Source of the DNA: Pandoraea communis
GTDB taxonomy: Bacteria; Pseudomonadota; Gammaproteobacteria; Burkholderiales; Burkholderiaceae
NCBI RefSeq assembly: GCF_902459745.1
Contig: NZ_CABPSJ010000003.1
Span: forward strand, 620,001 to 684,000
DNA length: 64,000 bases
Reading direction: 5' to 3'
A program made the translations under genes and the position numbers. The notes beneath the pieces are model-generated. The model saw only the letters and a list, made by a program, of their open reading frames with translations, did no database searches and was not told the origin of the DNA. Position 1 is the first letter of the stretch. Every line of letters begins with the position of its first letter. Positions 1 through 64,000 of this stretch are shown piece after piece.

Positions 1-1
1 C

Positions 2-199
2 GGGGTGGTGTTGTCGATGGATGCCTTCCATGCACTGGCCGAACGAGTGCGCGTGGCCGGTATCAGGTTCGAACTTGAACCGCAGATCCGATTCAAGGGG
101 CTGACGGGGGAGCAGGCAACGATGTTCTTCAAGGATCCCTCGGGCAATGCGCTCGAATTCAAGGCATTCGCCGACATGAGCCAGTTGTTCGCGAAGTAA
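2..199 (+). CDS. VOC/glyoxalase-family protein, C-terminal fragment
   Basis: Only the last ~65 residues are in the window; the frame is open to the left edge, so the true start lies outside. The visible part ends with a typical VOC C-terminal half-module: a beta strand reading [16 protein letters not shown], where the Glu in ALEFK is the usual third metal ligand of glyoxalase/dioxygenase folds. Substrate cannot be told. It ends 8 bp before the hydroxyacid dehydrogenase gene on the same strand, so the two are probably co-transcribed as part of the catabolic cluster. Confidence 0.75.
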
Positions 200-207
200 G
201 GTGGGGC

Positions 208-1146
208 ATGGAAATTCTGTTTGCAATGAACGGGGTGAATCCCTCCCTCTGGCTTGATGCTCTACGAAAGGCGATGCCGGCCGCGAATATCCGGACTTGG
301 TTGCCAGGTGACAGTGCGCCTGCGGACTATGTCATTTTCTGGAAGGGCGATCCAGCCGCGTTATCCGCGCGCACGGGCCTGAAGGCGATCTTCAATATGG
401 GGGCTGGCGTTGACGCGCTGATGGCCCTGGTTGGCGAGCATCCGGGGCTTATCGATGACCATGTGCCGGTAGTTCGTCTTGAGGATGCGGGCATGGCTCG
501 CCAGATGGTCGAATATGCGATCTATTGCGCGCTCCGGTTCGCCCGGCATTTCGACATTTACGAGGCACATGCGCGTGAGCGTGTCTGGCAACCGCTCGAC
601 GCCTGCTCGTTCGACGCCTTCCCCATCGGCGTGCTGGGTGCGGGCAAGCTTGGGCTGCCCGTGGCCACGGCACTGGCCGGACTCGGTTTCCCGGTTCGCC
701 TCTATAGCCGGAGCGAGAAGGAGGTGCCCGGTGTCACCACTTATGCTGGCCCGGAGAGACTCATGGAGTTCGCAACGGGTACGAGCCTCATGGTCAACCT
801 GCTGCCGAACACGCCTGAGACCGAGGGGATCCTGGGAAAAAGCCTATTCGATGTGATGGCCGACAGCAGCTATATCGTGAACCTCGCGCGCGGCAGCCAC
901 GTCAACGATACAGAACTCATTGCAGCGCTCGACAGTGGCAAGCTGGCCAGGGCAGTACTCGACGTGTTCCGGGCCGAACCACTCGCTGCCGACCATCCGT
1001 TCTGGTCGCACCCGGGCATCGATATCACGCCTCATATCTCGGCGCGAACGTTGCTTGCCGAAAGCGTTGCGCAGGTCGCGGAAAAAATCGCCCGGCGCGA
1101 ACGCGGCGAGCCTCTTGCAGGCCTCGACTTCCGTCGAGGGTACTGA
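208..1146 (+). CDS. ghrA: GhrA-like glyoxylate/hydroxypyruvate (2-oxoacid) reductase
   Basis: 312 aa, full length for the D-2-hydroxyacid dehydrogenase family. It has the NAD(P)-binding GVLGAGKLG loop near residue 141 and the family catalytic set: Arg in VNLARG, Glu in FRAEPLA and His in ITPHIS. The C-terminus DFRRGY matches the GhrA subgroup of E. coli. It would reduce glyoxylate, hydroxypyruvate or a related 2-oxoacid in the cytoplasm with NAD(P)H. In this context it may handle a 2-oxoacid released by the neighbouring aromatic pathway, which is inference. It is preceded by a GTGGGG ribosome site 5-10 bp upstream and converges with the LysR gene. Confidence 0.85.
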   Translation: MEILFAMNGVNPSLWLDALRKAMPAANIRTWLPGDSAPADYVIFWKGDPAALSARTGLKAIFNMGAGVDALMALVGEHPGLIDDHVPVVRLEDAGMARQMVEYAIYCALRFARHFDIYEAHARERVWQPLDACSFDAFPIGVLGAGKLGLPVATALAGLGFPVRLYSRSEKEVPGVTTYAGPERLMEFATGTSLMVNLLPNTPETEGILGKSLFDVMADSSYIVNLARGSHVNDTELIAALDSGKLARAVLDVFRAEPLAADHPFWSHPGIDITPHISARTLLAESVAQVAEKIARRERGEPLAGLDFRRGY

Positions 1147-1164
1147 AAGCCTGCAGGGGCAGGC

Positions 1165-2187
1165 CTAGACAACCTGCCCCATCCGCCCGGCTTCGGCGCG
1201 CAATATGATCGGTACCGACTCCACGAGAGTCTCGCCCGGGTGCTCCGGGCGCCGGAGCGCCTCTTCCAGCAGCCAGTCGCGCATCGCGACCACAGCCGGA
1301 TCGTGCTGGCCGGTTTCCCGCATGAGCAGATAGTATTCACCGGCACTCGGAACGCGAGTCTGGATTGGGCTGCAGAGGTGTTCCCTGTCGTCCAGGCTCT
1401 CGTAAATGATGCTGGGGACCAGGGCAACGCCTTCGCCTTCCCGTGCGGCCTGCAGTGCCATAAAGAAATGGCCATAGTCGACCATGTTGAGCGAGGGTAG
1501 CGGGCTGATCCCATGGCAGGCAAACCAGTCGGTCCAGGCGTTCTTGCGCGTGGCATTGTTGATCAGCCGGAATTTCAGCAGGTCGAGAGGCTCGACCACC
1601 GGAGACATCTGAGCCGCGAGGTGGCGCGACATGACCGGCACCAGCGTGTCCTCGAATAGCGGCCATGCGTCGAGACCCCGCCAGTGGTCCGTCATGACCA
1701 GGTCAATGCGCGGGCAGGAGGGGTTGTATCGCTTCCCTGGCAGCCTGCCCACCCGGATTGCGATGTCGATCTCCTTGTTCTGCAGGTTTGCCGGTTCTAT
1801 CGACGATACCAGCCGCACCTCAATGTCGGAATGCATCTTCGTGAACCTGGCGAGCCTCGGCATGAGCCAATATGACGCGAGGGTCGGTAACACGTCGATC
1901 GTAAGGATCCGGTGCTTGTCCCGCAGGCACCGCCGCGTCGCGTTCTCGACCACGCCGAGTGCGAGTTGCACCGACTCCAGGTAGTCGCGCCCGGCGTCTG
2001 TGAGCTCGATACGTCGAGTGAGGCGGATAAACAACTTCTGGCGCAGGAACTCTTCGAGCTGGCGCACCTGTCGGGAGATGGCGCCCTGGGTCAGGTGTAG
2101 CTCGTCTGCAGCCAGAGTGAAGGAGAGCAGGCGGCCAGCCGCCTCGAACGCGCGTAGTGCAAGAAGTGGTGGAAGACGTTGCGCCAT
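1165..2187 (-). CDS. LysR-type transcriptional regulator (GcvA-like)
   Basis: 340 aa. The N-terminal winged HTH (about residues 5-65) contains LRAFEAAGRLLSFTLAADEL and LTQGAISRQVRQLE, the standard LysR DNA-binding segment of the GcvA subgroup. The rest is a substrate-binding-type effector domain. It carries a longer C-terminal tail (about 30-40 residues past the usual end). The ATG has a GAGG site 7 bp upstream. It is divergent from the aspartate-dehydrogenase/LigAB/hydrolase operon, so it is the obvious local regulator. The effector is unknown. Confidence 0.9.
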   Translation of the reverse strand: MAQRLPPLLALRAFEAAGRLLSFTLAADELHLTQGAISRQVRQLEEFLRQKLFIRLTRRIELTDAGRDYLESVQLALGVVENATRRCLRDKHRILTIDVLPTLASYWLMPRLARFTKMHSDIEVRLVSSIEPANLQNKEIDIAIRVGRLPGKRYNPSCPRIDLVMTDHWRGLDAWPLFEDTLVPVMSRHLAAQMSPVVEPLDLLKFRLINNATRKNAWTDWFACHGISPLPSLNMVDYGHFFMALQAAREGEGVALVPSIIYESLDDREHLCSPIQTRVPSAGEYYLLMRETGQHDPAVVAMRDWLLEEALRRPEHPGETLVESVPIILRAEAGRMGQVV

Positions 2188-2458
2188 CGTGAGCCTCTAG
2201 CGTGGGGAATCCAGGGTATGCACACGTAATCGTGCCGCCATGCACGTCACTGTATACAGCACACAAAAAAAGGAAAAGTGGAAAATTGGTCTATTGGGGG
2301 AGCATGAGGGAAAGTCCCGATCCGATCCATGACTGAGAGGAATGCATCACGACCAACAAATGGTTTGTCGCCCTGTTTGCGCGCTTCTACCATCGCTGCA
2401 CGAGTTCCCCGGAGAGCGTATCGAGGAGCGGGTCTTATTTTTTGGATGTGGGAAGAAC
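2188..2458. promoter_or_regulatory. Divergent promoter region, LysR / ring-cleavage operon
   Basis: 271 bp without a gene between the reverse LysR gene and the forward AspDH-LigAB-hydrolase operon. It contains the perfect 10-bp palindrome CTGTATACAG at 2250-2259 inside a motif shared with the Rieske operon promoter, a partial copy (GGTATGCACACG) at about 2216-2227, an A-rich tract at 2263-2277, and an imperfect palindrome around 2350-2370. I cannot fix the -10/-35 boxes with confidence. Confidence 0.6.
2251..2264 (+). promoter_or_regulatory. Putative operator, shared motif copy A
   Basis: TGTATACAGCACAC. It matches TGCATACAGTACAC (14219-14232) and TGTATGCAGTCCAC (14189-14202) upstream of the Rieske oxygenase operon; consensus TGYATRCAGYMCAC. 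Palindromic TGTATACA cores are typical of GntR-family (FCD subgroup) operators, but no GntR gene is in the window. The site lies 64 bp from the LysR start and about 195 bp from the AspDH start. Confidence 0.5.
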
Positions 2459-3271
2459 ATGCAAAGACAAGCAACAAAGGTCGGGATCGCAGTGCTGGGT
2501 ACGGTTGGCAAGACGGTGGCCGCCGCAATCGATCAGGGTGTGCCGGGCGTTAGCCTGGTGGGCGCAGCAGCGCGCAACACGGAGGCGGCGCGGGCGTGGC
2601 TCGCGCAACTGGACAGCAGGCCGCGCCTGATGTCCTTCGAGGAAATGGCGCAGGAGTGCGACGTCGTCGTCGAGTGCGCGCCGGCGGCCCTGCTGCCCGA
2701 TATCGTCGAACCGGCCCTGCGTGCCGGCAAGACGGTTGTTGTGCTCAGTTGCGGTGCGCTGCTGGCCCGCCCGGACCTGATTGATCTCGCACGCGAGACG
2801 GGGGGGCATATTCAGGTGCCAACCGGTGCCTTGCTCGGCCTCGATGCGGTGACCGCAGCGGCGGAGGGCAAGATCTCATCGGTCCGGATGATTACCCGCA
2901 AGCCCGTGAAGGGTCTGGTTGGGGCGCCGTTCCTTGAGGAAAACAAGATCGACATCAGCGACATCCAGGCGCCGATGCAGATCTTCGCCGGTACAGCTCG
3001 TGAGGCGGCAGTGGGTTTCCCCGCCAACCTCAACGTGGCGGTGGCGCTTTCGCTGGCGGGTATTGGCCCGGATGAGACGCGGCTCGAGATCTGGGCAGAT
3101 CCGGCATTGACGCGGAACACCCATACGATTGTGGTCGACTCCGATTCGGCTCGCTTCGAGATGACGATCGAGAACATACCGACAGAAAACCCGAAGACCG
3201 GACGCATCACGGCGCAAAGCGTGCTGGCTGCGCTGCGCAAGATCGGTGCGCCGCTTCGCGTGGGCACCTGA
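2459..3271 (+). CDS. Aspartate-dehydrogenase-like NAD(P)-dependent oxidoreductase
   Basis: 270 aa from ATG 2459; the frame stays open further upstream, but those 39 residues do not look like a Rossmann start, whereas VGIAVLGTVGKTVAAAI directly after this ATG does. Family hallmarks of L-aspartate dehydrogenase (NadX/DUF108) are present: the GRKP-like TRKP, the segment AGTAREAA, FPANLNVAVALSLAG, a DP...NTH segment carrying the catalytic His, and the NPKT motif near the end. True AspDH makes iminoaspartate for NAD synthesis. Here the gene is the first of a ring-cleavage operon, so it more likely acts on an amino or imino acid (or semialdehyde) of the aromatic pathway. The exact reaction is unknown. 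Confidence 0.8.
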   Translation: MQRQATKVGIAVLGTVGKTVAAAIDQGVPGVSLVGAAARNTEAARAWLAQLDSRPRLMSFEEMAQECDVVVECAPAALLPDIVEPALRAGKTVVVLSCGALLARPDLIDLARETGGHIQVPTGALLGLDAVTAAAEGKISSVRMITRKPVKGLVGAPFLEENKIDISDIQAPMQIFAGTAREAAVGFPANLNVAVALSLAGIGPDETRLEIWADPALTRNTHTIVVDSDSARFEMTIENIPTENPKTGRITAQSVLAALRKIGAPLRVGT

Positions 3272-3284
3272 GGAGGCTTGCTCC

Positions 3285-3560
3285 ATGAGACCTCCCGTCG
3301 AACTTCACCGCCTCATTTCTGCGGCGCTCCGAGACAGCGACCTGACGGCCCGGCTTCGTGCAAACCCGGGCGAAGTGTACGCGGCCTATTGTGTACCGGA
3401 CTGGCAGCAGGCTCTGCTGGGTTCAGATATTTCCCTGGCCATGGAGCAGATTGGTGTTCATCCGAATCTGCGCTTCAAGTTTCTCGCGCTGCAGGGACTG
3501 CTTCGGCTGAAGTCCGTCTCGGTTGCACCTTTTCTCGACTCGCTGAAAGAACGCCACTGA
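3285..3560 (+). CDS. LigA-like small subunit of class III extradiol dioxygenase
   Basis: 91 aa, starting at ATG 3285 behind a perfect AGGAGG (3271-3276) that overlaps the end of the preceding gene. Composition and pattern (LHRLISAALRDSDLTARLRANPG...VYAAYCV, then a second helical segment) match the all-helical LigA fold that packs on LigB-type catalytic subunits. It is shorter than LigA of protocatechuate 4,5-dioxygenase and closer in size to the small CarBa-type subunits of the carbazole pathway. It sits 9 bp before the catalytic subunit, as expected for a two-subunit enzyme. Confidence 0.8.
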   Translation: MRPPVELHRLISAALRDSDLTARLRANPGEVYAAYCVPDWQQALLGSDISLAMEQIGVHPNLRFKFLALQGLLRLKSVSVAPFLDSLKERH

Positions 3561-3569
3561 AGGAAAGCC

Positions 3570-4394
3570 ATGGGACAAATCGTCGGTGTAGCGGCTACCT
3601 CGCATACGTTCGGTACAACGGAGGATGCTCCGGAGACCGTGGAACGAGTGAGTGCCGGCATGGCGGAGATCGGGCGGGCGATCGCCGATAGTCGTCCGGA
3701 TGTTCTGGTGATTGCATCGAGCGATCACCTGAACAACTTCACCCTGGATGCGCAGATCGCATTGGCGGTGGGGATTGCTGACGAGTACCAGCCGCTCGGT
3801 GATATGGGGGTGCCGCGAACACCTTTGCGTGGCAATCGCGAGTTCGGTGCGGGCTTTGCCGAATTCTGTGCGGAAGTTGGTTTCGATCTCACGCCGGTCG
3901 AGAACATCCTCCCCGACCACGGCATTGCATTCCCTAATGCGTTCAGCAACCCGGACGGGCGGGCCGCACTGGTGCCGCTTTATTTGAATACCGTGATGTC
4001 GCCGACGCCATCTTGCGCCCGTGGATATGCATTGGGCCTGGCGTTGCGGCGATTCGTGCAGACGCGCCGTCCGGAAGCGGAGCGGGTGGCAGTCATCGGC
4101 AGCGGAGGGTTGTCGCACTGGGTCTGCCATCCCCGTTCAGGCGAGGTCAACGAGGCGTGGGACCGGCGCGTGATCGCCAGCATGATCTCTGGCCAGGGCG
4201 CTGAACTCGCAGGGCTCACGCGATCCGACATTCTTGAGGAGGGCGGCAACGGGGGGCTCGAAATTGCCGCCTGGGCATTTGCGGCGGGTGTGGCGGGAAA
4301 TGCGACCGGCCGCGAGATTTACTACGAGCCGCTGACTTCGTGGTGGACGGGCATGGGCGGAGTATTGATGAACCTCGACAGCGAGCTCGCCTGA
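3570..4394 (+). CDS. LigB-type class III extradiol ring-cleavage dioxygenase, catalytic subunit
   Basis: 274 aa. Iron ligands can be placed by analogy to LigB/MhpB: His12 (TSHTFG), His53 (SSDHLNNF) and Glu231 (GLEIAAWAF). The two acid/base histidines of MhpB have counterparts at His117 (LPDHGIAFP) and His183 (GSGGLSHW). All key residues are intact, so it should open a catechol-type ring next to the hydroxyl pair using Fe(II) and O2. Partner is the LigA-like subunit just upstream; product would feed the hydrolase downstream. The order small subunit - catalytic subunit - hydrolase is that of carBa-carBb-carC; the actual catechol is not known. A GGAAAGCC site precedes the ATG. Confidence 0.9.
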   Translation: MGQIVGVAATSHTFGTTEDAPETVERVSAGMAEIGRAIADSRPDVLVIASSDHLNNFTLDAQIALAVGIADEYQPLGDMGVPRTPLRGNREFGAGFAEFCAEVGFDLTPVENILPDHGIAFPNAFSNPDGRAALVPLYLNTVMSPTPSCARGYALGLALRRFVQTRRPEAERVAVIGSGGLSHWVCHPRSGEVNEAWDRRVIASMISGQGAELAGLTRSDILEEGGNGGLEIAAWAFAAGVAGNATGREIYYEPLTSWWTGMGGVLMNLDSELA

Positions 4395-4428
4395 TGGTCG
4401 GTACAAGCGAGGGATTTATTTTCTGGAC

Positions 4429-5280
4429 ATGAATGCGATGAATGAACTGAAACTGCCAGCCTGGGCCGAGAGCGCTTCCCGAGCGATCACCGTGGACGGG
4501 ATCGAGACACATTACTTTGAACTCGGCAGCGGGCCGCCCCTGATCCTGATCCACGGCGGTGGTCCGGGCGCGGACAGTTGGGGCAACTGGCATGGGTGCT
4601 TGCAGGAATATGCGAAGAACTTCCGGGTCATCGCGTACGACATGCCGGGCTTCGGGCGCTCGTCCAAACCGTCGCCGGAGCTTTACCCATATGATCAGGC
4701 GAGCCGCAACCGGCATCTGATCGGCCTTATCGAGGCGCTCAAGCTGGCTCCCGTCAACCTGATCGGCAATTCGATGGGGGGGGCGACTTCACTAGGCGTG
4801 TGCATCGAGCGTGCGGATCTGGTCGACAAGCTGATTCTCATGGGCAGCGCAGGACTCGCGGTCAATAATCCGGACCCGGGCGCCAAGGAGATCCTGAAGC
4901 AGTATGACTACACGCTCGGGGCGATGCGAGCGGTGATGGAGACTCTGACCGGATCCCGGTTCAAGGTGGAGGAGCATGTGTTGCAATACCGGCATGCTCT
5001 GATGCAGGACCCGGCCGCCCAAGCGGCGATTGTCAGGATCGTTCGCTCGGACCTGAGCTACCCCGAGGAGCGCATCGCAAGCGTCACGACACCGACGCTC
5101 GTGGTAGGCGGGAAGGAGGACAAGATCGCAGTGCCTGCGCGAAATTTCCGCTATCTCGAACTGATCGAAAACTCGTGGGGCTTTTTCATTCCGCACGCGG
5201 GTCACTGGGTCATGCTGGAGGCGCCCAAAGTGTTCGTCGGCGTGACGACGAAGTTCCTGCTCGAGAACTGGGCGGAATAG
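4429..5280 (+). CDS. Alpha/beta hydrolase, meta-cleavage-product (C-C bond) hydrolase
   Basis: 283 aa, typical length for BphD/MhpC/CarC enzymes. The oxyanion segment LIHGGGPGADSWGNW (about residues 40-54) is characteristic of meta-cleavage-product hydrolases. Catalytic triad: Ser115 in GNSMGG, Asp231 in GGKEDKIAVP, His259 in HAGHW. It would split a 2-hydroxy-6-oxo-hexadienoate-type product into 2-hydroxypenta-2,4-dienoate and a carboxylic acid. The start could also be ATG 4438; neither has a strong ribosome site. It ends the operon; a strong terminator follows within 30 bp. Confidence 0.88.
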   Translation: MNAMNELKLPAWAESASRAITVDGIETHYFELGSGPPLILIHGGGPGADSWGNWHGCLQEYAKNFRVIAYDMPGFGRSSKPSPELYPYDQASRNRHLIGLIEALKLAPVNLIGNSMGGATSLGVCIERADLVDKLILMGSAGLAVNNPDPGAKEILKQYDYTLGAMRAVMETLTGSRFKVEEHVLQYRHALMQDPAAQAAIVRIVRSDLSYPEERIASVTTPTLVVGGKEDKIAVPARNFRYLELIENSWGFFIPHAGHWVMLEAPKVFVGVTTKFLLENWAE

Positions 5281-5308
5281 AACGGCTTAGGCCGGATACG
5301 ACAGCCCG

Positions 5309-5345
5309 CGCCGTCATCCCTTCAAGGGGATGGCGGCGTTTTTTT
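5309..5345 (+). terminator. Intrinsic terminator of the ring-cleavage operon
   Basis: Arms 5309-5320 and 5327-5338 pair over 12 positions (one T-G wobble) around a 6-base loop, followed by seven T. It acts on the forward strand only; the reverse strand has no T-run. Confidence 0.88.
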
Positions 5346-5360
5346 GCATTGAAGGGCGCG

Positions 5361-6317
5361 TCAGAGCAGGAACGGCAGATCCTCGCTGCTGGCCGTGGCA
5401 ATGGTCCCCGGCGTCCAGTCCTTGTTGACGTACAACTGCATCACGAGTCCGTCGGCATCCTCGACGCAGACCGCGTGACGCGATGCGTGATTCACGTCAC
5501 GGACGACTTTCCCGCCGAATTCGGCGACACCTTCCACCGCGGCCCGAAGATCTTCCTCCGACCAGACTTCCACGCCGACGTGACGTAGGCCGGGGGTGAC
5601 CCGTTCGTCGCGGATCAGTGCGATGTCACCGGTACTCACCGTCCCCGCCAGCAGTACCGAGGTGCCATCCCGGCTGCTGAAGAACGGCTGCAGGCCGGCC
5701 ACCTCGGTATAGAACCGGAACATGGCTGCGAAATCCCGCGTGACCAGTGCCATGTGGGTGACGCGTTTGCCGTGGATCAGCGTGTCCGCAAGGCGTTTGA
5801 GGTTCGGGTTCGGGTTGTAGAGGTGCCGCGTGTCGGGCACGTTCGTCTCGCCAGGCACCCACTTCGGCTTTTGCTTGACGATAATTCCCTTGCGCGCTTC
5901 TTCCCAGTTTTCTACCACGTCGGCATAGAACTCAACCTCGTTTCCGTCCGGATCCTTCAGGTAGATCGAGTGGGCGACGTCGTGGTCGGCCGGGCCGATG
6001 AACTGGATGCCGGCAGCAAGTGCCGCCTTGTATGCGTGGACGAGATTTGCCTCCGAGTCAACCTCGAAAGCCAGGTGGTTCAGGCCCGGCCGTTGCCCCG
6101 CTTTCGCGTATTTGCTCCGAATGTCGACGAGCGCGAAGTCGTGATAGGTGTTGCCGTTGCTCAGGAAACTGGCGAGGTTATCCGGTTGCCGGTAAGCCTC
6201 GGCAAAGCCGAATACATTGCGATAGAAATCGCACGCCTTGACATAGTCGGAGACAAACATATTCGCGTGCGCGAGACGGCGTGAAGAAAACAGTTTCTGG
6301 GAGACGTCGCTATCCAT
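5361..6317 (-). CDS. Two-domain VOC protein, type I extradiol dioxygenase-like
   Basis: 318 aa with two VOC modules (about residues 12-135 and 183-300), the layout of catechol 2,3-dioxygenase-type enzymes. The N-terminal module carries a full ligand set (His17 in LAHANMFV, His81 in LNHLAFEV, Glu129 in NEVEFYAD). In the C-terminal module the set is His188, His246 and Gln294 instead of Glu. In classical type I extradiols the C-terminal module holds the iron, so the active site here may be in the N-terminal module, or the protein may be a lyase/isomerase. It is transcribed opposite to its neighbours. A second ring-opening enzyme or a stereospecific hydrolase/isomerase role are both possible. Confidence 0.78.
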   Translation of the reverse strand: MDSDVSQKLFSSRRLAHANMFVSDYVKACDFYRNVFGFAEAYRQPDNLASFLSNGNTYHDFALVDIRSKYAKAGQRPGLNHLAFEVDSEANLVHAYKAALAAGIQFIGPADHDVAHSIYLKDPDGNEVEFYADVVENWEEARKGIIVKQKPKWVPGETNVPDTRHLYNPNPNLKRLADTLIHGKRVTHMALVTRDFAAMFRFYTEVAGLQPFFSSRDGTSVLLAGTVSTGDIALIRDERVTPGLRHVGVEVWSEEDLRAAVEGVAEFGGKVVRDVNHASRHAVCVEDADGLVMQLYVNKDWTPGTIATASSEDLPFLL

Positions 6318-6393
6318 AAAGAAATACCCGTAGATGAGTGGAGGAGCAGATGGCCGGATTGGTCAGCAGCCTGCTCTCCCAACCCTAATCTTT

Positions 6394-6435
6394 CGTGTCC
6401 GACACGTACAAACGATTTATGCGCGTATTGCGCAT
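6394..6435. promoter_or_regulatory. Two perfect palindromes in a divergent promoter region
   Basis: Between the reverse VOC gene and the forward FAD oxidoreductase gene (6318-6593, 276 bp). The first palindrome is CGTGTC-C-GACACG (6394-6406). The second is ATGCGC-GTATT-GCGCAT (6419-6435), whose outer bases fit the T-N11-A shape of LysR boxes. They lie about 80-120 bp upstream of the VOC start. Likely operators, regulator unknown. Confidence 0.5.
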
Positions 6436-6593
6436 GAGCGAAGCTCAGGTATCGACTAAAAGCAGGGGATTTTTCACTACAAGGGTTCACGCGAAACGTC
6501 GATTTTGATGCATGACTCAACGTAATCCATGGTGACACTTTAATTCTGTTGTCCACCAATTTCGGCGGGGCTAGATTTCGCCCATCCTGTGAA

Positions 6594-8033
6594 ATGAATT
6601 TATCAAATTACGTCCTCATGCCGGAATACTCCAACTCCTTCTCTGTCTCGAGTGACTCTCGCGTAATTGTCGTGGGTGCGGGCCTGACTGGTCTGTCTGC
6701 GGCGATCGAGCTTGCGGAAGCCGGCGTACCGGTCCTGGTCGTAGAAAAGGGCGATGTCGGCGGTGAACAGAGTCAGTTTGCCCTGGGATGGGTACGAACA
6801 ACGGGCCGCCCACCGGTGGAAATTCCACTAAGCCTGCTTAACCGCAGCCGCTTCGATGCGTTGATGCCGGATGCCTCCAGGCTTGCGTACGGCGTGCTGT
6901 TTTGCGCGAAGGACGAGACTCAACTCACGAGGCTTGAGCAATGGGCAGATGGTGCGGCGCGGTACGGCGTGAAGACGCGCCTGCTTGACGCTGCGGATAC
7001 GGCCGCACGCCTGCCAGGTTGCGCCACGGGAACGGTGGGCGGCCTTCTGACTGAAGTCGACACATCGATCGATCCACGACACCTCGTGCAGGTGCTCGTC
7101 GCGCGCGCGGCAGCGCTGGGTGTCGAGATTCGTACCCGCTGTGCGGTACGCGCACTCGACACGGCAGCGGGGGAAGTCCGCGGCGTTCTCACTGAGAGGG
7201 GAATCGAGCGCGGTGCGTCCGTCGTTCTGGCAACCGGAGCATGGACACGTCTGATGCTGCGCGATGCGGGGTACACATTGCCGTCAGTGAAGGTACGTTC
7301 CTCTCTCGTACGTATTCGCACTGCCGCGCATTTACCGCCCGGGTGCATTGGCTGCGCCGGTGTGGCAGGCGTTGGCTATCGCGCGGCGCCGGACGGCACC
7401 TTTGTCGTCGGGCTGGAGAACAACAACCGGCTGGAGGTGACGCCGGATGCATTGCGTTTCGCGTCGCGATATCTGCCAATGTGGTGGGCGCATCGCGGGG
7501 AGATCAAACCGTCGTTCGGGCGTGCGTTCTTCGACGAACTGGGTGTTGGCCGTGCGCGCCATCAGGATCAGACCTCTGTCTACGAACAAAAACGCATCTT
7601 GCGCCCCGAGCCCGGGCAAGCGTTGACCCAACTGACGATAAGCCGTTTTGCCGAACTTTTCCCATCGCTGGGCGATATCGAACTGCTTGAGAGCTGGGCT
7701 GGCTACCTTGACATGACGCCTGACGGTTTGCCGGTGATTTCCGCGGCTGAGCGAACGCCTGGGCTATTCGTCGCCACCGGATTGAACGGTAGCGGACTCG
7801 GTACCGGTCTCGCAGCGGGCAGACTCATCGCCTCCCTCGTGACGGGGCGCATGCCGGAAACAGACATTTCCCCGTTCCGGCTCGCACGGTGGTCCCGCGA
7901 TGGGCCGCACGGAGTAGATGACCCCGAGAAACACGCAGCGCAATCAACGCAGAGCACAACTGGATTCCCCGATGTTGAGGGACTATCCGACCCGACTCCG
8001 GCGCAGCCACGCACGGAAAAATTACGCCAGTGA
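6594..8033 (+). CDS. FAD-dependent oxidoreductase, D-amino-acid dehydrogenase/DAO type (1)
   Basis: About 479 aa from ATG 6594; ATG 6618 and TTG 6549 are also possible and none has a clear ribosome site. The FAD-binding loop VIVVGAGLTGLSAAIELAEAG starts the Rossmann fold. The C-terminal FAD signature MTPDGLPVISAAE...GLFVATGLNGSGLGTGLAAG is typical of the DAO superfamily (DadA, sarcosine/glycine oxidase). It should oxidise a C-N bond of an amino acid or secondary amine. After the domain there is an atypical polar tail of about 45 residues rich in Ser, Thr, Gln and Pro. It is first gene of the run that continues with porin and permease. Confidence 0.85.
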   Translation: MNLSNYVLMPEYSNSFSVSSDSRVIVVGAGLTGLSAAIELAEAGVPVLVVEKGDVGGEQSQFALGWVRTTGRPPVEIPLSLLNRSRFDALMPDASRLAYGVLFCAKDETQLTRLEQWADGAARYGVKTRLLDAADTAARLPGCATGTVGGLLTEVDTSIDPRHLVQVLVARAAALGVEIRTRCAVRALDTAAGEVRGVLTERGIERGASVVLATGAWTRLMLRDAGYTLPSVKVRSSLVRIRTAAHLPPGCIGCAGVAGVGYRAAPDGTFVVGLENNNRLEVTPDALRFASRYLPMWWAHRGEIKPSFGRAFFDELGVGRARHQDQTSVYEQKRILRPEPGQALTQLTISRFAELFPSLGDIELLESWAGYLDMTPDGLPVISAAERTPGLFVATGLNGSGLGTGLAAGRLIASLVTGRMPETDISPFRLARWSRDGPHGVDDPEKHAAQSTQSTTGFPDVEGLSDPTPAQPRTEKLRQ

Positions 8034-8075
8034 ACAGCAGCAACGGCGCCGTTTCCTTCCCTAAATTTTGAAATC

Positions 8076-9260
8076 ATGCAAACAAAACATATTCGGAGAA
8101 ACCTGTCCATCAGGTGCGCGATGGCGAAAACCGGCGTTGCCACGGCAGCGATCCTGGGCTGCCTGCCAACAGTGCATGCACAGAGCAGTGTCGATCTCTA
8201 CGGCAGTGTGATGAGTGGTGTGATCTGGACGAACAACGTGGCAGGTGGCAAGAGCACCGGCATGGCCGAAGGGCCGAGCCGTTGGGGCCTGCGAGGTAAG
8301 GAAGATCTGGGCGGTGGCATGAAGTCCGTGTTTCAACTGGAAAGCGGCTTCGCGCCCAGCACGGGTCAGTCGTTTCAGGGCGGACGTCTTTTCGGGCGCC
8401 AGGCTTATGTCGGGTTGAGCAATGACGCGTGGGGCACACTGACGCTTGGCCGGCAATACGACATGTCCGCCAGTTGGCTCGCGCAGACGAGTGCGACGTA
8501 TCGCTGGAACGGCTACTTTGCGCATCCGGGCGACAACGACAACTTCAACTACCAGTTTCGCGTGAACAATGGGGCGAAGTATGTGAGCCCGGATCTGAAC
8601 GGTTTGCAGTTGGGCGCGATGTATAGCTTTGGCGGCGTAGCGGGCAGCTTCGGTAACCAGAGCGCGATGAGCTTCGGCGCGAAGTACGAGAGCGGGCCCG
8701 CGAAGATCCAAGCTGCGTATTTCCACATGAATCACCCGGCGCTCGCGGCTTCCGAGGGGAACTGGAGCACGATCCTGTTTCCGCAGATCTCGCCGACTTC
8801 GCCACTCAATAACAACGCACTGAACCCGTCGAGCATGGACATTTACGGCATTGGTGGGACGTATCAGATCGGCAAGACGACGCTCGGCCTGCTGTGGAGT
8901 CACAGCGACTACAGGAAGCTCGGCGATACCACGGGCGGTCTCGCTGATGCGAACGTGCGCTTCGACAACATCGAAGCCAACGTCGCATACAACGTCACGC
9001 CGCAGGTGCAAGTTGTGAGTGCCTACACGTACACCATGGGCAAGGTTAACCAGACGGGCTTCGCGCCACAGTATCACCAGATCAATGCGGGCGTGAACTA
9101 CTTCCTCTCGAAGCGGACCATCCTGTATCTCGCCGGTATTTATCAGCGTGCCGCCGGTGACGCAACCAACGCCAACATCGAATGTGCGGGCTCGTCATGC
9201 GAGGCGAGCAGCTCAAAGAACCAGGTTTCGGTGCTCAGCGGAATTTTCCATACTTTCTGA
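8076..9260 (+). CDS. Outer-membrane porin, Burkholderia type
   Basis: 394 aa. A signal peptide of about 35 residues ends in VHA before QSSVDLYGSVMSG, the usual mature N-terminus of 16-strand trimeric porins in this order. The sequence has the alternating beta-strand pattern, WGLRGKEDLGGG near residue 70, and a final strand ending in Phe (GIFHTF), needed for BAM-dependent assembly. It gives a diffusion route for small polar solutes. Being placed between an amine oxidoreductase and an amino-acid-type permease suggests it admits the pathway substrate. Confidence 0.93.
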   Translation: MQTKHIRRNLSIRCAMAKTGVATAAILGCLPTVHAQSSVDLYGSVMSGVIWTNNVAGGKSTGMAEGPSRWGLRGKEDLGGGMKSVFQLESGFAPSTGQSFQGGRLFGRQAYVGLSNDAWGTLTLGRQYDMSASWLAQTSATYRWNGYFAHPGDNDNFNYQFRVNNGAKYVSPDLNGLQLGAMYSFGGVAGSFGNQSAMSFGAKYESGPAKIQAAYFHMNHPALAASEGNWSTILFPQISPTSPLNNNALNPSSMDIYGIGGTYQIGKTTLGLLWSHSDYRKLGDTTGGLADANVRFDNIEANVAYNVTPQVQVVSAYTYTMGKVNQTGFAPQYHQINAGVNYFLSKRTILYLAGIYQRAAGDATNANIECAGSSCEASSSKNQVSVLSGIFHTF

Positions 9261-9306
9261 GTCCGGTCGGCGCATGCGCCGCATTCAATCTGTCAAAGGA
9301 AACGAT

Positions 9307-10782
9307 ATGTCTTCCACTGCGTTTGAGAACGTCGAAGAGACGGGTTCGTTGAAGAAAACATTCAGTTCGATGTCGCTCTTCACGCTGTCGTTCGGCGTGA
9401 TGGTCGGTTCCGCCTGGATTGTCATCATAGGTGACTGGTTTGGAAAGGCAGGTCCGCTTGGCGCAATCGTCGGGCTCTCTGCCGCAGCGCTGATGATGTG
9501 TATCGTGTGTCTCGTCTATGCCGAACTCGCTGCACGCATTCCGGCTTCGGGCGGCGAGATCGTCTACACATTCGAGGCGTTTGGCGCATCAAGCGCGTTC
9601 TGGGTCTCGTGGATCTACACGATGCCGATTCTCACGGTCACCGCGTTCGAAGGCATTGCGCTCACGTGGATGGTCAATACTCTCGTGCCGCAGTTCGGCA
9701 GTACCGTGCTCTACCACGTACTCGGCCACGATGTGTCGGTGGGGCAGGTGGGCCTGGGCGCAGCTATTACCGTATTCATGATGGTGCAGAACTACTTTGG
9801 CGCGAAGTTTGCGGCGGGTTCACAGAAGCTGCTCACCGTTTCGTTCCTGCTGATTGCACTAGGCGCCGTCTTCATTGCCCTTTCGAAGGGGAGTGTCGCG
9901 AATCTTGCGCCACTCTTTTACTCGGCCCACCCGGGCGCGCATTGGTGGTCGGGGGCACTCGCGATTTTCTCGTCGGGCCTCATCTGGTTCTCAGGGTTCC
10001 AGTCGATTCCGCCCGTGATCGAAGAACGTAACGACAATGTGTCGTTTGCTCTGGTCGCTCGGGTAATGGTGATCTCGATCCTGTTCGCTGCGGTGTTCTA
10101 TGCACTTGTGATTGTCGCAGTCGGCATGGCACAGCCGTGGATCGGTATGCTAAAGACTGACATGCTTACGGCCACTGCCTTTGGCAGCCTGACACCGGGC
10201 GGCTGGCTGGCGAAGGCCGTGCTGGTGGCAGGTACGATTTCCATTCTCAAGGTCTGGAACGGCGCATTCGTATGGGCAACGCGTGTGATTCTGGTGCAAT
10301 CACGCGCACGCTTCCTTCCTGCCTCGCTAAGCAGGGTGCATCCGAAGTACGGCACGCCGACTCGTGCTGTGTGGCTCGTCGGCCTCGTGAGCTTCGCGGG
10401 CATCTGCCTCGGACCGGGGGCGATCCTGCCGATTCTCGATGCGGCCGCTGTGTGCGTCGGCATCGTCATCGCGAGCGCGCCGATTGCACTATTGGTGCTG
10501 CGTATGCGTGACAAACGCGCCTCGCATGCCAATGCTCCGGCCTGGAGCGTACCCGGTGGTGTGCCGACTATCGTGATCGCACTCGTGAGTACGCTTTCGC
10601 TTTCGCTTGTCGCTTGCGTGCAGCCCTTCATGCTTTCGAATGGCGGAATCCCGCTCTCGTGGCAGATTCTTGCCGTATGGGGCGTGATCGGCGTCGTGCG
10701 CTGGGTTGCGATGCACAGGACGTTCAGCGACAGTAGCGTCGCAAGGCGCGCGTTGCTTGGCGCGACCGAGGTGGCGAACTGA
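9307..10782 (+). CDS. APC-family amino acid/amine permease
   Basis: 491 aa from ATG 9307, with an AAAGGA ribosome site 6 bp upstream; the longer open frame upstream lies inside the porin gene and was rejected. About 12 hydrophobic segments are visible. The first contains SFGVMVGSAWIVIIGDWF, resembling the substrate/ion-binding break of TM1 in the amino acid-polyamine-organocation family. Likely imports an amino acid or amine across the inner membrane. The position in the cluster suggests the substrate carries an amino group. Confidence 0.88.
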   Translation: MSSTAFENVEETGSLKKTFSSMSLFTLSFGVMVGSAWIVIIGDWFGKAGPLGAIVGLSAAALMMCIVCLVYAELAARIPASGGEIVYTFEAFGASSAFWVSWIYTMPILTVTAFEGIALTWMVNTLVPQFGSTVLYHVLGHDVSVGQVGLGAAITVFMMVQNYFGAKFAAGSQKLLTVSFLLIALGAVFIALSKGSVANLAPLFYSAHPGAHWWSGALAIFSSGLIWFSGFQSIPPVIEERNDNVSFALVARVMVISILFAAVFYALVIVAVGMAQPWIGMLKTDMLTATAFGSLTPGGWLAKAVLVAGTISILKVWNGAFVWATRVILVQSRARFLPASLSRVHPKYGTPTRAVWLVGLVSFAGICLGPGAILPILDAAAVCVGIVIASAPIALLVLRMRDKRASHANAPAWSVPGGVPTIVIALVSTLSLSLVACVQPFMLSNGGIPLSWQILAVWGVIGVVRWVAMHRTFSDSSVARRALLGATEVAN

Positions 10783-10893
10783 GGAAACAGGGTGTCTTCT
10801 GCCGTCGTCCATATGCTGTCGCGTCATGGTGAGGTCGTACCCAGCCATGACGCATCCGGTTTTAACTCACTGCAATATCTGGATTCCGTTACC

Positions 10894-11934
10894 ATGAAAT
10901 ACGATGAAGCTCTGCCGTCGATGATGCGCGCGGTGCGCCTCGACGAAGTGGGTCCGCCAGAGAATCTGCGCGTTGTCGATCGTCCGGTCCCTTCGGTCGG
11001 GCCACGTGACGTGCTGATCCGCACCGCTCTGGCCGGCATGATCTACGCTGATGCCGAAGCGCGGAAAGGCACCTATTTCAATGCCACGCCTCTTCCCTGG
11101 TTCCCTGGTCGCGAGGTTGCCGGTACCGTTGTGGCGTGCGGCGAGGAGGTGGAAGGATACGCGCCGGGTGACCGCGTGATGGCACTGGTGCTCGCTGGCG
11201 GCTGCTACGCGGAATACGTGCTCGCATCGCCGCACGAACACGTGTCCGACAATGGCGTGCGCGCGCCGGGCGCGGATATCGTGAAGTTGCCGGATAACGT
11301 CGCGTTCGAACAGGGGCTCGTTTATCTCGTCAACTTCCGTCTTGCTCATCTTGTCGTACACGCGCTTGCGAACGTGCCGCCGGGCGCCAGCATTGCGATT
11401 CACGGCGCGGCGGGTGGTATGGGCACGATGATCACGCAGATTGCCGCTTCCCTGGGTTGTGCGATAACGGCGCTGTGTCGGGGGAGCGAAGAAGTCGCAT
11501 TCTGTTTGGAAAACGGTGCAACGCGTGCTATCGATACACTGGGTTGCGACTATGTCGGGGCGGTGCTCGATGCAACCGATGGAGAGGGTGTCGATTTCTC
11601 CTTCAATGGTGTGGGTGGCCCGACCATCAACCGGGATCCGCTGATCGTCAAGCCGTTTGGCGAAGTGATTCTCTATGGTTACGTGGCGGGCAAGACTCCC
11701 CTGGAGCCGTTCGACGTCGATAAAACTTGGGCGCTGAAGCTCTTTTCGGCAACCGACTATCTGAGCACGCCTCATTTTCTGGCGGCAACCGAGGCGATGC
11801 TGGAATGGCTCGCCACGCGCCCGCTACTGGCGTTGGGAGAAGTATTTCCGATGTCGTGCGTCGCAGACGCGCATCGTGCGCTGGAAGCCGGAAGGCTGCT
11901 GTGCAAGCTCGGCCTGCGCCCAGACGCGTCATGA
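10894..11934 (+). CDS. Zinc-type alcohol dehydrogenase / quinone oxidoreductase family protein
   Basis: 346 aa from ATG 10894. GroES-like N-terminal domain (MRAVRLDEVGPPENLRVVDRPVPSVGPRDVLIR) and a Rossmann domain with the loop IHGAAGGMGTMITQIAASLG. The structural and catalytic zinc cysteines of classical ADH are not evident, so it fits NADPH:quinone oxidoreductase-like enzymes. A GTG at 10792 preceded by GGAAAC would add 34 residues and has a better ribosome site; the conserved fold only begins later, so the start is uncertain. Its stop overlaps the next start (ATGA), which shows translational coupling. Confidence 0.83.
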   Translation: MKYDEALPSMMRAVRLDEVGPPENLRVVDRPVPSVGPRDVLIRTALAGMIYADAEARKGTYFNATPLPWFPGREVAGTVVACGEEVEGYAPGDRVMALVLAGGCYAEYVLASPHEHVSDNGVRAPGADIVKLPDNVAFEQGLVYLVNFRLAHLVVHALANVPPGASIAIHGAAGGMGTMITQIAASLGCAITALCRGSEEVAFCLENGATRAIDTLGCDYVGAVLDATDGEGVDFSFNGVGGPTINRDPLIVKPFGEVILYGYVAGKTPLEPFDVDKTWALKLFSATDYLSTPHFLAATEAMLEWLATRPLLALGEVFPMSCVADAHRALEAGRLLCKLGLRPDAS

Positions 11935-13058
11935 GCGTCACAACGCCTTACCGTCGCGCCGACGGCCCGAAGACGGTCACGGTGGTGGGCGCAGGCATCA
12001 TCGGCATTTCGATTGCGCTGCACCTCGCGCAGCGCGGTGTTCATGTCACGGTGCTTGACCAGAGGGATAGTATTTCGCCCTGCACCGATGGTGCCTTTGC
12101 GATGTTGATTGCCACGCACCCCGATGGTCCTCCCGAGTTCAATACGCTGTACGGCCACGCCATCGATGCATGGCATCGCTTCGATGACGAATTCGACGGC
12201 GCACTTGACGTGCGCTGGGAAGGCGCGCTGATGTGGGCTGAGGAAGGCGACGCCGCGAGGCATCTGGGCGAACAGTATGAGCGGCTTTCACAATGGGGCA
12301 GCGCGGTCGAGCGCATCGACGCCCGGAATTTCGCGTCGTATTGCGACGGTGTGGAGACCGGGCCGGTTACCGCAGGCTACTGCTCAACACGTCATGGCGT
12401 GGTGGACCCGGCGCACGTATGGAAAATCATGCGTGCCCGCTGCATCGCGCTCGGTGTGGCGTTTGTGACTCGCACGGTTAGCGAGATCAACGTGCTTGCG
12501 AAAGGCTGCGGGTTGCCACATGCCTATGTAGAGGGCCTGCCAGCGCCTGAAGTCCTCGTGCTTGCGGCAGGTGAGGGTACGGCTGCACTGGCTGCAAGCC
12601 AGGGAGCCGAAGTCGCCTATACGATCGCTTCAGGGAGTCTGGCGCACAGTAAGCCCATACCTCGGCGTGCGCTGCCGGCACTTGTCGGCCCCAGAATTTC
12701 GGTGAAACAGAACGCAGACGGTCGCATCGTCGCAGGGCTCGATTACGCGCCGAATGCCGCTTGCGATGACACGAGCGAGGCCTATGGTACGGCGTTGCTT
12801 GCAGAGGCGCGCCGGTTGTTGCCCGGTTTGCCGGAGCTCGAACTTCAACGGGTCACGCACGGTCGTGTGCCGATCCCGCGGGACACCCAACCGATTGCGG
12901 GCTTTCTGGACAACATCGCCAATTGTTACGTGGCTGTCATGATGAGTGGCATTACGATGGCCCCTCTGATGGGGCAACTGATCGCTGATGAAATCGTCTT
13001 CGGGCGCCGCCATGCGCTTCTCGCTCCGTATGCACCGTCGCGTTTCAAATCCGAATGA
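11931..13058 (+). CDS. FAD-dependent oxidoreductase, DAO type (2)
   Basis: 375 aa, starting at the ATG that overlaps the upstream stop codon. The FAD loop VTVVGAGIIGISIALHLAQRG is near residue 17, and the distal DAO motif region (VPIPRDTQPIAGFLDNIANCYVAVMMSGITMAPLMGQLIADEI) closes the protein. It belongs to the glycine/D-amino-acid oxidase superfamily like the gene at 6594 but is shorter and clearly diverged. Two such enzymes in one run point to sequential or alternative oxidation of amine groups. Substrate not identifiable. Confidence 0.85.
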   Translation: MSVTTPYRRADGPKTVTVVGAGIIGISIALHLAQRGVHVTVLDQRDSISPCTDGAFAMLIATHPDGPPEFNTLYGHAIDAWHRFDDEFDGALDVRWEGALMWAEEGDAARHLGEQYERLSQWGSAVERIDARNFASYCDGVETGPVTAGYCSTRHGVVDPAHVWKIMRARCIALGVAFVTRTVSEINVLAKGCGLPHAYVEGLPAPEVLVLAAGEGTAALAASQGAEVAYTIASGSLAHSKPIPRRALPALVGPRISVKQNADGRIVAGLDYAPNAACDDTSEAYGTALLAEARRLLPGLPELELQRVTHGRVPIPRDTQPIAGFLDNIANCYVAVMMSGITMAPLMGQLIADEIVFGRRHALLAPYAPSRFKSE

Positions 13059-13121
13059 TTTCCGGCTACGCGGGGCGTTCGTAAGCGGACCGCGTACCGG
13101 CATCACGAACGAAGGAATCCC

Positions 13122-13913
13122 ATGCCATATTTTCAGACAGGCGGCAGTAGCATTTATTACGAGACTCACGGCAGCGGCAAGCCGGTTGTCATGTTGCACG
13201 GGGTCGGTGGCAACCACGCCAGTTGGTTCTACCAGTTGGCGCAGTGGGCTGAGCGCTTCCAGTTGATTACTTTTGACGCTCGTGGATTCGGCAGGTCGAC
13301 AGATGCGGAATCACTCGGACGCAGCGCATTTACCGATGATCTCACCCGGCTGCTCGATCACCTGGGAATCGCGCGTGCAGCGTTGGTTGCCCAGTCGATG
13401 GGGGGCGGGACCGCAGTTGACTTCACATGCCGCTTCCCCGAGCGTGTGGAAGCGCTGGTGCTCGCCGATACGCTTGTGTGGCTTGATCCGCCGCCAGAGA
13501 TGGTCACAGAGTTCTCGGCTGTACAGGAGAGGACGCGCAACCTCAACCAGCTCGAACGCGTCCTTGGCGCGACGTTCCGTGCCGCACAGCCTGCGCTCAG
13601 CGAACTGTATCTTCAGATTGCAGGTTTCAACCGCTATACAGTCAAGACGCTTACCGGCACTCAGACCCGCTACCGACCGCGGGCGCTGGCGCTAACCGGC
13701 GTCCCGACGCTGTTCGTGGCCGGCGAGGAAGACGTGCTTTTTCCCCCAGGCGTGATCCGCCAGGCATGGCAGGAAGTACCCGGGGCGGATTGGATAGTGC
13801 TCGACAGGGCAGGTCACTCTGCCTATTTCGAAGCACCCGAGTCCTTCAATAAGCAGGTTGGCGACTGGCTGGAAGCACACACGGACAATCACGAGCCGGC
13901 CATGCGTACATGA
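13122..13913 (+). CDS. Alpha/beta hydrolase
   Basis: 263 aa with a clear GAAGGA ribosome site. HGVGGNHASW forms the oxyanion region, the nucleophile is Ser92 in VAQSMGGG, the acid lies in GEEDVLFPP and the His in RAGHSAYFE. The GVGG (not GGGPGA) loop sets it apart from the meta-cleavage-product hydrolase at 4429. It resembles the 3-oxoadipate enol-lactonase/esterase branch. It could hydrolyse an ester, lactone or amide in the pathway. Last gene of its run; a gap with a new promoter region follows. Confidence 0.87.
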   Translation: MPYFQTGGSSIYYETHGSGKPVVMLHGVGGNHASWFYQLAQWAERFQLITFDARGFGRSTDAESLGRSAFTDDLTRLLDHLGIARAALVAQSMGGGTAVDFTCRFPERVEALVLADTLVWLDPPPEMVTEFSAVQERTRNLNQLERVLGATFRAAQPALSELYLQIAGFNRYTVKTLTGTQTRYRPRALALTGVPTLFVAGEEDVLFPPGVIRQAWQEVPGADWIVLDRAGHSAYFEAPESFNKQVGDWLEAHTDNHEPAMRT

Positions 13914-14271
13914 TTTCCACGCCTTTCGTGCAGGCAGGCGGGGCATTGCAGTCGAGCCTGCTGTCTACCCCGGCACTCTCCGGAACACGCCGGCAACTCG
14001 CCGTAGCAACGAGGATACGCCACGACTTCTGATCGTCGTGCAGGGCGTGGTACGTGAGGCGGATCGGGAAGGACTCCGGTCCGCTTTGCTATTTTGTCGT
14101 GCCGATCCGATGCATGAGTCTCATGCATTCATATCCTTCGAAGAAATCGTTTGTAGCGTATTTATCAGCCACTTATTTTCGAGGTTGATGTATGCAGTCC
14201 ACGTTTCAATAAAGTCATTGCATACAGTACACAGTCAATCATGAATCGTCCTCATATCGCCAGGAATGAAC
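13914..14271. other. 358-bp gap upstream of the Rieske operon
   Basis: No convincing gene. It holds a 6-bp inverted repeat (14021-14026 / 14035-14040) without a T-run, and near its end the two copies of the shared 14-bp motif listed separately. The last 100 bp are AT-richer than the flanks, as expected for a promoter. Confidence 0.6.
14189..14232 (+). promoter_or_regulatory. Putative tandem operator, shared motif copies B' and B
   Basis: TGTATGCAGTCCAC at 14189-14202 and TGCATACAGTACAC at 14219-14232, same orientation, 30 bp apart (about three helical turns). They match the copy at 2251-2264. They sit 40-83 bp upstream of the Rieske oxygenase start, a usual place for a regulator controlling this promoter. 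Confidence 0.55.
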
Positions 14272-15432
14272 ATGGAATCTCAAAACAGTTTCGTCGATGC
14301 AGCTCTGCTCAAACGCGTGCCGCGGTGGAGCAAGTATCTGGAAGCCAAGCTCGGTTTTCGCAATCACTGGTATCCGGTGCGCCTCTCTCACGATATTGAA
14401 GAAGCGCAGGTGGTGTCGGCCACCGTGTGCGGTGAGGAGATCCTCCTGAAGCGGGTGGATGGCAAGGTAAAAGCGATCCGTGACCGTTGCCTGCATCGAG
14501 GGGTGAAATTCTCGGAAAAGGTGGAGTGTTACACCAAAGATACGATTACCTGCTGGTATCACGGCTTCACCTACAAGTGGGACAACGGCAAGCTCTGCGA
14601 TATCTTGGCCGCGCCCGACAGCAAGGCAATCGGGCGGCGGGGGATCAAGTCCTATCCCGTGCAGGAAGCGAAGGGACTGATTTTCGTCTTCGTGGGAGAC
14701 GACGACGTCAAGGTGCCGCCGCTGGCCGAGGATGTTCCGCCGACTTTTCTCGACGAGGACATGAGCATTCACGGTGCGATCTACGACGTCGATTCGAACT
14801 GGCGCGTGGGGGCAGAAAACGGCTTCGACGGTCTGCACGTCTACATCCACCGTACGGCTGAGCTGGTGTCCAATACACAGCGCTCGCTGCCCATCGGTCA
14901 CCTGTCCGATTCGGCCAAGGTGGAAATCATCGATGCGCAGGGGGGGCCGAAGGGGGTCTACGACCTGTTCGCCAACCACGTGAGCGTCTGGGAAGGGAAG
15001 GTCGATGGAAAAACCGTCATCACGGGTACCAAGCGCGTGTCGGACAAACCCACGCGTACCACCGCAGCATCGATCTGGCTGCCGTGTGTACTGCGCGTAG
15101 ACAACTTCCCCGACCAGGAGATCACGCAGTTTGAATGGTATGTGCCTGTGTCCGCAGACAAACACCTGTATGTGATGACCGTCGGCAAGCGGGTGTCGTC
15201 TGAAGAGGATCGTGCAGCATTCGAGCACGAATTTCAGTCCCGTTGGAAGCCGATCGGCTTCGAGGGTTTCAACGCACAGGACATCACCGCCCGTGTCGCG
15301 CTCCAGAAGTACTACAAGAACGACAGTTCCTGGCTCGACGAGATGTTGATCGAAGGCGACGCTCCGATTATCAGATGGCGCGAGCTGTGCCAGCAGCATG
15401 CGCGTGGCGTGCAAAAGCCCGAACACATGTGA
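14272..15432 (+). CDS. Rieske non-heme iron oxygenase alpha subunit, CarAa-like
   Basis: 386 aa. ATG 14272 is chosen over ATG 14266 because CAGGA lies 6 bp before it. Rieske cluster ligands: Cys73, His75 (CLHRG), Cys94, His97 (CWYHG). Mononuclear iron ligands: His189, His193 and Asp337; Asp186 (ENGFDGLH) is the bridging Asp. The segments KLGFRNHWYPV, DRCLHRGV, TITCWYH, PVQEAKG and FEWYVPV are close to my memory of CarAa, the carbazole 1,9a-dioxygenase oxygenase, which is about the same length (384 aa) and works as a homotrimer without a beta subunit. None is seen here either. It starts a catabolic pathway by hydroxylating an aromatic ring; the real substrate is not proven. Confidence 0.92.
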   Translation: MESQNSFVDAALLKRVPRWSKYLEAKLGFRNHWYPVRLSHDIEEAQVVSATVCGEEILLKRVDGKVKAIRDRCLHRGVKFSEKVECYTKDTITCWYHGFTYKWDNGKLCDILAAPDSKAIGRRGIKSYPVQEAKGLIFVFVGDDDVKVPPLAEDVPPTFLDEDMSIHGAIYDVDSNWRVGAENGFDGLHVYIHRTAELVSNTQRSLPIGHLSDSAKVEIIDAQGGPKGVYDLFANHVSVWEGKVDGKTVITGTKRVSDKPTRTTAASIWLPCVLRVDNFPDQEITQFEWYVPVSADKHLYVMTVGKRVSSEEDRAAFEHEFQSRWKPIGFEGFNAQDITARVALQKYYKNDSSWLDEMLIEGDAPIIRWRELCQQHARGVQKPEHM

Positions 15433-15452
15433 CCGATCGGGAGATGAATGGA

Positions 15453-15773
15453 ATGGCCGAAAAAATTTTTCTGTGCCGAAAAAGCGAAATGGGCGACGGC
15501 TCAATGCGCCAGGTCTGTCCGCGCGGTATCGATGGCGAACTGGCCGTGTACCGGGTCAACGGCTCGATCTACGTGACTGACGATCTGTGCACGCACGGGA
15601 TGGTTGCGCTGACTGGCGGCGACCTTGAGGGGACCACCGTGTATTGCCCGTTGCATGGCGGCGCCTTCGACGTTTGTACGGGGAAAGCCACGGAGAAACC
15701 CTGCACCACGCCGCTCAGGACGTACGAGGTCGTGGTCGAGAACGACGACATCTATTGTCTGTACGGAGAGTAA
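15453..15773 (+). CDS. Rieske-type [2Fe-2S] ferredoxin, CarAc-like
   Basis: 106 aa. Cluster ligands Cys46, His48 (CTHG), Cys65 and His68 (CPLHGG) are all present. The segments AVYRV, CTHGM, HGGAFDVCTG and PCTTPL resemble CarAc of the carbazole dioxygenase system in length and sequence. ATG 15453 is preferred (GGGAG 9 bp upstream); ATG 15444 would add three residues. It would carry electrons to the oxygenase encoded 20 bp upstream. No ferredoxin reductase gene is in the window, so the reductase must be elsewhere. Confidence 0.9.
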   Translation: MAEKIFLCRKSEMGDGSMRQVCPRGIDGELAVYRVNGSIYVTDDLCTHGMVALTGGDLEGTTVYCPLHGGAFDVCTGKATEKPCTTPLRTYEVVVENDDIYCLYGE

Positions 15774-15799
15774 CGGGATCCAGGTCCCAGGAGCACATC

Positions 15800-17074
15800 A
15801 TGTTTACTAGAGAAGATAATGAGCGTCTGTGTCGGGTCGGTCCCGGCACTCCCATGGGCGAGGCCTTTCGCCGCTTCTGGATCCCGTTCCTGCTGCCCGA
15901 AGAACTGGCCGCCGACGGCGCGCCGGTGCGTGTGCGTCTGCTGGGCGAGAATCTGATCGCTTTTCGCGACACCGAGGGCAAGCTCGGTCTGCTTGACCGG
16001 TACTGCCCGCATCGGCGGGTCGACCTGTTCTTTGGGCGCAATGAGCAGTGCGGGCTGCGTTGCCCGTATCACGGTTGGAAGTTCGATACTGACGGCACAA
16101 TCGTCGAAATGCCGGCCGAGCCGGAAAACTCGCAGATGCTGCAGGACACGCGCATCAAGCACTATCCGGTCATCGAGTGGGGCGGCGTGATCTGGGCGTA
16201 CATGGGCGATCCGGCGCACAAACCCGCGCAACCCCCGCTGATGGAGTGGGCCACCGTGCCTTCGACGCACCGCTATATCAGCAAGCGCCTGCAGCGCACG
16301 AACTACGCCCAGGGTGTCGAGGGGGGAATCGATTCGAGCCACGTTGGCATCCTGCACAGTCTCCTGGATCCGGACAAGAAGGATCTGCCATTCCGGCAGA
16401 AGCAGGTGTCGCCGCTGTCTGCCGTGCCATACCTGGCAATGGACACGGCGCCGAAGTTCTTCGTGCGCCCTACACGCCACGGCATGACCATTGGTGCGCG
16501 GCGCAATGCGTCGGAGATCGAGTATTACTGGCGCATCACGCAGTTTCTGCTGCCGTTCTACACGATGATCGCGCCAAGCAGGAACGATGGCACGGTCATG
16601 GGGCATTCGTGGACGCCGATCGACGACTACAACTGCTGGGTGTTCACCATGACCTGGAATGGTGAGCGCCCGTTGTCCGCAGACGAGCTGGACTACGGTG
16701 CAGTGCACTCGGACACGAAGGACGATGGCAGCTACGAGCCGCTCGTTGGCGCGGCCGACGACTACGGGCTCGACCGTGAGGTGCAGCGCCTGCGCAGTAC
16801 GACCGGCATTGAGGGAATCGGGATGCAGGACACCGCCGTGCAGGAGAGCATGGGGCCGATCGTCGACCGTTCGCTGGAAAACCTTGGCTCAGGCGACGCC
16901 GCGATCGTGCGCTTCCGACGCCTGCTGCTTGGCATTGCCGACGAGTTGGAAACGACGGGAGAAGTCGCAGTGGCGAAGCAGGCGGATCTGTACAAGGTGC
17001 GGTCCGCCGGGGTCGTGCTGCCGCACGGTGTGGACTTCCAGGAAGGTTCGGCTCGGTACACCGAAGTGAAATAG
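15800..17074 (+). CDS. Rieske oxygenase, phthalate 4,5-dioxygenase type
   Basis: 424 aa from ATG 15800 with CAGGAG 7 bp upstream. Starts with the family signature MFTREDNERLCRVGPGTPMG. Rieske ligands Cys69, His71 (CPHR), Cys88, His91 (CPYHGW). Iron-site residues Asp178, His181 and His186 in the segment GIDSSHVGILH. This class (OphA2/Pht3-like) usually forms a homomultimer fed by a flavin/ferredoxin reductase; none is encoded nearby. It may hydroxylate or demethylate a different intermediate from the one used by the CarAa-like enzyme. Substrate unknown. Confidence 0.9.
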   Translation: MFTREDNERLCRVGPGTPMGEAFRRFWIPFLLPEELAADGAPVRVRLLGENLIAFRDTEGKLGLLDRYCPHRRVDLFFGRNEQCGLRCPYHGWKFDTDGTIVEMPAEPENSQMLQDTRIKHYPVIEWGGVIWAYMGDPAHKPAQPPLMEWATVPSTHRYISKRLQRTNYAQGVEGGIDSSHVGILHSLLDPDKKDLPFRQKQVSPLSAVPYLAMDTAPKFFVRPTRHGMTIGARRNASEIEYYWRITQFLLPFYTMIAPSRNDGTVMGHSWTPIDDYNCWVFTMTWNGERPLSADELDYGAVHSDTKDDGSYEPLVGAADDYGLDREVQRLRSTTGIEGIGMQDTAVQESMGPIVDRSLENLGSGDAAIVRFRRLLLGIADELETTGEVAVAKQADLYKVRSAGVVLPHGVDFQEGSARYTEVK

Positions 17075-17191
17075 CAGACGCGTTCAGGCTTTCGAGCCAG
17101 TTCGTGGTTCATCATGTTTGAAGGTCAGGTACGCCGGCAGCTTTGCGTCAACGGCCGGTTACCTGATGCGGTATGACAAGGAGACTTCCTG

Positions 17192-17980
17192 ATGTCCGAC
17201 CTAATCTCGCAAATCGCCGCGCGCCTGCGGCATGCGCAACAAACGCGTGAGCCGATCGAGCCGGTGCGCGGCGAGATCGCGATTGACGACATCGAGACGG
17301 CATACGCGGTACAGCAGGCGAACGTTGATCTGCGTGTCGCGAACGGCGAGCGCATCGTCGGCCGCAAGATCGGCCTCACATCGCTCGCGGTGCAAAAACA
17401 GTTGGGCGTGGGCCAGCCCGACTTCGGCACATTGTTCGCTGGCATGGCATATGGCGATAGTCAGCCGATGCCGCTTCCGGCGCTGATCCAGCCGAAAATC
17501 GAAGCCGAGATTGCATTGGTGCTTGAGGGCGATCTCACGGACGAGAAGCATACATTTATCGACATCCTGCGCGCGAGTGCTTACGCGCTTCCCGCGATCG
17601 AAGTCGTCGACAGCCGCATCCGGGACTGGGACATCCGCTTCGTCGATACCGTGGCGGACAACGCGTCGAGCGCGTTTTTTGTGCTCGGCAGCCGGCCAGT
17701 GCCTTTGTCGCGATTGGACCTGAGCGCGTGCGCGATGACGCTGGAGTGCGGCGGTGAGGTGCTGTCCCGCGGCGCGGGCGGCGCGTGCCTTGGCAATCCG
17801 CTTAACGCAGCCGTCTGGCTTGCAGACCGCATGGTGCAGCTTGGAACTCCGCTGCGTGCGGGCGATGTCGTGATGACCGGTGCGCTTGGCCCGATGGTGG
17901 TCGTCAAGGAGGCGGGCACGTTCACTGCGCAGATCGAAGGGCTCGGCAGCGTCCGCGCGACGTTCGACGCCGGGTCATGA
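17192..17980 (+). CDS. 2-oxopent-4-dienoate (2-hydroxypenta-2,4-dienoate) hydratase family
   Basis: 262 aa, as long as MhpD/BphH/XylJ. It has the fumarylacetoacetase-fold hydratase signatures GRKIGLTS near residue 60, PKIEAEIALVL (metal-binding Glu residues), PAIEVVDSRI and a C-terminal GDVVMTGALGP. With Mg2+ or Mn2+ it adds water to 2-hydroxypenta-2,4-dienoate, the product of the hydrolase at 4429. A GGAG site precedes the ATG. The next steps (aldolase, acylating aldehyde dehydrogenase) are not in this window. Confidence 0.92.
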   Translation: MSDLISQIAARLRHAQQTREPIEPVRGEIAIDDIETAYAVQQANVDLRVANGERIVGRKIGLTSLAVQKQLGVGQPDFGTLFAGMAYGDSQPMPLPALIQPKIEAEIALVLEGDLTDEKHTFIDILRASAYALPAIEVVDSRIRDWDIRFVDTVADNASSAFFVLGSRPVPLSRLDLSACAMTLECGGEVLSRGAGGACLGNPLNAAVWLADRMVQLGTPLRAGDVVMTGALGPMVVVKEAGTFTAQIEGLGSVRATFDAGS

Positions 17981-18286
17981 ACCATGAACTAATGAGAGGG
18001 GGGCGCACCTGGCACCGGAAAAACGAAAGGTAGCGATTGTAGGTTCGGGGAAATATCGGCGAGGGTCTGATGATCAAGGTGATGCGCAACAGCAAACGCG
18101 TGGAAATGGGGGGGGGCGATGGCGGGTATCGCCCCGGCCCTTGAGCGCGCAGTTACGGTTGACTTGGCCAGTCGAATCCGTCGGGCAGTCAGGGGCATGG
18201 CAGTCTGCCCGACCGTTCGATGTGGCGCCCGCTGTCTTGCTTTGACGGGCGCGTCAACCGAACAACGATAGACCATAAAAGCAAAA

Positions 18287-18314
18287 AGCCCGCTGCGACA
18301 AGGCTTTGCGGGCT
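18287..18314 (-). terminator. Second, weaker terminator on the reverse strand
   Basis: Arms AGCCCGC (18287-18293) and GCGGGCT (18308-18314) pair perfectly with a 14-base loop. Read on the reverse strand, the hairpin is followed by TTTTT-GC-TTTT. It probably backs up the terminator after tRNA-Leu. Confidence 0.55.
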
Positions 18315-18363
18315 CTTGCCGGACTGCGTTGCACTGCCTTGAACCGCTTTCTGGGCAGATATG

Positions 18364-18399
18364 AAAAAAGCCGACGATCTTTCGATCGTCGGCTTTTTT
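18364..18399 (-). terminator. Intrinsic terminator after tRNA-Leu
   Basis: Perfect 10-bp stem (18370-18379 with 18384-18393), 4-base loop, flanked by A6 and T6, so it could act in both directions. It lies 9 bp past the end of the tRNA gene on the reverse strand. Confidence 0.9.
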
Positions 18400-18408
18400 G
18401 GAATTTTT

Positions 18409-18493
<85 letters not shown>

Positions 18494-18535
18494 CCCGTCA
18501 GCTCGCTTACTACCCGCTCGCTGCGAAGAAGTGAG

Positions 18536-18564
18536 ATTATGCGTACAGTGTGCGGCGGTGTCAA
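18536..18564 (-). promoter_or_regulatory. Sigma-70 promoter of tRNA-Leu
   Basis: Reading the reverse strand: -35 TTGACA (18559-18564), 17-bp spacer, -10 CATAAT (18536-18541). Transcription would begin about 35 nt before the tRNA. The -35 is perfect and the -10 matches five of six. Confidence 0.8.
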
Positions 18565-18773
18565 CACTTCTGGCGGAAAAATTTTCATTTCCCTCGTGCA
18601 CCCTCAGCCTCACGCTCAAATTCCGCACAGGTAGAAGTTTTCGCGAGGTTTGCCGTATGATTGTCTCTGACCGTGCGACGCCGCTATCCGCGCTACGCAC
18701 AACCACCACGGACCGTCGGGCGCATGGTGCGCCACTCGGCCGGACTCAACCGGCACAGTAACGCTACCGACCT

Positions 18774-21329
18774 TTGAGCAAATATCCCTATCCGATCCCG
18801 AGCCGCGAAGAAATCCTCGGTGTCCTGCGCACCGCCGACTCCGCGCTGTCTGCCAACGATATCGCCGAAGCCCTGGCCATCAAAAAGCAGGAACGCGAGG
18901 GCTTCTTCAAGCGCCTCGCCGCGATGGAACGCGATGACCAGATTCGCCTCGACCGCCGCGGCTATTATCAACTGACTCACCCTTCGAACTTCATCGCCGG
19001 TCGTGTCATCGGCCACCGCGACGGCTATGGCTTTGCCGTGCGCGACGATGACGGCGATGACCTCTTCCTCCCCAACGAGGAGATGAAGAAGGTCATGCAT
19101 AACGATCGCGTCCTCCTGCGCATCGCCGGCTACGATCGCCGCGGCCGCCCGGAAGGTCACATCGTCGAAGTGGTCAGCCGTGCCAACACCCACGTCATCG
19201 GCCGCCTCCTTAACGAGAACGGCGTGATGGTTGTCGCCCCCGAAGACAAACGCATCGGTCACGACATCCTCATCCCGCCCCGCGCCCAAGGCAAAGCCAA
19301 GGTCGGGCAGGTCGTCTCCGTCGAACTCACCGATTACCCCAGCCGCTACAGCCAGCCCATCGGCCGTGTCTCGGAAGTTCTCGGCGATATCGACGACCCC
19401 GGCATGGAAATCGAGATCGCCGTACGTAAATACGGCGTTCCCCACCAGTTTTCTGCCGAAGCACTCGCGGCCGCCGGCGCTCTGCCCGACGACGTTCGCG
19501 CCCCCGATTTGCGCCACCGCATCGATCTGCGCGATGTCCCCCTCGTCACCATCGACGGCGAGGACGCCCGCGACTTCGACGATGCCGTCTACTGCGAACC
19601 CGCCAAAATAGGCCGCGCCAACGGCTTCCGTCTGATCGTTGCGATTGCCGACGTCTCGCACTACGTCACCCCCGGTGGCCCGCTCGACGCCGACGCCCTC
19701 ACACGGAGCACCTCGGTCTACTTCCCGCGACGCGTCATCCCGATGCTCCCGGAAAAGCTCTCGAACGGCCTGTGCTCGCTCAACCCCGAAGTGGATCGCT
19801 GTGTCCTCGTGTGCGACGCCCTCGTCGCCCTTAACGGGGAAGTGAAGGCGTATCAGTTCTATCAGGCCGTCATTCACTCGGCCGCGCGCCTGACCTACAC
19901 GGAAGTCGCTGCCGTTCTCGGCAACACCAAGGGTGCCGAGGCCCAACGCCGAGCCGCACTGCTGCCGCACCTGCAAAACCTGTACGACCTGTACAAGGTG
20001 CTGGCCAAAGCCCGCAAGTCGCGCGGCGCTATCGAGTTCGACTCGACCGAGACCTACATCGTCTGTAACGCGCAAGGCAAGATCGAACAGATCCTGCCCC
20101 GCACACGCAACGACGCCCACCGTCTCATCGAGGAGTGCATGCTCACGGCCAACGTGTGCGCTGCCGATTTCCTCAAGCGTCACAAACAGGCGGGTCTGTA
20201 CCGTATTCACGCGGGCCCCTCCGGCGAGCGGCTTCAAGTGCTGCGCACGTTCCTCAAAACCCTCGGGCTCTCGCTCGGCGGCGGCGACGAGCCCGCGACG
20301 TCCGATTATGCGGAACTGATGACGCAGATCGAATCCCGTCCCGATGCGCCCATGCTTCAGACCATGCTTCTGCGCTCGATGCAGCAGGCGGTCTACAGCC
20401 CGGACAACATTGGTCACTTCGGTCTCGCCTATCCGGCCTACACGCACTTCACCAGCCCGATTCGCCGCTACCCGGACCTGCTCACGCACCGCGCCATCAA
20501 GGCAATCCTGGTGGGTAAGAAGTACGAGCCGGAGATCCCTGGCGGTGTCGAGCTGACGACCGGTCTGTCACCGCACGCGCGCAAGTTGCAGAAGGACGAC
20601 GACGCGGCCAAGGCCAAGAAGCCCGCCAGCGCGAAGAAGCGCGACGCGATCTGGGACGAACTCGGCCTGCATTGCTCTGCGAACGAGCGCCGTGCCGACG
20701 AAGCCTCGCGCGATGTCGAAGCCTGGCTCAAGTGCTACTTCATGCGTGACAAGCTGGGTGAAGAATACGGTGGCACGGTCAGCGCCGTGACGTCGTTCGG
20801 CATCTTCGTGCAACTCGACGATCTGTTTATCGAAGGCCTCGTGCACGTCACGGAACTGGGCAGCGATTACTTCCAGTTCGACGAAGTCCGGCACGAACTG
20901 CGCGGCGAGCGGACCGGTATCCGCTACCGCCTCACCGACCGCGTTCGCGTGCAAGTGAGCCGCGTGGATCTGGACGCGCGCAAGATCGACTTCCGCCTAG
21001 TGCGCGAGCCGAACGCCCGCACGCTCGCCAAGACGTCAGGCCGTGTCGAACGCGGTGGCGCCCCGGTGCCGGCACCCGCCGCCGGTACGCCCGGCTTGGC
21101 CGGTTCGGCGAGTGCCGGCCCGACCATCCGGCAGTTGCCCAAGGGCGGTGCGCTGCTCAACGGCGTACAACTGGCGCCGCCGGCAGGCAAGCGTCCGGCG
21201 AAGCCGAAATCGGCGAAAGTGAAAGACGCGCGTGCCGAGCGCGGCGCAGCGCCGCCGATCAAACGCGCGGGGGGCGGCAACGCGCCCGCGAAGCGTCCGG
21301 GAGGTCCGGCGAAGAAGCAGCGTCGTTGA
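18774..21329 (+). CDS. rnr: Ribonuclease R
   Basis: 851 aa, starting at TTG 18774 (MSKYPYPIPSREEIL). Order of parts: N-terminal winged-helix and cold-shock domains, the RNB catalytic domain with the Asp-rich site TIDGEDARDFDDAVYC, an S1 domain (GEEYGGTVSAVTSFGIFVQL...), and a basic Lys/Arg/Ala/Pro-rich tail of about 100 residues. A processive 3'-5' exoribonuclease that degrades structured RNA, including rRNA and tmRNA targets. rlmB follows on the same strand, as in many proteobacteria. Confidence 0.97.
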   Translation: MSKYPYPIPSREEILGVLRTADSALSANDIAEALAIKKQEREGFFKRLAAMERDDQIRLDRRGYYQLTHPSNFIAGRVIGHRDGYGFAVRDDDGDDLFLPNEEMKKVMHNDRVLLRIAGYDRRGRPEGHIVEVVSRANTHVIGRLLNENGVMVVAPEDKRIGHDILIPPRAQGKAKVGQVVSVELTDYPSRYSQPIGRVSEVLGDIDDPGMEIEIAVRKYGVPHQFSAEALAAAGALPDDVRAPDLRHRIDLRDVPLVTIDGEDARDFDDAVYCEPAKIGRANGFRLIVAIADVSHYVTPGGPLDADALTRSTSVYFPRRVIPMLPEKLSNGLCSLNPEVDRCVLVCDALVALNGEVKAYQFYQAVIHSAARLTYTEVAAVLGNTKGAEAQRRAALLPHLQNLYDLYKVLAKARKSRGAIEFDSTETYIVCNAQGKIEQILPRTRNDAHRLIEECMLTANVCAADFLKRHKQAGLYRIHAGPSGERLQVLRTFLKTLGLSLGGGDEPATSDYAELMTQIESRPDAPMLQTMLLRSMQQAVYSPDNIGHFGLAYPAYTHFTSPIRRYPDLLTHRAIKAILVGKKYEPEIPGGVELTTGLSPHARKLQKDDDAAKAKKPASAKKRDAIWDELGLHCSANERRADEASRDVEAWLKCYFMRDKLGEEYGGTVSAVTSFGIFVQLDDLFIEGLVHVTELGSDYFQFDEVRHELRGERTGIRYRLTDRVRVQVSRVDLDARKIDFRLVREPNARTLAKTSGRVERGGAPVPAPAAGTPGLAGSASAGPTIRQLPKGGALLNGVQLAPPAGKRPAKPKSAKVKDARAERGAAPPIKRAGGGNAPAKRPGGPAKKQRR

Positions 21330-21545
21330 TTCGCGCCTCGCGTTGCGGTCGATGCCGCGGGTATCGATGCGCGGCGTGTTGCGCGGTTTGCAGTAAGATG
21401 GGCGCCTTGTGCCGGTAGCAAACGGCATCTGATGCCCGCGATGGATTGCGGCGGCGGTGGCCCATGCGGGCTCCGCCGCCGTCGTGCTTTGTGCGTCGGC
21501 AGTTGCGAACGGCCGCGCGGGCACACGCTATTTTGAGGATGTGAA

Positions 21546-22319
21546 ATGAGTCAATTGAAACTGCTGTTCGGTTTTCACGCCGTGACCGCGCGTCTGCGTC
21601 ACGATGCGAGCAGCGTCGAAGAAATCTACTATGACCCGAGCCGCCGCGATCGCCGCATGACGGACTTCCTGAAGCATGTGGAGTCGGTCAAGGGCACGCC
21701 GGGTGTGAAGATCAAGGTCATTCAGGCCGACGGCAAACGTCTCGACGGCATGGCCGGATCGTCGCGCCACCAGGGCGTCGTCGCGCGAGCTCAGGAAGTG
21801 TCGCTGGCGCTCAATCTCGACGAACTGCTCGATGGCATTTCCGGGCCGCCGCTGCTACTGGTACTCGATGGCGTGACCGATCCGCACAACCTTGGCGCGT
21901 GCCTGCGCGTTGCGGACGGGGCAGGGGCACATGCGGTGATCGCACCGAAGGACCGTGCCGTCGGCCTGAACGCGACGGCGGCCAAGGTCGCCAGCGGCGC
22001 GGCCGAGACGGTGCCGTACATCATGGTGACCAATCTCTCGCGCACGCTGCGCGAATTGCAGGAGCGTGGCATCTGGGTCGTCGGCACCTCCGACGACGCG
22101 CCCGCCGACATCTACGGCACCAAGCTCACTGGGCCGATGGCGATTGTCATGGGCGCCGAAGGCGAGGGCATGCGCCGGCTGGTGCGCGAGACTTGCGACG
22201 AGTTGATGAGCATTCCGATGGCCGGCGGCTGCGAAAGCCTGAACGTCTCGGTAGCGAGTGCCGTATGCCTATATGAAGCGGTGCGCCAGCGAGCAGTGGC
22301 AGCGGCGGGCGCGAAGTAG
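21546..22319 (+). CDS. rlmB: 23S rRNA (guanosine-2251-2'-O)-methyltransferase
   Basis: 257 aa. N-terminal substrate-binding part ([15 protein letters not shown]) and a SpoU/TrmH catalytic domain with the three knot motifs: [34 protein letters not shown] and [23 protein letters not shown]. Methylates the ribose of G2251 in the 23S P-loop. Lies downstream of rnr, in the usual pair, with a 216-bp gap. Confidence 0.97.
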
Positions 22320-22328
22320 GCGAAGCGA

Positions 22329-22352
22329 TGCCCGGCGTGCGATCGCCGGGCA
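22329..22352. terminator. Hairpin between convergent rlmB and tal
   Basis: Perfect 9-bp stem TGCCCGGCG / CGCCGGGCA with a 6-base loop. No T-run on either side, so it may be a weak terminator or just a transcript-end stabiliser serving both genes. Confidence 0.4.
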
Positions 22353-22367
22353 GGTTCCTGCGTCCGC

Positions 22368-23318
22368 TTACCGTGCAGCTTCGATCAGACCTTCGAGTTT
22401 GACGGCATCGGCGGCAAATGCGCGGATACCTTCTGCGAGCTTTTCGGTGGCCATCGCGTCGTCGTTGAGCGCGAAGCGGAACGACGGTTCGTCCGTTCTC
22501 ACGCGATCGATGTTTGCGGCACGGGCGTCTTTGGCATCGAGTTGGCGGCGCACCTCGCCTTCCGTTGTGCGGAGTTGTTCTAGCAGCGCAGGGCTGATCG
22601 TCAGCAGGTCGCAGCCTGCGAGTGCCAGAATCTGCCCGGTCGAGCGGAAGCTCGCACCCATGACTTCCGTGTCGTAGCCAAAGTGCTTGTAGTAGCGGTA
22701 GATGGCGGCAACCGAGCGCACACCGGGGTCGTTTTCCCCCGCATTGTCCGCTTCCATCCAGTTCGCGCCTGCCGACTTCTTGTACCAGTCGTAGATTCGG
22801 CCGACGAACGGCGAAATCAGTCGTGCGCCTGCTTCGGCACAGGCGGCCGCTTGCACCAGCGAGAAGAGCAACGTCATGTTGCAGCGAATCTTGTCGCGCT
22901 CGAGGATCTCGGCGGCGCGAATGCCTTCCCACGTTGACGCAATCTTGATGAGCACGCGATCGCGCTCGATGCCTTGTGCTTCGTACATCGCGATGAGCTT
23001 GCGTGCGCGGGCGACCGTGCCTGCGGTATCGAACGACAGGCGTGCGTCGACTTCAGTCGACACGCGACCGGGCACGATGTCGAGAATCTCGCGTCCGAAA
23101 GCAATCAGCAGACGGTCGATGATCTCGTCGGTGGATTCGGTGCGGTGTTCGCTCACGACGCGCGTGAGAATCGGACGGTAGGCATCCTTCTGGACGGCGC
23201 CGAGAATCAGTGAGGGATTGGTGGTGGCGTCCTGGGGCTTATAGGCGTCCATCGCCTGAAAGTCGCCGGTGTCGGCCACGACGATGGTATGGCGTTTGAG
23301 CTGATCGAGCTGATTCAT
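22368..23318 (-). CDS. tal: Transaldolase
   Basis: 316 aa, class I transaldolase of the TalB type. Contains the Schiff-base Lys in [19 protein letters not shown] (about residue 130), the TTNPSLIL motif near residue 33 and [13 protein letters not shown]. Transfers a dihydroxyacetone unit between sugar phosphates in the non-oxidative pentose phosphate pathway. Divergent from rpiA, an enzyme of the same pathway, with a 127-bp shared promoter region. Confidence 0.97.
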
Positions 23319-23445
23319 GAGAGCGCCCCTGCGAGAAATGCACTGCGTGACATGAAGTCCGGGATACGTCCGGGCGACGAAAAAAGGCGCGGCACGCCCG
23401 ACTCCGGTAAACTTCCGACTTTACCAAACTTTGCCGGAAATCCCC

Positions 23446-24138
23446 ATGACCCAAGACGAACTCAAGCGCCTGGTCGGCCAGGCGGCTGCCGACTATGTGA
23501 ACAAGCACGTGCCCGAGGGCAGTGTGATTGGCGTGGGCACAGGGTCCACGGCCAACTGCTTTATCGACGCGCTCGCGGCTCACAAAAACCGTTATCGCGG
23601 CGCTGTTTCCAGCTCCGAAGCCAGTACTGAGCGTTTGCGCAAGTATGGCATTGAAGTGTTCGACCTCAATCAGATCGAAAGCCTGCCCGTCTACGTCGAC
23701 GGTGCCGACGAGATCAATACGCTCGGTCACATGATCAAGGGCGGCGGCGGGGCGCTCACGCGCGAGAAGATCGTCGCATCGGTGGCCAAAGAATTCGTCT
23801 GCATCGTCGATGCATCGAAAGAAGTGGCCGTGCTCGGGGTTTTCCCGCTGCCGGTCGAAGTGATTCCGATGGCGCAGGCCAGCGTTGCTCGCGCACTGAC
23901 TGCGCTTGGCGGCGAGCCGCAGGCGCGTGTGCGTGCCGACGGCAGCCCGTATATGACCGATAACGGCTGTGCGATTCTCGACGTCCATGGCTTGCAGATT
24001 CTGGACCCGGTGGCGTTCGAGGCGCGGGTCAACCAGATTCCGGGCGTAGTGACGGTGGGTCTTTTCGCGCAACGTGGCGCGGATATCACGTTGATGGGTA
24101 CGCCGGAAGGGGTGCGTACCATCGATTACAAAAACTGA
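23446..24138 (+). CDS. rpiA: Ribose-5-phosphate isomerase A
   Basis: 230 aa from ATG 23446 behind GGAAA. Signature segments: [15 protein letters not shown] (phosphate loop), [17 protein letters not shown] and [14 protein letters not shown] with the catalytic Glu. Interconverts ribose-5-P and ribulose-5-P. Placed back to back with transaldolase. Confidence 0.97.
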
Positions 24139-24153
24139 TTCCGGGAGGGCAGG

Positions 24154-25224
24154 ATGGCTGGATCGCGTCGTCTTCCCGAAACCTGGTTCCGTCGGGGCCT
24201 GTGGTTGATCGCCGTGTTGTTTGCGGCGTTCCTGATTGGTCTTGGCGGGCTCGTTGTCGACAAGCTGCCGGGGGTCGCGCCTGCGCCGACACTCGACTCG
24301 TTCGTTGATCGTGCGCAGGCTGAGCGCGCTGACGCTGCGATCAAGCAGGCGCAGACGCAACGCGAAGACGTGGAGAGTGGGCTCGAGACGGCGCGGTTGC
24401 AGCTCAAGGCGCGAAGCACGGCGTATCGCAATGCTCGTGAGTCGTTCAACGATTGGGTGGCTACGCGTACGGCGACGGCGCAGGCCAGTCAGGATGCGGA
24501 GCTTGTTTCGCGCACGCGTGCGCTCGACGTGCTGAAAGCGGCTGAACGCGATGCTCAGACGCAGGTTGACGCGTTAGAGGCGAAACAGCTTGAAGCGCAG
24601 CGGGCGGTTCAAACGGCGCGTGTGGCGCGAGAGGCGCTGAACGTGGCGGCGGGTGAACAGTTGGTGGTGGTTCAGCGTTCGCAGGAATTGAAGGTCTTCG
24701 GCATTCGATTGGCGTTAACGATGCCGTTGTTGGCGGTGGCGGGATGGCTTTTCGTGCGGCAGCGTAGGAGTACGTGGTGGCCGTTCGTGTGGGGCTTCGT
24801 CTTCTTTGCGTTGTTTGCGTTCTTTGTGGAGTTGGTGCCGTATCTGCCGGACTACGGTGGCTATGTACGTTATCTGGTCGGCATTGTCTTGACGGTGTTG
24901 ATAGGGCGTTACGCGATCGTATCGTTGCAGAGATATCTGGCGAGGCAGAAGGCGGAAGAGCAGTTGCCGGACGAAGAGCGGCGCAAGACGTTGTCATATG
25001 ATTTGGCGCAGGCGCGTTTGGCGAAGTCGGTGTGTCCGGGGTGTGAGCGTCCGGTGAAATTGGACGATGCTGAGCGTGACTTCTGCGTGCATTGCGGCAT
25101 TTGCTTATTTGATCATTGCGGCACATGTACGACGCGAAAAAATGCGTTTGCGCATTTCTGCCACCACTGCGGTGCGCGATCGACGGGAACGAGTGTGGAG
25201 GGTAGCCAAATAAAGGCGACCTGA
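24154..25224 (+). CDS. Membrane protein with coiled coil and C-terminal zinc ribbons
   Basis: 356 aa, function not recognised. Visible parts: an N-terminal membrane helix (about residues 14-34), a long Ala/Gln/Glu/Arg-rich coiled-coil region (about 45-180), three further membrane helices (about 187-265), then a cytosolic-looking end with CPGC, CVHC, CGIC, CGTC and CHHC cysteine/histidine pairs, a double zinc ribbon. It begins 15 bp after rpiA. The layout suggests a sensor or scaffold at the inner membrane, but nothing shows what it binds. Confidence 0.8.
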   Translation: MAGSRRLPETWFRRGLWLIAVLFAAFLIGLGGLVVDKLPGVAPAPTLDSFVDRAQAERADAAIKQAQTQREDVESGLETARLQLKARSTAYRNARESFNDWVATRTATAQASQDAELVSRTRALDVLKAAERDAQTQVDALEAKQLEAQRAVQTARVAREALNVAAGEQLVVVQRSQELKVFGIRLALTMPLLAVAGWLFVRQRRSTWWPFVWGFVFFALFAFFVELVPYLPDYGGYVRYLVGIVLTVLIGRYAIVSLQRYLARQKAEEQLPDEERRKTLSYDLAQARLAKSVCPGCERPVKLDDAERDFCVHCGICLFDHCGTCTTRKNAFAHFCHHCGARSTGTSVEGSQIKAT

Positions 25225-25251
25225 GAGACCTGAAGAAAGAGAAAAGGAAAG

Positions 25252-25289
25252 AAAAAAGGGCACACGAAGCGATTCGTGCGCCCTTTTTT
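25252..25289 (+). terminator. Intrinsic terminator (usable in both directions)
   Basis: Arms 25258-25268 and 25273-25283 pair at 10 of 11 positions around loop GCGA. A6 precedes and T6 follows. Ends the rpiA/zinc-ribbon gene transcript. Confidence 0.88.
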
Positions 25290-25318
25290 GCTGCCTGGTG
25301 GGACGGGGTCGTAAGTGG

Positions 25319-25391
25319 AGACGGATCGGGGCCCCTTTCTGCAGCGAGTTGGGTTTATGTCTGAGAGGCGGAAAGGGGCGCCGATCCGTCT
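25319..25391. repeat. Long near-perfect inverted repeat
   Basis: Arms 25319-25342 and 25368-25391 (24 nt each) are reverse complements at 22 of 24 positions; one of the two mismatches would be a G-T wobble in RNA. The loop is 25 nt. It lies between a strong terminator and the end of yggX and is not itself followed by a T-run. Could be a dispersed palindromic element or an mRNA-end structure. Confidence 0.8.
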
Positions 25392-25433
25392 GGAGGGCGG
25401 CGTTAAGAAGGGGAGGCCGATTACTGGGAGCGA

Positions 25434-25709
25434 TTACTCGGAGGGTGGCGGCACATACCCTTGAGCGACGTCGGCACCGTCACCGAAGAAATACTTTTCC
25501 GTTTGCTTGACGAGATACTGACGGGCGCGCGGATCGGCCATATTGAGGCGATTCTCGTTGATCAGCATGGTTTGTTGCTTGAGCCATCCGGCCCAGGCTT
25601 CTTTCGAGACGCTTTCCCAGAGGCGTTTGCCGAGTTCGCCGGGCATGGGGGGGAAATCGAGACCTTCGGCTTCTTTACCGAGCTTGATGCATTGAACCAT
25701 GCGGGCCAT
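25434..25709 (-). CDS. yggX: Fe(2+)-trafficking / oxidative damage protection protein YggX
   Basis: 91 aa, standard YggX size. Recognised by [27 protein letters not shown], the single conserved Cys7, [15 protein letters not shown] and the C-terminal EKYFFG. Helps protect iron-sulfur clusters and handle labile iron. Preceded on the reverse strand by argA; 190 bp separate the two genes. Confidence 0.97.
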
Positions 25710-25899
25710 GGGGGAACTCCTTCGTAATCTTGGTGTGGCGTGACAGGGAGGCCGTGCGCTGGCGGTCGTCTACCGGAGGGTTTGACGGGGGCGCGCATCT
25801 GGGTGATGCGCCGCGGCCGATGAACGGATATGGGGGCAGGGGGGGCGAGACTCAAGGGAAGAAAACCTTGGAAGAATCGCGCAACCTGCCGGCCTGTGG

Positions 25900-27249
25900 T
25901 TACAGTTTCTTGATGAGCACGAGTGAGCGGCGTTGCCAGTTGTACAGGCGGCGGCGGTCGGCGGGTAGATCGTCGACACCGGCCTTGACGAAGCCGCGCT
26001 TGAGGAACCAGTGTTCGGTGCGGGTGGTGAGCACGAACAGGCGTTCCAGGCCACGGGCGCGGGCGCGTTGCTCGATGTGTTTGAGCAGGCGTTCGCCGTC
26101 CCCTGAGCCTTGGGCTTCCGGGTCGACTGTCAGGCAGGCCATCTCGCCGATGCGTTCGGTTGGATAGGGGTAGAGTGCGGCGCAGCCGAAGAGGCGTCCA
26201 TCGTGCTCGATGACCGAGAAGTGATCGATGTCGCGTTCCAGTTGGTGGCGTCCGCGTCGTACCAGTGTGCCGTCCGACTCGAGTGGTTCGATGAGTTGCA
26301 GGATACCGCCGACGTCGTCGATGGTGGCTTCGCGCAGGCTTTCCAGGTTCTCGTACGAGATCATGGTGCCCACGCCATCGTGCGAGAAGAGTTCGAGCAG
26401 CATGCTGCCGTCGAGGGCGAAGGGCACGATGTGCGCGCGGCCGACGCCTGCGCGGCAGGCGCGCGTGGCGTATTTCAGGTAGAAGGCCGAGTCGCGGTCG
26501 AGCGTGCCTTGCGACTGAAGGCGCTGGGCGTCTTCTAGCGTCAGTTCGTGTTGCAGCTCGTTGTATTCGTTCTGAACGCCGGGCGTCTCGGTGATGAAAA
26601 TCAGCTTGTCGGCGCGCAGAGCGATGGCGGCTGACGACGCGACGTCTTCCATCGTCAGGTTGAACGATTGGCCAGTGGGCGAGAAGCCGAGTGGCGAGAG
26701 CAGTACGATCTTGCCGTTCGTGAGCGACAGGCGGATCGATTCGGCGTCCACCTTACGTACGACGCCCGTGTGCTGGAAGTCTACGCCGTCGACAATGCCG
26801 ACCGGGCGCCCCGTGACGAAGTTGCCCGACACGACGCTGATACGCGCATTGCCCATCGGCGTGTTCGGCAGCCCTTGACTGATCGAAGCCTCGATATCCA
26901 GGCGCAGTTCACCGGCTGCTTCCTTCACCGCTTCGAGCGCGGCGGCGTCGGTAATACGCATCTGCTGGGCGAAGTGCGATTCGATATGTCGCAGGCGCAT
27001 CTGCTCTTCGACCTGGGGTCGTGAGCCGTGCACCAGCACGATGTGCATGCCCATGGCACACAGCAGCGCAACATCTTGAATCAGCGAGTCGAGCCCGCCG
27101 GCGGCGACAAGCTCGCCGCCGAAGGCAACCACGAAGGTCTTGTCGCGAAACGCATGGATATAGGGGGCGACCGATCGCAGCCAGTCCACGAACTGGGCTT
27201 GGTGGGCGGTCTCGTCGTCTTGCAGAGTGGGGTCAGGTTCGGTCAGCAT
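25900..27249 (-). CDS. argA: Amino-acid N-acetyltransferase (N-acetylglutamate synthase)
   Basis: 449 aa, the classical ArgA form: an amino-acid-kinase domain (about residues 20-290; FVVAFGGELVAAGGLDSL, VHGSRPQVEEQ) and a C-terminal GNAT domain with the acetyl-CoA loop VDPEAQGSGDGERLLKHIE. Catalyses the first step of arginine synthesis, making N-acetylglutamate from glutamate and acetyl-CoA; this form is usually arginine-inhibited. Divergent from hrpA with only 44 bp between starts. Confidence 0.96.
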   Translation of the reverse strand: MLTEPDPTLQDDETAHQAQFVDWLRSVAPYIHAFRDKTFVVAFGGELVAAGGLDSLIQDVALLCAMGMHIVLVHGSRPQVEEQMRLRHIESHFAQQMRITDAAALEAVKEAAGELRLDIEASISQGLPNTPMGNARISVVSGNFVTGRPVGIVDGVDFQHTGVVRKVDAESIRLSLTNGKIVLLSPLGFSPTGQSFNLTMEDVASSAAIALRADKLIFITETPGVQNEYNELQHELTLEDAQRLQSQGTLDRDSAFYLKYATRACRAGVGRAHIVPFALDGSMLLELFSHDGVGTMISYENLESLREATIDDVGGILQLIEPLESDGTLVRRGRHQLERDIDHFSVIEHDGRLFGCAALYPYPTERIGEMACLTVDPEAQGSGDGERLLKHIEQRARARGLERLFVLTTRTEHWFLKRGFVKAGVDDLPADRRRLYNWQRRSLVLIKKL

Positions 27250-27293
27250 GGGTGTACGTGCGCAAACATGCGCAGATTATATAATGCGCGCCC

Positions 27294-30200
27294 ATGGCAA
27301 GTGATGAACGAAATCGACAATCTCAGCCCCCGAAGCCGAAAGTGACGGCGCCGGGGCACACGCGTGCCGAATCCACGGCCACGGCGTCAACCCAGAAGGC
27401 CGCCAAGAGCGCGCCCAAACCCCCGCGTGCCGACAGCGCCCGTGGCCAGAACCCTGCGGGCGGGCGTCGTCTGACGCCCGCTGAGCGCGAAGCGCGCGAC
27501 GCCGAACGTCTGGCCGCCCGGCAGGCGGCTGCCAACCGCGTCACCGAAATTAACTTCCCCGAAGCGCTGCCGGTCTCCGGCCGTCGCGAGGAGATCGCAC
27601 GCGCCATCGCCGGCCATCAGGTCGTGATCGTGAGCGGCGAGACCGGCTCGGGCAAGACCACCCAGCTTCCCAAAATATGTCTGGCGCTCGGGCGCGGACT
27701 CGGCGCCGGTGGCACCGGCCTGATCGGCCACACCCAGCCGCGCCGCATCGCCGCGTCCGCCACCGCGCGCCGGATCGCCGACGAACTGAATACGCCGCTT
27801 GGCGAGATCGTCGGCTTCAAGGTGCGCTTCAACGACACCCTGTCGAGCGGCGCGTCGGTCAAATTGATGACAGACGGCATTCTGCTCGCCGAGACGCAGA
27901 CCGATCCGCTGTTGCGCGCGTACGACACCATCATCATCGACGAGGCGCACGAGCGCAGTCTGAACATCGACTTCCTGCTCGGCTACATCAAGCAACTGCT
28001 GCCGCGGCGCCCTGACCTCAAGGTCATCATCACGTCGGCCACCATCGACGCGGACCGTTTCGCCCGGCATTTCGGCACAGGGGAAGGCGACGACCTGCGC
28101 CCGGCGCCCGTCATCGAGGTGAGCGGCCGCCTGTATCCCGTGGAAGTGCGCTACCGGCCGATTCAGGACGATGCGCGCATCGCCAACGCCGAAGGGCGCG
28201 AGGGCAGCCGCGCCAGCGCCCGTGACCGCGAACGCGATCTGATGGACGGCATCGTCGACGCCGTCGACGAACTGTGCCGCGAAGGCTCGGGCGACGTGCT
28301 CGTGTTCCTGCCCGGCGAGCGTGAAATCCGCGAAGCCGCCGAGGCACTGCGCAAGCACCACCCGCCGCATACCGAAATCCTGCCGCTCTTCGCACGTCTG
28401 TCGGCAACCGATCAGGAGCGCGTGTTCAAGCCCTCCAACGCGCGTCGCATCGTGCTCGCCACCAACGTGGCGGAAACGTCGCTCACCGTGCCGGGCATCC
28501 GTTATGTAGTCGATGCAGGGACCGCGCGCGTCAAACGCTATTCGTATCGCAACAAAGTCGAGCAACTGCAAATCGAGTCGATTTCGCAGGCGGCCGCCAA
28601 CCAGCGGGCAGGGCGCTGCGGCCGCGTGGCCGACGGCATTTGCATTCGTCTGTATGACGAGACGGACTTTCAGTCGCGGGCGCGTTTCACCGACCCGGAA
28701 ATTCTGCGCTCGTCGCTCGCCGCCGTCATTCTGCGCATGCAGTCGCTGCGGCTCGCGAAGGTCGAGGAATTCCCGTTCATCGAACCGCCGCCTGGCCGTG
28801 CCATTGCCGACGGCTATCAACTGCTGAACGAACTGGGCGCCGTCGACGATACCAACCAGCTCACGCCGCTTGGGCGCGAACTGGCGCGTCTGCCGCTCGA
28901 CCCCCGTGTGGGCCGCATGATCCTCGCCGCGCGCGATCACCAGTCGCTGCGCGAAGTCCTCATCATCGCCAGCGCGCTGGCCGTGCAAGACCCGCGCGAC
29001 CGGCCCATCGAGGCACAGGACGCCGCCGACAATGCCCATCGCAAGTTCGCCGACGAGAAGTCCGAATTCCTCTCTTGGCTCAAGATATGGCAGTGGTTCG
29101 ACGAGGCGATCGCCCATAAGAAGTCGAACCGTCTGCTGGCGCAGGCCTGCCGCGACAACTTCCTGTCGCAGTTGCGCCTGCGCGAATGGCGCGACGTTCA
29201 CAGCCAGTTGCTTACCGTCGTGCGAGAGCAGGGCTGGCGCATCAACGAATCCGAGGCGACCTACGAACAGTTGCATCTGGCGCTGCTGGCGGGCTTGCTG
29301 GGCAACATCGGCTGCAAGGCCGACGACGATCCGCACTTCCTCGGCGCGCACGGTATCAAGTTCCATATCTGGCCGGGTTCATCGCTTGTAAAGAAGGCCG
29401 GGCGATGGGTAATGGCCGGAGAGCTCGTCGAGACGAGCCGTCTTTATGCGCGGTGCATCGCGCGTATCGAACCGGAATGGATCGAGCGCGTGGGCAAGCA
29501 CCTCGTGAAGACCTCGCTCTCCGACGCGCATTGGGAGAAGAAGGCCGCGCAAGTCACCGCGTACGAACGCGGCACGCTCTACGGGCTGACGATCTACGCG
29601 CGCCGCCGCATGAACTTCGGCCCGCGCGACCCGCGCCGCGCCCGTGAAATCTTCCTGCGCAGCGCGCTCGTGGAAGGCGAATGGGAGACGAAGCTGCCGT
29701 TTTTCGCCCACAACCGCAAGCTGATTGCCGATATCGAGCAGCTTGAGCACAAGTCGCGCCGCCAGGACGTGCTCGTCGACGACGAACTCATCTACGCGTT
29801 CTACGACGCCAGCGTACCCGAAGGCCTCTACGACGGCGCGAGCTTCGAACACTGGTATCGCGAGACCGCCAAGGGCACACCGAAGTTGCTGTACCTCGTG
29901 CGCGACGATCTGATGCGTCACGAGGCTGCCGGTGTCACGACGGATCTGTTCCCGAAGAAGACGATCGTCGCGGGCATCGAGATGGCGCTCACGTACCACT
30001 TCGAACCGGGCTCGCCGCGCGATGGCGTGACACTCGCCGTGCCGCTCTACGCCCTCAATCAGGTCGACGCGCGCCGCTGCGAGTGGCTGGTGCCGGGCAT
30101 GCTCAAGGAAAAGGCGCATCTGCTGATGAAGTCGCTGCCGCAGAAACTGCGGCGTCATTTCGTCCCGTTGCCGGAATACGCCGCAGGCTTCCTTGATCGT

Positions 30201-31472
30201 GCGACGTTCGGGCAGGGGGCGCTGCTCGATGCCCTCATGGCCGACGCTCGCGAGTTGACCGGCGTCATGCTCAAGTCGAGCGACTTCAAGCTCGAAATGC
30301 TGCCGGCTCACTTGTCCATGAACTTCAAGGTCATCGACGAGCACGGGCGGCAACTCGGCATGGGGCGCAACCTTGCCCAACTGCGCGCCGAACTCGGCCA
30401 GCAGGCGCAGCGCACTTTCCAGCAATTAGCCGCGAAAAGCGGCGCGACGCCGACCGGCGGTGCGACTGTCGATGCGCAGACGCGTGGTGCGTCGGTCCCG
30501 GCAACGTCTGCGGCAGGTCGCGGTACTGGAAAGGGCGATGCAAGGGGGGATGCCAAGGGCGGGGGCAGGGCGGCAACGCAGGCCGCACAGGCGTCTGTGG
30601 CGGCCGCCGTCGAGCCGGGCCGTTACGACAACCTGACGACATGGAGCTTCGGCGAGTTGCCGGAGATGCTTGAAATTCGTCGCGGCGGTCAGACGCTGTT
30701 CGGCTACCCGGCGCTGGTCGATCGCGGCGATCACTGCGATCTCGAGGTGTTCGACGATCCGGACGAGGCGCAGCGTCAGCATCGCGCCGGTCTGCGCCGG
30801 CTCTTCGCGATCCAGTTGCGCGAGCAGGTGAAGTATCTGGAGAAGAACATCCCGGGCTTGCAGCAGATGGCGATGCAGTACATGAGTCTGGGCACGCAGG
30901 AGGAACTGCGCGAGCAGATCGTCGATCTGGCGCTCGATCGCGCGTGTCTCCAGTTGCCGTGGCCGAGCGAGAACGCGTCGTTCGTGGCACGCAAGGACGA
31001 GGGGCGAGGGCGCCTCACGCTGCTCGCGCAGGAGATCGCGCGTCTGGCCGGGCAAATTCTCACCGAGTACGCCGCGTTGCATAAGAAGCTGGCGCAAGCC
31101 AAACCGTTCGCGCAGGCGTATGCGGACATGACGGCGCAATTGCAGCGGCTGATCGGCAAGCGGTTCCTGATCGACACGCCCTACGCGCAACTGGCGCACT
31201 TCCCGCGCTACCTCAAAGCGATGGCCGGGCGCATCGACAAGCTCAAGGCCGACCCGGCGCGTGACGCGCGTGCCATGAGCGAACTCGGGCCGTTGCTGCA
31301 GAACTGGCAGCGGGCGACATCGCAACGCCGCGATCAAGGCGATGCGAGGCTCGAAGAGTTCCGCTGGCTGCTCGAGGAGCTACGTGTCTCGCTGTTCGCT
31401 CAGGAACTGCGCACGCCCATGCCGGTATCGGTCAAGCGTCTGCATAAGGTCTGGGAGGCGTTGCAACGCTGA
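27294..31472 (+). CDS. hrpA: ATP-dependent RNA helicase HrpA
   Basis: 1392 aa, DEAH-box helicase. A Lys/Ala/Pro-rich N-terminal extension of about 75 residues precedes the core. Walker A GETGSGKTTQLPK, DEAH in IIIDEAHERSLN, SAT in ITSATIDADRF, and motif VI QRAGRCGR are intact, followed by HA2/OB and the DUF3418 C-terminal domain. An Ala/Gly/Thr-rich low-complexity insert sits at about residues 1045-1105. In E. coli it resolves stalled or collided ribosomes. Single-gene unit opposite argA. Confidence 0.96.
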   Translation: MASDERNRQSQPPKPKVTAPGHTRAESTATASTQKAAKSAPKPPRADSARGQNPAGGRRLTPAEREARDAERLAARQAAANRVTEINFPEALPVSGRREEIARAIAGHQVVIVSGETGSGKTTQLPKICLALGRGLGAGGTGLIGHTQPRRIAASATARRIADELNTPLGEIVGFKVRFNDTLSSGASVKLMTDGILLAETQTDPLLRAYDTIIIDEAHERSLNIDFLLGYIKQLLPRRPDLKVIITSATIDADRFARHFGTGEGDDLRPAPVIEVSGRLYPVEVRYRPIQDDARIANAEGREGSRASARDRERDLMDGIVDAVDELCREGSGDVLVFLPGEREIREAAEALRKHHPPHTEILPLFARLSATDQERVFKPSNARRIVLATNVAETSLTVPGIRYVVDAGTARVKRYSYRNKVEQLQIESISQAAANQRAGRCGRVADGICIRLYDETDFQSRARFTDPEILRSSLAAVILRMQSLRLAKVEEFPFIEPPPGRAIADGYQLLNELGAVDDTNQLTPLGRELARLPLDPRVGRMILAARDHQSLREVLIIASALAVQDPRDRPIEAQDAADNAHRKFADEKSEFLSWLKIWQWFDEAIAHKKSNRLLAQACRDNFLSQLRLREWRDVHSQLLTVVREQGWRINESEATYEQLHLALLAGLLGNIGCKADDDPHFLGAHGIKFHIWPGSSLVKKAGRWVMAGELVETSRLYARCIARIEPEWIERVGKHLVKTSLSDAHWEKKAAQVTAYERGTLYGLTIYARRRMNFGPRDPRRAREIFLRSALVEGEWETKLPFFAHNRKLIADIEQLEHKSRRQDVLVDDELIYAFYDASVPEGLYDGASFEHWYRETAKGTPKLLYLVRDDLMRHEAAGVTTDLFPKKTIVAGIEMALTYHFEPGSPRDGVTLAVPLYALNQVDARRCEWLVPGMLKEKAHLLMKSLPQKLRRHFVPLPEYAAGFLDRATFGQGALLDALMADARELTGVMLKSSDFKLEMLPAHLSMNFKVIDEHGRQLGMGRNLAQLRAELGQQAQRTFQQLAAKSGATPTGGATVDAQTRGASVPATSAAGRGTGKGDARGDAKGGGRAATQAAQASVAAAVEPGRYDNLTTWSFGELPEMLEIRRGGQTLFGYPALVDRGDHCDLEVFDDPDEAQRQHRAGLRRLFAIQLREQVKYLEKNIPGLQQMAMQYMSLGTQEELREQIVDLALDRACLQLPWPSENASFVARKDEGRGRLTLLAQEIARLAGQILTEYAALHKKLAQAKPFAQAYADMTAQLQRLIGKRFLIDTPYAQLAHFPRYLKAMAGRIDKLKADPARDARAMSELGPLLQNWQRATSQRRDQGDARLEEFRWLLEELRVSLFAQELRTPMPVSVKRLHKVWEALQR

Positions 31473-31769
31473 CATGGCCCAGGCAGGCGCGTCGTCCAGC
31501 GACCGGGGCGAATGCCGCGCCGGTGGGATCGTGGCGTCCGGAGCCCTCCTCGGGACGCCATTCCCGCAGGCAATCCGGCCGCCGGTTTGCGTTACATCAG
31601 GAAGTGATGAAAAAGCGTTTCGTCAGATCAAAAAAGGTGTGCCGCAGGCGCACTGACGAGGCGTTCCCGGCCTTACAATAGCGAGACTTTTTCGAAGCCT
31701 CACCTCTGCATGCTTCGTCACCGTTTCATCCACTTTTCTGCCCATTTTTTTCTCCCGAGAGACTCTGTA
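31473..31769. other. 297-bp gap hrpA - YVTN gene
   Basis: No supportable gene. A short hairpin around 31635-31651 would be followed by a T-run only if read on the reverse strand, where no gene ends. The promoter of the YVTN gene should lie here but I cannot place it. Confidence 0.5.
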
Positions 31770-32765
31770 ATGCGCAAACTTCTGATCGCTGCCAGTCTGG
31801 CTGCCTCCCTGGGGCTGGCTGCGCTTGCCGGACCGGCCAGAGCCGCCGCGCCGGTACCCGAGAATGTCGTGGTCGTGCTCAATTCGGCCGATGCCAGCGT
31901 CAGCCTCATCGACAAGGCTACGCAGAAGGTCATCCAGACGTTCCCGGTCGGGAAGGAGCCGCACCACTTGATGGCCACCCCTGACAATCAATCGCTCATC
32001 GTGGCGAATTCGGTGGGCAACAATCTGGTCTTCCTCGATCCGAAGACGGGGCAGATTCAGCGCAAGATCGAGAACATCGAAGACCCGTACCAGATCGGCT
32101 TCTCGCCCGACAAAAAGTGGTTCGTCGCCAACGCGCTGCGTCTGGATCGGGTCGACGTGTACCGCTTCGACGGCAAGAACCTGACCGTGGCGCAGCGTAT
32201 CCCGCTCAAGAAAATGCCAAGCCATCTGGTCTTCACACAGGACAGCAAGACGGTGTTCATCTCGTTGCAGGAGTCGAACGAGATCGCCGCCATCGATCTG
32301 GCCACCCAGAAGGTGCTGTGGACGATGAAGGTGGGCGACAGCCCGGCCGGGGTGTGGCTTACGCCCGGCGACAAGTACCTGCTCGTGGGTATGACGGGGG
32401 CGGACTATGCTGCCGTGGTCGACTGGCGTAACCAGAAGGTCATCAAGACGATTCCGACGGGCAAGGGCGCGCACAACTTCCGCTCGCTCGCCGATGGCAA
32501 GCACGTGCTGATTTCGAACCGGGTGTCGAGCACGATCAGCATCATCGATCAGGATGCGCTCACGAACGTGGGCAACATCACCGGATTGCTGCCGGGACCG
32601 GACGACATGGAGCTTTCGGCGGACCGGAAGACCCTGTGGGTGACGTTCCGCTGGGCACGCAAGGTGGGCATCATCGATCTGGCGCAACGCAAGCTGATCA
32701 ATACCATTCCGGTAGGACGCTCCCCGCACGGGATCTATTTCTACGACCGTGCGCCGGTGCTGTAA
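31770..32765 (+). CDS. Periplasmic YVTN-family beta-propeller protein
   Basis: 331 aa from ATG 31770. Signal peptide of about 25 residues ending in ARA. The mature part is built of repeated blades of about 40 residues, each with a pattern like VSLIDKATQKVIQTFPVGKEPHHL, INTIPVGRSPHG, typical of YVTN/lactonase-like propellers. Such proteins are exported and often bind metals or act near redox enzymes; no enzyme activity is evident. A fatty acid hydroxylase gene follows 63 bp later on the same strand. Confidence 0.85.
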   Translation: MRKLLIAASLAASLGLAALAGPARAAAPVPENVVVVLNSADASVSLIDKATQKVIQTFPVGKEPHHLMATPDNQSLIVANSVGNNLVFLDPKTGQIQRKIENIEDPYQIGFSPDKKWFVANALRLDRVDVYRFDGKNLTVAQRIPLKKMPSHLVFTQDSKTVFISLQESNEIAAIDLATQKVLWTMKVGDSPAGVWLTPGDKYLLVGMTGADYAAVVDWRNQKVIKTIPTGKGAHNFRSLADGKHVLISNRVSSTISIIDQDALTNVGNITGLLPGPDDMELSADRKTLWVTFRWARKVGIIDLAQRKLINTIPVGRSPHGIYFYDRAPVL

Positions 32766-32828
32766 CATCAAAGCATCGCCGCCAAGGCCCTACTGACCGG
32801 GCGTCCTCACGACGCCCGGCCCCGCGAC

Positions 32829-33869
32829 ATGTTCGATTCGTTGGTCGACGGTTTCTCCACCGCCTTCTCGGCGGTGCAGACCGAGATCTACATCCGCATC
32901 GTGCAGCCGGTGCTGTTTGCCACCGGAATGATGCCGTTCGCCGACGACGCCTTCGACGGTGTCCAGTTTTTCCTGATCGGCGTGATCCAGATCGTGCTCA
33001 TGCTTGTGCTGCTGCGTCCGCTCGAGGCGCTCGCGCCCGCCGAACAGTGGCGCGAGCGCCGTGCCGTGCGTGTGGACGTGATCTACACGCTCGTGCACCG
33101 GCTCGGGCTCTTCAATCTGGTGTTCTTCTTCGCGTTCCGCCCGTGCTTCGACAATCTCCAGTCGTGGTTGCGTCTGGCCGGCTTCGTGAATCTGAACGTC
33201 GAGGATCTGTGGCCGCCGGTGACCGGACATGCCTTTGCGAGTTTCCTGATCTATCTGCTGATACTCGACTTCGCAGGGTATTGGTATCACCGCGGGGAAC
33301 ACACGTTGCGCTGGGGGTGGGCGCTGCATGCGGTGCATCACAGCCAGCGGCAGATGTCGCTCTGGACCGATAACCGCAATCATCTGCTCGACGATCTCAT
33401 CAAGGCGGCGTTTTTCGCGACCCTCGCCATTCTGATCGGCGTGAGTCCGGTGCAATTCGTGCTGCTCGTGGCGGTCTCGGAATGGCTGCAGAGCCTTCAG
33501 CATGCGAATACGCGATTGCGTTTCGGCTGGCTCGGCGAGCGATTGCTCGTGAGCCCGGCATTTCACAGGCGTCACCACGCGATCGGTGCCGGCCATGAGG
33601 GCCGCCATCGCGGCTGTAACTTCGGCGTGCTGTTCCCCTGGTGGGACATGCTGCTCGGCACCGCCGACTTTTCGCACGCGGGTGTCGCCACCGGAATTCG
33701 CGACCAACTCCCGCCACCGGCGGGCCGTCTGGCCGACTATGGCGAGGGCTTCTGGGCCCAGCAATGGCTCGGTTTGCGGCGTCTGTGGGCGAGCGTGCTG
33801 CCACGCCGCCCCGGCGCTTCTGATTCCGCTTCTCGTACCGACGGCACCGACCGTACCGAATCTGCATGA
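32829..33869 (+). CDS. Sterol desaturase / fatty acid hydroxylase superfamily protein
   Basis: 346 aa membrane protein with four or more hydrophobic helices. The di-iron His clusters are visible: HRGEH near residue 157, HAVHHS near 170 and HRRHHA near 241. These enzymes insert oxygen into lipids at the membrane. The lipid substrate is unknown. It overlaps the next gene by 4 bp (ATGA), so the two are translated together. Confidence 0.9.
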   Translation: MFDSLVDGFSTAFSAVQTEIYIRIVQPVLFATGMMPFADDAFDGVQFFLIGVIQIVLMLVLLRPLEALAPAEQWRERRAVRVDVIYTLVHRLGLFNLVFFFAFRPCFDNLQSWLRLAGFVNLNVEDLWPPVTGHAFASFLIYLLILDFAGYWYHRGEHTLRWGWALHAVHHSQRQMSLWTDNRNHLLDDLIKAAFFATLAILIGVSPVQFVLLVAVSEWLQSLQHANTRLRFGWLGERLLVSPAFHRRHHAIGAGHEGRHRGCNFGVLFPWWDMLLGTADFSHAGVATGIRDQLPPPAGRLADYGEGFWAQQWLGLRRLWASVLPRRPGASDSASRTDGTDRTESA

Positions 33870-34810
33870 ACGATATTCTTCGCGCGCTTGGCCGCGCGCT
33901 CGTGAGCCTGTTGCATCCGCGCATGTTGTGGCTCACCGCAATGCCCTTCATCGTCTCCGGCCTGATCTGGGGCGCCGTGATCTGGTTCGGCTGGGAGCCG
34001 TTTACCGACTTCCTGCGCGTCTGGCTCGAGCAATGGCAATTCACCCAGTGGATCTACCGCTTCTTCGGCTATTTCGGGGTGGACAGCGTGCGCATGGCGC
34101 TTGCACCGTTCATTCTCGTGGCGCTGCTTGTCCCCCTGATCGTGGTGACGGCGTTGCTGCTGATCGCGGGATGGTCGATGCCGGCGGTCTTGCGTCACCT
34201 CTCGCGCCGCCACTTCATTCATCTGGAGGCGCGGCAGGGCGGCTCGTTCTGGGGCAGTCTCGGGCAGTCGCTCGGTGCGACGGTGGTTTTTCTCATCGCG
34301 GCACTCGTGACGCTGCCGCTGTGGCTCGTGCCGCCATTCTTCGCCATCGTGCCGCCGTTGTTGTGGGGCTGGCTGACGTATCGCGTGATGACGTACGACG
34401 CGCTGGCGTATCACGCCAGTGCCGAGGAGCGGCGCCGGATTGTACGCGAGCGGCGTTTGCCGCTGCTCGTGATCGGGGTGGCGACGGGGCTGCTCGGTTC
34501 GCTGCCGACGCTCTTGTGGGTCTCGTCCGTCATCATGATCGTGCTGTTCCCTGTCATTGCGTTGCTGGCAATCTGGCTCTACGTCGTGATCTTCGTGTTC
34601 TCGGCGCTGTGGTTCGCACACTACTGTCTGCGTGCGTTGTCGCGATTGCGCGCGGAAGAGGCCGCCCGGCATGGGCCGACGCTCGCCGTCACCGTGTTGC
34701 CCGATTCGGGCACGCCGTCGTCCGAGAGCGAAGACCTGCCGCCTGCGCTGTCGCCGCCGGTACCGCCGCTGCCGGGAACCGGACCGGGGCCATCGAACGG
34801 TTCACCGTGA
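33866..34810 (+). CDS. EI24-domain integral membrane protein
   Basis: 314 aa. The start overlaps the upstream stop. Pattern of the EI24/CysZ-like family: MNDILRALGRALVSLLHPRMLWLTAMPFI at the N-terminus, about six membrane segments, GWLTYRVMTYDALAYHASAEER in the middle and a Pro/Ser-rich C-terminal tail of about 35 residues. CysZ relatives carry sulfate, but this branch is uncharacterised in Burkholderiales and I do not assign a substrate. Likely co-expressed with the hydroxylase. Confidence 0.83.
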   Translation: MNDILRALGRALVSLLHPRMLWLTAMPFIVSGLIWGAVIWFGWEPFTDFLRVWLEQWQFTQWIYRFFGYFGVDSVRMALAPFILVALLVPLIVVTALLLIAGWSMPAVLRHLSRRHFIHLEARQGGSFWGSLGQSLGATVVFLIAALVTLPLWLVPPFFAIVPPLLWGWLTYRVMTYDALAYHASAEERRRIVRERRLPLLVIGVATGLLGSLPTLLWVSSVIMIVLFPVIALLAIWLYVVIFVFSALWFAHYCLRALSRLRAEEAARHGPTLAVTVLPDSGTPSSESEDLPPALSPPVPPLPGTGPGPSNGSP

Positions 34811-34899
34811 AAGTGGCACAATCGCTTCACTGCGCGCTGCCGCCGGGCGGCGCCGCGCGATTCCCCCCAAGGCTCTGACGACAAGACAAAGGAAGCATC

Positions 34900-35739
34900 A
34901 TGGCGGTAGGCATCATCATCATTGGCGACGAGATCCTCTCGGGACGTCGTCAGGACAAACATCTGCCCAAGATCATCGAGTTGCTCGCCGAGCGCGGCAT
35001 GCAACTGGACTGGGCCGAGTACGTGGGCGACGATCCGGCGCGCATCACGGCCACGCTGCGCCGCAGTTTCGCCAGCGACGATATTGTTTTCGTGACCGGC
35101 GGCATTGGTGCCACCCCCGACGATCACACGCGCCAGTGCGCGGCGGCGGCGCTGGGCGTGCCGCTCGTGCTCACCCCGGAAGCCGAAGCGCTCATCATGG
35201 AGCGCATTGCCGACACCAGTCCCGATGGCCGTGCCGACATGAGCCAGCCGGACAACCGGCATCGTCTCAAAATGGGCGAGTTTCCGGAGGGTGCGCGCGT
35301 GCTGCCGAACCCATACAACAAAATTCCCGGTTTCTCCGTCGCGCAGCACCACTTCATGCCCGGTTTCCCGGTTATGGCGTGGCCGATGATGGCCTGGGTG
35401 CTCGATAGGGACTACGCAGCGCTGCATCATCTGACGAAACACGCTGAGCGATCGGTGCTGGTCTTCGGCTTGGCCGAGTCGACGCTGACGCCGCTCATGG
35501 AGGCCATCGAGGCCGAGTACCACGGCGTCAAGGTGTTCAGCCTGCCCAGCGTGGGCGACCCGCAGCGTGGAGAGATTTATGCGCGCCGCCACATCGATCT
35601 GGGCGTGAAGGGCGATCCGTCGCTGGTTGGGGCCGCTTTCGAGCGCCTGATCGCCGGGGTGGATGCGCTGGGCGGCGAGATCGTTGATCCGGCCGAGGCC
35701 GTTGTGCCGCCGGAGGGAGCGGCGCCGTCGGCGACGTGA
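34900..35739 (+). CDS. CinA-family molybdopterin-binding-domain protein
   Basis: 279 aa. MoCF-type domain at the N-terminus: GIIIIGDEILSGRRQDKH, VTGGIGATPDDHTRQ, as in the first half of CinA. The C-terminal nicotinamide-nucleotide amidase domain of full CinA (about 160 residues) is absent; the rest is a CinA middle-type region. Role uncertain: possibly ADP-ribose or nucleotide pyrophosphatase activity, as known for the COG1058 domain. Good GGAAG ribosome site. Terminator follows. Confidence 0.85.
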   Translation: MAVGIIIIGDEILSGRRQDKHLPKIIELLAERGMQLDWAEYVGDDPARITATLRRSFASDDIVFVTGGIGATPDDHTRQCAAAALGVPLVLTPEAEALIMERIADTSPDGRADMSQPDNRHRLKMGEFPEGARVLPNPYNKIPGFSVAQHHFMPGFPVMAWPMMAWVLDRDYAALHHLTKHAERSVLVFGLAESTLTPLMEAIEAEYHGVKVFSLPSVGDPQRGEIYARRHIDLGVKGDPSLVGAAFERLIAGVDALGGEIVDPAEAVVPPEGAAPSAT

Positions 35740-35782
35740 CTGGCCAGCACTGAAGCGACTGGCGCGATTGACACGACGATAG

Positions 35783-35820
35783 CGGCGCTTGCCTGTGATG
35801 GGGCAAGCGCCGTTTTTTTT
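35783..35820 (+). terminator. Intrinsic terminator
   Basis: Perfect 11-bp stem (35783-35793 with 35802-35812), 8-base loop, then eight T. Ends the transcript of the CinA-type gene. Confidence 0.92.
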
Positions 35821-35856
35821 GACGGATGACGTGGAAGAGGCAGGCGAGCGTGCCGC

Positions 35857-36873
35857 TCAGAACGGGGCAAGCACAAGCTTGCCGATGGTGCGTCCGCCTT
35901 CGAGCTGCGCGTGTGCGCGACGCAGGTTCGCCGCGTTGATCGGTCCCATAATTTTACCGACCGTCGTGCGCAGCGTGCCGGCGTCGACGAGCCGTGCAAC
36001 TTCGGTCAGCAGCTTGTGCTGCGCAATCATGTCCGGCGTTTCGTACATCGCACGCGTGAACATGAATTCCCAGACGAACGTGGCGCTCTTGCTCTTGAGC
36101 AGACCGATTTCGAGCGGCCCCGCGTTCTCGACGATCGAGCAGATCTTGCCTTGCGGGGCCACGGCTTCGGCCATGGCCGGGAAGTGGGCGTCGGTGTCGT
36201 TCAGGCACAACACGAAATCCACCTGGGGCACGCCGGCCGCCTTCAATTGCGCGGGGATGTCCTGGTAATGATCGATCACGTGCTGCGCGCCGAGCTGACG
36301 GCACCAGTCGGCCGATTCGGGGCGCGACGCGCTCGCCACGATGGTCAGTCGAGCCAGACGGCGTGCGAGCTGAATGGCGATGGAGCCAACGCCGCCGGCG
36401 CCCCCGACGATCAGGATCGACTTGCCTTCGTCACTGCCGTCAGGGGCGATGCCGAGGCGATCGAAAAGGGCTTCCCACGCGGTGATCGTCGTGAGCGGCA
36501 GCGCCGCTGCGTTCACGAAATCGAGCGACGCGGGCATGTGGCCGACGATGCGCTCGTCCACGAGATGGAACTCGCTGTTCGCGCCGGGACGGGTGATGCT
36601 GCCTGCGTAATAGACCGGATCGCCGACCTTGAAAAGGGTGACGTCAGGGCCGACGGCGGCAACGGTGCCTGCAGCGTCCCAGCCGAGTACGCGCGGCGTG
36701 GCTTCGACCTTGTCTTTCGGTGCGCGAACCTTGGTGTCGACGGGGTTCACGGAAATGGCTTCGACCTTGACCAGCAAGTCACGTCCGGCCGCTACAGGCA
36801 TGGGCAGTTCGATGTCTTCGAGCGATTTGGGGTCGTTGATGGGCAGGTAACGGGTCAATCCGATGGCTTTCAT
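35857..36873 (-). CDS. Zinc-binding alcohol dehydrogenase / quinone oxidoreductase family
   Basis: 338 aa from the ATG at 36873, placed 6 bp after a strong AAGGAG; the longer frame is not needed. MDR superfamily: GroES-like domain (MKAIGLTRYLPINDPKSL) and NAD(P) loop IVGGAGGVGSIAIQLAR. It fits the zinc-free quinone oxidoreductase branch (ZADH/YhdH-like family), which reduces quinones or enones. Divergent from a LysR gene that probably controls it. Confidence 0.9.
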   Translation of the reverse strand: MKAIGLTRYLPINDPKSLEDIELPMPVAAGRDLLVKVEAISVNPVDTKVRAPKDKVEATPRVLGWDAAGTVAAVGPDVTLFKVGDPVYYAGSITRPGANSEFHLVDERIVGHMPASLDFVNAAALPLTTITAWEALFDRLGIAPDGSDEGKSILIVGGAGGVGSIAIQLARRLARLTIVASASRPESADWCRQLGAQHVIDHYQDIPAQLKAAGVPQVDFVLCLNDTDAHFPAMAEAVAPQGKICSIVENAGPLEIGLLKSKSATFVWEFMFTRAMYETPDMIAQHKLLTEVARLVDAGTLRTTVGKIMGPINAANLRRAHAQLEGGRTIGKLVLAPF

Positions 36874-37012
36874 CTGCGTTCTCCTTAAGTTGCGGCGCGC
36901 CGTGCAAGGGGGGGGGCGACGACGCACGTAGTGCGATAGCCAGAGACTACGGCTGGTCGATTACTTTGAGAATCCTGATAATACGGAAAAGATTTTTTGG
37001 AAAATCCATCAA

Positions 37013-37951
37013 ATGGCATTGGACCTCGATACGGTGGCGTTGTTCGTGCGCGTGGCGGCGCTCGGTAATGTCTCAGCGGCAGGGCGCGAGCGAGGGCTAT
37101 CGCCGGCCACCGCGAGTACGCGGCTGGTGCAATTGGAAGGGGCGCTGGGCACGCGCCTGCTGCACCGTACGACGCGGCGCGTCGCATTGACGCAGGAAGG
37201 GGAAATCTTCCTGCTCCAGGCGCAGGCGCTGCTTGCCGTCGAGGCTCAGGCACTGGCGAGCGTCGGGCAGGGACGGGCGGCGCCTCAGGGGCGTTTGCGG
37301 GTGTCGTGCTCGTCGTCGTTCGGCCGTCAGCATGTCTCGCCGGCGTTGCCCGAATTCCTTGAATCCTATCCAGGTATTTCGCTCGACTTCCGGCTGACGG
37401 ATCGCGTCGTTGACCTCATTGAGGAGGGCGTGGATCTTGCCATTCGCGTGGGTGCGTTGCGCGATTCGACGCTGGTGGCCCGCAAGCTCGCCACGAATCG
37501 GCGCACGTTGTGCGCATCGCCTGCGTATCTCGCGGCGCGGGGGGCGCCGAAGCACCCCAGCGACCTCGCCGGGCACGACTGTCTGATTCTCGGCGAGCAG
37601 CGCGATTGGCGGTTCGTCACACCGGGCGGCACGCGGGTTGTGCGTGTGAGCGGGCGTCTCGCATCGGATAACGGCGAGGTGTTGCGCGATGCCGTTCTGG
37701 CGGGGCTGGGTATTGCGCTCAAGTCGACATGGGACATCGGCGCCCACTTGCAGCGCTGCGAGCTGGTGCCGGTGCTGCCGGCATACCCGCTGGCGGAGGA
37801 AGTCGCGATCTGGGCCGTCTACCCGAGTCGGGTGTTCGTGCCGCCGAAGACCCATGCACTGATCGAATTCCTGCAAGCACGCTTTGGCCCAACGCCGTAT
37901 TGGGATGGGGATGCTGTCGATGCCTCGCCGGCGTTGACCCGGCCGCAGTGA
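37013..37951 (+). CDS. LysR-type transcriptional regulator
   Basis: 312 aa. N-terminal HTH: LDLDTVALFVRVAALGNVSAAGRERGLSPATASTRLVQLEGALG; effector domain in the rest, resembling the CrgA/YafC group. ATG 37013 has only a weak TTGGAAA site. The 139-bp gap to the divergent quinone oxidoreductase is the usual setting for regulation of that gene. Confidence 0.92.
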   Translation: MALDLDTVALFVRVAALGNVSAAGRERGLSPATASTRLVQLEGALGTRLLHRTTRRVALTQEGEIFLLQAQALLAVEAQALASVGQGRAAPQGRLRVSCSSSFGRQHVSPALPEFLESYPGISLDFRLTDRVVDLIEEGVDLAIRVGALRDSTLVARKLATNRRTLCASPAYLAARGAPKHPSDLAGHDCLILGEQRDWRFVTPGGTRVVRVSGRLASDNGEVLRDAVLAGLGIALKSTWDIGAHLQRCELVPVLPAYPLAEEVAIWAVYPSRVFVPPKTHALIEFLQARFGPTPYWDGDAVDASPALTRPQ

Positions 37952-37958
37952 CGGTGCG

Positions 37959-38393
37959 TCAGTGCAGGCGATGGTTGCGGGGCTGCTGCGTGCGGGGTTC
38001 CTCGTGACCGATGGCCGGGCTGGCGTGATGCAGCACGAGCCGCCAGCCGTCGGCTTCCTTCAGATAGACGTTGGTGGCGAGCACAAAGGCGTAACGTGCC
38101 TCAGGATGGACTTCGACCTGAATCTGTTCGAGCACGTTATGAACGGCGCACAACGGATTGCGAGCGACCTGAAGATGGCTTACCGTCAATTGCATTCCGC
38201 CGTTCGCGAGGATCTGGCGCCAACTCGTGCGAACGGCCGCCGGGCCGACATGCCTTGGCCCCGAGGGGTGAATGCAGACGATCTCCTCGTCTTCCGACCA
38301 GACATCCATCAGCGTATCGGTGTCGCCGGCGCGCAGCGCTTCGTAATACGCATGCTCGGCGTCTTCCGGGCTCAGGAAAATGGCAGCGGGCAT
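37959..38393 (-). CDS. NTF2/SnoaL-like (DUF4440) protein
   Basis: 144 aa from ATG 38393 with GGAGG 8 bp upstream. The core FLSPEDAEHAYYEALRAGDTDTLMDVWSEDEEIVCIHPSGPRHVGPAAVRTSW is the cone-fold pattern of SnoaL/DUF4440 proteins. These can be small enzymes (isomerases, cyclases) or ligand binders. Function not known. It converges with the LysR gene and is 260 bp from fnr. Confidence 0.85.
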   Translation of the reverse strand: MPAAIFLSPEDAEHAYYEALRAGDTDTLMDVWSEDEEIVCIHPSGPRHVGPAAVRTSWRQILANGGMQLTVSHLQVARNPLCAVHNVLEQIQVEVHPEARYAFVLATNVYLKEADGWRLVLHHASPAIGHEEPRTQQPRNHRLH

Positions 38394-38652
38394 AACGGCA
38401 GCCTCCGTCGGAGTGATGCGCCGGGCTTGCGGGTATGCCGCCCGGCGAACGCGCCGATTATGGAGGGTTTGCCCGAGCTTGTCGAACACCCGGACGATGG
38501 CGGCGCCTGTGAGCGACTCTTGATCTGGCGCAAGGCAATGCCGGCCCGGTGCCGGTAGCTTATCGGTAATGCAGGAAAGCGAAAGTCAGCGCGGGCGGCG
38601 GCTTAGGGCGGGAGGCGCGCGGGGACGCGTGGGGCGCCCCCGGTTGCCGGTC

Positions 38653-39381
38653 TCAGCAGGGCGCGCCCGCGAGTTCGCGCAGTGCGATGGCGTCGACGAT
38701 CTTAACGTGACGCTGACGGATTTCGATCATGCCGTTCTGGGCGAACCGCGAGAACAGCCGGCTGACGGTTTCCAGCTTGAGGCCGAGGAAACTGCCGATT
38801 TCCTCGCGGCTCATGCGCAGCACGAATTCGTTGGCTGCATAGCCGCGGGCGGCCAGTCGCTCGGAAAGGTTGATCAGGAAGACGGCCAGACGCTCTTCGG
38901 CGCGCATCGTGCCGAGCGCGAGCAGTTGCTGGTGCTCGTTGCGGATTTCCTGGCTCATCAGGCGGTGAAGCTGGCGTTGCAGCGACGGCACCTGACGCGA
39001 TAGCGTCTCCAGTTCGCCGAAGCGAGCGATGCACAACTCGCTGTCTTCGAGCGCAATGGCGGTGCTCGGGTGACGGCTGTCGGCCACGGCGTCCAGGCCG
39101 ATCAACTCGCCCTGAAGGTGGAAACCGACGACCTGTTCGCGGCCGTCGGGTGCGGTAACGCAGCTTTTCAGCGAGCCGAAGCGAATGCCGTAGACTGCGT
39201 TCAGATCATCGTTGGCGTGATAAAGCACTTCGCCCTTCTTGAGGCGACGGCGCTCGCTCACGAGTGAGTCCAGTCGTTCCAGTTCGGGTTCCGGAATGCC
39301 GACGGGCAGGCAGAACTGCCCCAGCGAACACGTGGAACAACGGGGCTGAGCGATGGGAGTTCGACCGATCTCGGTGGTCAT
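38653..39381 (-). CDS. fnr: Fnr/Anr-type oxygen-sensing transcription regulator
   Basis: 242 aa. Four likely [4Fe-4S] ligands as in E. coli FNR: Cys15, Cys18, Cys24 and Cys117. A cNMP-type sensor fold is followed by an HTH whose recognition helix ETVSRLFSRF has the Glu-Ser-Arg set of FNR, so it should bind TTGAT-N4-ATCAA sites. It controls the switch to low-oxygen growth. No such site is evident in its own upstream region. Confidence 0.95.
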   Translation of the reverse strand: MTTEIGRTPIAQPRCSTCSLGQFCLPVGIPEPELERLDSLVSERRRLKKGEVLYHANDDLNAVYGIRFGSLKSCVTAPDGREQVVGFHLQGELIGLDAVADSRHPSTAIALEDSELCIARFGELETLSRQVPSLQRQLHRLMSQEIRNEHQQLLALGTMRAEERLAVFLINLSERLAARGYAANEFVLRMSREEIGSFLGLKLETVSRLFSRFAQNGMIEIRQRHVKIVDAIALRELAGAPC

Positions 39382-39709
39382 GGAGGCCCCTGAAGTTATT
39401 TCGCGAGTTTACCATGGGGGCGTCGACCTATCGTTTTCCTTACCAAGACGTCAGGGTTTCGACGAAGCTTTACGGGCGCGAGTGTTTCAGTAATAATTGC
39501 GCACATACCGGACGTCCGTCTCGCCGTACCATCGGCCTGGGCGTTTTCCCGGCAGGTCGTTCGAAGCATCCAGGTTGCGCCGCCGTCACTACGACCGAAC
39601 ACAAACGGGCGCGCACTTATGCGAAGCGGGTTACGACCGCTTCTCGTGTTCCAAGCATCCATTTATTCCTGATACCGGGTCGCCAAGCCCCCGGTCTGCT
39701 TAGTCGCAC
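39382..39709. other. 328-bp divergent gap fnr - scpB
   Basis: Contains no supportable gene. Features seen: an AT-rich TAATAATT at about 39491, a possible -10 for scpB without a good -35, and a 7-bp stem (39623-39629 / 39637-39643) with a 7-base loop and no T-run. Confidence 0.5.
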
Positions 39710-40933
39710 ATGAATACCCAAGAGGCGAAACTCGTCCTCGAGACCGCGTTGATTTGCGCGCAGGAGCCGCTCAAGGTCGGCGATCTGCGCAAGCTTTTCA
39801 ATGACGCCGTGTCTGGTGACACGGTGCGCGCGCTGCTCGAGGAAATCCGCGTGCAATGGGATGGCCGAGGTGTGGAATTGGTGGCATTGGCCACCGGCTG
39901 GCGTTTCCAGAGCCGTCCGCGCATGCGTGAATACCTTGATCGCCTCAATCCGGAGAAGCCGCCGAAGTATTCGCGCGCCGTGATGGAGACGCTGGCGATC
40001 ATTGCATATCGTCAACCTGTCACGCGAGGCGACATCGAAGAGATTCGCGGCGTGACGGTCAATACGCAGATCATCAAGCAGCTCGAAGACCGTGGCTGGA
40101 TTGAGGTGATTGGTCATCGCGACGTGCCGGGACGCCCCGGCCTGTACGCCACGACCAAGGACTTCCTCGATGATCTGGGGTTGCGGGCGCTCGATGCGCT
40201 GCCGCCGCTGGAAGATCCCGCGGCACAGGCGCAGATCGATCTGCTCGCGCAGCAGAACATCGAATTCGGTGAGCGTGCCGAGGGCGAGGCGGGTGACGAG
40301 GCGACGTCCGACGACGCGCCCGTCGCCGATGCCGACGCGCTGGCGCGTCTGGCGCAAACGCGTGCCGATGAGTTGCCGCTTGCCCAAGGGTTGCCGGAAG
40401 GTCAGCGCCCGTTGGTGTCGACCGAAGAGGAATTGACGCAAGACGCCTTGCTCGATGCCGTGATGGCGGAAGGCGAAGGTATGCGCGAGGTGTCGCTCGA
40501 GGTGCTGGCGCAGGCGTCGAGCGAAATGACGTCAGACGTTGAGGAACTCGCGGACATTGCGCACGTCAGTGAGCAGGTCGATGCACCACGCGGCGACGCT
40601 TCCGGCGACGACGGTGCGCGGGATGCCGCGAAAGCAGCATTCGATACCGATCTGCCGGAGGATGACATTGCCGGCCTGTCGGAAGACGTTGTGCAGGACG
40701 AGGAATATTCCGAAGAATCAGAGTCTGCGGTGTCGGTCGGCGACGATCCGCCGCAAGATACGCAGGACGTAGCGACGCAGGCGGCAGATTCCGCGGCGTC
40801 GGTCACGCAGGAGGTTTCCCCGCACGCTGTCGACTCGGCAGCGAACGAAGCCGCCGCCGGACAGCCCATGTCCGGTGCGATGGATGACGACGAGAACGAC
40901 GGGGACGACAAGAATCTCGTCACTGGTACCTGA
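39710..40933 (+). CDS. scpB: Segregation and condensation protein B
   Basis: 407 aa. The ScpB winged-helix pair occupies residues 1-165 ([84 protein letters not shown]). The remaining ~240 residues are a highly acidic Asp/Glu/Ala/Ser tail with no fold, much longer than in well-studied ScpB (about 200 aa). It forms the SMC-ScpAB condensin complex. rluB follows, a common pairing. Confidence 0.95.
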
Positions 40934-41084
40934 AGGCACCGGCGCCTGGCGCCGGGAACACCCGCGGGACCGTTAGCGATAAGAACGAAGTCGCGGCAAG
41001 CATTTGCCGCGCATTCATGGTGCGAACACGGATCAGGGCAGCCACTAATGCCTGCCCACGACGATCCCGTTTTCCAATGAGGTT

Positions 41085-42854
41085 GTGTTGAAACAAAACG
41101 AAGAATCCCAGGACCTGCACGCACGCGATGCCGGTGCCGAAGCACGCGCGCCGGAAGGCGAGGGCGGCGACGACAAGACATCGCGCCGCGGTTTGCGCCG
41201 TGGTCCGCGCAGTCTGATTGCCCGCCGTCGTGCGGCTCAGCAAGCCAAGCGCGAAGGCGAGGACGGCGGTGCGGGTGAGTCCGCGCCGGACGCCGCGCAA
41301 GGCGCACCACTTGACGACGCACCGCAGAGGCCCGCAGCGGGCGCTGACGGTGCGCCGTCGGCTGCTCAGGGGCGTCCTCCTCGCAATGGCGCACGCAAGC
41401 CGCGCGGCGGCAAGCGTGACGGTGCCTCACAGGCGTCGCAGCCGGCGCAGGCCGGTGGCGGTGCTGGCAACGTCGCTGCGCCGGCCGGCAAGGCACCGCA
41501 AGGGGCCAAGGGGCGTGGCCGCAAGGGGGCGCCCGGCGCTGGTGGCGCCCGAGGCAACGCCGGTGGCAAGGGCGGCGACGACGATCTGTTTTCGTTCGTC
41601 ACGTCGGGGGGCTTCGACAGTGAGGAGTCCGATGGCGACGCCAAGGCAGCCGCCAAGCGTGGCCGCCGTCCGGCAGATCGCCGTGTGCTGTCGCCGGATG
41701 ACGAGGCACCGAAGCTGCACAAGGTGCTTGCCGAAGCCGGCATGGGCTCGCGTCGCGAGATGGAAGAGCTGATTCTCGCCGGGCGTGTGTCCGTCAATGC
41801 AGAGCCGGCCCACATCGGTCAACGCATTCTGCCCACCGACCTGGTTCGCATCAACGGCAAGCTCGTCAAGCGTCGCATCACGAGCAAGCCGCCGCGCGTG
41901 CTGCTGTATCACAAACCAGCGGGCGAAATCGTCAGCCATGCCGATCCGGAGGGGCGCGCGTCGGTGTTCGACCGCCTGCCGCCGATGAAGACGGCCAAGT
42001 GGCTCGCCGTCGGCCGTCTGGACTTCAACACGGAAGGTCTGCTGATTCTCACGACGTCCGGCGATCTGGCGAACCGATTCATGCATCCGCGTTACGAAAT
42101 CGAGCGTGAATACGCCGTGCGTACCGTGGGGCAACTGAGCGAAGCCTCGCGCCAGCAACTGCTGCACGGCATCAAGCTGGATGACGGCGAGGCCAACTTC
42201 CTGCGTCTGAAGGATGGGGGCGGCGAAGGCTCGAATCACTGGTATCACGTGGCGCTGGCCGAAGGCCGGAACCGCGAAGTGCGCCGTATGTTCGACGCGG
42301 CGGGGCTGATGGTGAGTCGTTTGATCCGTACGCGCTACGGCCCGTTGACGCTCCCGCGCGGTCTCAAGCGCGGTCGTTACGAAGAACTGGATGACGCACA
42401 GGTTCGCTCGCTGTTTTCGGCTGTCGGCATGAAGATGCCGGGCCTGAGCCCGGACGAGAAGCCAAAGGGCGCTCGCGGCGGCAAGGCTGGCGCACCGAAG
42501 GAGTCGCGTCGTCAGCCGGACCCGATGCAGACCGCTCTGGGGGTTTTCAGTCGCGAGCCGGGGCAGTCGCGCCGTCCCCGCGCCAATCCGCTGACGGCAT
42601 TCGTTGGCCCGAGCGGCGGCTATCCGGGACAGACGCCTTCGCCGCGCGGTGAAGGGCGACGCTTCGGCGGTGGCGGCTCGACGGGCGGCGGTGGTTTCGG
42701 CGGCCAGTCGCGCAGCGGTAACGGTAACGGTAATGGCAATGCTAATGGCAATCGTAGCCGTGGCGGCAACCGGACGGGCGGCGGTGGCGGCGGTAACAGC
42801 GGTGGTGGCAACCAAGGCAACCGAGGCAATCGCGGCGGTAACCGTTCGCGTTGA
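41085..42854 (+). CDS. rluB: 23S rRNA pseudouridine-2605 synthase
   Basis: 589 aa from GTG 41085. The enzyme core is at about residues 200-440: S4 domain ([21 protein letters not shown]) and pseudouridine synthase domain with catalytic Asp in [19 protein letters not shown] and [14 protein letters not shown]. It carries large disordered ends: a basic Ala/Gly/Arg-rich N-terminal region of about 200 residues and a Gly/Arg/Asn-rich repeat tail (about 520-589) reminiscent of RGG RNA-binding tails. E. coli RluB is about 290 aa, so both extensions are notable. Confidence 0.95.
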
Positions 42855-42981
42855 GGCTGCCCGAACGTCACGATGTGGACGGCCGGCGAAGAATGGGGTG
42901 GCGAGCGATTGGCCGCCCCCATTTTGCAGCGCAGCAACGTTGCATTGATGCCCGTCAGGCGGGCTTTGGGGGCACCAAGCG

Positions 42982-43010
42982 TTGCAAATCGGCCCAAAAC
43001 CATATAAAAT
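42982..43010 (+). promoter_or_regulatory. Probable sigma-70 promoter of the rimP-nusA-infB leader
   Basis: -35 TTGCAA (42982-42987), 17-bp spacer, -10 TAAAAT (43005-43010, five of six). Predicted transcription start near 43017, 65 nt before the terminator stem. Confidence 0.55.
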
Positions 43011-43081
43011 CAATGAATAAGCTGGTTTGCGTGCCGCGCGATCTGTTGCGGCGCGCACCTCATGCGCAATGAGGCTGTAAG

Positions 43082-43108
43082 AAATGGGCGTTTCGCCCAT
43101 TTTTTTTT
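43082..43108 (+). terminator. Intrinsic terminator inside the rimP operon leader
   Basis: Perfect 9-bp stem AAATGGGCG / CGCCCATTT (43082-43090, 43094-43102) with loop TTT; the T-run covers 43100-43108. It comes after a promoter and before rimP, so it either ends a short RNA of about 90 nt or serves as an attenuator of the rimP-nusA-infB operon. Confidence 0.85.
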
Positions 43109-43277
43109 GCCGCGAGCGTTTTACGCGCGGCCGATGCCGCCGCGTCGGGGAGTGGGTGTGCCAACACAGGTACGCCGGCCCGGACAGTCGAGGCAGGTAT
43201 CGTGCGACGTCCCATGCGGGGCGCGCAGACATGTCGGGCGCTGCTAATGCGCGCGAGTTTTTCTAGGGTGAGCAAAG

Positions 43278-43736
43278 TTGCAATTGCCAGAACTGATCGA
43301 GACCACGGTCGAAGGCCTGGGTTACGAGCTGGTCGATCTTGAGCGCGCCGGCGGCGGTTTGCTGCGCGTCTACATCGACAAGCCGGAAGGCATCACGATC
43401 GATGACTGCGAGACGGTGAGCCGTCAGCTCTCGCATGTCCTGATGGTCGAGAACGTCAACTACGACCGACTCGAAATATCGTCGCCGGGGCTGGATCGTC
43501 CGCTGCGCAAGCTGCGTGACTTCGAGCGTTTTGCCGGTGCGGAAGTAAGTCTTACGTTGCGTGTGCCGCTCGAAGGCCGCAAGCAGTTCCGCGGCATCTT
43601 GCAGGCACCGCAAGGCGAAAACTTGAGCCTGGAGTTCGAAGGCAAGGGCGGCCCGGCGCTGCTCGATTTCACCCTCGCGGATATTGACCGTGCGCGCCTT
43701 GTGCCGCAGATTGATTTTAGGAGTCGCAAACGATGA
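43278..43736 (+). CDS. rimP: Ribosome maturation factor RimP
   Basis: 152 aa from TTG 43278 ([55 protein letters not shown]), the standard RimP N-terminal pattern, followed by the SH3-like C-terminal part. Needed for 30S subunit maturation. Its stop overlaps the nusA start (ATGA at 43733-43736), giving coupled translation in the rimP-nusA-infB operon. Confidence 0.95.
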
Positions 43737-45208
43737 GTCGCGAAGTATTGCTGTTGGTCGATGCGCTCGCGCGCGAAAAGAACGTCGACAAGGATGTCGT
43801 GTTCGGCGCGCTTGAAGCAGCATTGGCTTCGGCCACCAAGAAGCGCTACACCGAAGACGTCGACATTCGCGTGCACATCGACCGCGAGTCGGGCGAGCAC
43901 GAGAGCTTCCGCCGTTGGCTGGTCGTGCCGGACGAAGCCGGTCTGCAAGAGCCGGACAAGCAGATCTTGCTGTTCGAAGCCAAAGAAGAAAACCCGTCGA
44001 TCGAAATCGACGAGTTCATCGAAGAACCGGTGGAATCGCTGGAGTTCGGTCGTATCGGTGCGCAGGCGGCCAAGCAGGTCATTCTGCAGCGCATTCGCGA
44101 TGCCGAGCGTGAGCAGATCCTGTCGGACTTCCTCGAGCGCGGCGAAAAGATCATGACCGGTACGGTCAAGCGTCTCGACAAGGGCAACCTGATCGTCGAG
44201 TCGGGCCGTGTCGAAGCGCTGCTGCGTCGCGATCAACTGATTCCGAAAGAAAACCTCCGTATCGGTGACCGCGTTCGCGCTTACATCGTGAAGGTCGACC
44301 GCACGGCGCGCGGCCCGCAAATCGAACTCTCGCGCACGGCGCCGGAATTCCTGATCGAGCTGTTCGGCATGGAAGTGCCGGAAATCGAGCAAGGTCTGCT
44401 GGAGATCAAGTCGGCCGCTCGTGATCCGGGCGTACGCGCCAAGATCGCCGTGGTGGCTTACGACAAGCGCATCGATCCGATTGGCACTTGCGTGGGCATT
44501 CGCGGCACGCGTGTGCAGGCCGTGCGTAACGAACTGGGCGGTGAGAACGTCGATATCGTGCTGTGGTCGGAAGACCCGGCGCAATTCGTGATCGGCGCCC
44601 TCGCGCCGGCGGCGGTGCAGTCGATCGTCGTGGACGAAGAAAAGCACAGCATGGATGTCGTCGTCGACGAGAACGAACTGGCCGTGGCGATTGGTCGCAG
44701 CGGTCAGAACGTGCGTCTCGCGTCGGAACTGACCGGCTGGCAAATCAACATCATGACGCCGGATGAATCGGCAGAGAAGCAGAACGAAGAACGCGGCACG
44801 CTGCGTACGTTGTTCATGCAGCGTCTCGATGTGGATGAAGAAGTGGCGGACATCCTGATCGAGGAAGGTTTCTCGAGTCTGGAAGAGATCGCCTACGTGC
44901 CCCTTAACGAAATGCTCGAAATCGAAGCATTCGACGAGGACACGGTGCACGAGCTGCGCAATCGTTCACGCGACGCACTGCTGACGCAGGCGATTGCCAC
45001 CGAGGAAAAGGTCGAAGGTGTTGCACTCGACCTCAAGAGCCTCGATGGCATGACGCCCGAGTTGCTGGCCAAGCTGGCCGAGCATGAAATTCAGACGCGC
45101 GATGATCTGGCCGAGCTGGCTGTCGACGAACTGACCGAGATGACCGGCGTCGACGAAGAAGCTGCGAAGGCACTGATCATGAAAGCGCGAGAGCACTGGT
45201 TCCAATGA
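43733..45208 (+). CDS. nusA: Transcription termination/antitermination factor NusA
   Basis: 491 aa. Order: RNAP-binding N-terminal domain (1-130), S1 domain ([22 protein letters not shown]), two KH domains ([44 protein letters not shown]) and two acidic C-terminal repeats, as in the proteobacterial form. Controls pausing, intrinsic termination and antitermination, which makes the leader terminator in front of this operon of interest. Confidence 0.97.
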
Positions 45209-45255
45209 TGACCTGCCCCGGCATGCATATGGAACAGTGAACTTTGAAGTTAACC

Positions 45256-45274
45256 GCAAGGCGCCTGGCCTTGC
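45256..45274 (+). other. Hairpin just upstream of infB
   Basis: Perfect 7-bp stem GCAAGGC / GCCTTGC with a 5-base loop, ending 7 bp before the GAAGAGG ribosome site of infB. It could influence infB translation; no T-run, so not a terminator. Confidence 0.5.
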
Positions 45275-45288
45275 TTGAAGAGGTTTGA

Positions 45289-48261
45289 ATGGCGAGCATC
45301 AACGTAGCCCAATTTGCTGCAGAACTGAAAATGCCGGCCGGCGTGTTGCTGGAGCAACTCAAAGCCGCCGGCGTGGACAAACTCAGCGCCGACGATTCGC
45401 TGACGGAAGCCGACAAGGCCCGTCTGTTGGAACACCTGCGCCGGTCCCACGGCGCGGGTGACGGCGACAAAAAGAAGATTACTCTGACGCGTCGCCAGAC
45501 CTCGGAAATCAAGCAAGCCGACGCGACCGGCAAGGCGCGCACGATTCAAGTCGAAGTGCGCAAAAAGCGCACCTTCGTCAAGCGTGACGAGGTTGCGGAA
45601 GGCGCGGATAACGCGGCGGCCGCTGCCGCCGAAGACGAAGCGCTTCGTCAGCGTGAGGAAGACGCACGCCGCGAAGCGGAGCGTCTGGCGGCGGAAGCTG
45701 CCGAACTGAAGCGTCGACAGGAACAACTGGAGCGCGAAGAGGCCGAGCGTCGCGAGCGCGAAGAGAAGGAAGCTGCCGAGCGCCGTGCGCGAGAGGAAGC
45801 GGAGCGCGCAGCGGCAGCAGCCAAGGCAGCCGAAGAGCAGAAGGCGAAAGCCGAAGCCAAGGCCGGCGTGGAAGCCGAAAAGGTGCCGAGCGTTGACGCC
45901 GAAGCTGCCACCAAGGCAGACGCCGAGAAGGCTGAAAAGGCCGAGCAGGCCGAGAAGGCGGCCGCGGCCAAGGCTGACGTCGAGCGCGAGCAGGCCCGCA
46001 AGGCCAGCGAGGAAGCCCGCGCGGCCGCCGAAAAGGCGAGCGCGGCTGCTGACAAGGCGCGTGCCGAAGAGGAAGCCATTCGCAAGCGTCGTGCTGCGGC
46101 GGAAGCCGAAGCGCGTGCGATTCGCGAAATGATGAATGCACCGCGTCGCGTGCTGAAGGCACCGGAGCCGGCACCTGCTGCCGCTGCCGCTGCCGCGCCG
46201 AAGGCCGAAGCGAAGGGTACGCTGCACAAGCCGGCCAAGCCGGAAGGTGCCGCGAGCGCCAAGCCGGCAGACAAGAAGCCGGCCGCAGCCCCCGCGTCGG
46301 CGACGGCTGGTGCAGCTGATAAGAAGGACAAGAAGGCCGGCGCCTGGCAGAAGGATGCCGATAACCGCAACAAACGTGGCGGCATGAAGACGCGTGGCGA
46401 CGCGAGCGGCGGTTCGGATGGTTGGCGCGGCGGTGGCCGTGGCGGCCGTCGCGGCGACCGTCATTCGCAGGATGGTCAGGCATTCCAGGCGCCGACCGAG
46501 CCGGTGGTGCGTGACGTCCATGTGCCGGAAACCATCAGCGTTGCCGATCTCGCACACAAGATGTCGGTCAAGGCCGCAGAAGTCATCAAGCTGATGATGA
46601 AGATGGGTCAGATGGTGACCATCAATCAGGTGCTGGATCAGGAAACGGCAATGATCGTGGTGGAGGAGCTTGGCCACCGTGCGATCGCTGCGAAGCTGGA
46701 CGATCCGGAAACGCTGCTGGAACTGGGCAACGAAGCGAAGGAAGTCGAATCGCTCCCGCGTCCGCCGGTGGTGACCGTGATGGGTCACGTCGACCACGGC
46801 AAGACCTCGCTGCTGGACTACATCCGTCGCGCCAAGGTGGCGGCGGGCGAAGCCGGCGGTATTACGCAGCACATCGGTGCGTATCACGTCGACACGCCGC
46901 GCGGCACGGTGACGTTCCTCGATACGCCGGGTCACGAGGCCTTTACGGCCATGCGTGCTCGTGGCGCTCAGGCAACGGACATCGTGATTCTGGTAGTCGC
47001 AGCGGACGACGGTGTGATGCCGCAGACGAAGGAAGCAATCGCTCACGCGAAGTCGGCCGGTGTGCCGATCGTGGTGGCGATCAACAAGATTGATAAACCG
47101 GAAGCCAACCCGGACCGCGTGAAGCAGGAGCTGGTGGCCGAGGGTGTGGTGCCGGAAGAGTACGGTGGCGATTCGCCGTTCGTGCCGGTGTCCGCCAAGA
47201 CGGGGGCGGGTATCGACGACCTGCTCGAGAACGTGCTGTTGCAGGCCGAAGTGCTGGAGCTGAAGGCGCCGGTGGATGCGCCGGCCAAGGGTATCGTGAT
47301 CGAAGCGAAGCTGGACAAGGGTAAGGGCCCGGTGGCAACGATTCTGGTGCAGTCGGGTACGCTCAATCGCGGCGACATGGTGCTGGCCGGTCAGGCTTAC
47401 GGCCGTGTGCGCGCCATGCTGGATGAAACCGGCAAGAGCGCGAAGGAAGCTGGTCCGTCGATCCCTGTGGAAATTCAGGGCCTGTCGGAAGTGCCGGGGG
47501 CCGGTGAAGAAGTGCTGGTGGTTCAGGACGAACGCAAGGCACGCGAAATCGCACTGTTCCGTCAAGGCAAGTTCCGCGACGTGAAGCTGGCCAAGCAACA
47601 GGCCGCGAAGCTCGAGAACCTGCTGGAGCAGATGACCGAAGGCGAAGTGAAGACGCTGCCGTTGATCATCAAGGCCGACGTGCAGGGTTCGCAGGAAGCG
47701 CTGGCGCAATCGCTCAACAAGCTCTCGACGCCGGAAGTGCGCGTGCAGATCGTGCACGCAGCGGTGGGGGGCATCAGCGAAAGCGACGTCAACCTGGCAA
47801 CGGCTTCGAAGGCGGTCATCATCGGCTTCAATACGCGTGCGGATGCACTGGCACGCAAGTTGGCCGAGTCGAACGGTATCGACATTCGTTACTACAACAT
47901 CATCTATGACGCAGTGGATGAGGTGAAGGCGGCGATGTCGGGCATGCTGGCGCCGGAGAAGAAGGAAGTGATCACGGGTCTCATCGACGTGCGCCAGACG
48001 TTCAGCGTGCCGAAGATCGGGAAGGTCGCCGGCTGTATGGTGCTCGACGGCTTCGTCAAGCGTTCGTCGCACGTGCGTGTGCTGCGCGACAACGTGGTCA
48101 TCTTCACGGGCGAGCTGGATTCGCTCAAGCGCTTCAAGGATGACGTGAAGGAAGTCAAGTCCGGCTTCGAGTGCGGTCTGTCGGTGAAGAACTTCAACGA
48201 CATCACGGAAGGCGACCAACTGGAAGCGTTCGAAATCACGGAAGTTGCGCGCTCGCTGTAA
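45289..48261 (+). CDS. infB: Translation initiation factor IF-2
   Basis: 990 aa. Starts with the IF2 N-terminal helical domain ([29 protein letters not shown]), then a long charged Ala/Glu/Lys/Arg helix-forming region (about 100-400). GTPase domain: G1 [13 protein letters not shown]3 DTPGHEAF, G4 NKID. Domains II-IV follow and bind initiator fMet-tRNA. Long N-terminal region is normal for this order. Codon use and layout fit the surrounding core operon. Confidence 0.98.
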
Positions 48262-48284
48262 CGCGATTTGCACAACGGATGTGG

Positions 48285-48324
48285 AATGGCCCACCAAGCC
48301 GGGAAACCGGTGGCGTGGGCCATT
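48285..48324 (+). other. Compound hairpin between infB and rbfA
   Basis: Outer perfect 10-bp stem AATGGCCCAC (48285-48294) / GTGGGCCATT (48315-48324); inner 4-bp stem CCGG/CCGG (48299-48302, 48307-48310) capped by a GAAA tetraloop, with a short internal loop between. No T-run after it. It lies 21 bp before the rbfA start, so it may be an mRNA processing or translational control structure. Confidence 0.65.
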
Positions 48325-48344
48325 GCATTATTAGCGAGTATGTT

Positions 48345-48761
48345 ATGGCAAAGAAACGTGGCGTTCCGGGTCGGAATCTTCGTATCAACGACCAGATCCA
48401 GCGCGATCTGTCGGAGTTGATTCAACGCGAAGTGAAGGACCCGCGTATTGGTCTGGTCACGCTGCAAAGCGTGGAAGTAACGCCGGACTATGCGCATGCG
48501 AAGGTGTATTACACGACGCTGACCGGCGATCCGAAGGCGACCGGTGAGGCGCTCAACGAGGCGGCCGGTTATCTGCGCAATCTGCTGTTCAAGCGCTTGC
48601 ACATCCATACGGTGCCGACGCTGCACTTCCACTTCGATCAGTCGATCGAGCGCGCCATCGAAATGTCGCGACTGATCGATACCGCCAACGCTACGCGCGC
48701 GAAAGAAGAAGCGGGTGAAGGCGGCGTGCAAGACAGCGACAAGGAAGACGACGGCAAGTAA
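48345..48761 (+). CDS. rbfA: 30S ribosome-binding factor A
   Basis: 138 aa from ATG 48345. Typical pattern [49 protein letters not shown]-type fold; acidic tail of about 20 residues. Assists late 30S maturation and cold adaptation. No strong ribosome site before it, which fits translation helped by coupling or by the nearby hairpin. Confidence 0.96.
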
Positions 48762-48889
48762 GCTGTCGATTGACGACGCAGCCTGCCGGGCTGGCTGATA
48801 GCGAGCCCGGTGATTTAGCGATGCCTGCGCATTCGTGAAGAGTGCCAGGGGTCGATTCCGACAAGAATCTCTCAAGCAATCCCCGCATC

Positions 48890-49876
48890 ATGACGGACCC
48901 GCGTTCGCAGGCACCCCGCCAAAAACTCCCCCGTTTCGCCCTCGATGGCGTGCTGCTGCTGGACAAGCCGCTGGGCCTCTCGTCCAACGACGCGCTGATC
49001 AAGGCCAAGCGCCTGTTGCAGGCGTTGAAGGCGGGGCATACGGGCACGCTCGACCCCCTGGCGACCGGTTTGTTGCCGCTGTGCTTCGGCGAGGCGACGA
49101 AGTTCTCGCAGGATTTGCTCGAAGCCGACAAGACATACGAGGCACGTGTGCGTCTGGGCGAGACCACGACGACGGGCGACGCCGAAGGGGAGGTGCTGCT
49201 GACACGTCCCGTGACGGTGGATGAAGCGGCGATTCGCGCGGTGCTGCCGCGCTTCACCGGGTCCATCTCCCAAGTGCCGCCGATGTACTCGGCGCTCAAG
49301 CGCGATGGAAAACCGTTGTATGAATATGCGCGTGCTGGGCAGACCCTTGAGCGTGAAGCGCGCGACGTCACGATCCATCTGCTGGAAATGACGGCGTGCT
49401 CGTTACCCGACGCTGCCGAGTTCACCTTCCGCGTGACATGCAGCAAAGGCACTTATGTGCGCACGCTGGCAGAAGACATCGGCGAAGCGCTGGGCTGTGG
49501 GGCGCATTTGCGCGCGCTGCGACGCACGGCGGTTGGCCCGCTCACGCTGGAAGGGGCCGTCACGCTCGACGATCTGGCGGCGATCGATCACGCGCAGCGC
49601 GTTGAGAAGCTGGCGCCGGTCGATGCGCTCCTGAAGACGCTGCCGACAGTCTGGCTCGACGAAGCGCTCGCGAAGCGCTTCGCTCATGGGCAACGGCTGC
49701 GTCTGGACGAGACCCGCTGTCCTCAGCCCTTGCGCGCGTGCGCCGCTGCACACCATGACATCGAAGTGAAGGTCTACGCCGAAGCCGTTGGCGACGCCGC
49801 CGGTCGTTTGCTGGGGGTCGCGCGGCTGGATGGCGAGGCGTTGCTCACACCGCAGCGCCTTTTGAAAACACAGTAA
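48890..49876 (+). CDS. truB: tRNA pseudouridine-55 synthase
   Basis: 328 aa from ATG 48890; GTG 48842 would add 16 residues and cannot be excluded. Catalytic Asp in GHTGTLDPLATGLLPLCFGEATK, then YEARVRLGETTTTGDAEG and the PUA-like end. Modifies U55 in the T loop of tRNAs. Last gene of the translation block, convergent with the thioesterase gene. Confidence 0.95.
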   Translation: MTDPRSQAPRQKLPRFALDGVLLLDKPLGLSSNDALIKAKRLLQALKAGHTGTLDPLATGLLPLCFGEATKFSQDLLEADKTYEARVRLGETTTTGDAEGEVLLTRPVTVDEAAIRAVLPRFTGSISQVPPMYSALKRDGKPLYEYARAGQTLEREARDVTIHLLEMTACSLPDAAEFTFRVTCSKGTYVRTLAEDIGEALGCGAHLRALRRTAVGPLTLEGAVTLDDLAAIDHAQRVEKLAPVDALLKTLPTVWLDEALAKRFAHGQRLRLDETRCPQPLRACAAAHHDIEVKVYAEAVGDAAGRLLGVARLDGEALLTPQRLLKTQ

Positions 49877-49944
49877 GCGGTTGTGCTGACGACGGTGCGT
49901 TTGCGCGCATTGCCGTCACGCTCACCGCTGACGGTTCGTCGTTC

Positions 49945-50439
49945 TCAGTTCGAGACGTTTTCGGGTTTGAGTTCGACGATGGCGTCCAGCGCTGCCTTGA
50001 CGTCCATCGCGTACTTCGCCAACGCCTTTTGCTCCTCCGTCTTTGGCTCGAAGGACGGCACACCGACCGGGTGATTGCTTTCGTCGACGGCGACAAACAC
50101 CATCAGGCAGTCGGTCGTCTGACGCAGCTCGCCCCACTTGGGGTCGCCCGCGTGCACCGACACATGGATGTGCATGCTGGTGCGCCCCGTCGCCACGATA
50201 CGTGCGCGCAGTTCCACGAGATTACCCACCAGAATCGGACGGCGGAAGCGGATGTTGCCGACGCTGACCGTCACGCAATAGCGGCCCGACCACGTGGCTG
50301 CGCATGCGTACGCCACTTCGTCGATCCACTTCATGAGGGAGCCCCCGTGCACCTTGCCACCGAAATTGACAGCGGCCGGCTCGGCCAGAAAGCGGAAAGT
50401 GATTTCGGAGCGTTCGCTTTGATTCTGCGGGGTATTCAT
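49945..50439 (-). CDS. Acyl-CoA thioesterase, hotdog fold (YciA/BACH type)
   Basis: 164 aa from the ATG at 50439. One hotdog domain with NFGGKVHGGSLMKWIDEVAYACAA (the central helix with the catalytic Asp) and IRFRRPILVGNLVELRARIVATG. Cleaves acyl-CoA to free acid and CoA in the cytoplasm; chain specificity is not visible. The C-terminal region is rich in charged residues. Confidence 0.9.
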   Translation of the reverse strand: MNTPQNQSERSEITFRFLAEPAAVNFGGKVHGGSLMKWIDEVAYACAATWSGRYCVTVSVGNIRFRRPILVGNLVELRARIVATGRTSMHIHVSVHAGDPKWGELRQTTDCLMVFVAVDESNHPVGVPSFEPKTEEQKALAKYAMDVKAALDAIVELKPENVSN

Positions 50440-50658
50440 GATGTTTGTGCTTGCGGGCTGAAGGTTCTTTCTTTCCCGGCCACCGTCCGGTTTTGGGGCT
50501 GTGAGATGGGAAAAGCGCCATGATACTGCGATTGCGCAAGGTATGCCGGCACCTCGAGCAGGTAGCCATTCACGTCGATTCACGGTGGTTTGGCCGGTAT
50601 GACGGCCGTTTGCCAATGCCGAGAGTATGCCAAGGGTGCAAGCGCCTGCCGTGGCCGA

Positions 50659-50689
50659 TAAAAAAACCCCGCTAAACATCAGCGGGGTT
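50659..50689 (-). terminator. Intrinsic terminator of the efflux operon
   Basis: Arms 50665-50673 and 50681-50689 (AACCCCGCT / AGCGGGGTT) with a 7-base loop; on the reverse strand a T-run (A-run at 50659-50666) follows. It lies about 60 bp past the end of the MFS gene. Confidence 0.88.
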
Positions 50690-50750
50690 CAAGAAGTGCC
50701 CAGCAATACAGAGCAGGGCCGGGCACTCGGGGGGAAGTCTTGGCTTGGCT

Positions 50751-52301
50751 TCAGTGGGCGCCGGCCGCGGCGTCTGTGCCGCCACCGCCCTTCATCGGGC
50801 GCGTAATCCACACCATCGCGATCATCAGCACGAACAGCAGTGCCGAGATCCAGAAAATGTCGTTGGCGCCGAGCATGGCCGACTGCTGTGTGACCAGCCG
50901 GTCGATATAACCGTTAGCCTGTGGCGTCGTCATGCCGAGCTGGTTGAGGCTTTGCACCGAGTCATTAAACGTTGAGTCGTATGGCGTCAGATGCTCGGTC
51001 AACTGTGCATGGTGCAGCGTGATCCGGTTGTCCCACATGGTCGTCGCAATCGACGTGCCCACCGCGCCGCAGGTAATCCGCACGAAGTTGGACAGCCCCG
51101 CCGCTGCCGGAATGCGGTGCGCCGGCAACCCCGACAAAATGATGGCCGTGAGCGGGATGAAGAACATCGACATCGGTACGCCCTGCAGGAACGTCGGGAT
51201 CATCAGCGTGCGCGTATCGACAAGCGTGTTGAAGTGCGAGCGCATCAGGAACACCAGTGCAAACAACAGGAACGAGACTGTCACGACCCAGCGGGCATCG
51301 AGCCTTGGCAGCGTCTTGCCGATGACCGGCGACAAGATGATGGCGAACAGACCCACCGGCGCCATCACCAGACCCGCCTCCGTGGCCGTATAGCCGAGGT
51401 AGATCTGCAACCACTGCGGCAGGATCACGAGATTGCCGAAGAACAGGCCGTAGCCCACCGAGATGGCCACCACGCCGCCGGTGAAGTTGACCCGCTTGAA
51501 GAGCGTCAGATCGACCACCGGATGCTTCTCGGTAATCTCCCAGATGACGAAGAAGCAGAACGACACCAGTGCCACGAGCGCAAGCACGACAATGGTCGAC
51601 GAATTGAACCAGTCGAGTTCCTTGCCTTTGTCTAGCATCACTTGCAACGAGCCGACCCACAACACCAGCAAGGCCAACCCGACCGTATCGATCGGTTTGC
51701 GCTGCGTGGGCGTTTCGCGCTTGGCGTAAATCAGCCACGTGACATACGCGGCGGCAATGCCGACCGGAATGTTGATGTAGAAGATCCACGGCCAACGGTA
51801 GTTATCGGAGATCCAGCCGCCGAGAATCGGGCCCATCACCGGTGCGACCAGCGTTGTCATGCCCCATAACGCCAGCGCCATCGAACTCTTTGCGGGGGGA
51901 TAGCTCGAGAGCAGCAGCGATTGCGAGAGCGGGATCATCGGCCCGGCCACGGCGCCTTGCAACACACGGGCCGCGAGCAGGATCTCGAGCGTGGGCGCCA
52001 TGCCGCACAGCCACGAGGCCAGCACGAACAGCAGGATCGATGTGATGAACAGTCGCACCGCGCCGAACCGTTCGGTGAGCCAGCCCGTGAGCGGCACCGA
52101 AATGGCGTTGGCGACGGCAAACGACGTAATCACCCATGTGCCCTGGCTCGATGAGACACCCAGGTCGCCGGAAATGGCGGGAATCGATACGTTGGCAATC
52201 GATGTGTCGAGCACGTTCATGAACGTGGCGAGCGACAACGCGATGGTGCCGAGTACCAACTGGCCCCCCGACAGGGGGCCAGGAGCGTGTTGATTTGCCA
52301 T
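50751..52301 (-). CDS. emrB: EmrB-type MFS multidrug efflux transporter (DHA2, 14 TM)
   Basis: 516 aa with about 14 hydrophobic segments. DHA2 hallmarks: LDTSIANVSIPAI in TM1, WVITSF.VANAISVPLTGWL in TM2, and MGPILGGWISDNYRWPWIFYINIPVG (motif C region and following loop). Proton-driven drug export from the cytoplasm to the adaptor/outer-membrane channel encoded upstream in the same operon. Spacing to the adaptor gene is 37 bp. Confidence 0.95.
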   Translation of the reverse strand: MANQHAPGPLSGGQLVLGTIALSLATFMNVLDTSIANVSIPAISGDLGVSSSQGTWVITSFAVANAISVPLTGWLTERFGAVRLFITSILLFVLASWLCGMAPTLEILLAARVLQGAVAGPMIPLSQSLLLSSYPPAKSSMALALWGMTTLVAPVMGPILGGWISDNYRWPWIFYINIPVGIAAAYVTWLIYAKRETPTQRKPIDTVGLALLVLWVGSLQVMLDKGKELDWFNSSTIVVLALVALVSFCFFVIWEITEKHPVVDLTLFKRVNFTGGVVAISVGYGLFFGNLVILPQWLQIYLGYTATEAGLVMAPVGLFAIILSPVIGKTLPRLDARWVVTVSFLLFALVFLMRSHFNTLVDTRTLMIPTFLQGVPMSMFFIPLTAIILSGLPAHRIPAAAGLSNFVRITCGAVGTSIATTMWDNRITLHHAQLTEHLTPYDSTFNDSVQSLNQLGMTTPQANGYIDRLVTQQSAMLGANDIFWISALLFVLMIAMVWITRPMKGGGGTDAAAGAH

Positions 52302-52338
52302 GAGATATCAAAGGGGGTGGGGGGCACCCCCCTCCGCT

Positions 52339-53574
52339 TTACAGGGGACGTGCGCGAGCCGGCTGATTGCGCGTGTCGTTGGCGCCACCGCTGCCAGCGG
52401 CAGCTCCGGCACCCGCGTTTTCGGTAATGATCTTGGCGACGATGTCGTCGGCGTCGTGGCCGACCTTGTCGTACACGTCGGTCGAATACACCGGCAGCGC
52501 GGGCGCTTCACCCAGCTCCTTGCCGTCCGTGTTACGCACGTTGACCTTGACCTGCATCGACAGACCGACGCGCAGCGGATGCTGTTGCAACTGCTTCGCA
52601 TCGAGCGCGATACGCACCGGCAGACGTTGCACGACCTTGATCCAGTTACCCGTGGCGTTCTGCGCCGGCAGCAACGAGAAGGCGCTACCCGTGCCTGCGG
52701 AGAAGCCCGCGACGGTGCCCTTGTACTCGACCGACGAACCGTACACGTCGGCCGTGAGCGTCACCGGCTGCCCCACGCGCATGTGCGCGATCTGCACTTC
52801 CTTGAAGTTGGCGTCGACCCAGACTTGGTTGAGCGGCACCAGCGCCATGAGCGGGGCACCCGTCGCCACGCGCTGGCCAACCTGCACCGAGCGCTTGGCC
52901 ACGTAGCCGTCGACCGGGGCGGGGATCGACGTGCGGGCGTAGTCGAGATACGCGGCGCGCACCTGGGCTGCGGCCTGCTGCACGTTCGGATGCGTGGTCA
53001 CCGAGGTCTTGTCGGTGAGCGCCTTGTTCGACACCAACTGTGCACGCGCCTGTTCGAGCCCGGCTTGTGCCGACTTCACGGCGTCCTGGGCGTGGGCCAG
53101 TTCTTCGCGCGACACGGCGCCCGTTGCAATTGCCATTTCACGACGCTTCACGTCGGCCTGTGCCTTGGCCAGTTCCGATTCGCGCATTGCCACGGTGGCG
53201 GCATAGGCGTCGTTGTTCACGAAATAGGTGCGTACCTGACGCACGGTCTGCGCCAGATTCGCTTCGGACTTCAGCAACGCCACGCGAGCGTCGGTCTGGT
53301 CCAGCGTGACCAGCGGCTGACCAGCCTTGACCATCTGCGTGTCGTCGACCTTCACGCCGGTCACGGTGCCGGCCACCTGCGGCGTGATCTGCACCACGTT
53401 GCCCGCGACATACGCATCGTCGGTATCTTCGTAATAGCGCGCATACAGCGCGTAGTAGGCACCGTAGCCGATGGCTGCAATGGCAATCACGGCCGTCAGC
53501 GTCAGCATCATGCGGCGGCGCTTGCCATTGCCCTGGGCCGGCTGAGCAGGTGCTTGTTGTTGGTTCTCGCTCAT
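52339..53574 (-). CDS. emrA: EmrA-type periplasmic adaptor (HlyD family)
   Basis: 411 aa; second of two adjacent ATGs chosen because GGAG lies 6 bp before it. One N-terminal membrane anchor (about residues 25-45), biotinyl-lipoyl-like halves (DDAYVAGNVVQITPQVAGTVTGV; SIPAPVDGYVAKRSVQVGQRVATG), a coiled-coil hairpin between them, and a beta-barrel part. Links EmrB-type pumps to the outer-membrane channel. Confidence 0.94.
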   Translation of the reverse strand: MSENQQQAPAQPAQGNGKRRRMMLTLTAVIAIAAIGYGAYYALYARYYEDTDDAYVAGNVVQITPQVAGTVTGVKVDDTQMVKAGQPLVTLDQTDARVALLKSEANLAQTVRQVRTYFVNNDAYAATVAMRESELAKAQADVKRREMAIATGAVSREELAHAQDAVKSAQAGLEQARAQLVSNKALTDKTSVTTHPNVQQAAAQVRAAYLDYARTSIPAPVDGYVAKRSVQVGQRVATGAPLMALVPLNQVWVDANFKEVQIAHMRVGQPVTLTADVYGSSVEYKGTVAGFSAGTGSAFSLLPAQNATGNWIKVVQRLPVRIALDAKQLQQHPLRVGLSMQVKVNVRNTDGKELGEAPALPVYSTDVYDKVGHDADDIVAKIITENAGAGAAAGSGGANDTRNQPARARPL

Positions 53575-53651
53575 CATTTGCTCCGTACTAATCTCTTAAT
53601 GTGCTTTGACGTTGTCTGTTCTGTCTTGCGCGACGTGTAGCTACCTGCCGG

Positions 53652-55169
53652 TCAGTGCGTCTGTGCGGCATCGCCTTGGGCATCTGCCGGGCGTTCCTGA
53701 CCCACGACGAGGCCCGATGCCTGAGCATCGAAACCACCGCCCAATGCCTTGATCAGGCCAATCTGCTGGTCGCGCCGTGCGCTGTCGATATTCACGCGTG
53801 CCTGTTCCTGCGCAAGCAGTGACGACTCGGCTGTGAGTACGGTCAACTGCGGCGTGAGACCGGCCTTGTAACGATCGATGGCCAGGTCGTAGGCGCGTTG
53901 TGCGGCGTCCTGCGCCACGCGCTGCGACACCATCTGCTTGTCGGCAGAGCGGATCGACGACATGCGATCGGCGATGTCGCCAAGCGCTCTGTTAAGCGTC
54001 GAGTCGTAGTTCGCCACTGCACTTTCATACGCGGCGTACTGGCCCTTCAGGTTCGCGCGCAAACGGCCGCCGTCGAATATCGGCAGCGAAATCACGGGAC
54101 CGGCCTGAATGCTCTGGCTGCTCGGATCGATCAGCTTGCCCAGCCCGAAGGTGGAGAAGCCGAACGCGGCGTTGAGGTTCACGTCCGGATAGAAACGTGC
54201 CTTCGCGACGTCCACGCCCTTGAGCTGCGCTTCCACCCCCCAGCGTGCCGAGACGATGTCGGGGCGACGGCCGAGCAGTGCGAGCGGCAGGTTGTCGGGT
54301 AGAGCGGGCGTAGGCAACTGGGCCAGTTTGGGCGGTGCAATTTCCAGACCGCGATCCGGCCCCTTGCCGAGCAACAGGCCGAGTTGATGGCGCGTAAGCA
54401 GGATCTGGCCGTCGAGTTGGGCGATTTGCGTCTGAATGTCGGCGGTGTTGCTGTCAGCCTGCTTCTGCTCGACCTGCGTATCGAGACCAGCACGAACGCG
54501 ATCTGCTGTGAGCTTGCCGAGGTTCTGGCGTTGTTTGCTCACGCGATCGAGAACGTCGTGCAGTGCGTATTGCTGCGCGAGCTGGTTGTACGAGCGCGCG
54601 ACGGCCGTGGCCAGCGCGAGCCGCACTTCCTGATCTTCGGCTTCTTCGGCCCGCTCGGCCGACGTGGCTTGCGCACGTGCCGAACGGTTCTTGCCCCACA
54701 GATCGAGTTCCCACGACAACGAAGCGGTCAGATCGCCCTGCGTGAACCATGCACCGCCGAAGCCTGCCGGGTAGATCGTGTTTTCGGTGAATTTCGAGCG
54801 GTTGATGTCGCCCGAGAAGCCGACCGATGGCAGCAACGCTGCGGCGGCCCCTTCGGTCTGCGCTTGCGCTGCCTTCAACCGGGCGGCCGCCATGGCCAGA
54901 TCGGGGTTGCCCGCGAGGGCTTCGTCGATCAGAGAGACGAGTTGCGGATCGCCAAAGCGCTGCGCCCAGTCGGTACCCGGCCATTGGCCACCCTCGGAGG
55001 GTAGGCTGCGCTGAGTTTGATACTGATCGGGCGTGCTGATCTGCTTGTCGCTGTGGATGCCGGCGAAATTCGCACAACCCGCGAAGCCCAGTGTGACAGC
55101 CGCGAGACAGAGGGCGGAAATCGCTGAGCGGGCCCGCAGACGCGGGAGGAACGGTGAGGCCGCTTTCAT
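53652..55169 (-). CDS. Outer-membrane efflux lipoprotein, NodT family
   Basis: 505 aa from the ATG at 55169. Lipoprotein signal with lipobox FAGC (Cys32). Two OEP repeats follow (about 60-270 and 270-490), with the long helical stretches of TolC-like channels (LDLWGKNRSARAQATSAERAEEAEDQE). Forms the exit duct for the EmrAB-type pump. It comes second in the operon, after the regulator. Confidence 0.93.
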   Translation of the reverse strand: MKAASPFLPRLRARSAISALCLAAVTLGFAGCANFAGIHSDKQISTPDQYQTQRSLPSEGGQWPGTDWAQRFGDPQLVSLIDEALAGNPDLAMAAARLKAAQAQTEGAAAALLPSVGFSGDINRSKFTENTIYPAGFGGAWFTQGDLTASLSWELDLWGKNRSARAQATSAERAEEAEDQEVRLALATAVARSYNQLAQQYALHDVLDRVSKQRQNLGKLTADRVRAGLDTQVEQKQADSNTADIQTQIAQLDGQILLTRHQLGLLLGKGPDRGLEIAPPKLAQLPTPALPDNLPLALLGRRPDIVSARWGVEAQLKGVDVAKARFYPDVNLNAAFGFSTFGLGKLIDPSSQSIQAGPVISLPIFDGGRLRANLKGQYAAYESAVANYDSTLNRALGDIADRMSSIRSADKQMVSQRVAQDAAQRAYDLAIDRYKAGLTPQLTVLTAESSLLAQEQARVNIDSARRDQQIGLIKALGGGFDAQASGLVVGQERPADAQGDAAQTH

Positions 55170-55289
55170 CGCAAAACCTTTACGAGTGAAGTCTTGTACT
55201 GACGATAATCGGGAATTGGGCATTGACGAGGGCGTGAAATAGTGGACTCGTCATGTTTTTTGGGAGGCAAATCGGAACGGCTTTCACCG

Positions 55290-55799
55290 TCACCCCGACT
55301 CGCCGTTGGCGATGACTCGCCGCAACAGGCTTTTCAGAAAACCCACTTCCTCCACGGAAAAACCTTGCAACAGATGGTCGGCGGCGCGCACGAAAATGTC
55401 GGGCATCCGATCGGCCATTGCGTATCCGGCCTCGGTCGCACTCAGGTTCACCGTGCGGCGATCCATCTTGCTGCGCTCACGCATCAGCAGTCCGTGTGCT
55501 TCAAGCCGGTCGAGCAGGCGGGTGACCGCGCTCGCGTCTATACAGTAGTCACGCGCCAGATCGGCCGCCGTCTTGCTCTTGCCTGTGGCGACCTTGTAAA
55601 GCATGGTCGCCTGCGTGCTCGTCAGGCCGTACTGCGACGTTTCCTTCGTCAACTCGGCCAGAATCAACTGACGCACCCGGGCAACGAGATACCCGAGGGA
55701 ATCATCGATGTCATAGGCGTTGCGGGGAGGATCGCTCTGGGGCGCGCCCGGCTGCGGCGTCGGCGCGGTAGCGGAGGGGGTGACGGGCGGTTCGGCCAT
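55290..55799 (-). CDS. MarR-family transcriptional regulator
   Basis: 169 aa. Winged-helix core: LILAELTKETSQYGLTSTQATMLYKVATGKSKTAADLARDYCIDASAVTRLLDRLEAHGLLMRERSKMDRRTVNLSATEAG. It has an extra Pro/Thr-rich N-terminus of about 25 residues. First gene of the efflux operon on the reverse strand; the paired sites around its promoter show that it very likely represses its own operon and responds to a pump substrate, like EmrR. Confidence 0.94.
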   Translation of the reverse strand: MAEPPVTPSATAPTPQPGAPQSDPPRNAYDIDDSLGYLVARVRQLILAELTKETSQYGLTSTQATMLYKVATGKSKTAADLARDYCIDASAVTRLLDRLEAHGLLMRERSKMDRRTVNLSATEAGYAMADRMPDIFVRAADHLLQGFSVEEVGFLKSLLRRVIANGESG

Positions 55800-55810
55800 T
55801 TTCGTGTTGC

Positions 55811-55880
55811 TGCAATAGTTGACTAGTCACGATTATAGCGTCCGCTTAATAAATTTCAAGGCCATGCAATAGTTGACTAG
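55811..55880 (-). promoter_or_regulatory. MarR operator pair bracketing the efflux-operon promoter
   Basis: The 16-mer TGCAATAGTTGACTAG occurs at 55811-55826 and again at 55865-55880 (54 bp apart, same orientation). The first copy continues to TGACTAGTCA, a perfect 10-bp palindrome. One copy covers the start region of the promoter at 55832-55859, the other lies just upstream of its -35. Confidence 0.82.
55832..55859 (-). promoter_or_regulatory. Promoter of the marR-efflux operon
   Basis: Reverse strand: -35 TTGAAA (55854-55859), 16-bp spacer, -10 TATAAT (55832-55837, perfect). About 33 bp from the -10 to the MarR start codon. Confidence 0.8.
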
Positions 55881-56096
55881 GCAATTATTTTGCTGGAGGG
55901 GTCGATGCTTTGTGTTGGATTGGTGCGTGGCGACAAGAATTAGCGGGAGAAGATGGGGGAGCGTGGGGAAGCGGTTCATGACGACGGCGCCTGAAAGTCG
56001 TCCGCCGTTGTTGCATTGCAGAAAGGCCATGACGCGAGACATGCGCAAGTGGTAGAATCGCGGATTCTCCAAAGGCTTTTTTCGAGCACCTCTTTC

Positions 56097-57920
56097 ATGA
56101 CCCGCGCTCTCCGTAATATCGCCATCATCGCGCACGTCGACCACGGCAAAACCACGCTCGTCGACCAGTTGCTGCGCCAGTCGGGCACTTTCCGCGAAAA
56201 CCAGCAAGTCGCTGAACGCGTGATGGACTCGAACGACATCGAAAAAGAGCGCGGCATCACGATCCTCGCCAAAAACTGCGCCGTCGAATACGAAGGCACG
56301 CACATCAACATCGTCGATACCCCGGGACACGCGGACTTCGGCGGTGAAGTGGAACGCGTGCTTTCGATGGTCGACAGCGTGCTGTTGCTCGTCGACGCCG
56401 TTGAAGGCCCGATGCCGCAAACGCGCTTTGTGACCCGCAAGGCACTTGCCCTCGGTCTGAAGCCGATCGTCGTGGTCAACAAGATCGACCGTCCGGGCGC
56501 ACGTCCGGACTGGGTGATCAACCAGACGTTCGATCTGATGGACAAGCTCGGCGCAACCGACGAGCAGCTCGACTTCCCGATCGTCTACGCGTCGGCGCTG
56601 AACGGTTTCGCCAGCCTCGACTCCGATGTGCGCGAAGGCACCATGCGCCCGCTGTTCGAGGCGATTCTCGAGCACGTGCCGGTCCGCGAAGCGGATGTCG
56701 ACGGTCCGCTGCAACTGCAGATCAGCTCGCTCGACTACTCGACGTTCGTTGGCCGTATCGGTGTCGGCCGTATCACGCGTGGCCGCATCAAGCCGGGCCA
56801 GCAAGTGGTGATGCGCTTCGGCCCGGAGGGCGAAGTGCTCAAGCGCAAGATCAATCAGGTGCTGACGTTCCGGGGCCTGGAGCGCGTGATGTCGCCGGAA
56901 GGTGCGGAAGCGGGCGACATCGTGCTGATCAACGGCATTGAAGACGTGGGTATCGGCGCAACGATTTGCGACGTCGACACGCCGGAAGCCCTGCCGTTGC
57001 TGACGGTGGACGAGCCGACGCTGACCATGAACTTCTGCGTCAACACGTCGCCGCTGGCCGGCCGTGAAGGCAAGTTCGTGACGAGCCGTCAGATCCGCGA
57101 TCGTCTGCACAAGGAACTGAATCACAACGTGGCGCTGCGCGTGAAAGACACGGCGGAAGACTCCGTCTTCGAAGTGTCGGGCCGTGGCGAGCTGCACCTG
57201 ACGATTCTCATCGAGAACATGCGTCGCGAAGGCTATGAACTGGCCGTGTCGCGTCCGCGCGTGGTGCTCAAGGAAATCGACGGCGTGAAGCACGAGCCGT
57301 ACGAAATGCTGACCATCGACCTGGAAGACGAGCACCAGGGCGCGGTCATGGAAGAAATCGGCCGCCGCAAGGGCGAAATGCTGGACATGGTGTCGGATGG
57401 TCGTGGCCGTACGCGCCTCGAGTACCGCATTCCGGCTCGCGGCCTGATCGGTTTCCAGGGCGAGTTCCTGTCGATGACCCGTGGTACGGGCCTGATGAGC
57501 CACATTTTCGACGCTTACGCACCGCTTAAGGATGGTACGTTGGGTGAGCGCCGCAACGGCGTGCTGATCTCGCAAGACGACGGTGCCGCCGTGGCCTACG
57601 CGCTGTGGAAGCTGCAAGATCGCGGCCGTATGTTCGTGTCGCCGGGCGACGCGCTGTACGAAGGCATGATCATCGGTATCCATAGCCGTGACAACGACCT
57701 CGTGGTCAACCCGATCAAGGGCAAGCAACTCACGAACGTGCGTGCGTCGGGTACCGACGAAGCCGTGCGTCTGGTGCCGCCGATCGCGATGAGCCTCGAA
57801 TACGCTGTCGAGTTCATCGATGACGACGAACTGGTCGAAGTCACGCCGCAGACGATTCGACTGCGCAAGCGCTACCTCGTGGAACACGAGCGTAAGCGCG
57901 CATCGCGTGAGCAGAAGTAA
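56097..57920 (+). CDS. typA: Translational GTPase TypA/BipA
   Basis: 607 aa, the usual length, from ATG 56097. G1 [16 protein letters not shown]2 region [11 protein letters not shown]3 [17 protein letters not shown]4 [16 protein letters not shown]-like domains II, III and V and the TypA-specific C-terminal domain ([41 protein letters not shown]) follow. Ribosome-associated GTPase important in stress and low temperature. Single gene with its own terminator. Confidence 0.97.
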
Positions 57921-57990
57921 CGCCGGCGATGGCGTCACAGCGTAGCGGATGAACGTCTGCTGCGCCTCGATGCCAGTCTGTTGGAAAGAA

Positions 57991-58016
57991 AGCCGGTGCT
58001 TCGCACCGGCTTTTTT
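57991..58016 (+). terminator. Intrinsic terminator after typA
   Basis: Perfect 9-bp stem AGCCGGTGC / GCACCGGCT (57991-57999, 58003-58011), 3-base loop, T6. Confidence 0.9.
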
Positions 58017-58128
58017 CGTTGTGGTTTTCGACATGCGGCGCGCGGTGCCTGCATGCTGTCGAAAGCCCCCGAGAGGTCGCGTCGCGCGCGCGACCGTTCC
58101 GTTGATATTGCTGAAGCACTCGCCAGAC

Positions 58129-59271
58129 ATGACCGAATTTGTTCGAACCGAAATCCGCGGCCGCATCGGCTTCATTACCCTGACCCGCCCAAAGGCGCTC
58201 AACGCGCTCTCGCACGACATGATTCGCGCGATGGCGTCGGCACTCGGCGCATGGCGTGACGATTCCAGGGTGCTGGGCGTTGTTTTGCAAGGCGAAGGCG
58301 AGAAGGGCTTATGTGCGGGCGGCGACATTCGATATTTCCACGAGGCCGTGAGCGCAGGGCGCACCGACATCATGGATTTCTTCACGGACGAGTACACGCT
58401 GAATTACACGATCGCCACGTACCCGAAGCCCTATATTGCACTGATGGACGGCGTGGTGATGGGCGGCGGCATGGGGATTTCGCAGGGCGCAGCGTTGCGA
58501 ATCGTCACTGAGGCAACGCGCATGGCGATGCCGGAGACAGCCATCGGTCTGTTCCCGGACGTTGGCGGCGGGAGCTTCCTTGCTAACCTCGCGGGGCATC
58601 TCGGCGAGTACCTTGGCACGACCGGTATTGTGTTTGGCGCGGTCGACGCCTGTGAAATCGGTCTGGCCGACGCGGTTGTTCCGCGGGCCTCATTGCCGGC
58701 GCTGTGCGAATTGCTGGCAAACGGCGAGTGGCAAGATGGCGACGCCGTACTCAACGCGGCACGCATGTTCGCCCGTGAAGCGCTGCCGCCGGCCGGTCTG
58801 GCGCCAGGTAAGCTCGCGCCGCTGCGCGATGTGATCGACAGTCACTTCGGGCTGCCGGACATGCCGGCCATTCTGAGGGCGCTCAAGCGCGAAGCGCGCT
58901 GTGAATATTCGGGCTGGGCAGAGGAGACGGAACACCTTCTGCGCAGCAAGCGCTCGCCGTTGATGGTTTGCGTCACGTTGGAGCAGGTGCGTCGTGCACG
59001 CAAGCTGTCGCTGGCTGATGAACTTCGTGAGGAATGGCTGATGATGCGCAGCGTCTTCAATCTCGACGGCCGTACCGGCGCGGAGAGTGTCGAAGGCATT
59101 CGCGCATTGGTTGTCGACAAGGACCACGCGCCGCGTTGGCAGCATGCCGACATTGAGTCGGTGAAACCGGCAGACGTCGCGCGCTTCTTCGACGGGGATC
59201 GCCTCGGCGCCGACAATCCGCTACGCCAACTCGGCAAGTCAGGGCCCGTCGAGCGACGCAGTTGCGGGTGA
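58129..59271 (+). CDS. Enoyl-CoA hydratase/isomerase family, 3-hydroxyisobutyryl-CoA hydrolase-like
   Basis: 380 aa, longer than plain enoyl-CoA hydratases and typical of HIBCH-type proteins. Crotonase fold: LKALNALSHDMI-like PKALNALSH near residue 20, oxyanion loops EKGLCAGGDIRYF and DGVVMGGGMGIS, and PETAIGLFPDVGGG. In valine breakdown this enzyme releases 3-hydroxyisobutyrate from its CoA ester. ATG 58129 is the start that aligns with the fold; frame upstream is open but not conserved-looking. Confidence 0.88.
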   Translation: MTEFVRTEIRGRIGFITLTRPKALNALSHDMIRAMASALGAWRDDSRVLGVVLQGEGEKGLCAGGDIRYFHEAVSAGRTDIMDFFTDEYTLNYTIATYPKPYIALMDGVVMGGGMGISQGAALRIVTEATRMAMPETAIGLFPDVGGGSFLANLAGHLGEYLGTTGIVFGAVDACEIGLADAVVPRASLPALCELLANGEWQDGDAVLNAARMFAREALPPAGLAPGKLAPLRDVIDSHFGLPDMPAILRALKREARCEYSGWAEETEHLLRSKRSPLMVCVTLEQVRRARKLSLADELREEWLMMRSVFNLDGRTGAESVEGIRALVVDKDHAPRWQHADIESVKPADVARFFDGDRLGADNPLRQLGKSGPVERRSCG

Positions 59272-59281
59272 GTCTGGGCGC

Positions 59282-59701
59282 TTATACCGCAGCGAGGCAG
59301 AACTGCTCGCCGACCGCCTGATCGAGTTTGCGGCAGATGTCGGCGATGCTGCCCACCATCACGATGTGCGATACGTCGCGATATACACGGACTTCGTGAT
59401 CCGCTGGTGTCACTTGCGCATCGCGATGTTGAAGTTCGCGCACGTTGCGCGATGCCTTGATGGCCTTTCCGGACGGACATGCGCGGCGCGTTGCCGACGC
59501 CACGGCGGCCGCGAGTGTGCGGGGCAGGACGGTGCTGCGTGCGCGTGCGGGCACCGTGTAGGAGCGGGCAATGGCGGGGGCGGAAGCGAACGGGCCAGAC
59601 AGGGCCGAGAGTCCGTACACGGCTGACAGCCGAGCTTGCGAAGTGGCTCGCACGCGCGATTGACCGAAAGACGTACGCAGCAAACCAAAGAGTCGAGCCA
59701 T
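59282..59701 (-). CDS. Hypothetical protein downstream of lexA
   Basis: 139 aa, not recognised. An AAAGGA ribosome site lies 7 bp before the ATG, which supports it. N-terminal half is Ala/Arg/Ser-rich; the C-terminal half (DHEVRVYRDVSHIVMVGSIADICRKLDQAVGEQFCLAAV) looks more ordered. It could be a small regulator or an uncharacterised Burkholderiales protein. It follows lexA on the same strand with a 168-bp gap. No LexA box before it. Confidence 0.55.
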   Translation of the reverse strand: MARLFGLLRTSFGQSRVRATSQARLSAVYGLSALSGPFASAPAIARSYTVPARARSTVLPRTLAAAVASATRRACPSGKAIKASRNVRELQHRDAQVTPADHEVRVYRDVSHIVMVGSIADICRKLDQAVGEQFCLAAV

Positions 59702-59869
59702 GATGCGATCCTTTTTCCAATGTGGGTCTGAGGGACGCGTCCTGCCGCGTATTTCGCAAATTGCGGGCGCAGCAGGGCACGGGCGCCGGACCCAGCCCGG
59801 CGCAATCGGAAATGCAAATCTTCAGGGAGTGGGGCGCTGCGCTACAACGCGCAGTCCCCGGCGTCGCGC

Positions 59870-60523
59870 TTAGAGATCGTTGTTGCGGATCAGGCCGACC
59901 GCAATGCCCTCGAGCGCAAAGTCGCCGCTACCTTCATTGACGTTGATGTTTTCGAAATCCGGGTTCTCGGCGATCAGCTCGACGCCGCCCGGCACGCGGT
60001 GAAAGCGTTTGACGGTTACGTCGTCGCCAAGGCGTGCCACGACGATCTGGCCCTCGCGCGCATCGGCAGCCTTCTGTACGGCCAGCAGATCGCCATCGAG
60101 AATGCCTGCATCGCGCATCGACATCCCGCGCACCTTCAGCAAGTAGTCGGGCTGGCGCGCGAACATGTTCGGGTCGCACTGGAAGTTGCGCTCAATGTGT
60201 TCCTGCGCAAGGATCGGGCTGCCCGCTGCCACACGTCCGACGAGGGGCAGCGACAACTGCATCAGGCCCATGTGCGGCAACGTGAACTGGTGTACACCGC
60301 CCGCTTCGTCCAGACGCTTGAGGCGGATGCCACGCGATTGGCCCGCAGCCAATTCGATCACTCCTTTGCGCGCTAGCGCCCGCAGGTGCTCCTCCGCGGC
60401 ATTGGCGGAAGAGAAGCCGAGTTCGGCGGCGATTTCAGCGCGTGTCGGCGGAAAACCGGTGCGCTCGATCGCTTGTCGGACCAGTTCGTAGACCTGCTGT
60501 TGACGGGCGGTAAGTTTGATCAT
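59870..60523 (-). CDS. lexA: LexA repressor
   Basis: 217 aa from the ATG at 60523. [53 protein letters not shown]. Self-cleavage site Ala100-Gly101 (RVAAGSP), catalytic Ser135 (RGMSMRD) and Lys172 (VTVKRFH). Represses SOS genes and is cut on RecA-ssDNA signals. Two boxes in front of it show autoregulation. Confidence 0.97.
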
Positions 60524-60530
60524 GGCATCA

Positions 60531-60566
60531 CTGTATGGAAGCACAGGTGGCTGTATTTTTGTACAG
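60531..60566 (-). promoter_or_regulatory. lexA: Two tandem LexA (SOS) boxes
   Basis: CTGTATGGAAGCACAG (60531-60546) and CTGTATTTTTGTACAG (60551-60566) both fit CTGT-N8-ACAG exactly, 20 bp apart centre to centre, 8-43 bp upstream of the lexA start. E. coli lexA also has two adjacent boxes. Confidence 0.93.
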
Positions 60567-60870
60567 TGTTTGTAAAAACGCAAGGGAAAACTTCATGTAG
60601 TGCGTGAAGTTTCCGCCACATCTCCCCGACTTCGCGCCGCACGTCGCCAGTGCCATGGGCCGCTGGGCATCGGAAGCGCCGCGCAGTAGATTGACGTGCG
60701 CCGCTGCAACGGGGCCGCCAGACGCTATCGGTCATCACCGCCTGTCACTTATGCGAACCCCTGAGGAGACAAGGGAGCGAGCGCGCTGAAGGCCGCTGCG
60801 GCTGAGCCGACATACGGTTGGGTAACCAAAGTCTTCCTTCAGCATCATTTCGCCAATCCTTATTCCGGCA

Positions 60871-60925
60871 TAAACAAACGAAAAAATATTATTTTTAATT
60901 ATTTAGCGCCCCTCATAGACTGGCC
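60871..60925 (+). promoter_or_regulatory. Probable CysB-type activator region of the sulfate operon
   Basis: Strongly AT-rich block in an otherwise GC-rich genome directly upstream of sbp. CysB and Cbl, LysR regulators of sulfur uptake, bind such AT-rich sites before sulfate transporter genes in related bacteria. Assignment is by position and composition. Confidence 0.5.
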
Positions 60926-60960
60926 TCCTACACACGAGAAGCAAACAAGGAGTGCAAGTC

Positions 60961-61992
60961 ATGAGCAAAGCAGCACGGGGATGGAAAGCTAAAAAGCTGG
61001 TGGTGGCACTGGGCGGCCTGGCACTGGCCGCCGGCATGACGATTCAGGCGCAGGCCGCGAGCCTTTCGTTGCTCAATGTCTCGTATGACCCGACGCGTGA
61101 GCTGTACGCCGACTACAACAAGGCTTTCGAAGCCCATTACAAGCAGACCACCGGCGACACGGTGACGGTGAAGGCCTCGCACGGCGGCTCGGGCAAGCAG
61201 GCCCGTACCGTGCTCGATGGCGCACCTGCCGACGTCGTCACGCTCGGCATCTCTGCCGACATCGACGAACTGGCTCAGGCCGGCCTCGTGAACAAGGATT
61301 GGCAAAAGCGTCTGCCTGACAACGCTACGCCGTACACCTCGACGATCGTGTTGCTGGTGCGCAAGGGCAATCCGAAGGGGATCAAGGACTGGGGCGATCT
61401 CGTCAAGCCGGGCATCAGCGTCGTGACGCCGAACCCGAAGACGTCGGCGGGCGCTCGCTGGAACTACCTTGCCGCATGGCTCTACGCGCTCAAGCAACCG
61501 GGCGGCAATGAGCAAAAGGCGCAGGATTTCGTCAAAGCGCTCTACAAGAACGTGGGCGTGCTCGACTCGGGCGCTCGTGGTGCCACCACGACCTTCGTGG
61601 AGCGTGGTATCGGCGACGTGCTGATCGCGTGGGAAAACGAAGCGCTGCTCTCGGTGAAGGATCTCGGTCCGGACAAGTTCGACATCGTGGTGCCGTCGTC
61701 GTCGATTCTGACGGAGCCGCCGGTGGCCGTGGTCGACAAGAACGTCGACAAGCATGGCACCCGCAAGGCTGCCGAAGCCTATCTGCAATGGCTGTATTCG
61801 CCGCAAGGTCAGGAAATCGCCGCGAAGCACTTCTATCGTCCGCGCTCGCCGGAGATCGCGAAGAAATACGCGTCGCAATATCCGAAGCTCAAGCTCTACA
61901 CTGTCGACGCCGATCTGGGCGGCTGGACGAAGACGCAGGCCAAGCACTTTGCGGACGGCGGCATCTTCGACCAGATCTATACCAAGAAGTAA
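60961..61992 (+). CDS. sbp: Sulfate ABC transporter periplasmic binding protein
   Basis: 343 aa from ATG 60961, 8 bp after AAGGAG. Signal peptide of about 32 residues ends in AQA. Mature part carries the Sbp/CysP pattern: [13 protein letters not shown] at the N-terminus, [10 protein letters not shown] (ligand loop) and AWENEALL. Binds sulfate (possibly thiosulfate) for the permease encoded downstream. Confidence 0.96.
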
Positions 61993-62016
61993 CGCTACGA
62001 CGAAAGGGACCCTCGC

Positions 62017-62880
62017 ATGAGTACCGCACTGTTTCCCCTCTGGCGCAAGCCGAGTGCCTTGCCGGGCTTTGGCCTGACGATGGGCTACACCGTCGCATAC
62101 CTGAGCCTTGTGGTGCTGGTGCCGTTGCTGATGGTCTTCATCAAGGCAAGCTCGCTCGACTGGACGAGCTTCGTCACCGCTGTGAGTTCGCCGCGCGTGC
62201 TGGCGTCGTACCGCCTCACGTTCGGCATCTCGCTGGCGGCCGCCATCCTCAATGCCGTATTCGGTTTCATTCTGGCGTGGGTGCTGGTGCGTTACACCTT
62301 CCCAGGCCGGCGATTCGTCGATGCGCTGATCGACCTGCCATTCGCCTTGCCCACGTCCGTGGCGGGCATCGTGCTGGCGGCGATCTACGCGCCGAACGGC
62401 TGGATCGGACGCTGGTTCGAACCGCTCGGCATCAAGATCGCCTTTACGCCGCTGGGCATTTTCGTGGCGCTGGCGTTCATCGGACTGCCGTTTGTGGTGC
62501 GCACGCTCCAGCCGGTGCTCGAAGAGTTCGAGCGTGAGCAGGAAGAGGCGGCGGCGTGCTTGGGCGCCACACGCTGGCAGACGCTGCGTCACGTGATTCT
62601 TCCGGCCGTGCTGCCTGCGCTGCTGACTGGCTTCGCGCTGGCCTTCGCGCGCGCCGTGGGCGAGTACGGCTCGGTCATCTTCATCGCCGGCAACATCCCG
62701 ATGGTCTCGGAGATCACGTCGCTGCTGATCGTGACCAAGCTCGAACAGTTCGACTATGCGGGCGCTGCGGCACTGGCCGTGGTGATGCTGGTGATCTCGT
62801 TCGTGTTGCTGCTGCTTATCAATACCCTGCAATGGTGGCTGCAACGCCGTCATTCGGGCCGGCGCGCCAGCGGCGTGTGA
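62017..62880 (+). CDS. cysT: Sulfate ABC transporter permease CysT (CysU)
   Basis: 287 aa with six hydrophobic segments. It starts with FPLWRKPSALPGFGLTMGYTVAYLSLVVLVPL and has the ABC-permease EAA loop EEAAACLGATRWQTLRHVILPAVLPALLTG. Pairs with CysW. AAAGGG ribosome site; 24 bp after sbp, same operon. Confidence 0.96.
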   Translation: MSTALFPLWRKPSALPGFGLTMGYTVAYLSLVVLVPLLMVFIKASSLDWTSFVTAVSSPRVLASYRLTFGISLAAAILNAVFGFILAWVLVRYTFPGRRFVDALIDLPFALPTSVAGIVLAAIYAPNGWIGRWFEPLGIKIAFTPLGIFVALAFIGLPFVVRTLQPVLEEFEREQEEAAACLGATRWQTLRHVILPAVLPALLTGFALAFARAVGEYGSVIFIAGNIPMVSEITSLLIVTKLEQFDYAGAAALAVVMLVISFVLLLLINTLQWWLQRRHSGRRASGV

Positions 62881-62910
62881 TTCAGGAAAACGAGAGAGAA
62901 CGTTTCGACC

Positions 62911-63816
62911 ATGTCAGATTCACTCGCACTGTCACGCACCTTGCCGCGTGCGGCCAAGGCGCGTAACGCCGATCCGACCGACGAGCCCGCGCTCGTCAAG
63001 GCCGTGCTGATTGGCGTCGCGCTGCTGTTCTTCGCCTTGTTTCTGGTGTTGCCGCTCGCGTCGGTATTCGTTACCGCCCTGGGCAAGGGATTCGCTGCTT
63101 ACTGGGACGGCCTGACGAACGACGACGCGCTCTCGGCCATTCGCCTCACGGTGCTGATCGCCGTCATCGCCGTGCCGCTCAATCTGGTGTTCGGTGTGGC
63201 GGCGTCGTGGGCGATTGCGCGCTTCGACTTCAAGGGCAAGAGCGTGCTGACCACGCTCATCGATTTGCCGTTTTCGGTTTCGCCGGTGATCGCCGGGATG
63301 ACGTTCTTGCTGATCTTCGGCCGTCAAGGGCCGATTTGGGACTTTCTCGACGCCCACAACCTGAAGATCGTGTTCGCGCTGCCCGGACTGGTGCTCGCGA
63401 CGGTGTTCGTCACGTTCCCGTTCGTGGCGCGCGAATTGATCCCGCTCATGCAGGCACAGGGCAGTGAGGAAGAGGAAGCCGCTCGTGTGCTCGGCGCCAC
63501 CGGCTGGCAGGTGTTTATGCGCGTGACGCTGCCGAAGATCAAATGGGGGCTGCTGTATGGCGTGATTCTGTGTAATGCCCGCGCCATGGGCGAGTTCGGT
63601 GCGGTGTCGGTCGTCTCCGGCCATATTCGCGGCGAGACGAACACGCTGCCGCTGCATGTGGAAATTGAATACAACGACTACCACACGGTGGGGGCATTTG
63701 CGGCAGCGTCGATTCTCGCGTTGCTCGCGCTCGCCACGCTGGCCCTGAAGCTGTGGGCCGAACGCAAGCTGGCGCAGGACAAGGCCGCGCGTCGCGAAGA
63801 TGCCGTGGCGGCCTGA
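62911..63816 (+). CDS. cysW: Sulfate ABC transporter permease CysW
   Basis: 301 aa, six membrane segments. EAA loop EEEAARVLGATGWQVFMRVTLPKIKWGLLYG and the family stretch NARAMGEFGAVSVVSGHIRGETNTLPLHVEIEYNDY, near-invariant in CysW. Partner of CysT in the same operon; cysA follows after 27 bp. Confidence 0.96.
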   Translation: MSDSLALSRTLPRAAKARNADPTDEPALVKAVLIGVALLFFALFLVLPLASVFVTALGKGFAAYWDGLTNDDALSAIRLTVLIAVIAVPLNLVFGVAASWAIARFDFKGKSVLTTLIDLPFSVSPVIAGMTFLLIFGRQGPIWDFLDAHNLKIVFALPGLVLATVFVTFPFVARELIPLMQAQGSEEEEAARVLGATGWQVFMRVTLPKIKWGLLYGVILCNARAMGEFGAVSVVSGHIRGETNTLPLHVEIEYNDYHTVGAFAAASILALLALATLALKLWAERKLAQDKAARREDAVAA

Positions 63817-63843
63817 GCGGACATCGCATCGAGGAGCAAGACA

Positions 63844-64000
63844 ATGAGTATCCAGGTACAACAGGTTTCGAAGCGGTTCGGCAATTTCGCGGCGCTCGAC
63901 GAAGTAAGTCTCGAATTCCCCACGGGCGAGCTGGTCGCGCTGCTCGGGCCGTCCGGCTGCGGCAAGACCACATTGCTGCGCATCGTTGCCGGGCTGGAGT
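63844..64000 (+). CDS. cysA: Sulfate/thiosulfate ABC transporter ATPase CysA, N-terminal part
   Basis: Only the first 52 codons are present; the gene continues beyond the window. [46 protein letters not shown] shows Walker A (GPSGCGKTT). GAGGAG ribosome site. Powers the CysTW permease. Confidence 0.95.

Follow-up and report, generated by a model that had tools for sequence, protein, structure and literature searches.

Gene content of the locus

The window analysed here is a 64,000-nt stretch of the Pandoraea communis contig NZ_CABPSJ010000003.1, and none of the 17 genes read from it contains an internal stop. At its left edge lies the 3′ end of a forward-strand VOC gene (1..199), which encodes 138 residues, begins 217 bases before the window and has the homologue F17 in relatives. 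A ferredoxin reductase gene is located upstream of this VOC gene, at about 0.3–1.5 kb upstream of the window. The VOC gene is followed by the forward-strand gene of a GhrA-like 2-hydroxyacid dehydrogenase (208..1146; NCBIfam PRK15469 at 333 bits, below the cut-off of 403) and by a LysR-family regulator gene on the reverse strand (1165..2187).

The next four genes, all on the forward strand, encode an AspDH-like dehydrogenase (2459..3271), a CarBa-like small subunit (3285..3560), a CarBb-like extradiol dioxygenase of the LigB family (3570..4394) and a CarC-like meta-cleavage product hydrolase (4429..5280), the last three in the CarBa-CarBb-CarC order of the car clusters. The LigB protein (Pfam LigB, 2e-34) is 41–43% identical to CarBb of pCAR1 and KA1, and the hydrolase is 40–45% identical to CarC, with 1j1i as its top PDB match (E 1e-62). 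The CarBa match is weak (28% identity to pCAR1 CarBa, E 5e-8; 23% to KA1 CarBa, E 0.003), and a different frame, which overlaps this gene, gave no Pfam match.

Beyond a reverse-strand gene for a two-domain VOC protein (5361..6317), the forward strand carries two genes for DAO-type FAD oxidoreductases (6594..8033 and 11931..13058; Pfam DAO, 4e-58 and 2e-40), between which lie the genes of a porin (8076..9260), an APC-family permease (9307..10782) and an MDR-family oxidoreductase (10924..11934). A second alpha/beta hydrolase (13122..13913) precedes the CarAa-like Rieske oxygenase (14266..15432), a CarAc-like Rieske ferredoxin (15453..15773; 46% identical to pCAR1 CarAc), a second Rieske oxygenase (15800..17074) and a 2-oxopent-4-enoate hydratase (17192..17980; NCBIfam PRK11342, 357 bits against a cut-off of 350; 46% identical to CarD), all encoded on the same strand. 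An aldolase and an acetaldehyde dehydrogenase are encoded on another contig of this genome. The upstream ferredoxin reductase gave no match to pCAR1 CarAd below E 0.7 (E 0.75); other car types use other reductases, according to the excerpted text of a review (PMC10992316).

Family profiles and the identities to the car proteins thus confirm the CarAa-like oxygenase, the CarAc-like ferredoxin, the CarBa-CarBb-CarC trio and the hydratase named in a preliminary description of this DNA, and Pfam and profile matches bear out the porin, the permease, the two DAO-type enzymes and the MDR enzyme between the two parts. That gene list was right in what it named but incomplete: the second Rieske oxygenase, the VOC extradiol enzyme, the second hydrolase, the AspDH-like enzyme and the ferredoxin reductase were missing from it.

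The CarAa-like oxygenase

The CarAa-like protein comprises a Rieske domain (Pfam Rieske, 3e-17) and a ring hydroxylase domain of the homotrimeric type (Aromatic_hydrox, 3.1e-66), as in the carbazole dioxygenase (CARDO) oxygenase, and is 52% identical to KA1 CarAa and 47% to pCAR1 CarAa. In the CarAa phylogeny, a check for which the preliminary description had called, the 19 cluster-type sequences form their own clade with support of 100/100, apart from the three CARDO sequences, which fall in another clade (98/93 as drawn) of a tree built without Nocardioides IC177 and other CARDO types.

The pocket residues also differ. In the CarAa-family alignment, H204 and R258 are invariant within the clade (24 of 24 rows, from 19 distinct loci). 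Of the 66 rows outside the clade, none has H204, whereas R258 is not exclusive to the clade, being found in 14 of them as well. The three carbazole-type references have Phe at position 204 and Val at 258; where they have F204, V258, A259 and I262, the window protein has H204, R258, T259 and A262, and the changes throughout the clade are F204H, V258R, A259T/S and I262A/H. Positions 259 and 262 presumably line the pocket, and we take H183, H187 and D333 to be the iron ligands. We also checked the CARDO residues E284, Y296 and R337, as given in the accessible part of PMC3423008. These six residues, iron ligands included, are kept in all 90 CarAa-family rows, and hence are not CARDO-specific. Because the clade is separate and His204 and Arg258 stand in place of Phe and Val, plain carbazole is an unlikely substrate and an acidic one is suggested, which upholds the earlier view that the substrate is not plain carbazole.

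Putative enzymes for a second ring

The second Rieske oxygenase (Pfam LigXa_C and Rieske) resembles isophthalate dioxygenase (9ina, E 3e-109), with 127 of 293 aligned positions identical to 9INA/9IOY in the blocks compared. R234 and H257, both of which isophthalate dioxygenase needs as carboxylate anchors, are kept in all 15 rows of the second oxygenase. These anchors do not single out a substrate, because 27 of 28 non-cluster relatives at 42% identity or above also carry them, and this control weakens their use as proof of a dicarboxylate substrate. The pocket residues L198, F249, I294 and F333 of isophthalate dioxygenase are replaced by V, S, V and I, and residue 249 varies among the orthologues. 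The plasmid neighbourhoods of the relatives gave no substrate clue.

The two-domain VOC protein has H17, H81 and E129 in all seven rows, a predicted 2-His-1-Glu metal site, and catechol 2,3-dioxygenase 1mpy is the best structural match of its two-domain model (mean pLDDT 74.7). We therefore predict that it is a second, type I extradiol dioxygenase. Among the 13 genomes that carry the cluster, this VOC enzyme occurs in three and LigB2, a LigB relative counted at 70% identity or more per piece, in the other ten, and never do both occur; the two are unrelated proteins and probably interchangeable versions of the second ring-cleavage enzyme. The second hydrolase has S92, D204 and H232 invariant in 12 rows, and only generic hydrolases appeared among the 50 of its 1,935 structural matches listed. 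With an extra oxygenase, extradiol enzyme and hydrolase, what had been called a complete upper meta pathway is better described as, probably, two ring-cleavage stages.

The AspDH-like gene and nitrogen

The AspDH-like protein scores above the family cut-off (NCBIfam PRK13302, 404 bits against 253) and keeps the conserved C-terminal motif of the PDB aspartate dehydrogenases, and is thereby predicted to belong to the L-aspartate dehydrogenase family. In nine further contexts, its relatives lie beside VOC/hydrolase genes in four and beside amidase/SDR/RraA genes in three, with amidase and allantoinase-like neighbours in three of the nine. The gene is also present in 14 genomes without the cluster, and the neighbourhoods of its relatives on plasmids offered no substrate clue.

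The substrate had been called nitrogen-bearing on the basis of the APC and DAO genes. These genes are variable, and the APC, DAO and MDR genes are absent from most related clusters: of 18 cluster-type loci, taken with flanks of at most 10 kb, three had DAO-type genes and three an MDR gene, and among the related loci listed P. terrigena and P. lycopersici alone have the APC gene. The AspDH-like gene is a better, if indirect, hint that the substrate probably contains nitrogen.

Distribution of the gene set

The CarAa-like, LigB-like and second-oxygenase genes are found in the same 13 of 398 Burkholderiaceae genomes, on one contig in each, where the second oxygenase was counted at 68% identity or more (the next best match being 52%). 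These co-occurring genomes are related, eight of the 13 representing one genus. The gene set recurs in other genera, in several bacteria associated with soil and plants, with an order that differs between relatives, and GhrA-like relatives (41–52%) lie beside CarAa in other clusters. The cluster-type CarAa is present in Pandoraea, Paraburkholderia, Caballeronia, Cupriavidus, Variovorax and Herbaspirillum, as well as in an Alcaligenaceae strain, Sphingomonas mali and two alphaproteobacterial MAGs. The recurrence in other genera and the shared presence in 13 of 398 genomes indicate that the gene set is more than chance, and this linkage favours the joint pathway proposed earlier. The split setting noted at that time is real, but it is one of several layouts of the same module. 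Since the cluster-type CarAa is spread over many genera, it probably acts on a natural compound from soil or plants and not on a pollutant.

Proposed pathway and substrate

Which substrate could unite these genes? We lean towards a single catabolic cluster whose substrate is an acidic aromatic with two bridged rings and probably with nitrogen, such as a carboxylated, probably N-bridged biaryl. In the pathway that we infer, from the reactions and their order to the substrate and the nitrogen of its second ring, the ferredoxin reductase and the ferredoxin would feed the CarAa-like oxygenase. This enzyme would dioxygenate the angular carbon of an unsubstituted benzo ring, and His204 and Arg258 may bind a carboxylate that the other ring carries. 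The bridge would thereby open to yield a 2,3-dihydroxybiaryl. CarBa/LigB would then open the dihydroxylated ring, after which the CarC-like hydrolase would split off 2-hydroxypenta-2,4-dienoate and set the remaining ring free in the form of an aromatic carboxylate. The C5 unit would be finished by the hydratase of the window with the aldolase and acetaldehyde dehydrogenase from the other contig. The isophthalate-dioxygenase-like enzyme would hydroxylate the released aromatic acid, and the VOC enzyme (in other genomes the LigB relative) would open its ring. The resulting fragment would be processed by the second hydrolase together with the AspDH-like dehydrogenase and the GhrA-like reductase.

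By chemical reasoning, the substrate could be a tryptophan-derived beta-carboline carboxylate, an aza-carbazole, degraded by a dedicated bacterial route; as a specific proposal this is a long shot. The APC permease would import tetrahydro-beta-carboline-3-carboxylate, the DAO-type enzymes would aromatise it, and CarAa, CarB and CarC would strip off the benzo ring to leave 5-aminopyridine-2,4-dicarboxylate, whose mutually meta carboxylates would fit the isophthalate-dioxygenase-like enzyme. The second oxygenase would then release NH3 and CO2 and so produce a dihydroxypyridine carboxylate. After opening of the pyridine ring by the VOC enzyme or LigB2, the second hydrolase would deformylate the resulting compound, and the amino-dicarboxylate would be finished by the AspDH-like and GhrA-like enzymes. 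A kynurenate-type C8/C8a cleavage was considered and rejected, as its product leaves no place for a CarC-type C–C hydrolase and a pentadienoate hydratase.

A lignin-type biaryl acid bearing methoxy groups is an unlikely alternative: the second oxygenase would be a LigXa-like O-demethylase and LigB2 or the VOC enzyme would be LigZ-like, while the CarAa part would take the unsubstituted ring. The name of the Pfam domain LigXa_C agrees with this, as does the Pandoraea locus L200, where LigB2-like proteins (35–36%) and an Amidohydro_2 protein lie together with a protein related to the second oxygenase (50%) in a layout like that of LigXa/LigZ/LigY. Against it, no Amidohydro_2 was found among the window proteins scanned nor LigB2 in the window genome at E 1e-20, and the AspDH-like enzyme is left without a role. 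The latter could act as a dihydrodiol or semialdehyde dehydrogenase if the substrate were a nitrogen-free carboxylated tricycle or biaryl, such as a dibenzofuran or fluorenone carboxylate. The same gene set could serve such a compound, the AspDH-like gene immediately precedes CarBa, and nitrogen in the substrate is itself deduced; the retained aspartate dehydrogenase motif and the relatives beside amidase and allantoinase-like genes make this reading rather improbable. Angular attack occurs more readily beside N or O than beside C, according to the part of the carbazole-dioxygenase review consulted (PMC10992316), which disfavours fluorenone and not dibenzofuran.

The similarity of CarAa, CarBb and CarC to the car proteins and the shared CarBa-CarBb-CarC order could also indicate one more type of cluster for plain carbazole or dibenzofuran. 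The separate clade and the four clade-wide substitutions led us to reject a plain carbazole cluster, and the extra oxygenase, extradiol enzyme and AspDH are absent from the pCAR1, pCAR3 and Acinetobacter stretches viewed, which leaves this type of cluster very improbable. AspDH-VOC-hydrolase modules occur without CarAa and the gene order differs between relatives, as expected if two unrelated pathways were neighbours by accident; given the co-occurrence on one contig in each of the same 13 genomes and the single ferredoxin gene between the two oxygenases, we regard such an accident as very improbable.

The favoured reading of one cluster for an acidic bridged biaryl offers a substrate class whose second ring is opened by either of two interchangeable, unrelated enzymes, and the cluster-type CarAa may show the origin of carbazole-type angular dioxygenases. 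To our knowledge, no other gene set is known for the complete breakdown of a carboline alkaloid skeleton, and if the carboline proposal is true, this would be the first. Our literature search, in which most subscription journals were outside the scope, found no mention of carbolines in the papers listed, a limited part of the matches, and among those listed, judged by titles and abstract openings, no description resembling the Pandoraea cluster.

Comparison with known systems

The window shares a CarAa-type oxygenase, the CarBa/CarBb/CarC order and a hydratase with lower meta pathway with the car pathway of pCAR1 (Pseudomonas resinovorans) and pCAR3 (Novosphingobium KA1), and a Rieske ferredoxin with pCAR1 car. 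It differs in its own CarAa clade with H204/R258 and in a reductase unlike pCAR1 CarAd, and adds a second Rieske oxygenase, a second extradiol enzyme and the AspDH-like and GhrA-like genes. The second oxygenase keeps R234, H257, G172, V178 and I246 of the isophthalate dioxygenase of Comamonas testosteroni KF1, but has F249S, L198V, I294V, F333I and T175S. With LigXa/LigZ/LigY, which we take to be the dehydrodivanillate pathway, the likeness is a related oxygenase paired with a LigB-family dioxygenase, as at L200; in contrast, the window proteins scanned include no Amidohydro_2, and the VOC enzyme stands in place of LigB2. The 4-hydroxypyridine kpi pathway of Arthrobacter IN13 shares only its logic, in which a pyridinediol ring is opened before an alpha/beta hydrolase acts, and its ring-opening enzyme, unlike that of the window, is an amidohydrolase-family protein, according to the portion of the report available (PMC7356986). 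Finally, the AspDH-like protein resembles NadX-type aspartate dehydrogenases in its motif and its score above the curated cut-off, but its gene is located in a ring-cleavage cluster.

Gene content and boundaries of the cluster

The cluster lies on contig C3 of the 5.7-Mb genome. All of the genes listed in a preliminary description of this DNA are present and intact, but the list omitted four genes within the region: those encoding the AspDH-like protein (2459..3271, plus strand), the two-domain VOC protein (5361..6317, minus strand), the second alpha/beta hydrolase (13122..13913, plus strand) and the second Rieske oxygenase (15800..17074, plus strand). The cluster also extends beyond the left edge of the window. 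Upstream lie genes for a regulator of the GntR type, assigned by eye from its homology to family F5, for a ferredoxin reductase with 79% identity to its counterpart next to the P. terrigena cluster, and for a 138-aa VOC protein; within the window, the GhrA-like gene (208..1146, plus strand) follows. The right edge directly adjoins a tRNA-Leu(cag) gene (18409-18493), followed by rnr. An aldolase gene, with 87% identity to that of the P. lycopersici cluster, lies on contig C10, as does an acetaldehyde dehydrogenase gene.

A linked gene set with exchangeable parts

The search for relatives yielded 80 loci, and the same genes return in varied orders among the loci with this gene set (cluster-type loci). 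Relatives of the CarAa-like oxygenase (14266..15432, plus strand; E<=1e-90), LigB (3570..4394, plus strand; E<=1e-45) and the second oxygenase (at least 68% identity, the next best being 52%) occur in an identical set of 13 of the 398 genomes from the same family, on a single contig in each. This would have a chance of 1e-24 if the genomes were independent, which they are not, as 8 of the 13 belong to one genus. The shared distribution agrees with the joint pathway proposed in the preliminary description. In Sphingomonas mali, an additional cluster-type CarAa gene is present (L051); in Caballeronia arvi, the cluster (L050) contains one extra AspDH and one extra LigB gene (49%).

The predicted extradiol VOC protein retains the H-H-E site in 7/7 rows, and its modelled fold is that of catechol 2,3-dioxygenase (moderate model, pLDDT 74.7). 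Its gene is present in three of the 13 genomes, while the other ten encode LigB2, a LigB-family protein of 328 aa (70-100% identity), and none has both. The chance of such perfect exclusion is 1 in 286; since all three genomes with VOC group as sisters in the tree of CarAa proteins, it may reflect a single replacement event. One VOC genome (G299) encodes a 35% LigB2 relative elsewhere. In the Cupriavidus-type genome G429, the LigB2 match is split into three pieces that overlap and differ in frame (G429:C111:22382-23363), representing either a broken gene or an assembly error.

The oxygenases and the substrate

In a 31-row tree, all 19 rows of cluster-type CarAa form a single clade (support 100/100), and the three rows of the carbazole 1,9a-dioxygenase (CARDO) type, namely pCAR1, KA1 and a putative CARDO from one Acinetobacter plasmid, form a separate clade (98/93 as drawn). 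With residues numbered after CarAa of strain J3, assumed to be six lower than in the pCAR1 record, H183, H187 and D333 align at the expected positions. H204 and R258 are found in 24/24 clade rows (19 distinct loci, five rows being repeats of a locus), while F and V, respectively, occupy these positions in the three references; position 259 is T or S and position 262 is A or H in the clade. Outside the clade, H204 occurs in 0/66 rows and R258 in 14/66, and E284, Y296 and R337 are kept in 90/90 rows. According to a passage in PMC3423008, residues 202-214 of CARDO shift toward the pocket entrance upon carbazole binding. Judging from the sequences, the H204/R258 change would hint at an acidic substrate. 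The separate clade and these two residues support the earlier view that the substrate is not plain carbazole.

The second oxygenase matches 9INA/9IOY, named isophthalate dioxygenase in a passage of PMC12445078; replacing R234 or H257 of isophthalate dioxygenase is described as abolishing its activity. Both residues are kept in 15/15 second-oxygenase rows (two from one locus). Because these residues are shared by 27 of the 28 rows from outside the cluster (>=42% identity, 9INA among them), they point to an aromatic acid, not to which one. Alternatively, the second oxygenase could be an O-demethylase. This explanation stays alive because of locus L200 in another Pandoraea (G006:C7:120001-140000), where a relative (50%) of the second oxygenase lies together with an Amidohydro_2 protein and LigB2-like proteins; L200 is possibly a dehydrodivanillate-type cluster.

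For the pathway substrate itself, the CarC-like hydrolase (40-45% to CarC, with 1j1i and 4lxg as its best PDB matches) suggests, by homology, that the diol ring is joined to another aryl group by a direct bond. An unsubstituted benzo ring is suggested by the hydratase together with the C10 aldolase and the acetaldehyde dehydrogenase. Angular attack by carbazole dioxygenase favours positions next to N or O, according to a review (PMC10992316).

Possible nitrogen in the second ring

The preliminary description considered the substrate to be nitrogen-bearing, based on the APC, DAO-type and MDR genes. This argument is weak, because these genes are absent from most cluster-type loci: DAO-type and MDR genes each occur in 3/18, and among the loci compared for gene order APC is confined to the P. 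terrigena and P. lycopersici clusters. In favour of the argument, a Caulobacteraceae MAG cluster (L053) contains one MDR and one DAO gene, and a Sphingomonadales MAG cluster (L052) contains two DAO genes.

The AspDH contexts offer a better hint of nitrogen. AspDH relatives (E<=1e-45) are found in the 13 cluster genomes and 14 more; the gene therefore has further uses. Nine further contexts were fetched, eight of them from the 14 cluster-free genomes (one each) and one around a second copy in genome G013. In four (L192, L193, L195 and L197, from other Burkholderiaceae), AspDH accompanies VOC and LysR genes, with the second hydrolase in three and no CarAa gene in the fetched stretch. GhrA-like genes are present in L192 (49%) and L195 (33%), L193 and L197 being short contigs. 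Amino-acid-type ABC transporter genes lie near L192 and L195 (Pfam), and L197 appears similar by eye. The L195 AspDH gene, overlooked by gene calling, was located by the relative search. In three others (L194, L196 and L201; families tested for L194 only), AspDH accompanies SDR, RraA, amidase-type and allantoinase-like genes, and the Bosea plasmid locus L209 has a similar gene set. The allantoinase-like protein of these four loci is of the PuuE or polysaccharide deacetylase kind, with ABC transporter genes alongside, and the set looks like an undescribed nitrogen-compound pathway. L198 has a different context, and the gene caller yielded almost nothing for L199. From this neighbourhood pattern, we lean toward nitrogen in the second ring. 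A formamidase/acetamidase gene (L042:2094-3368) immediately upstream of the cluster in Pandoraea anapnoica may fit a deformylation step, or may be there by chance.

Comparison with known systems

The individual parts of the cluster are of known kinds. For the gene combination, the CarAa clade and the VOC/LigB2 swap, no description was found in the open-access literature among the matches listed. Compared with CARDO of pCAR1 and KA1, the window-type CarAa belongs to another clade and carries H204/R258 in place of F/V, while the second oxygenase, like isophthalate dioxygenase (9INA/9IOY), retains R234 and H257.
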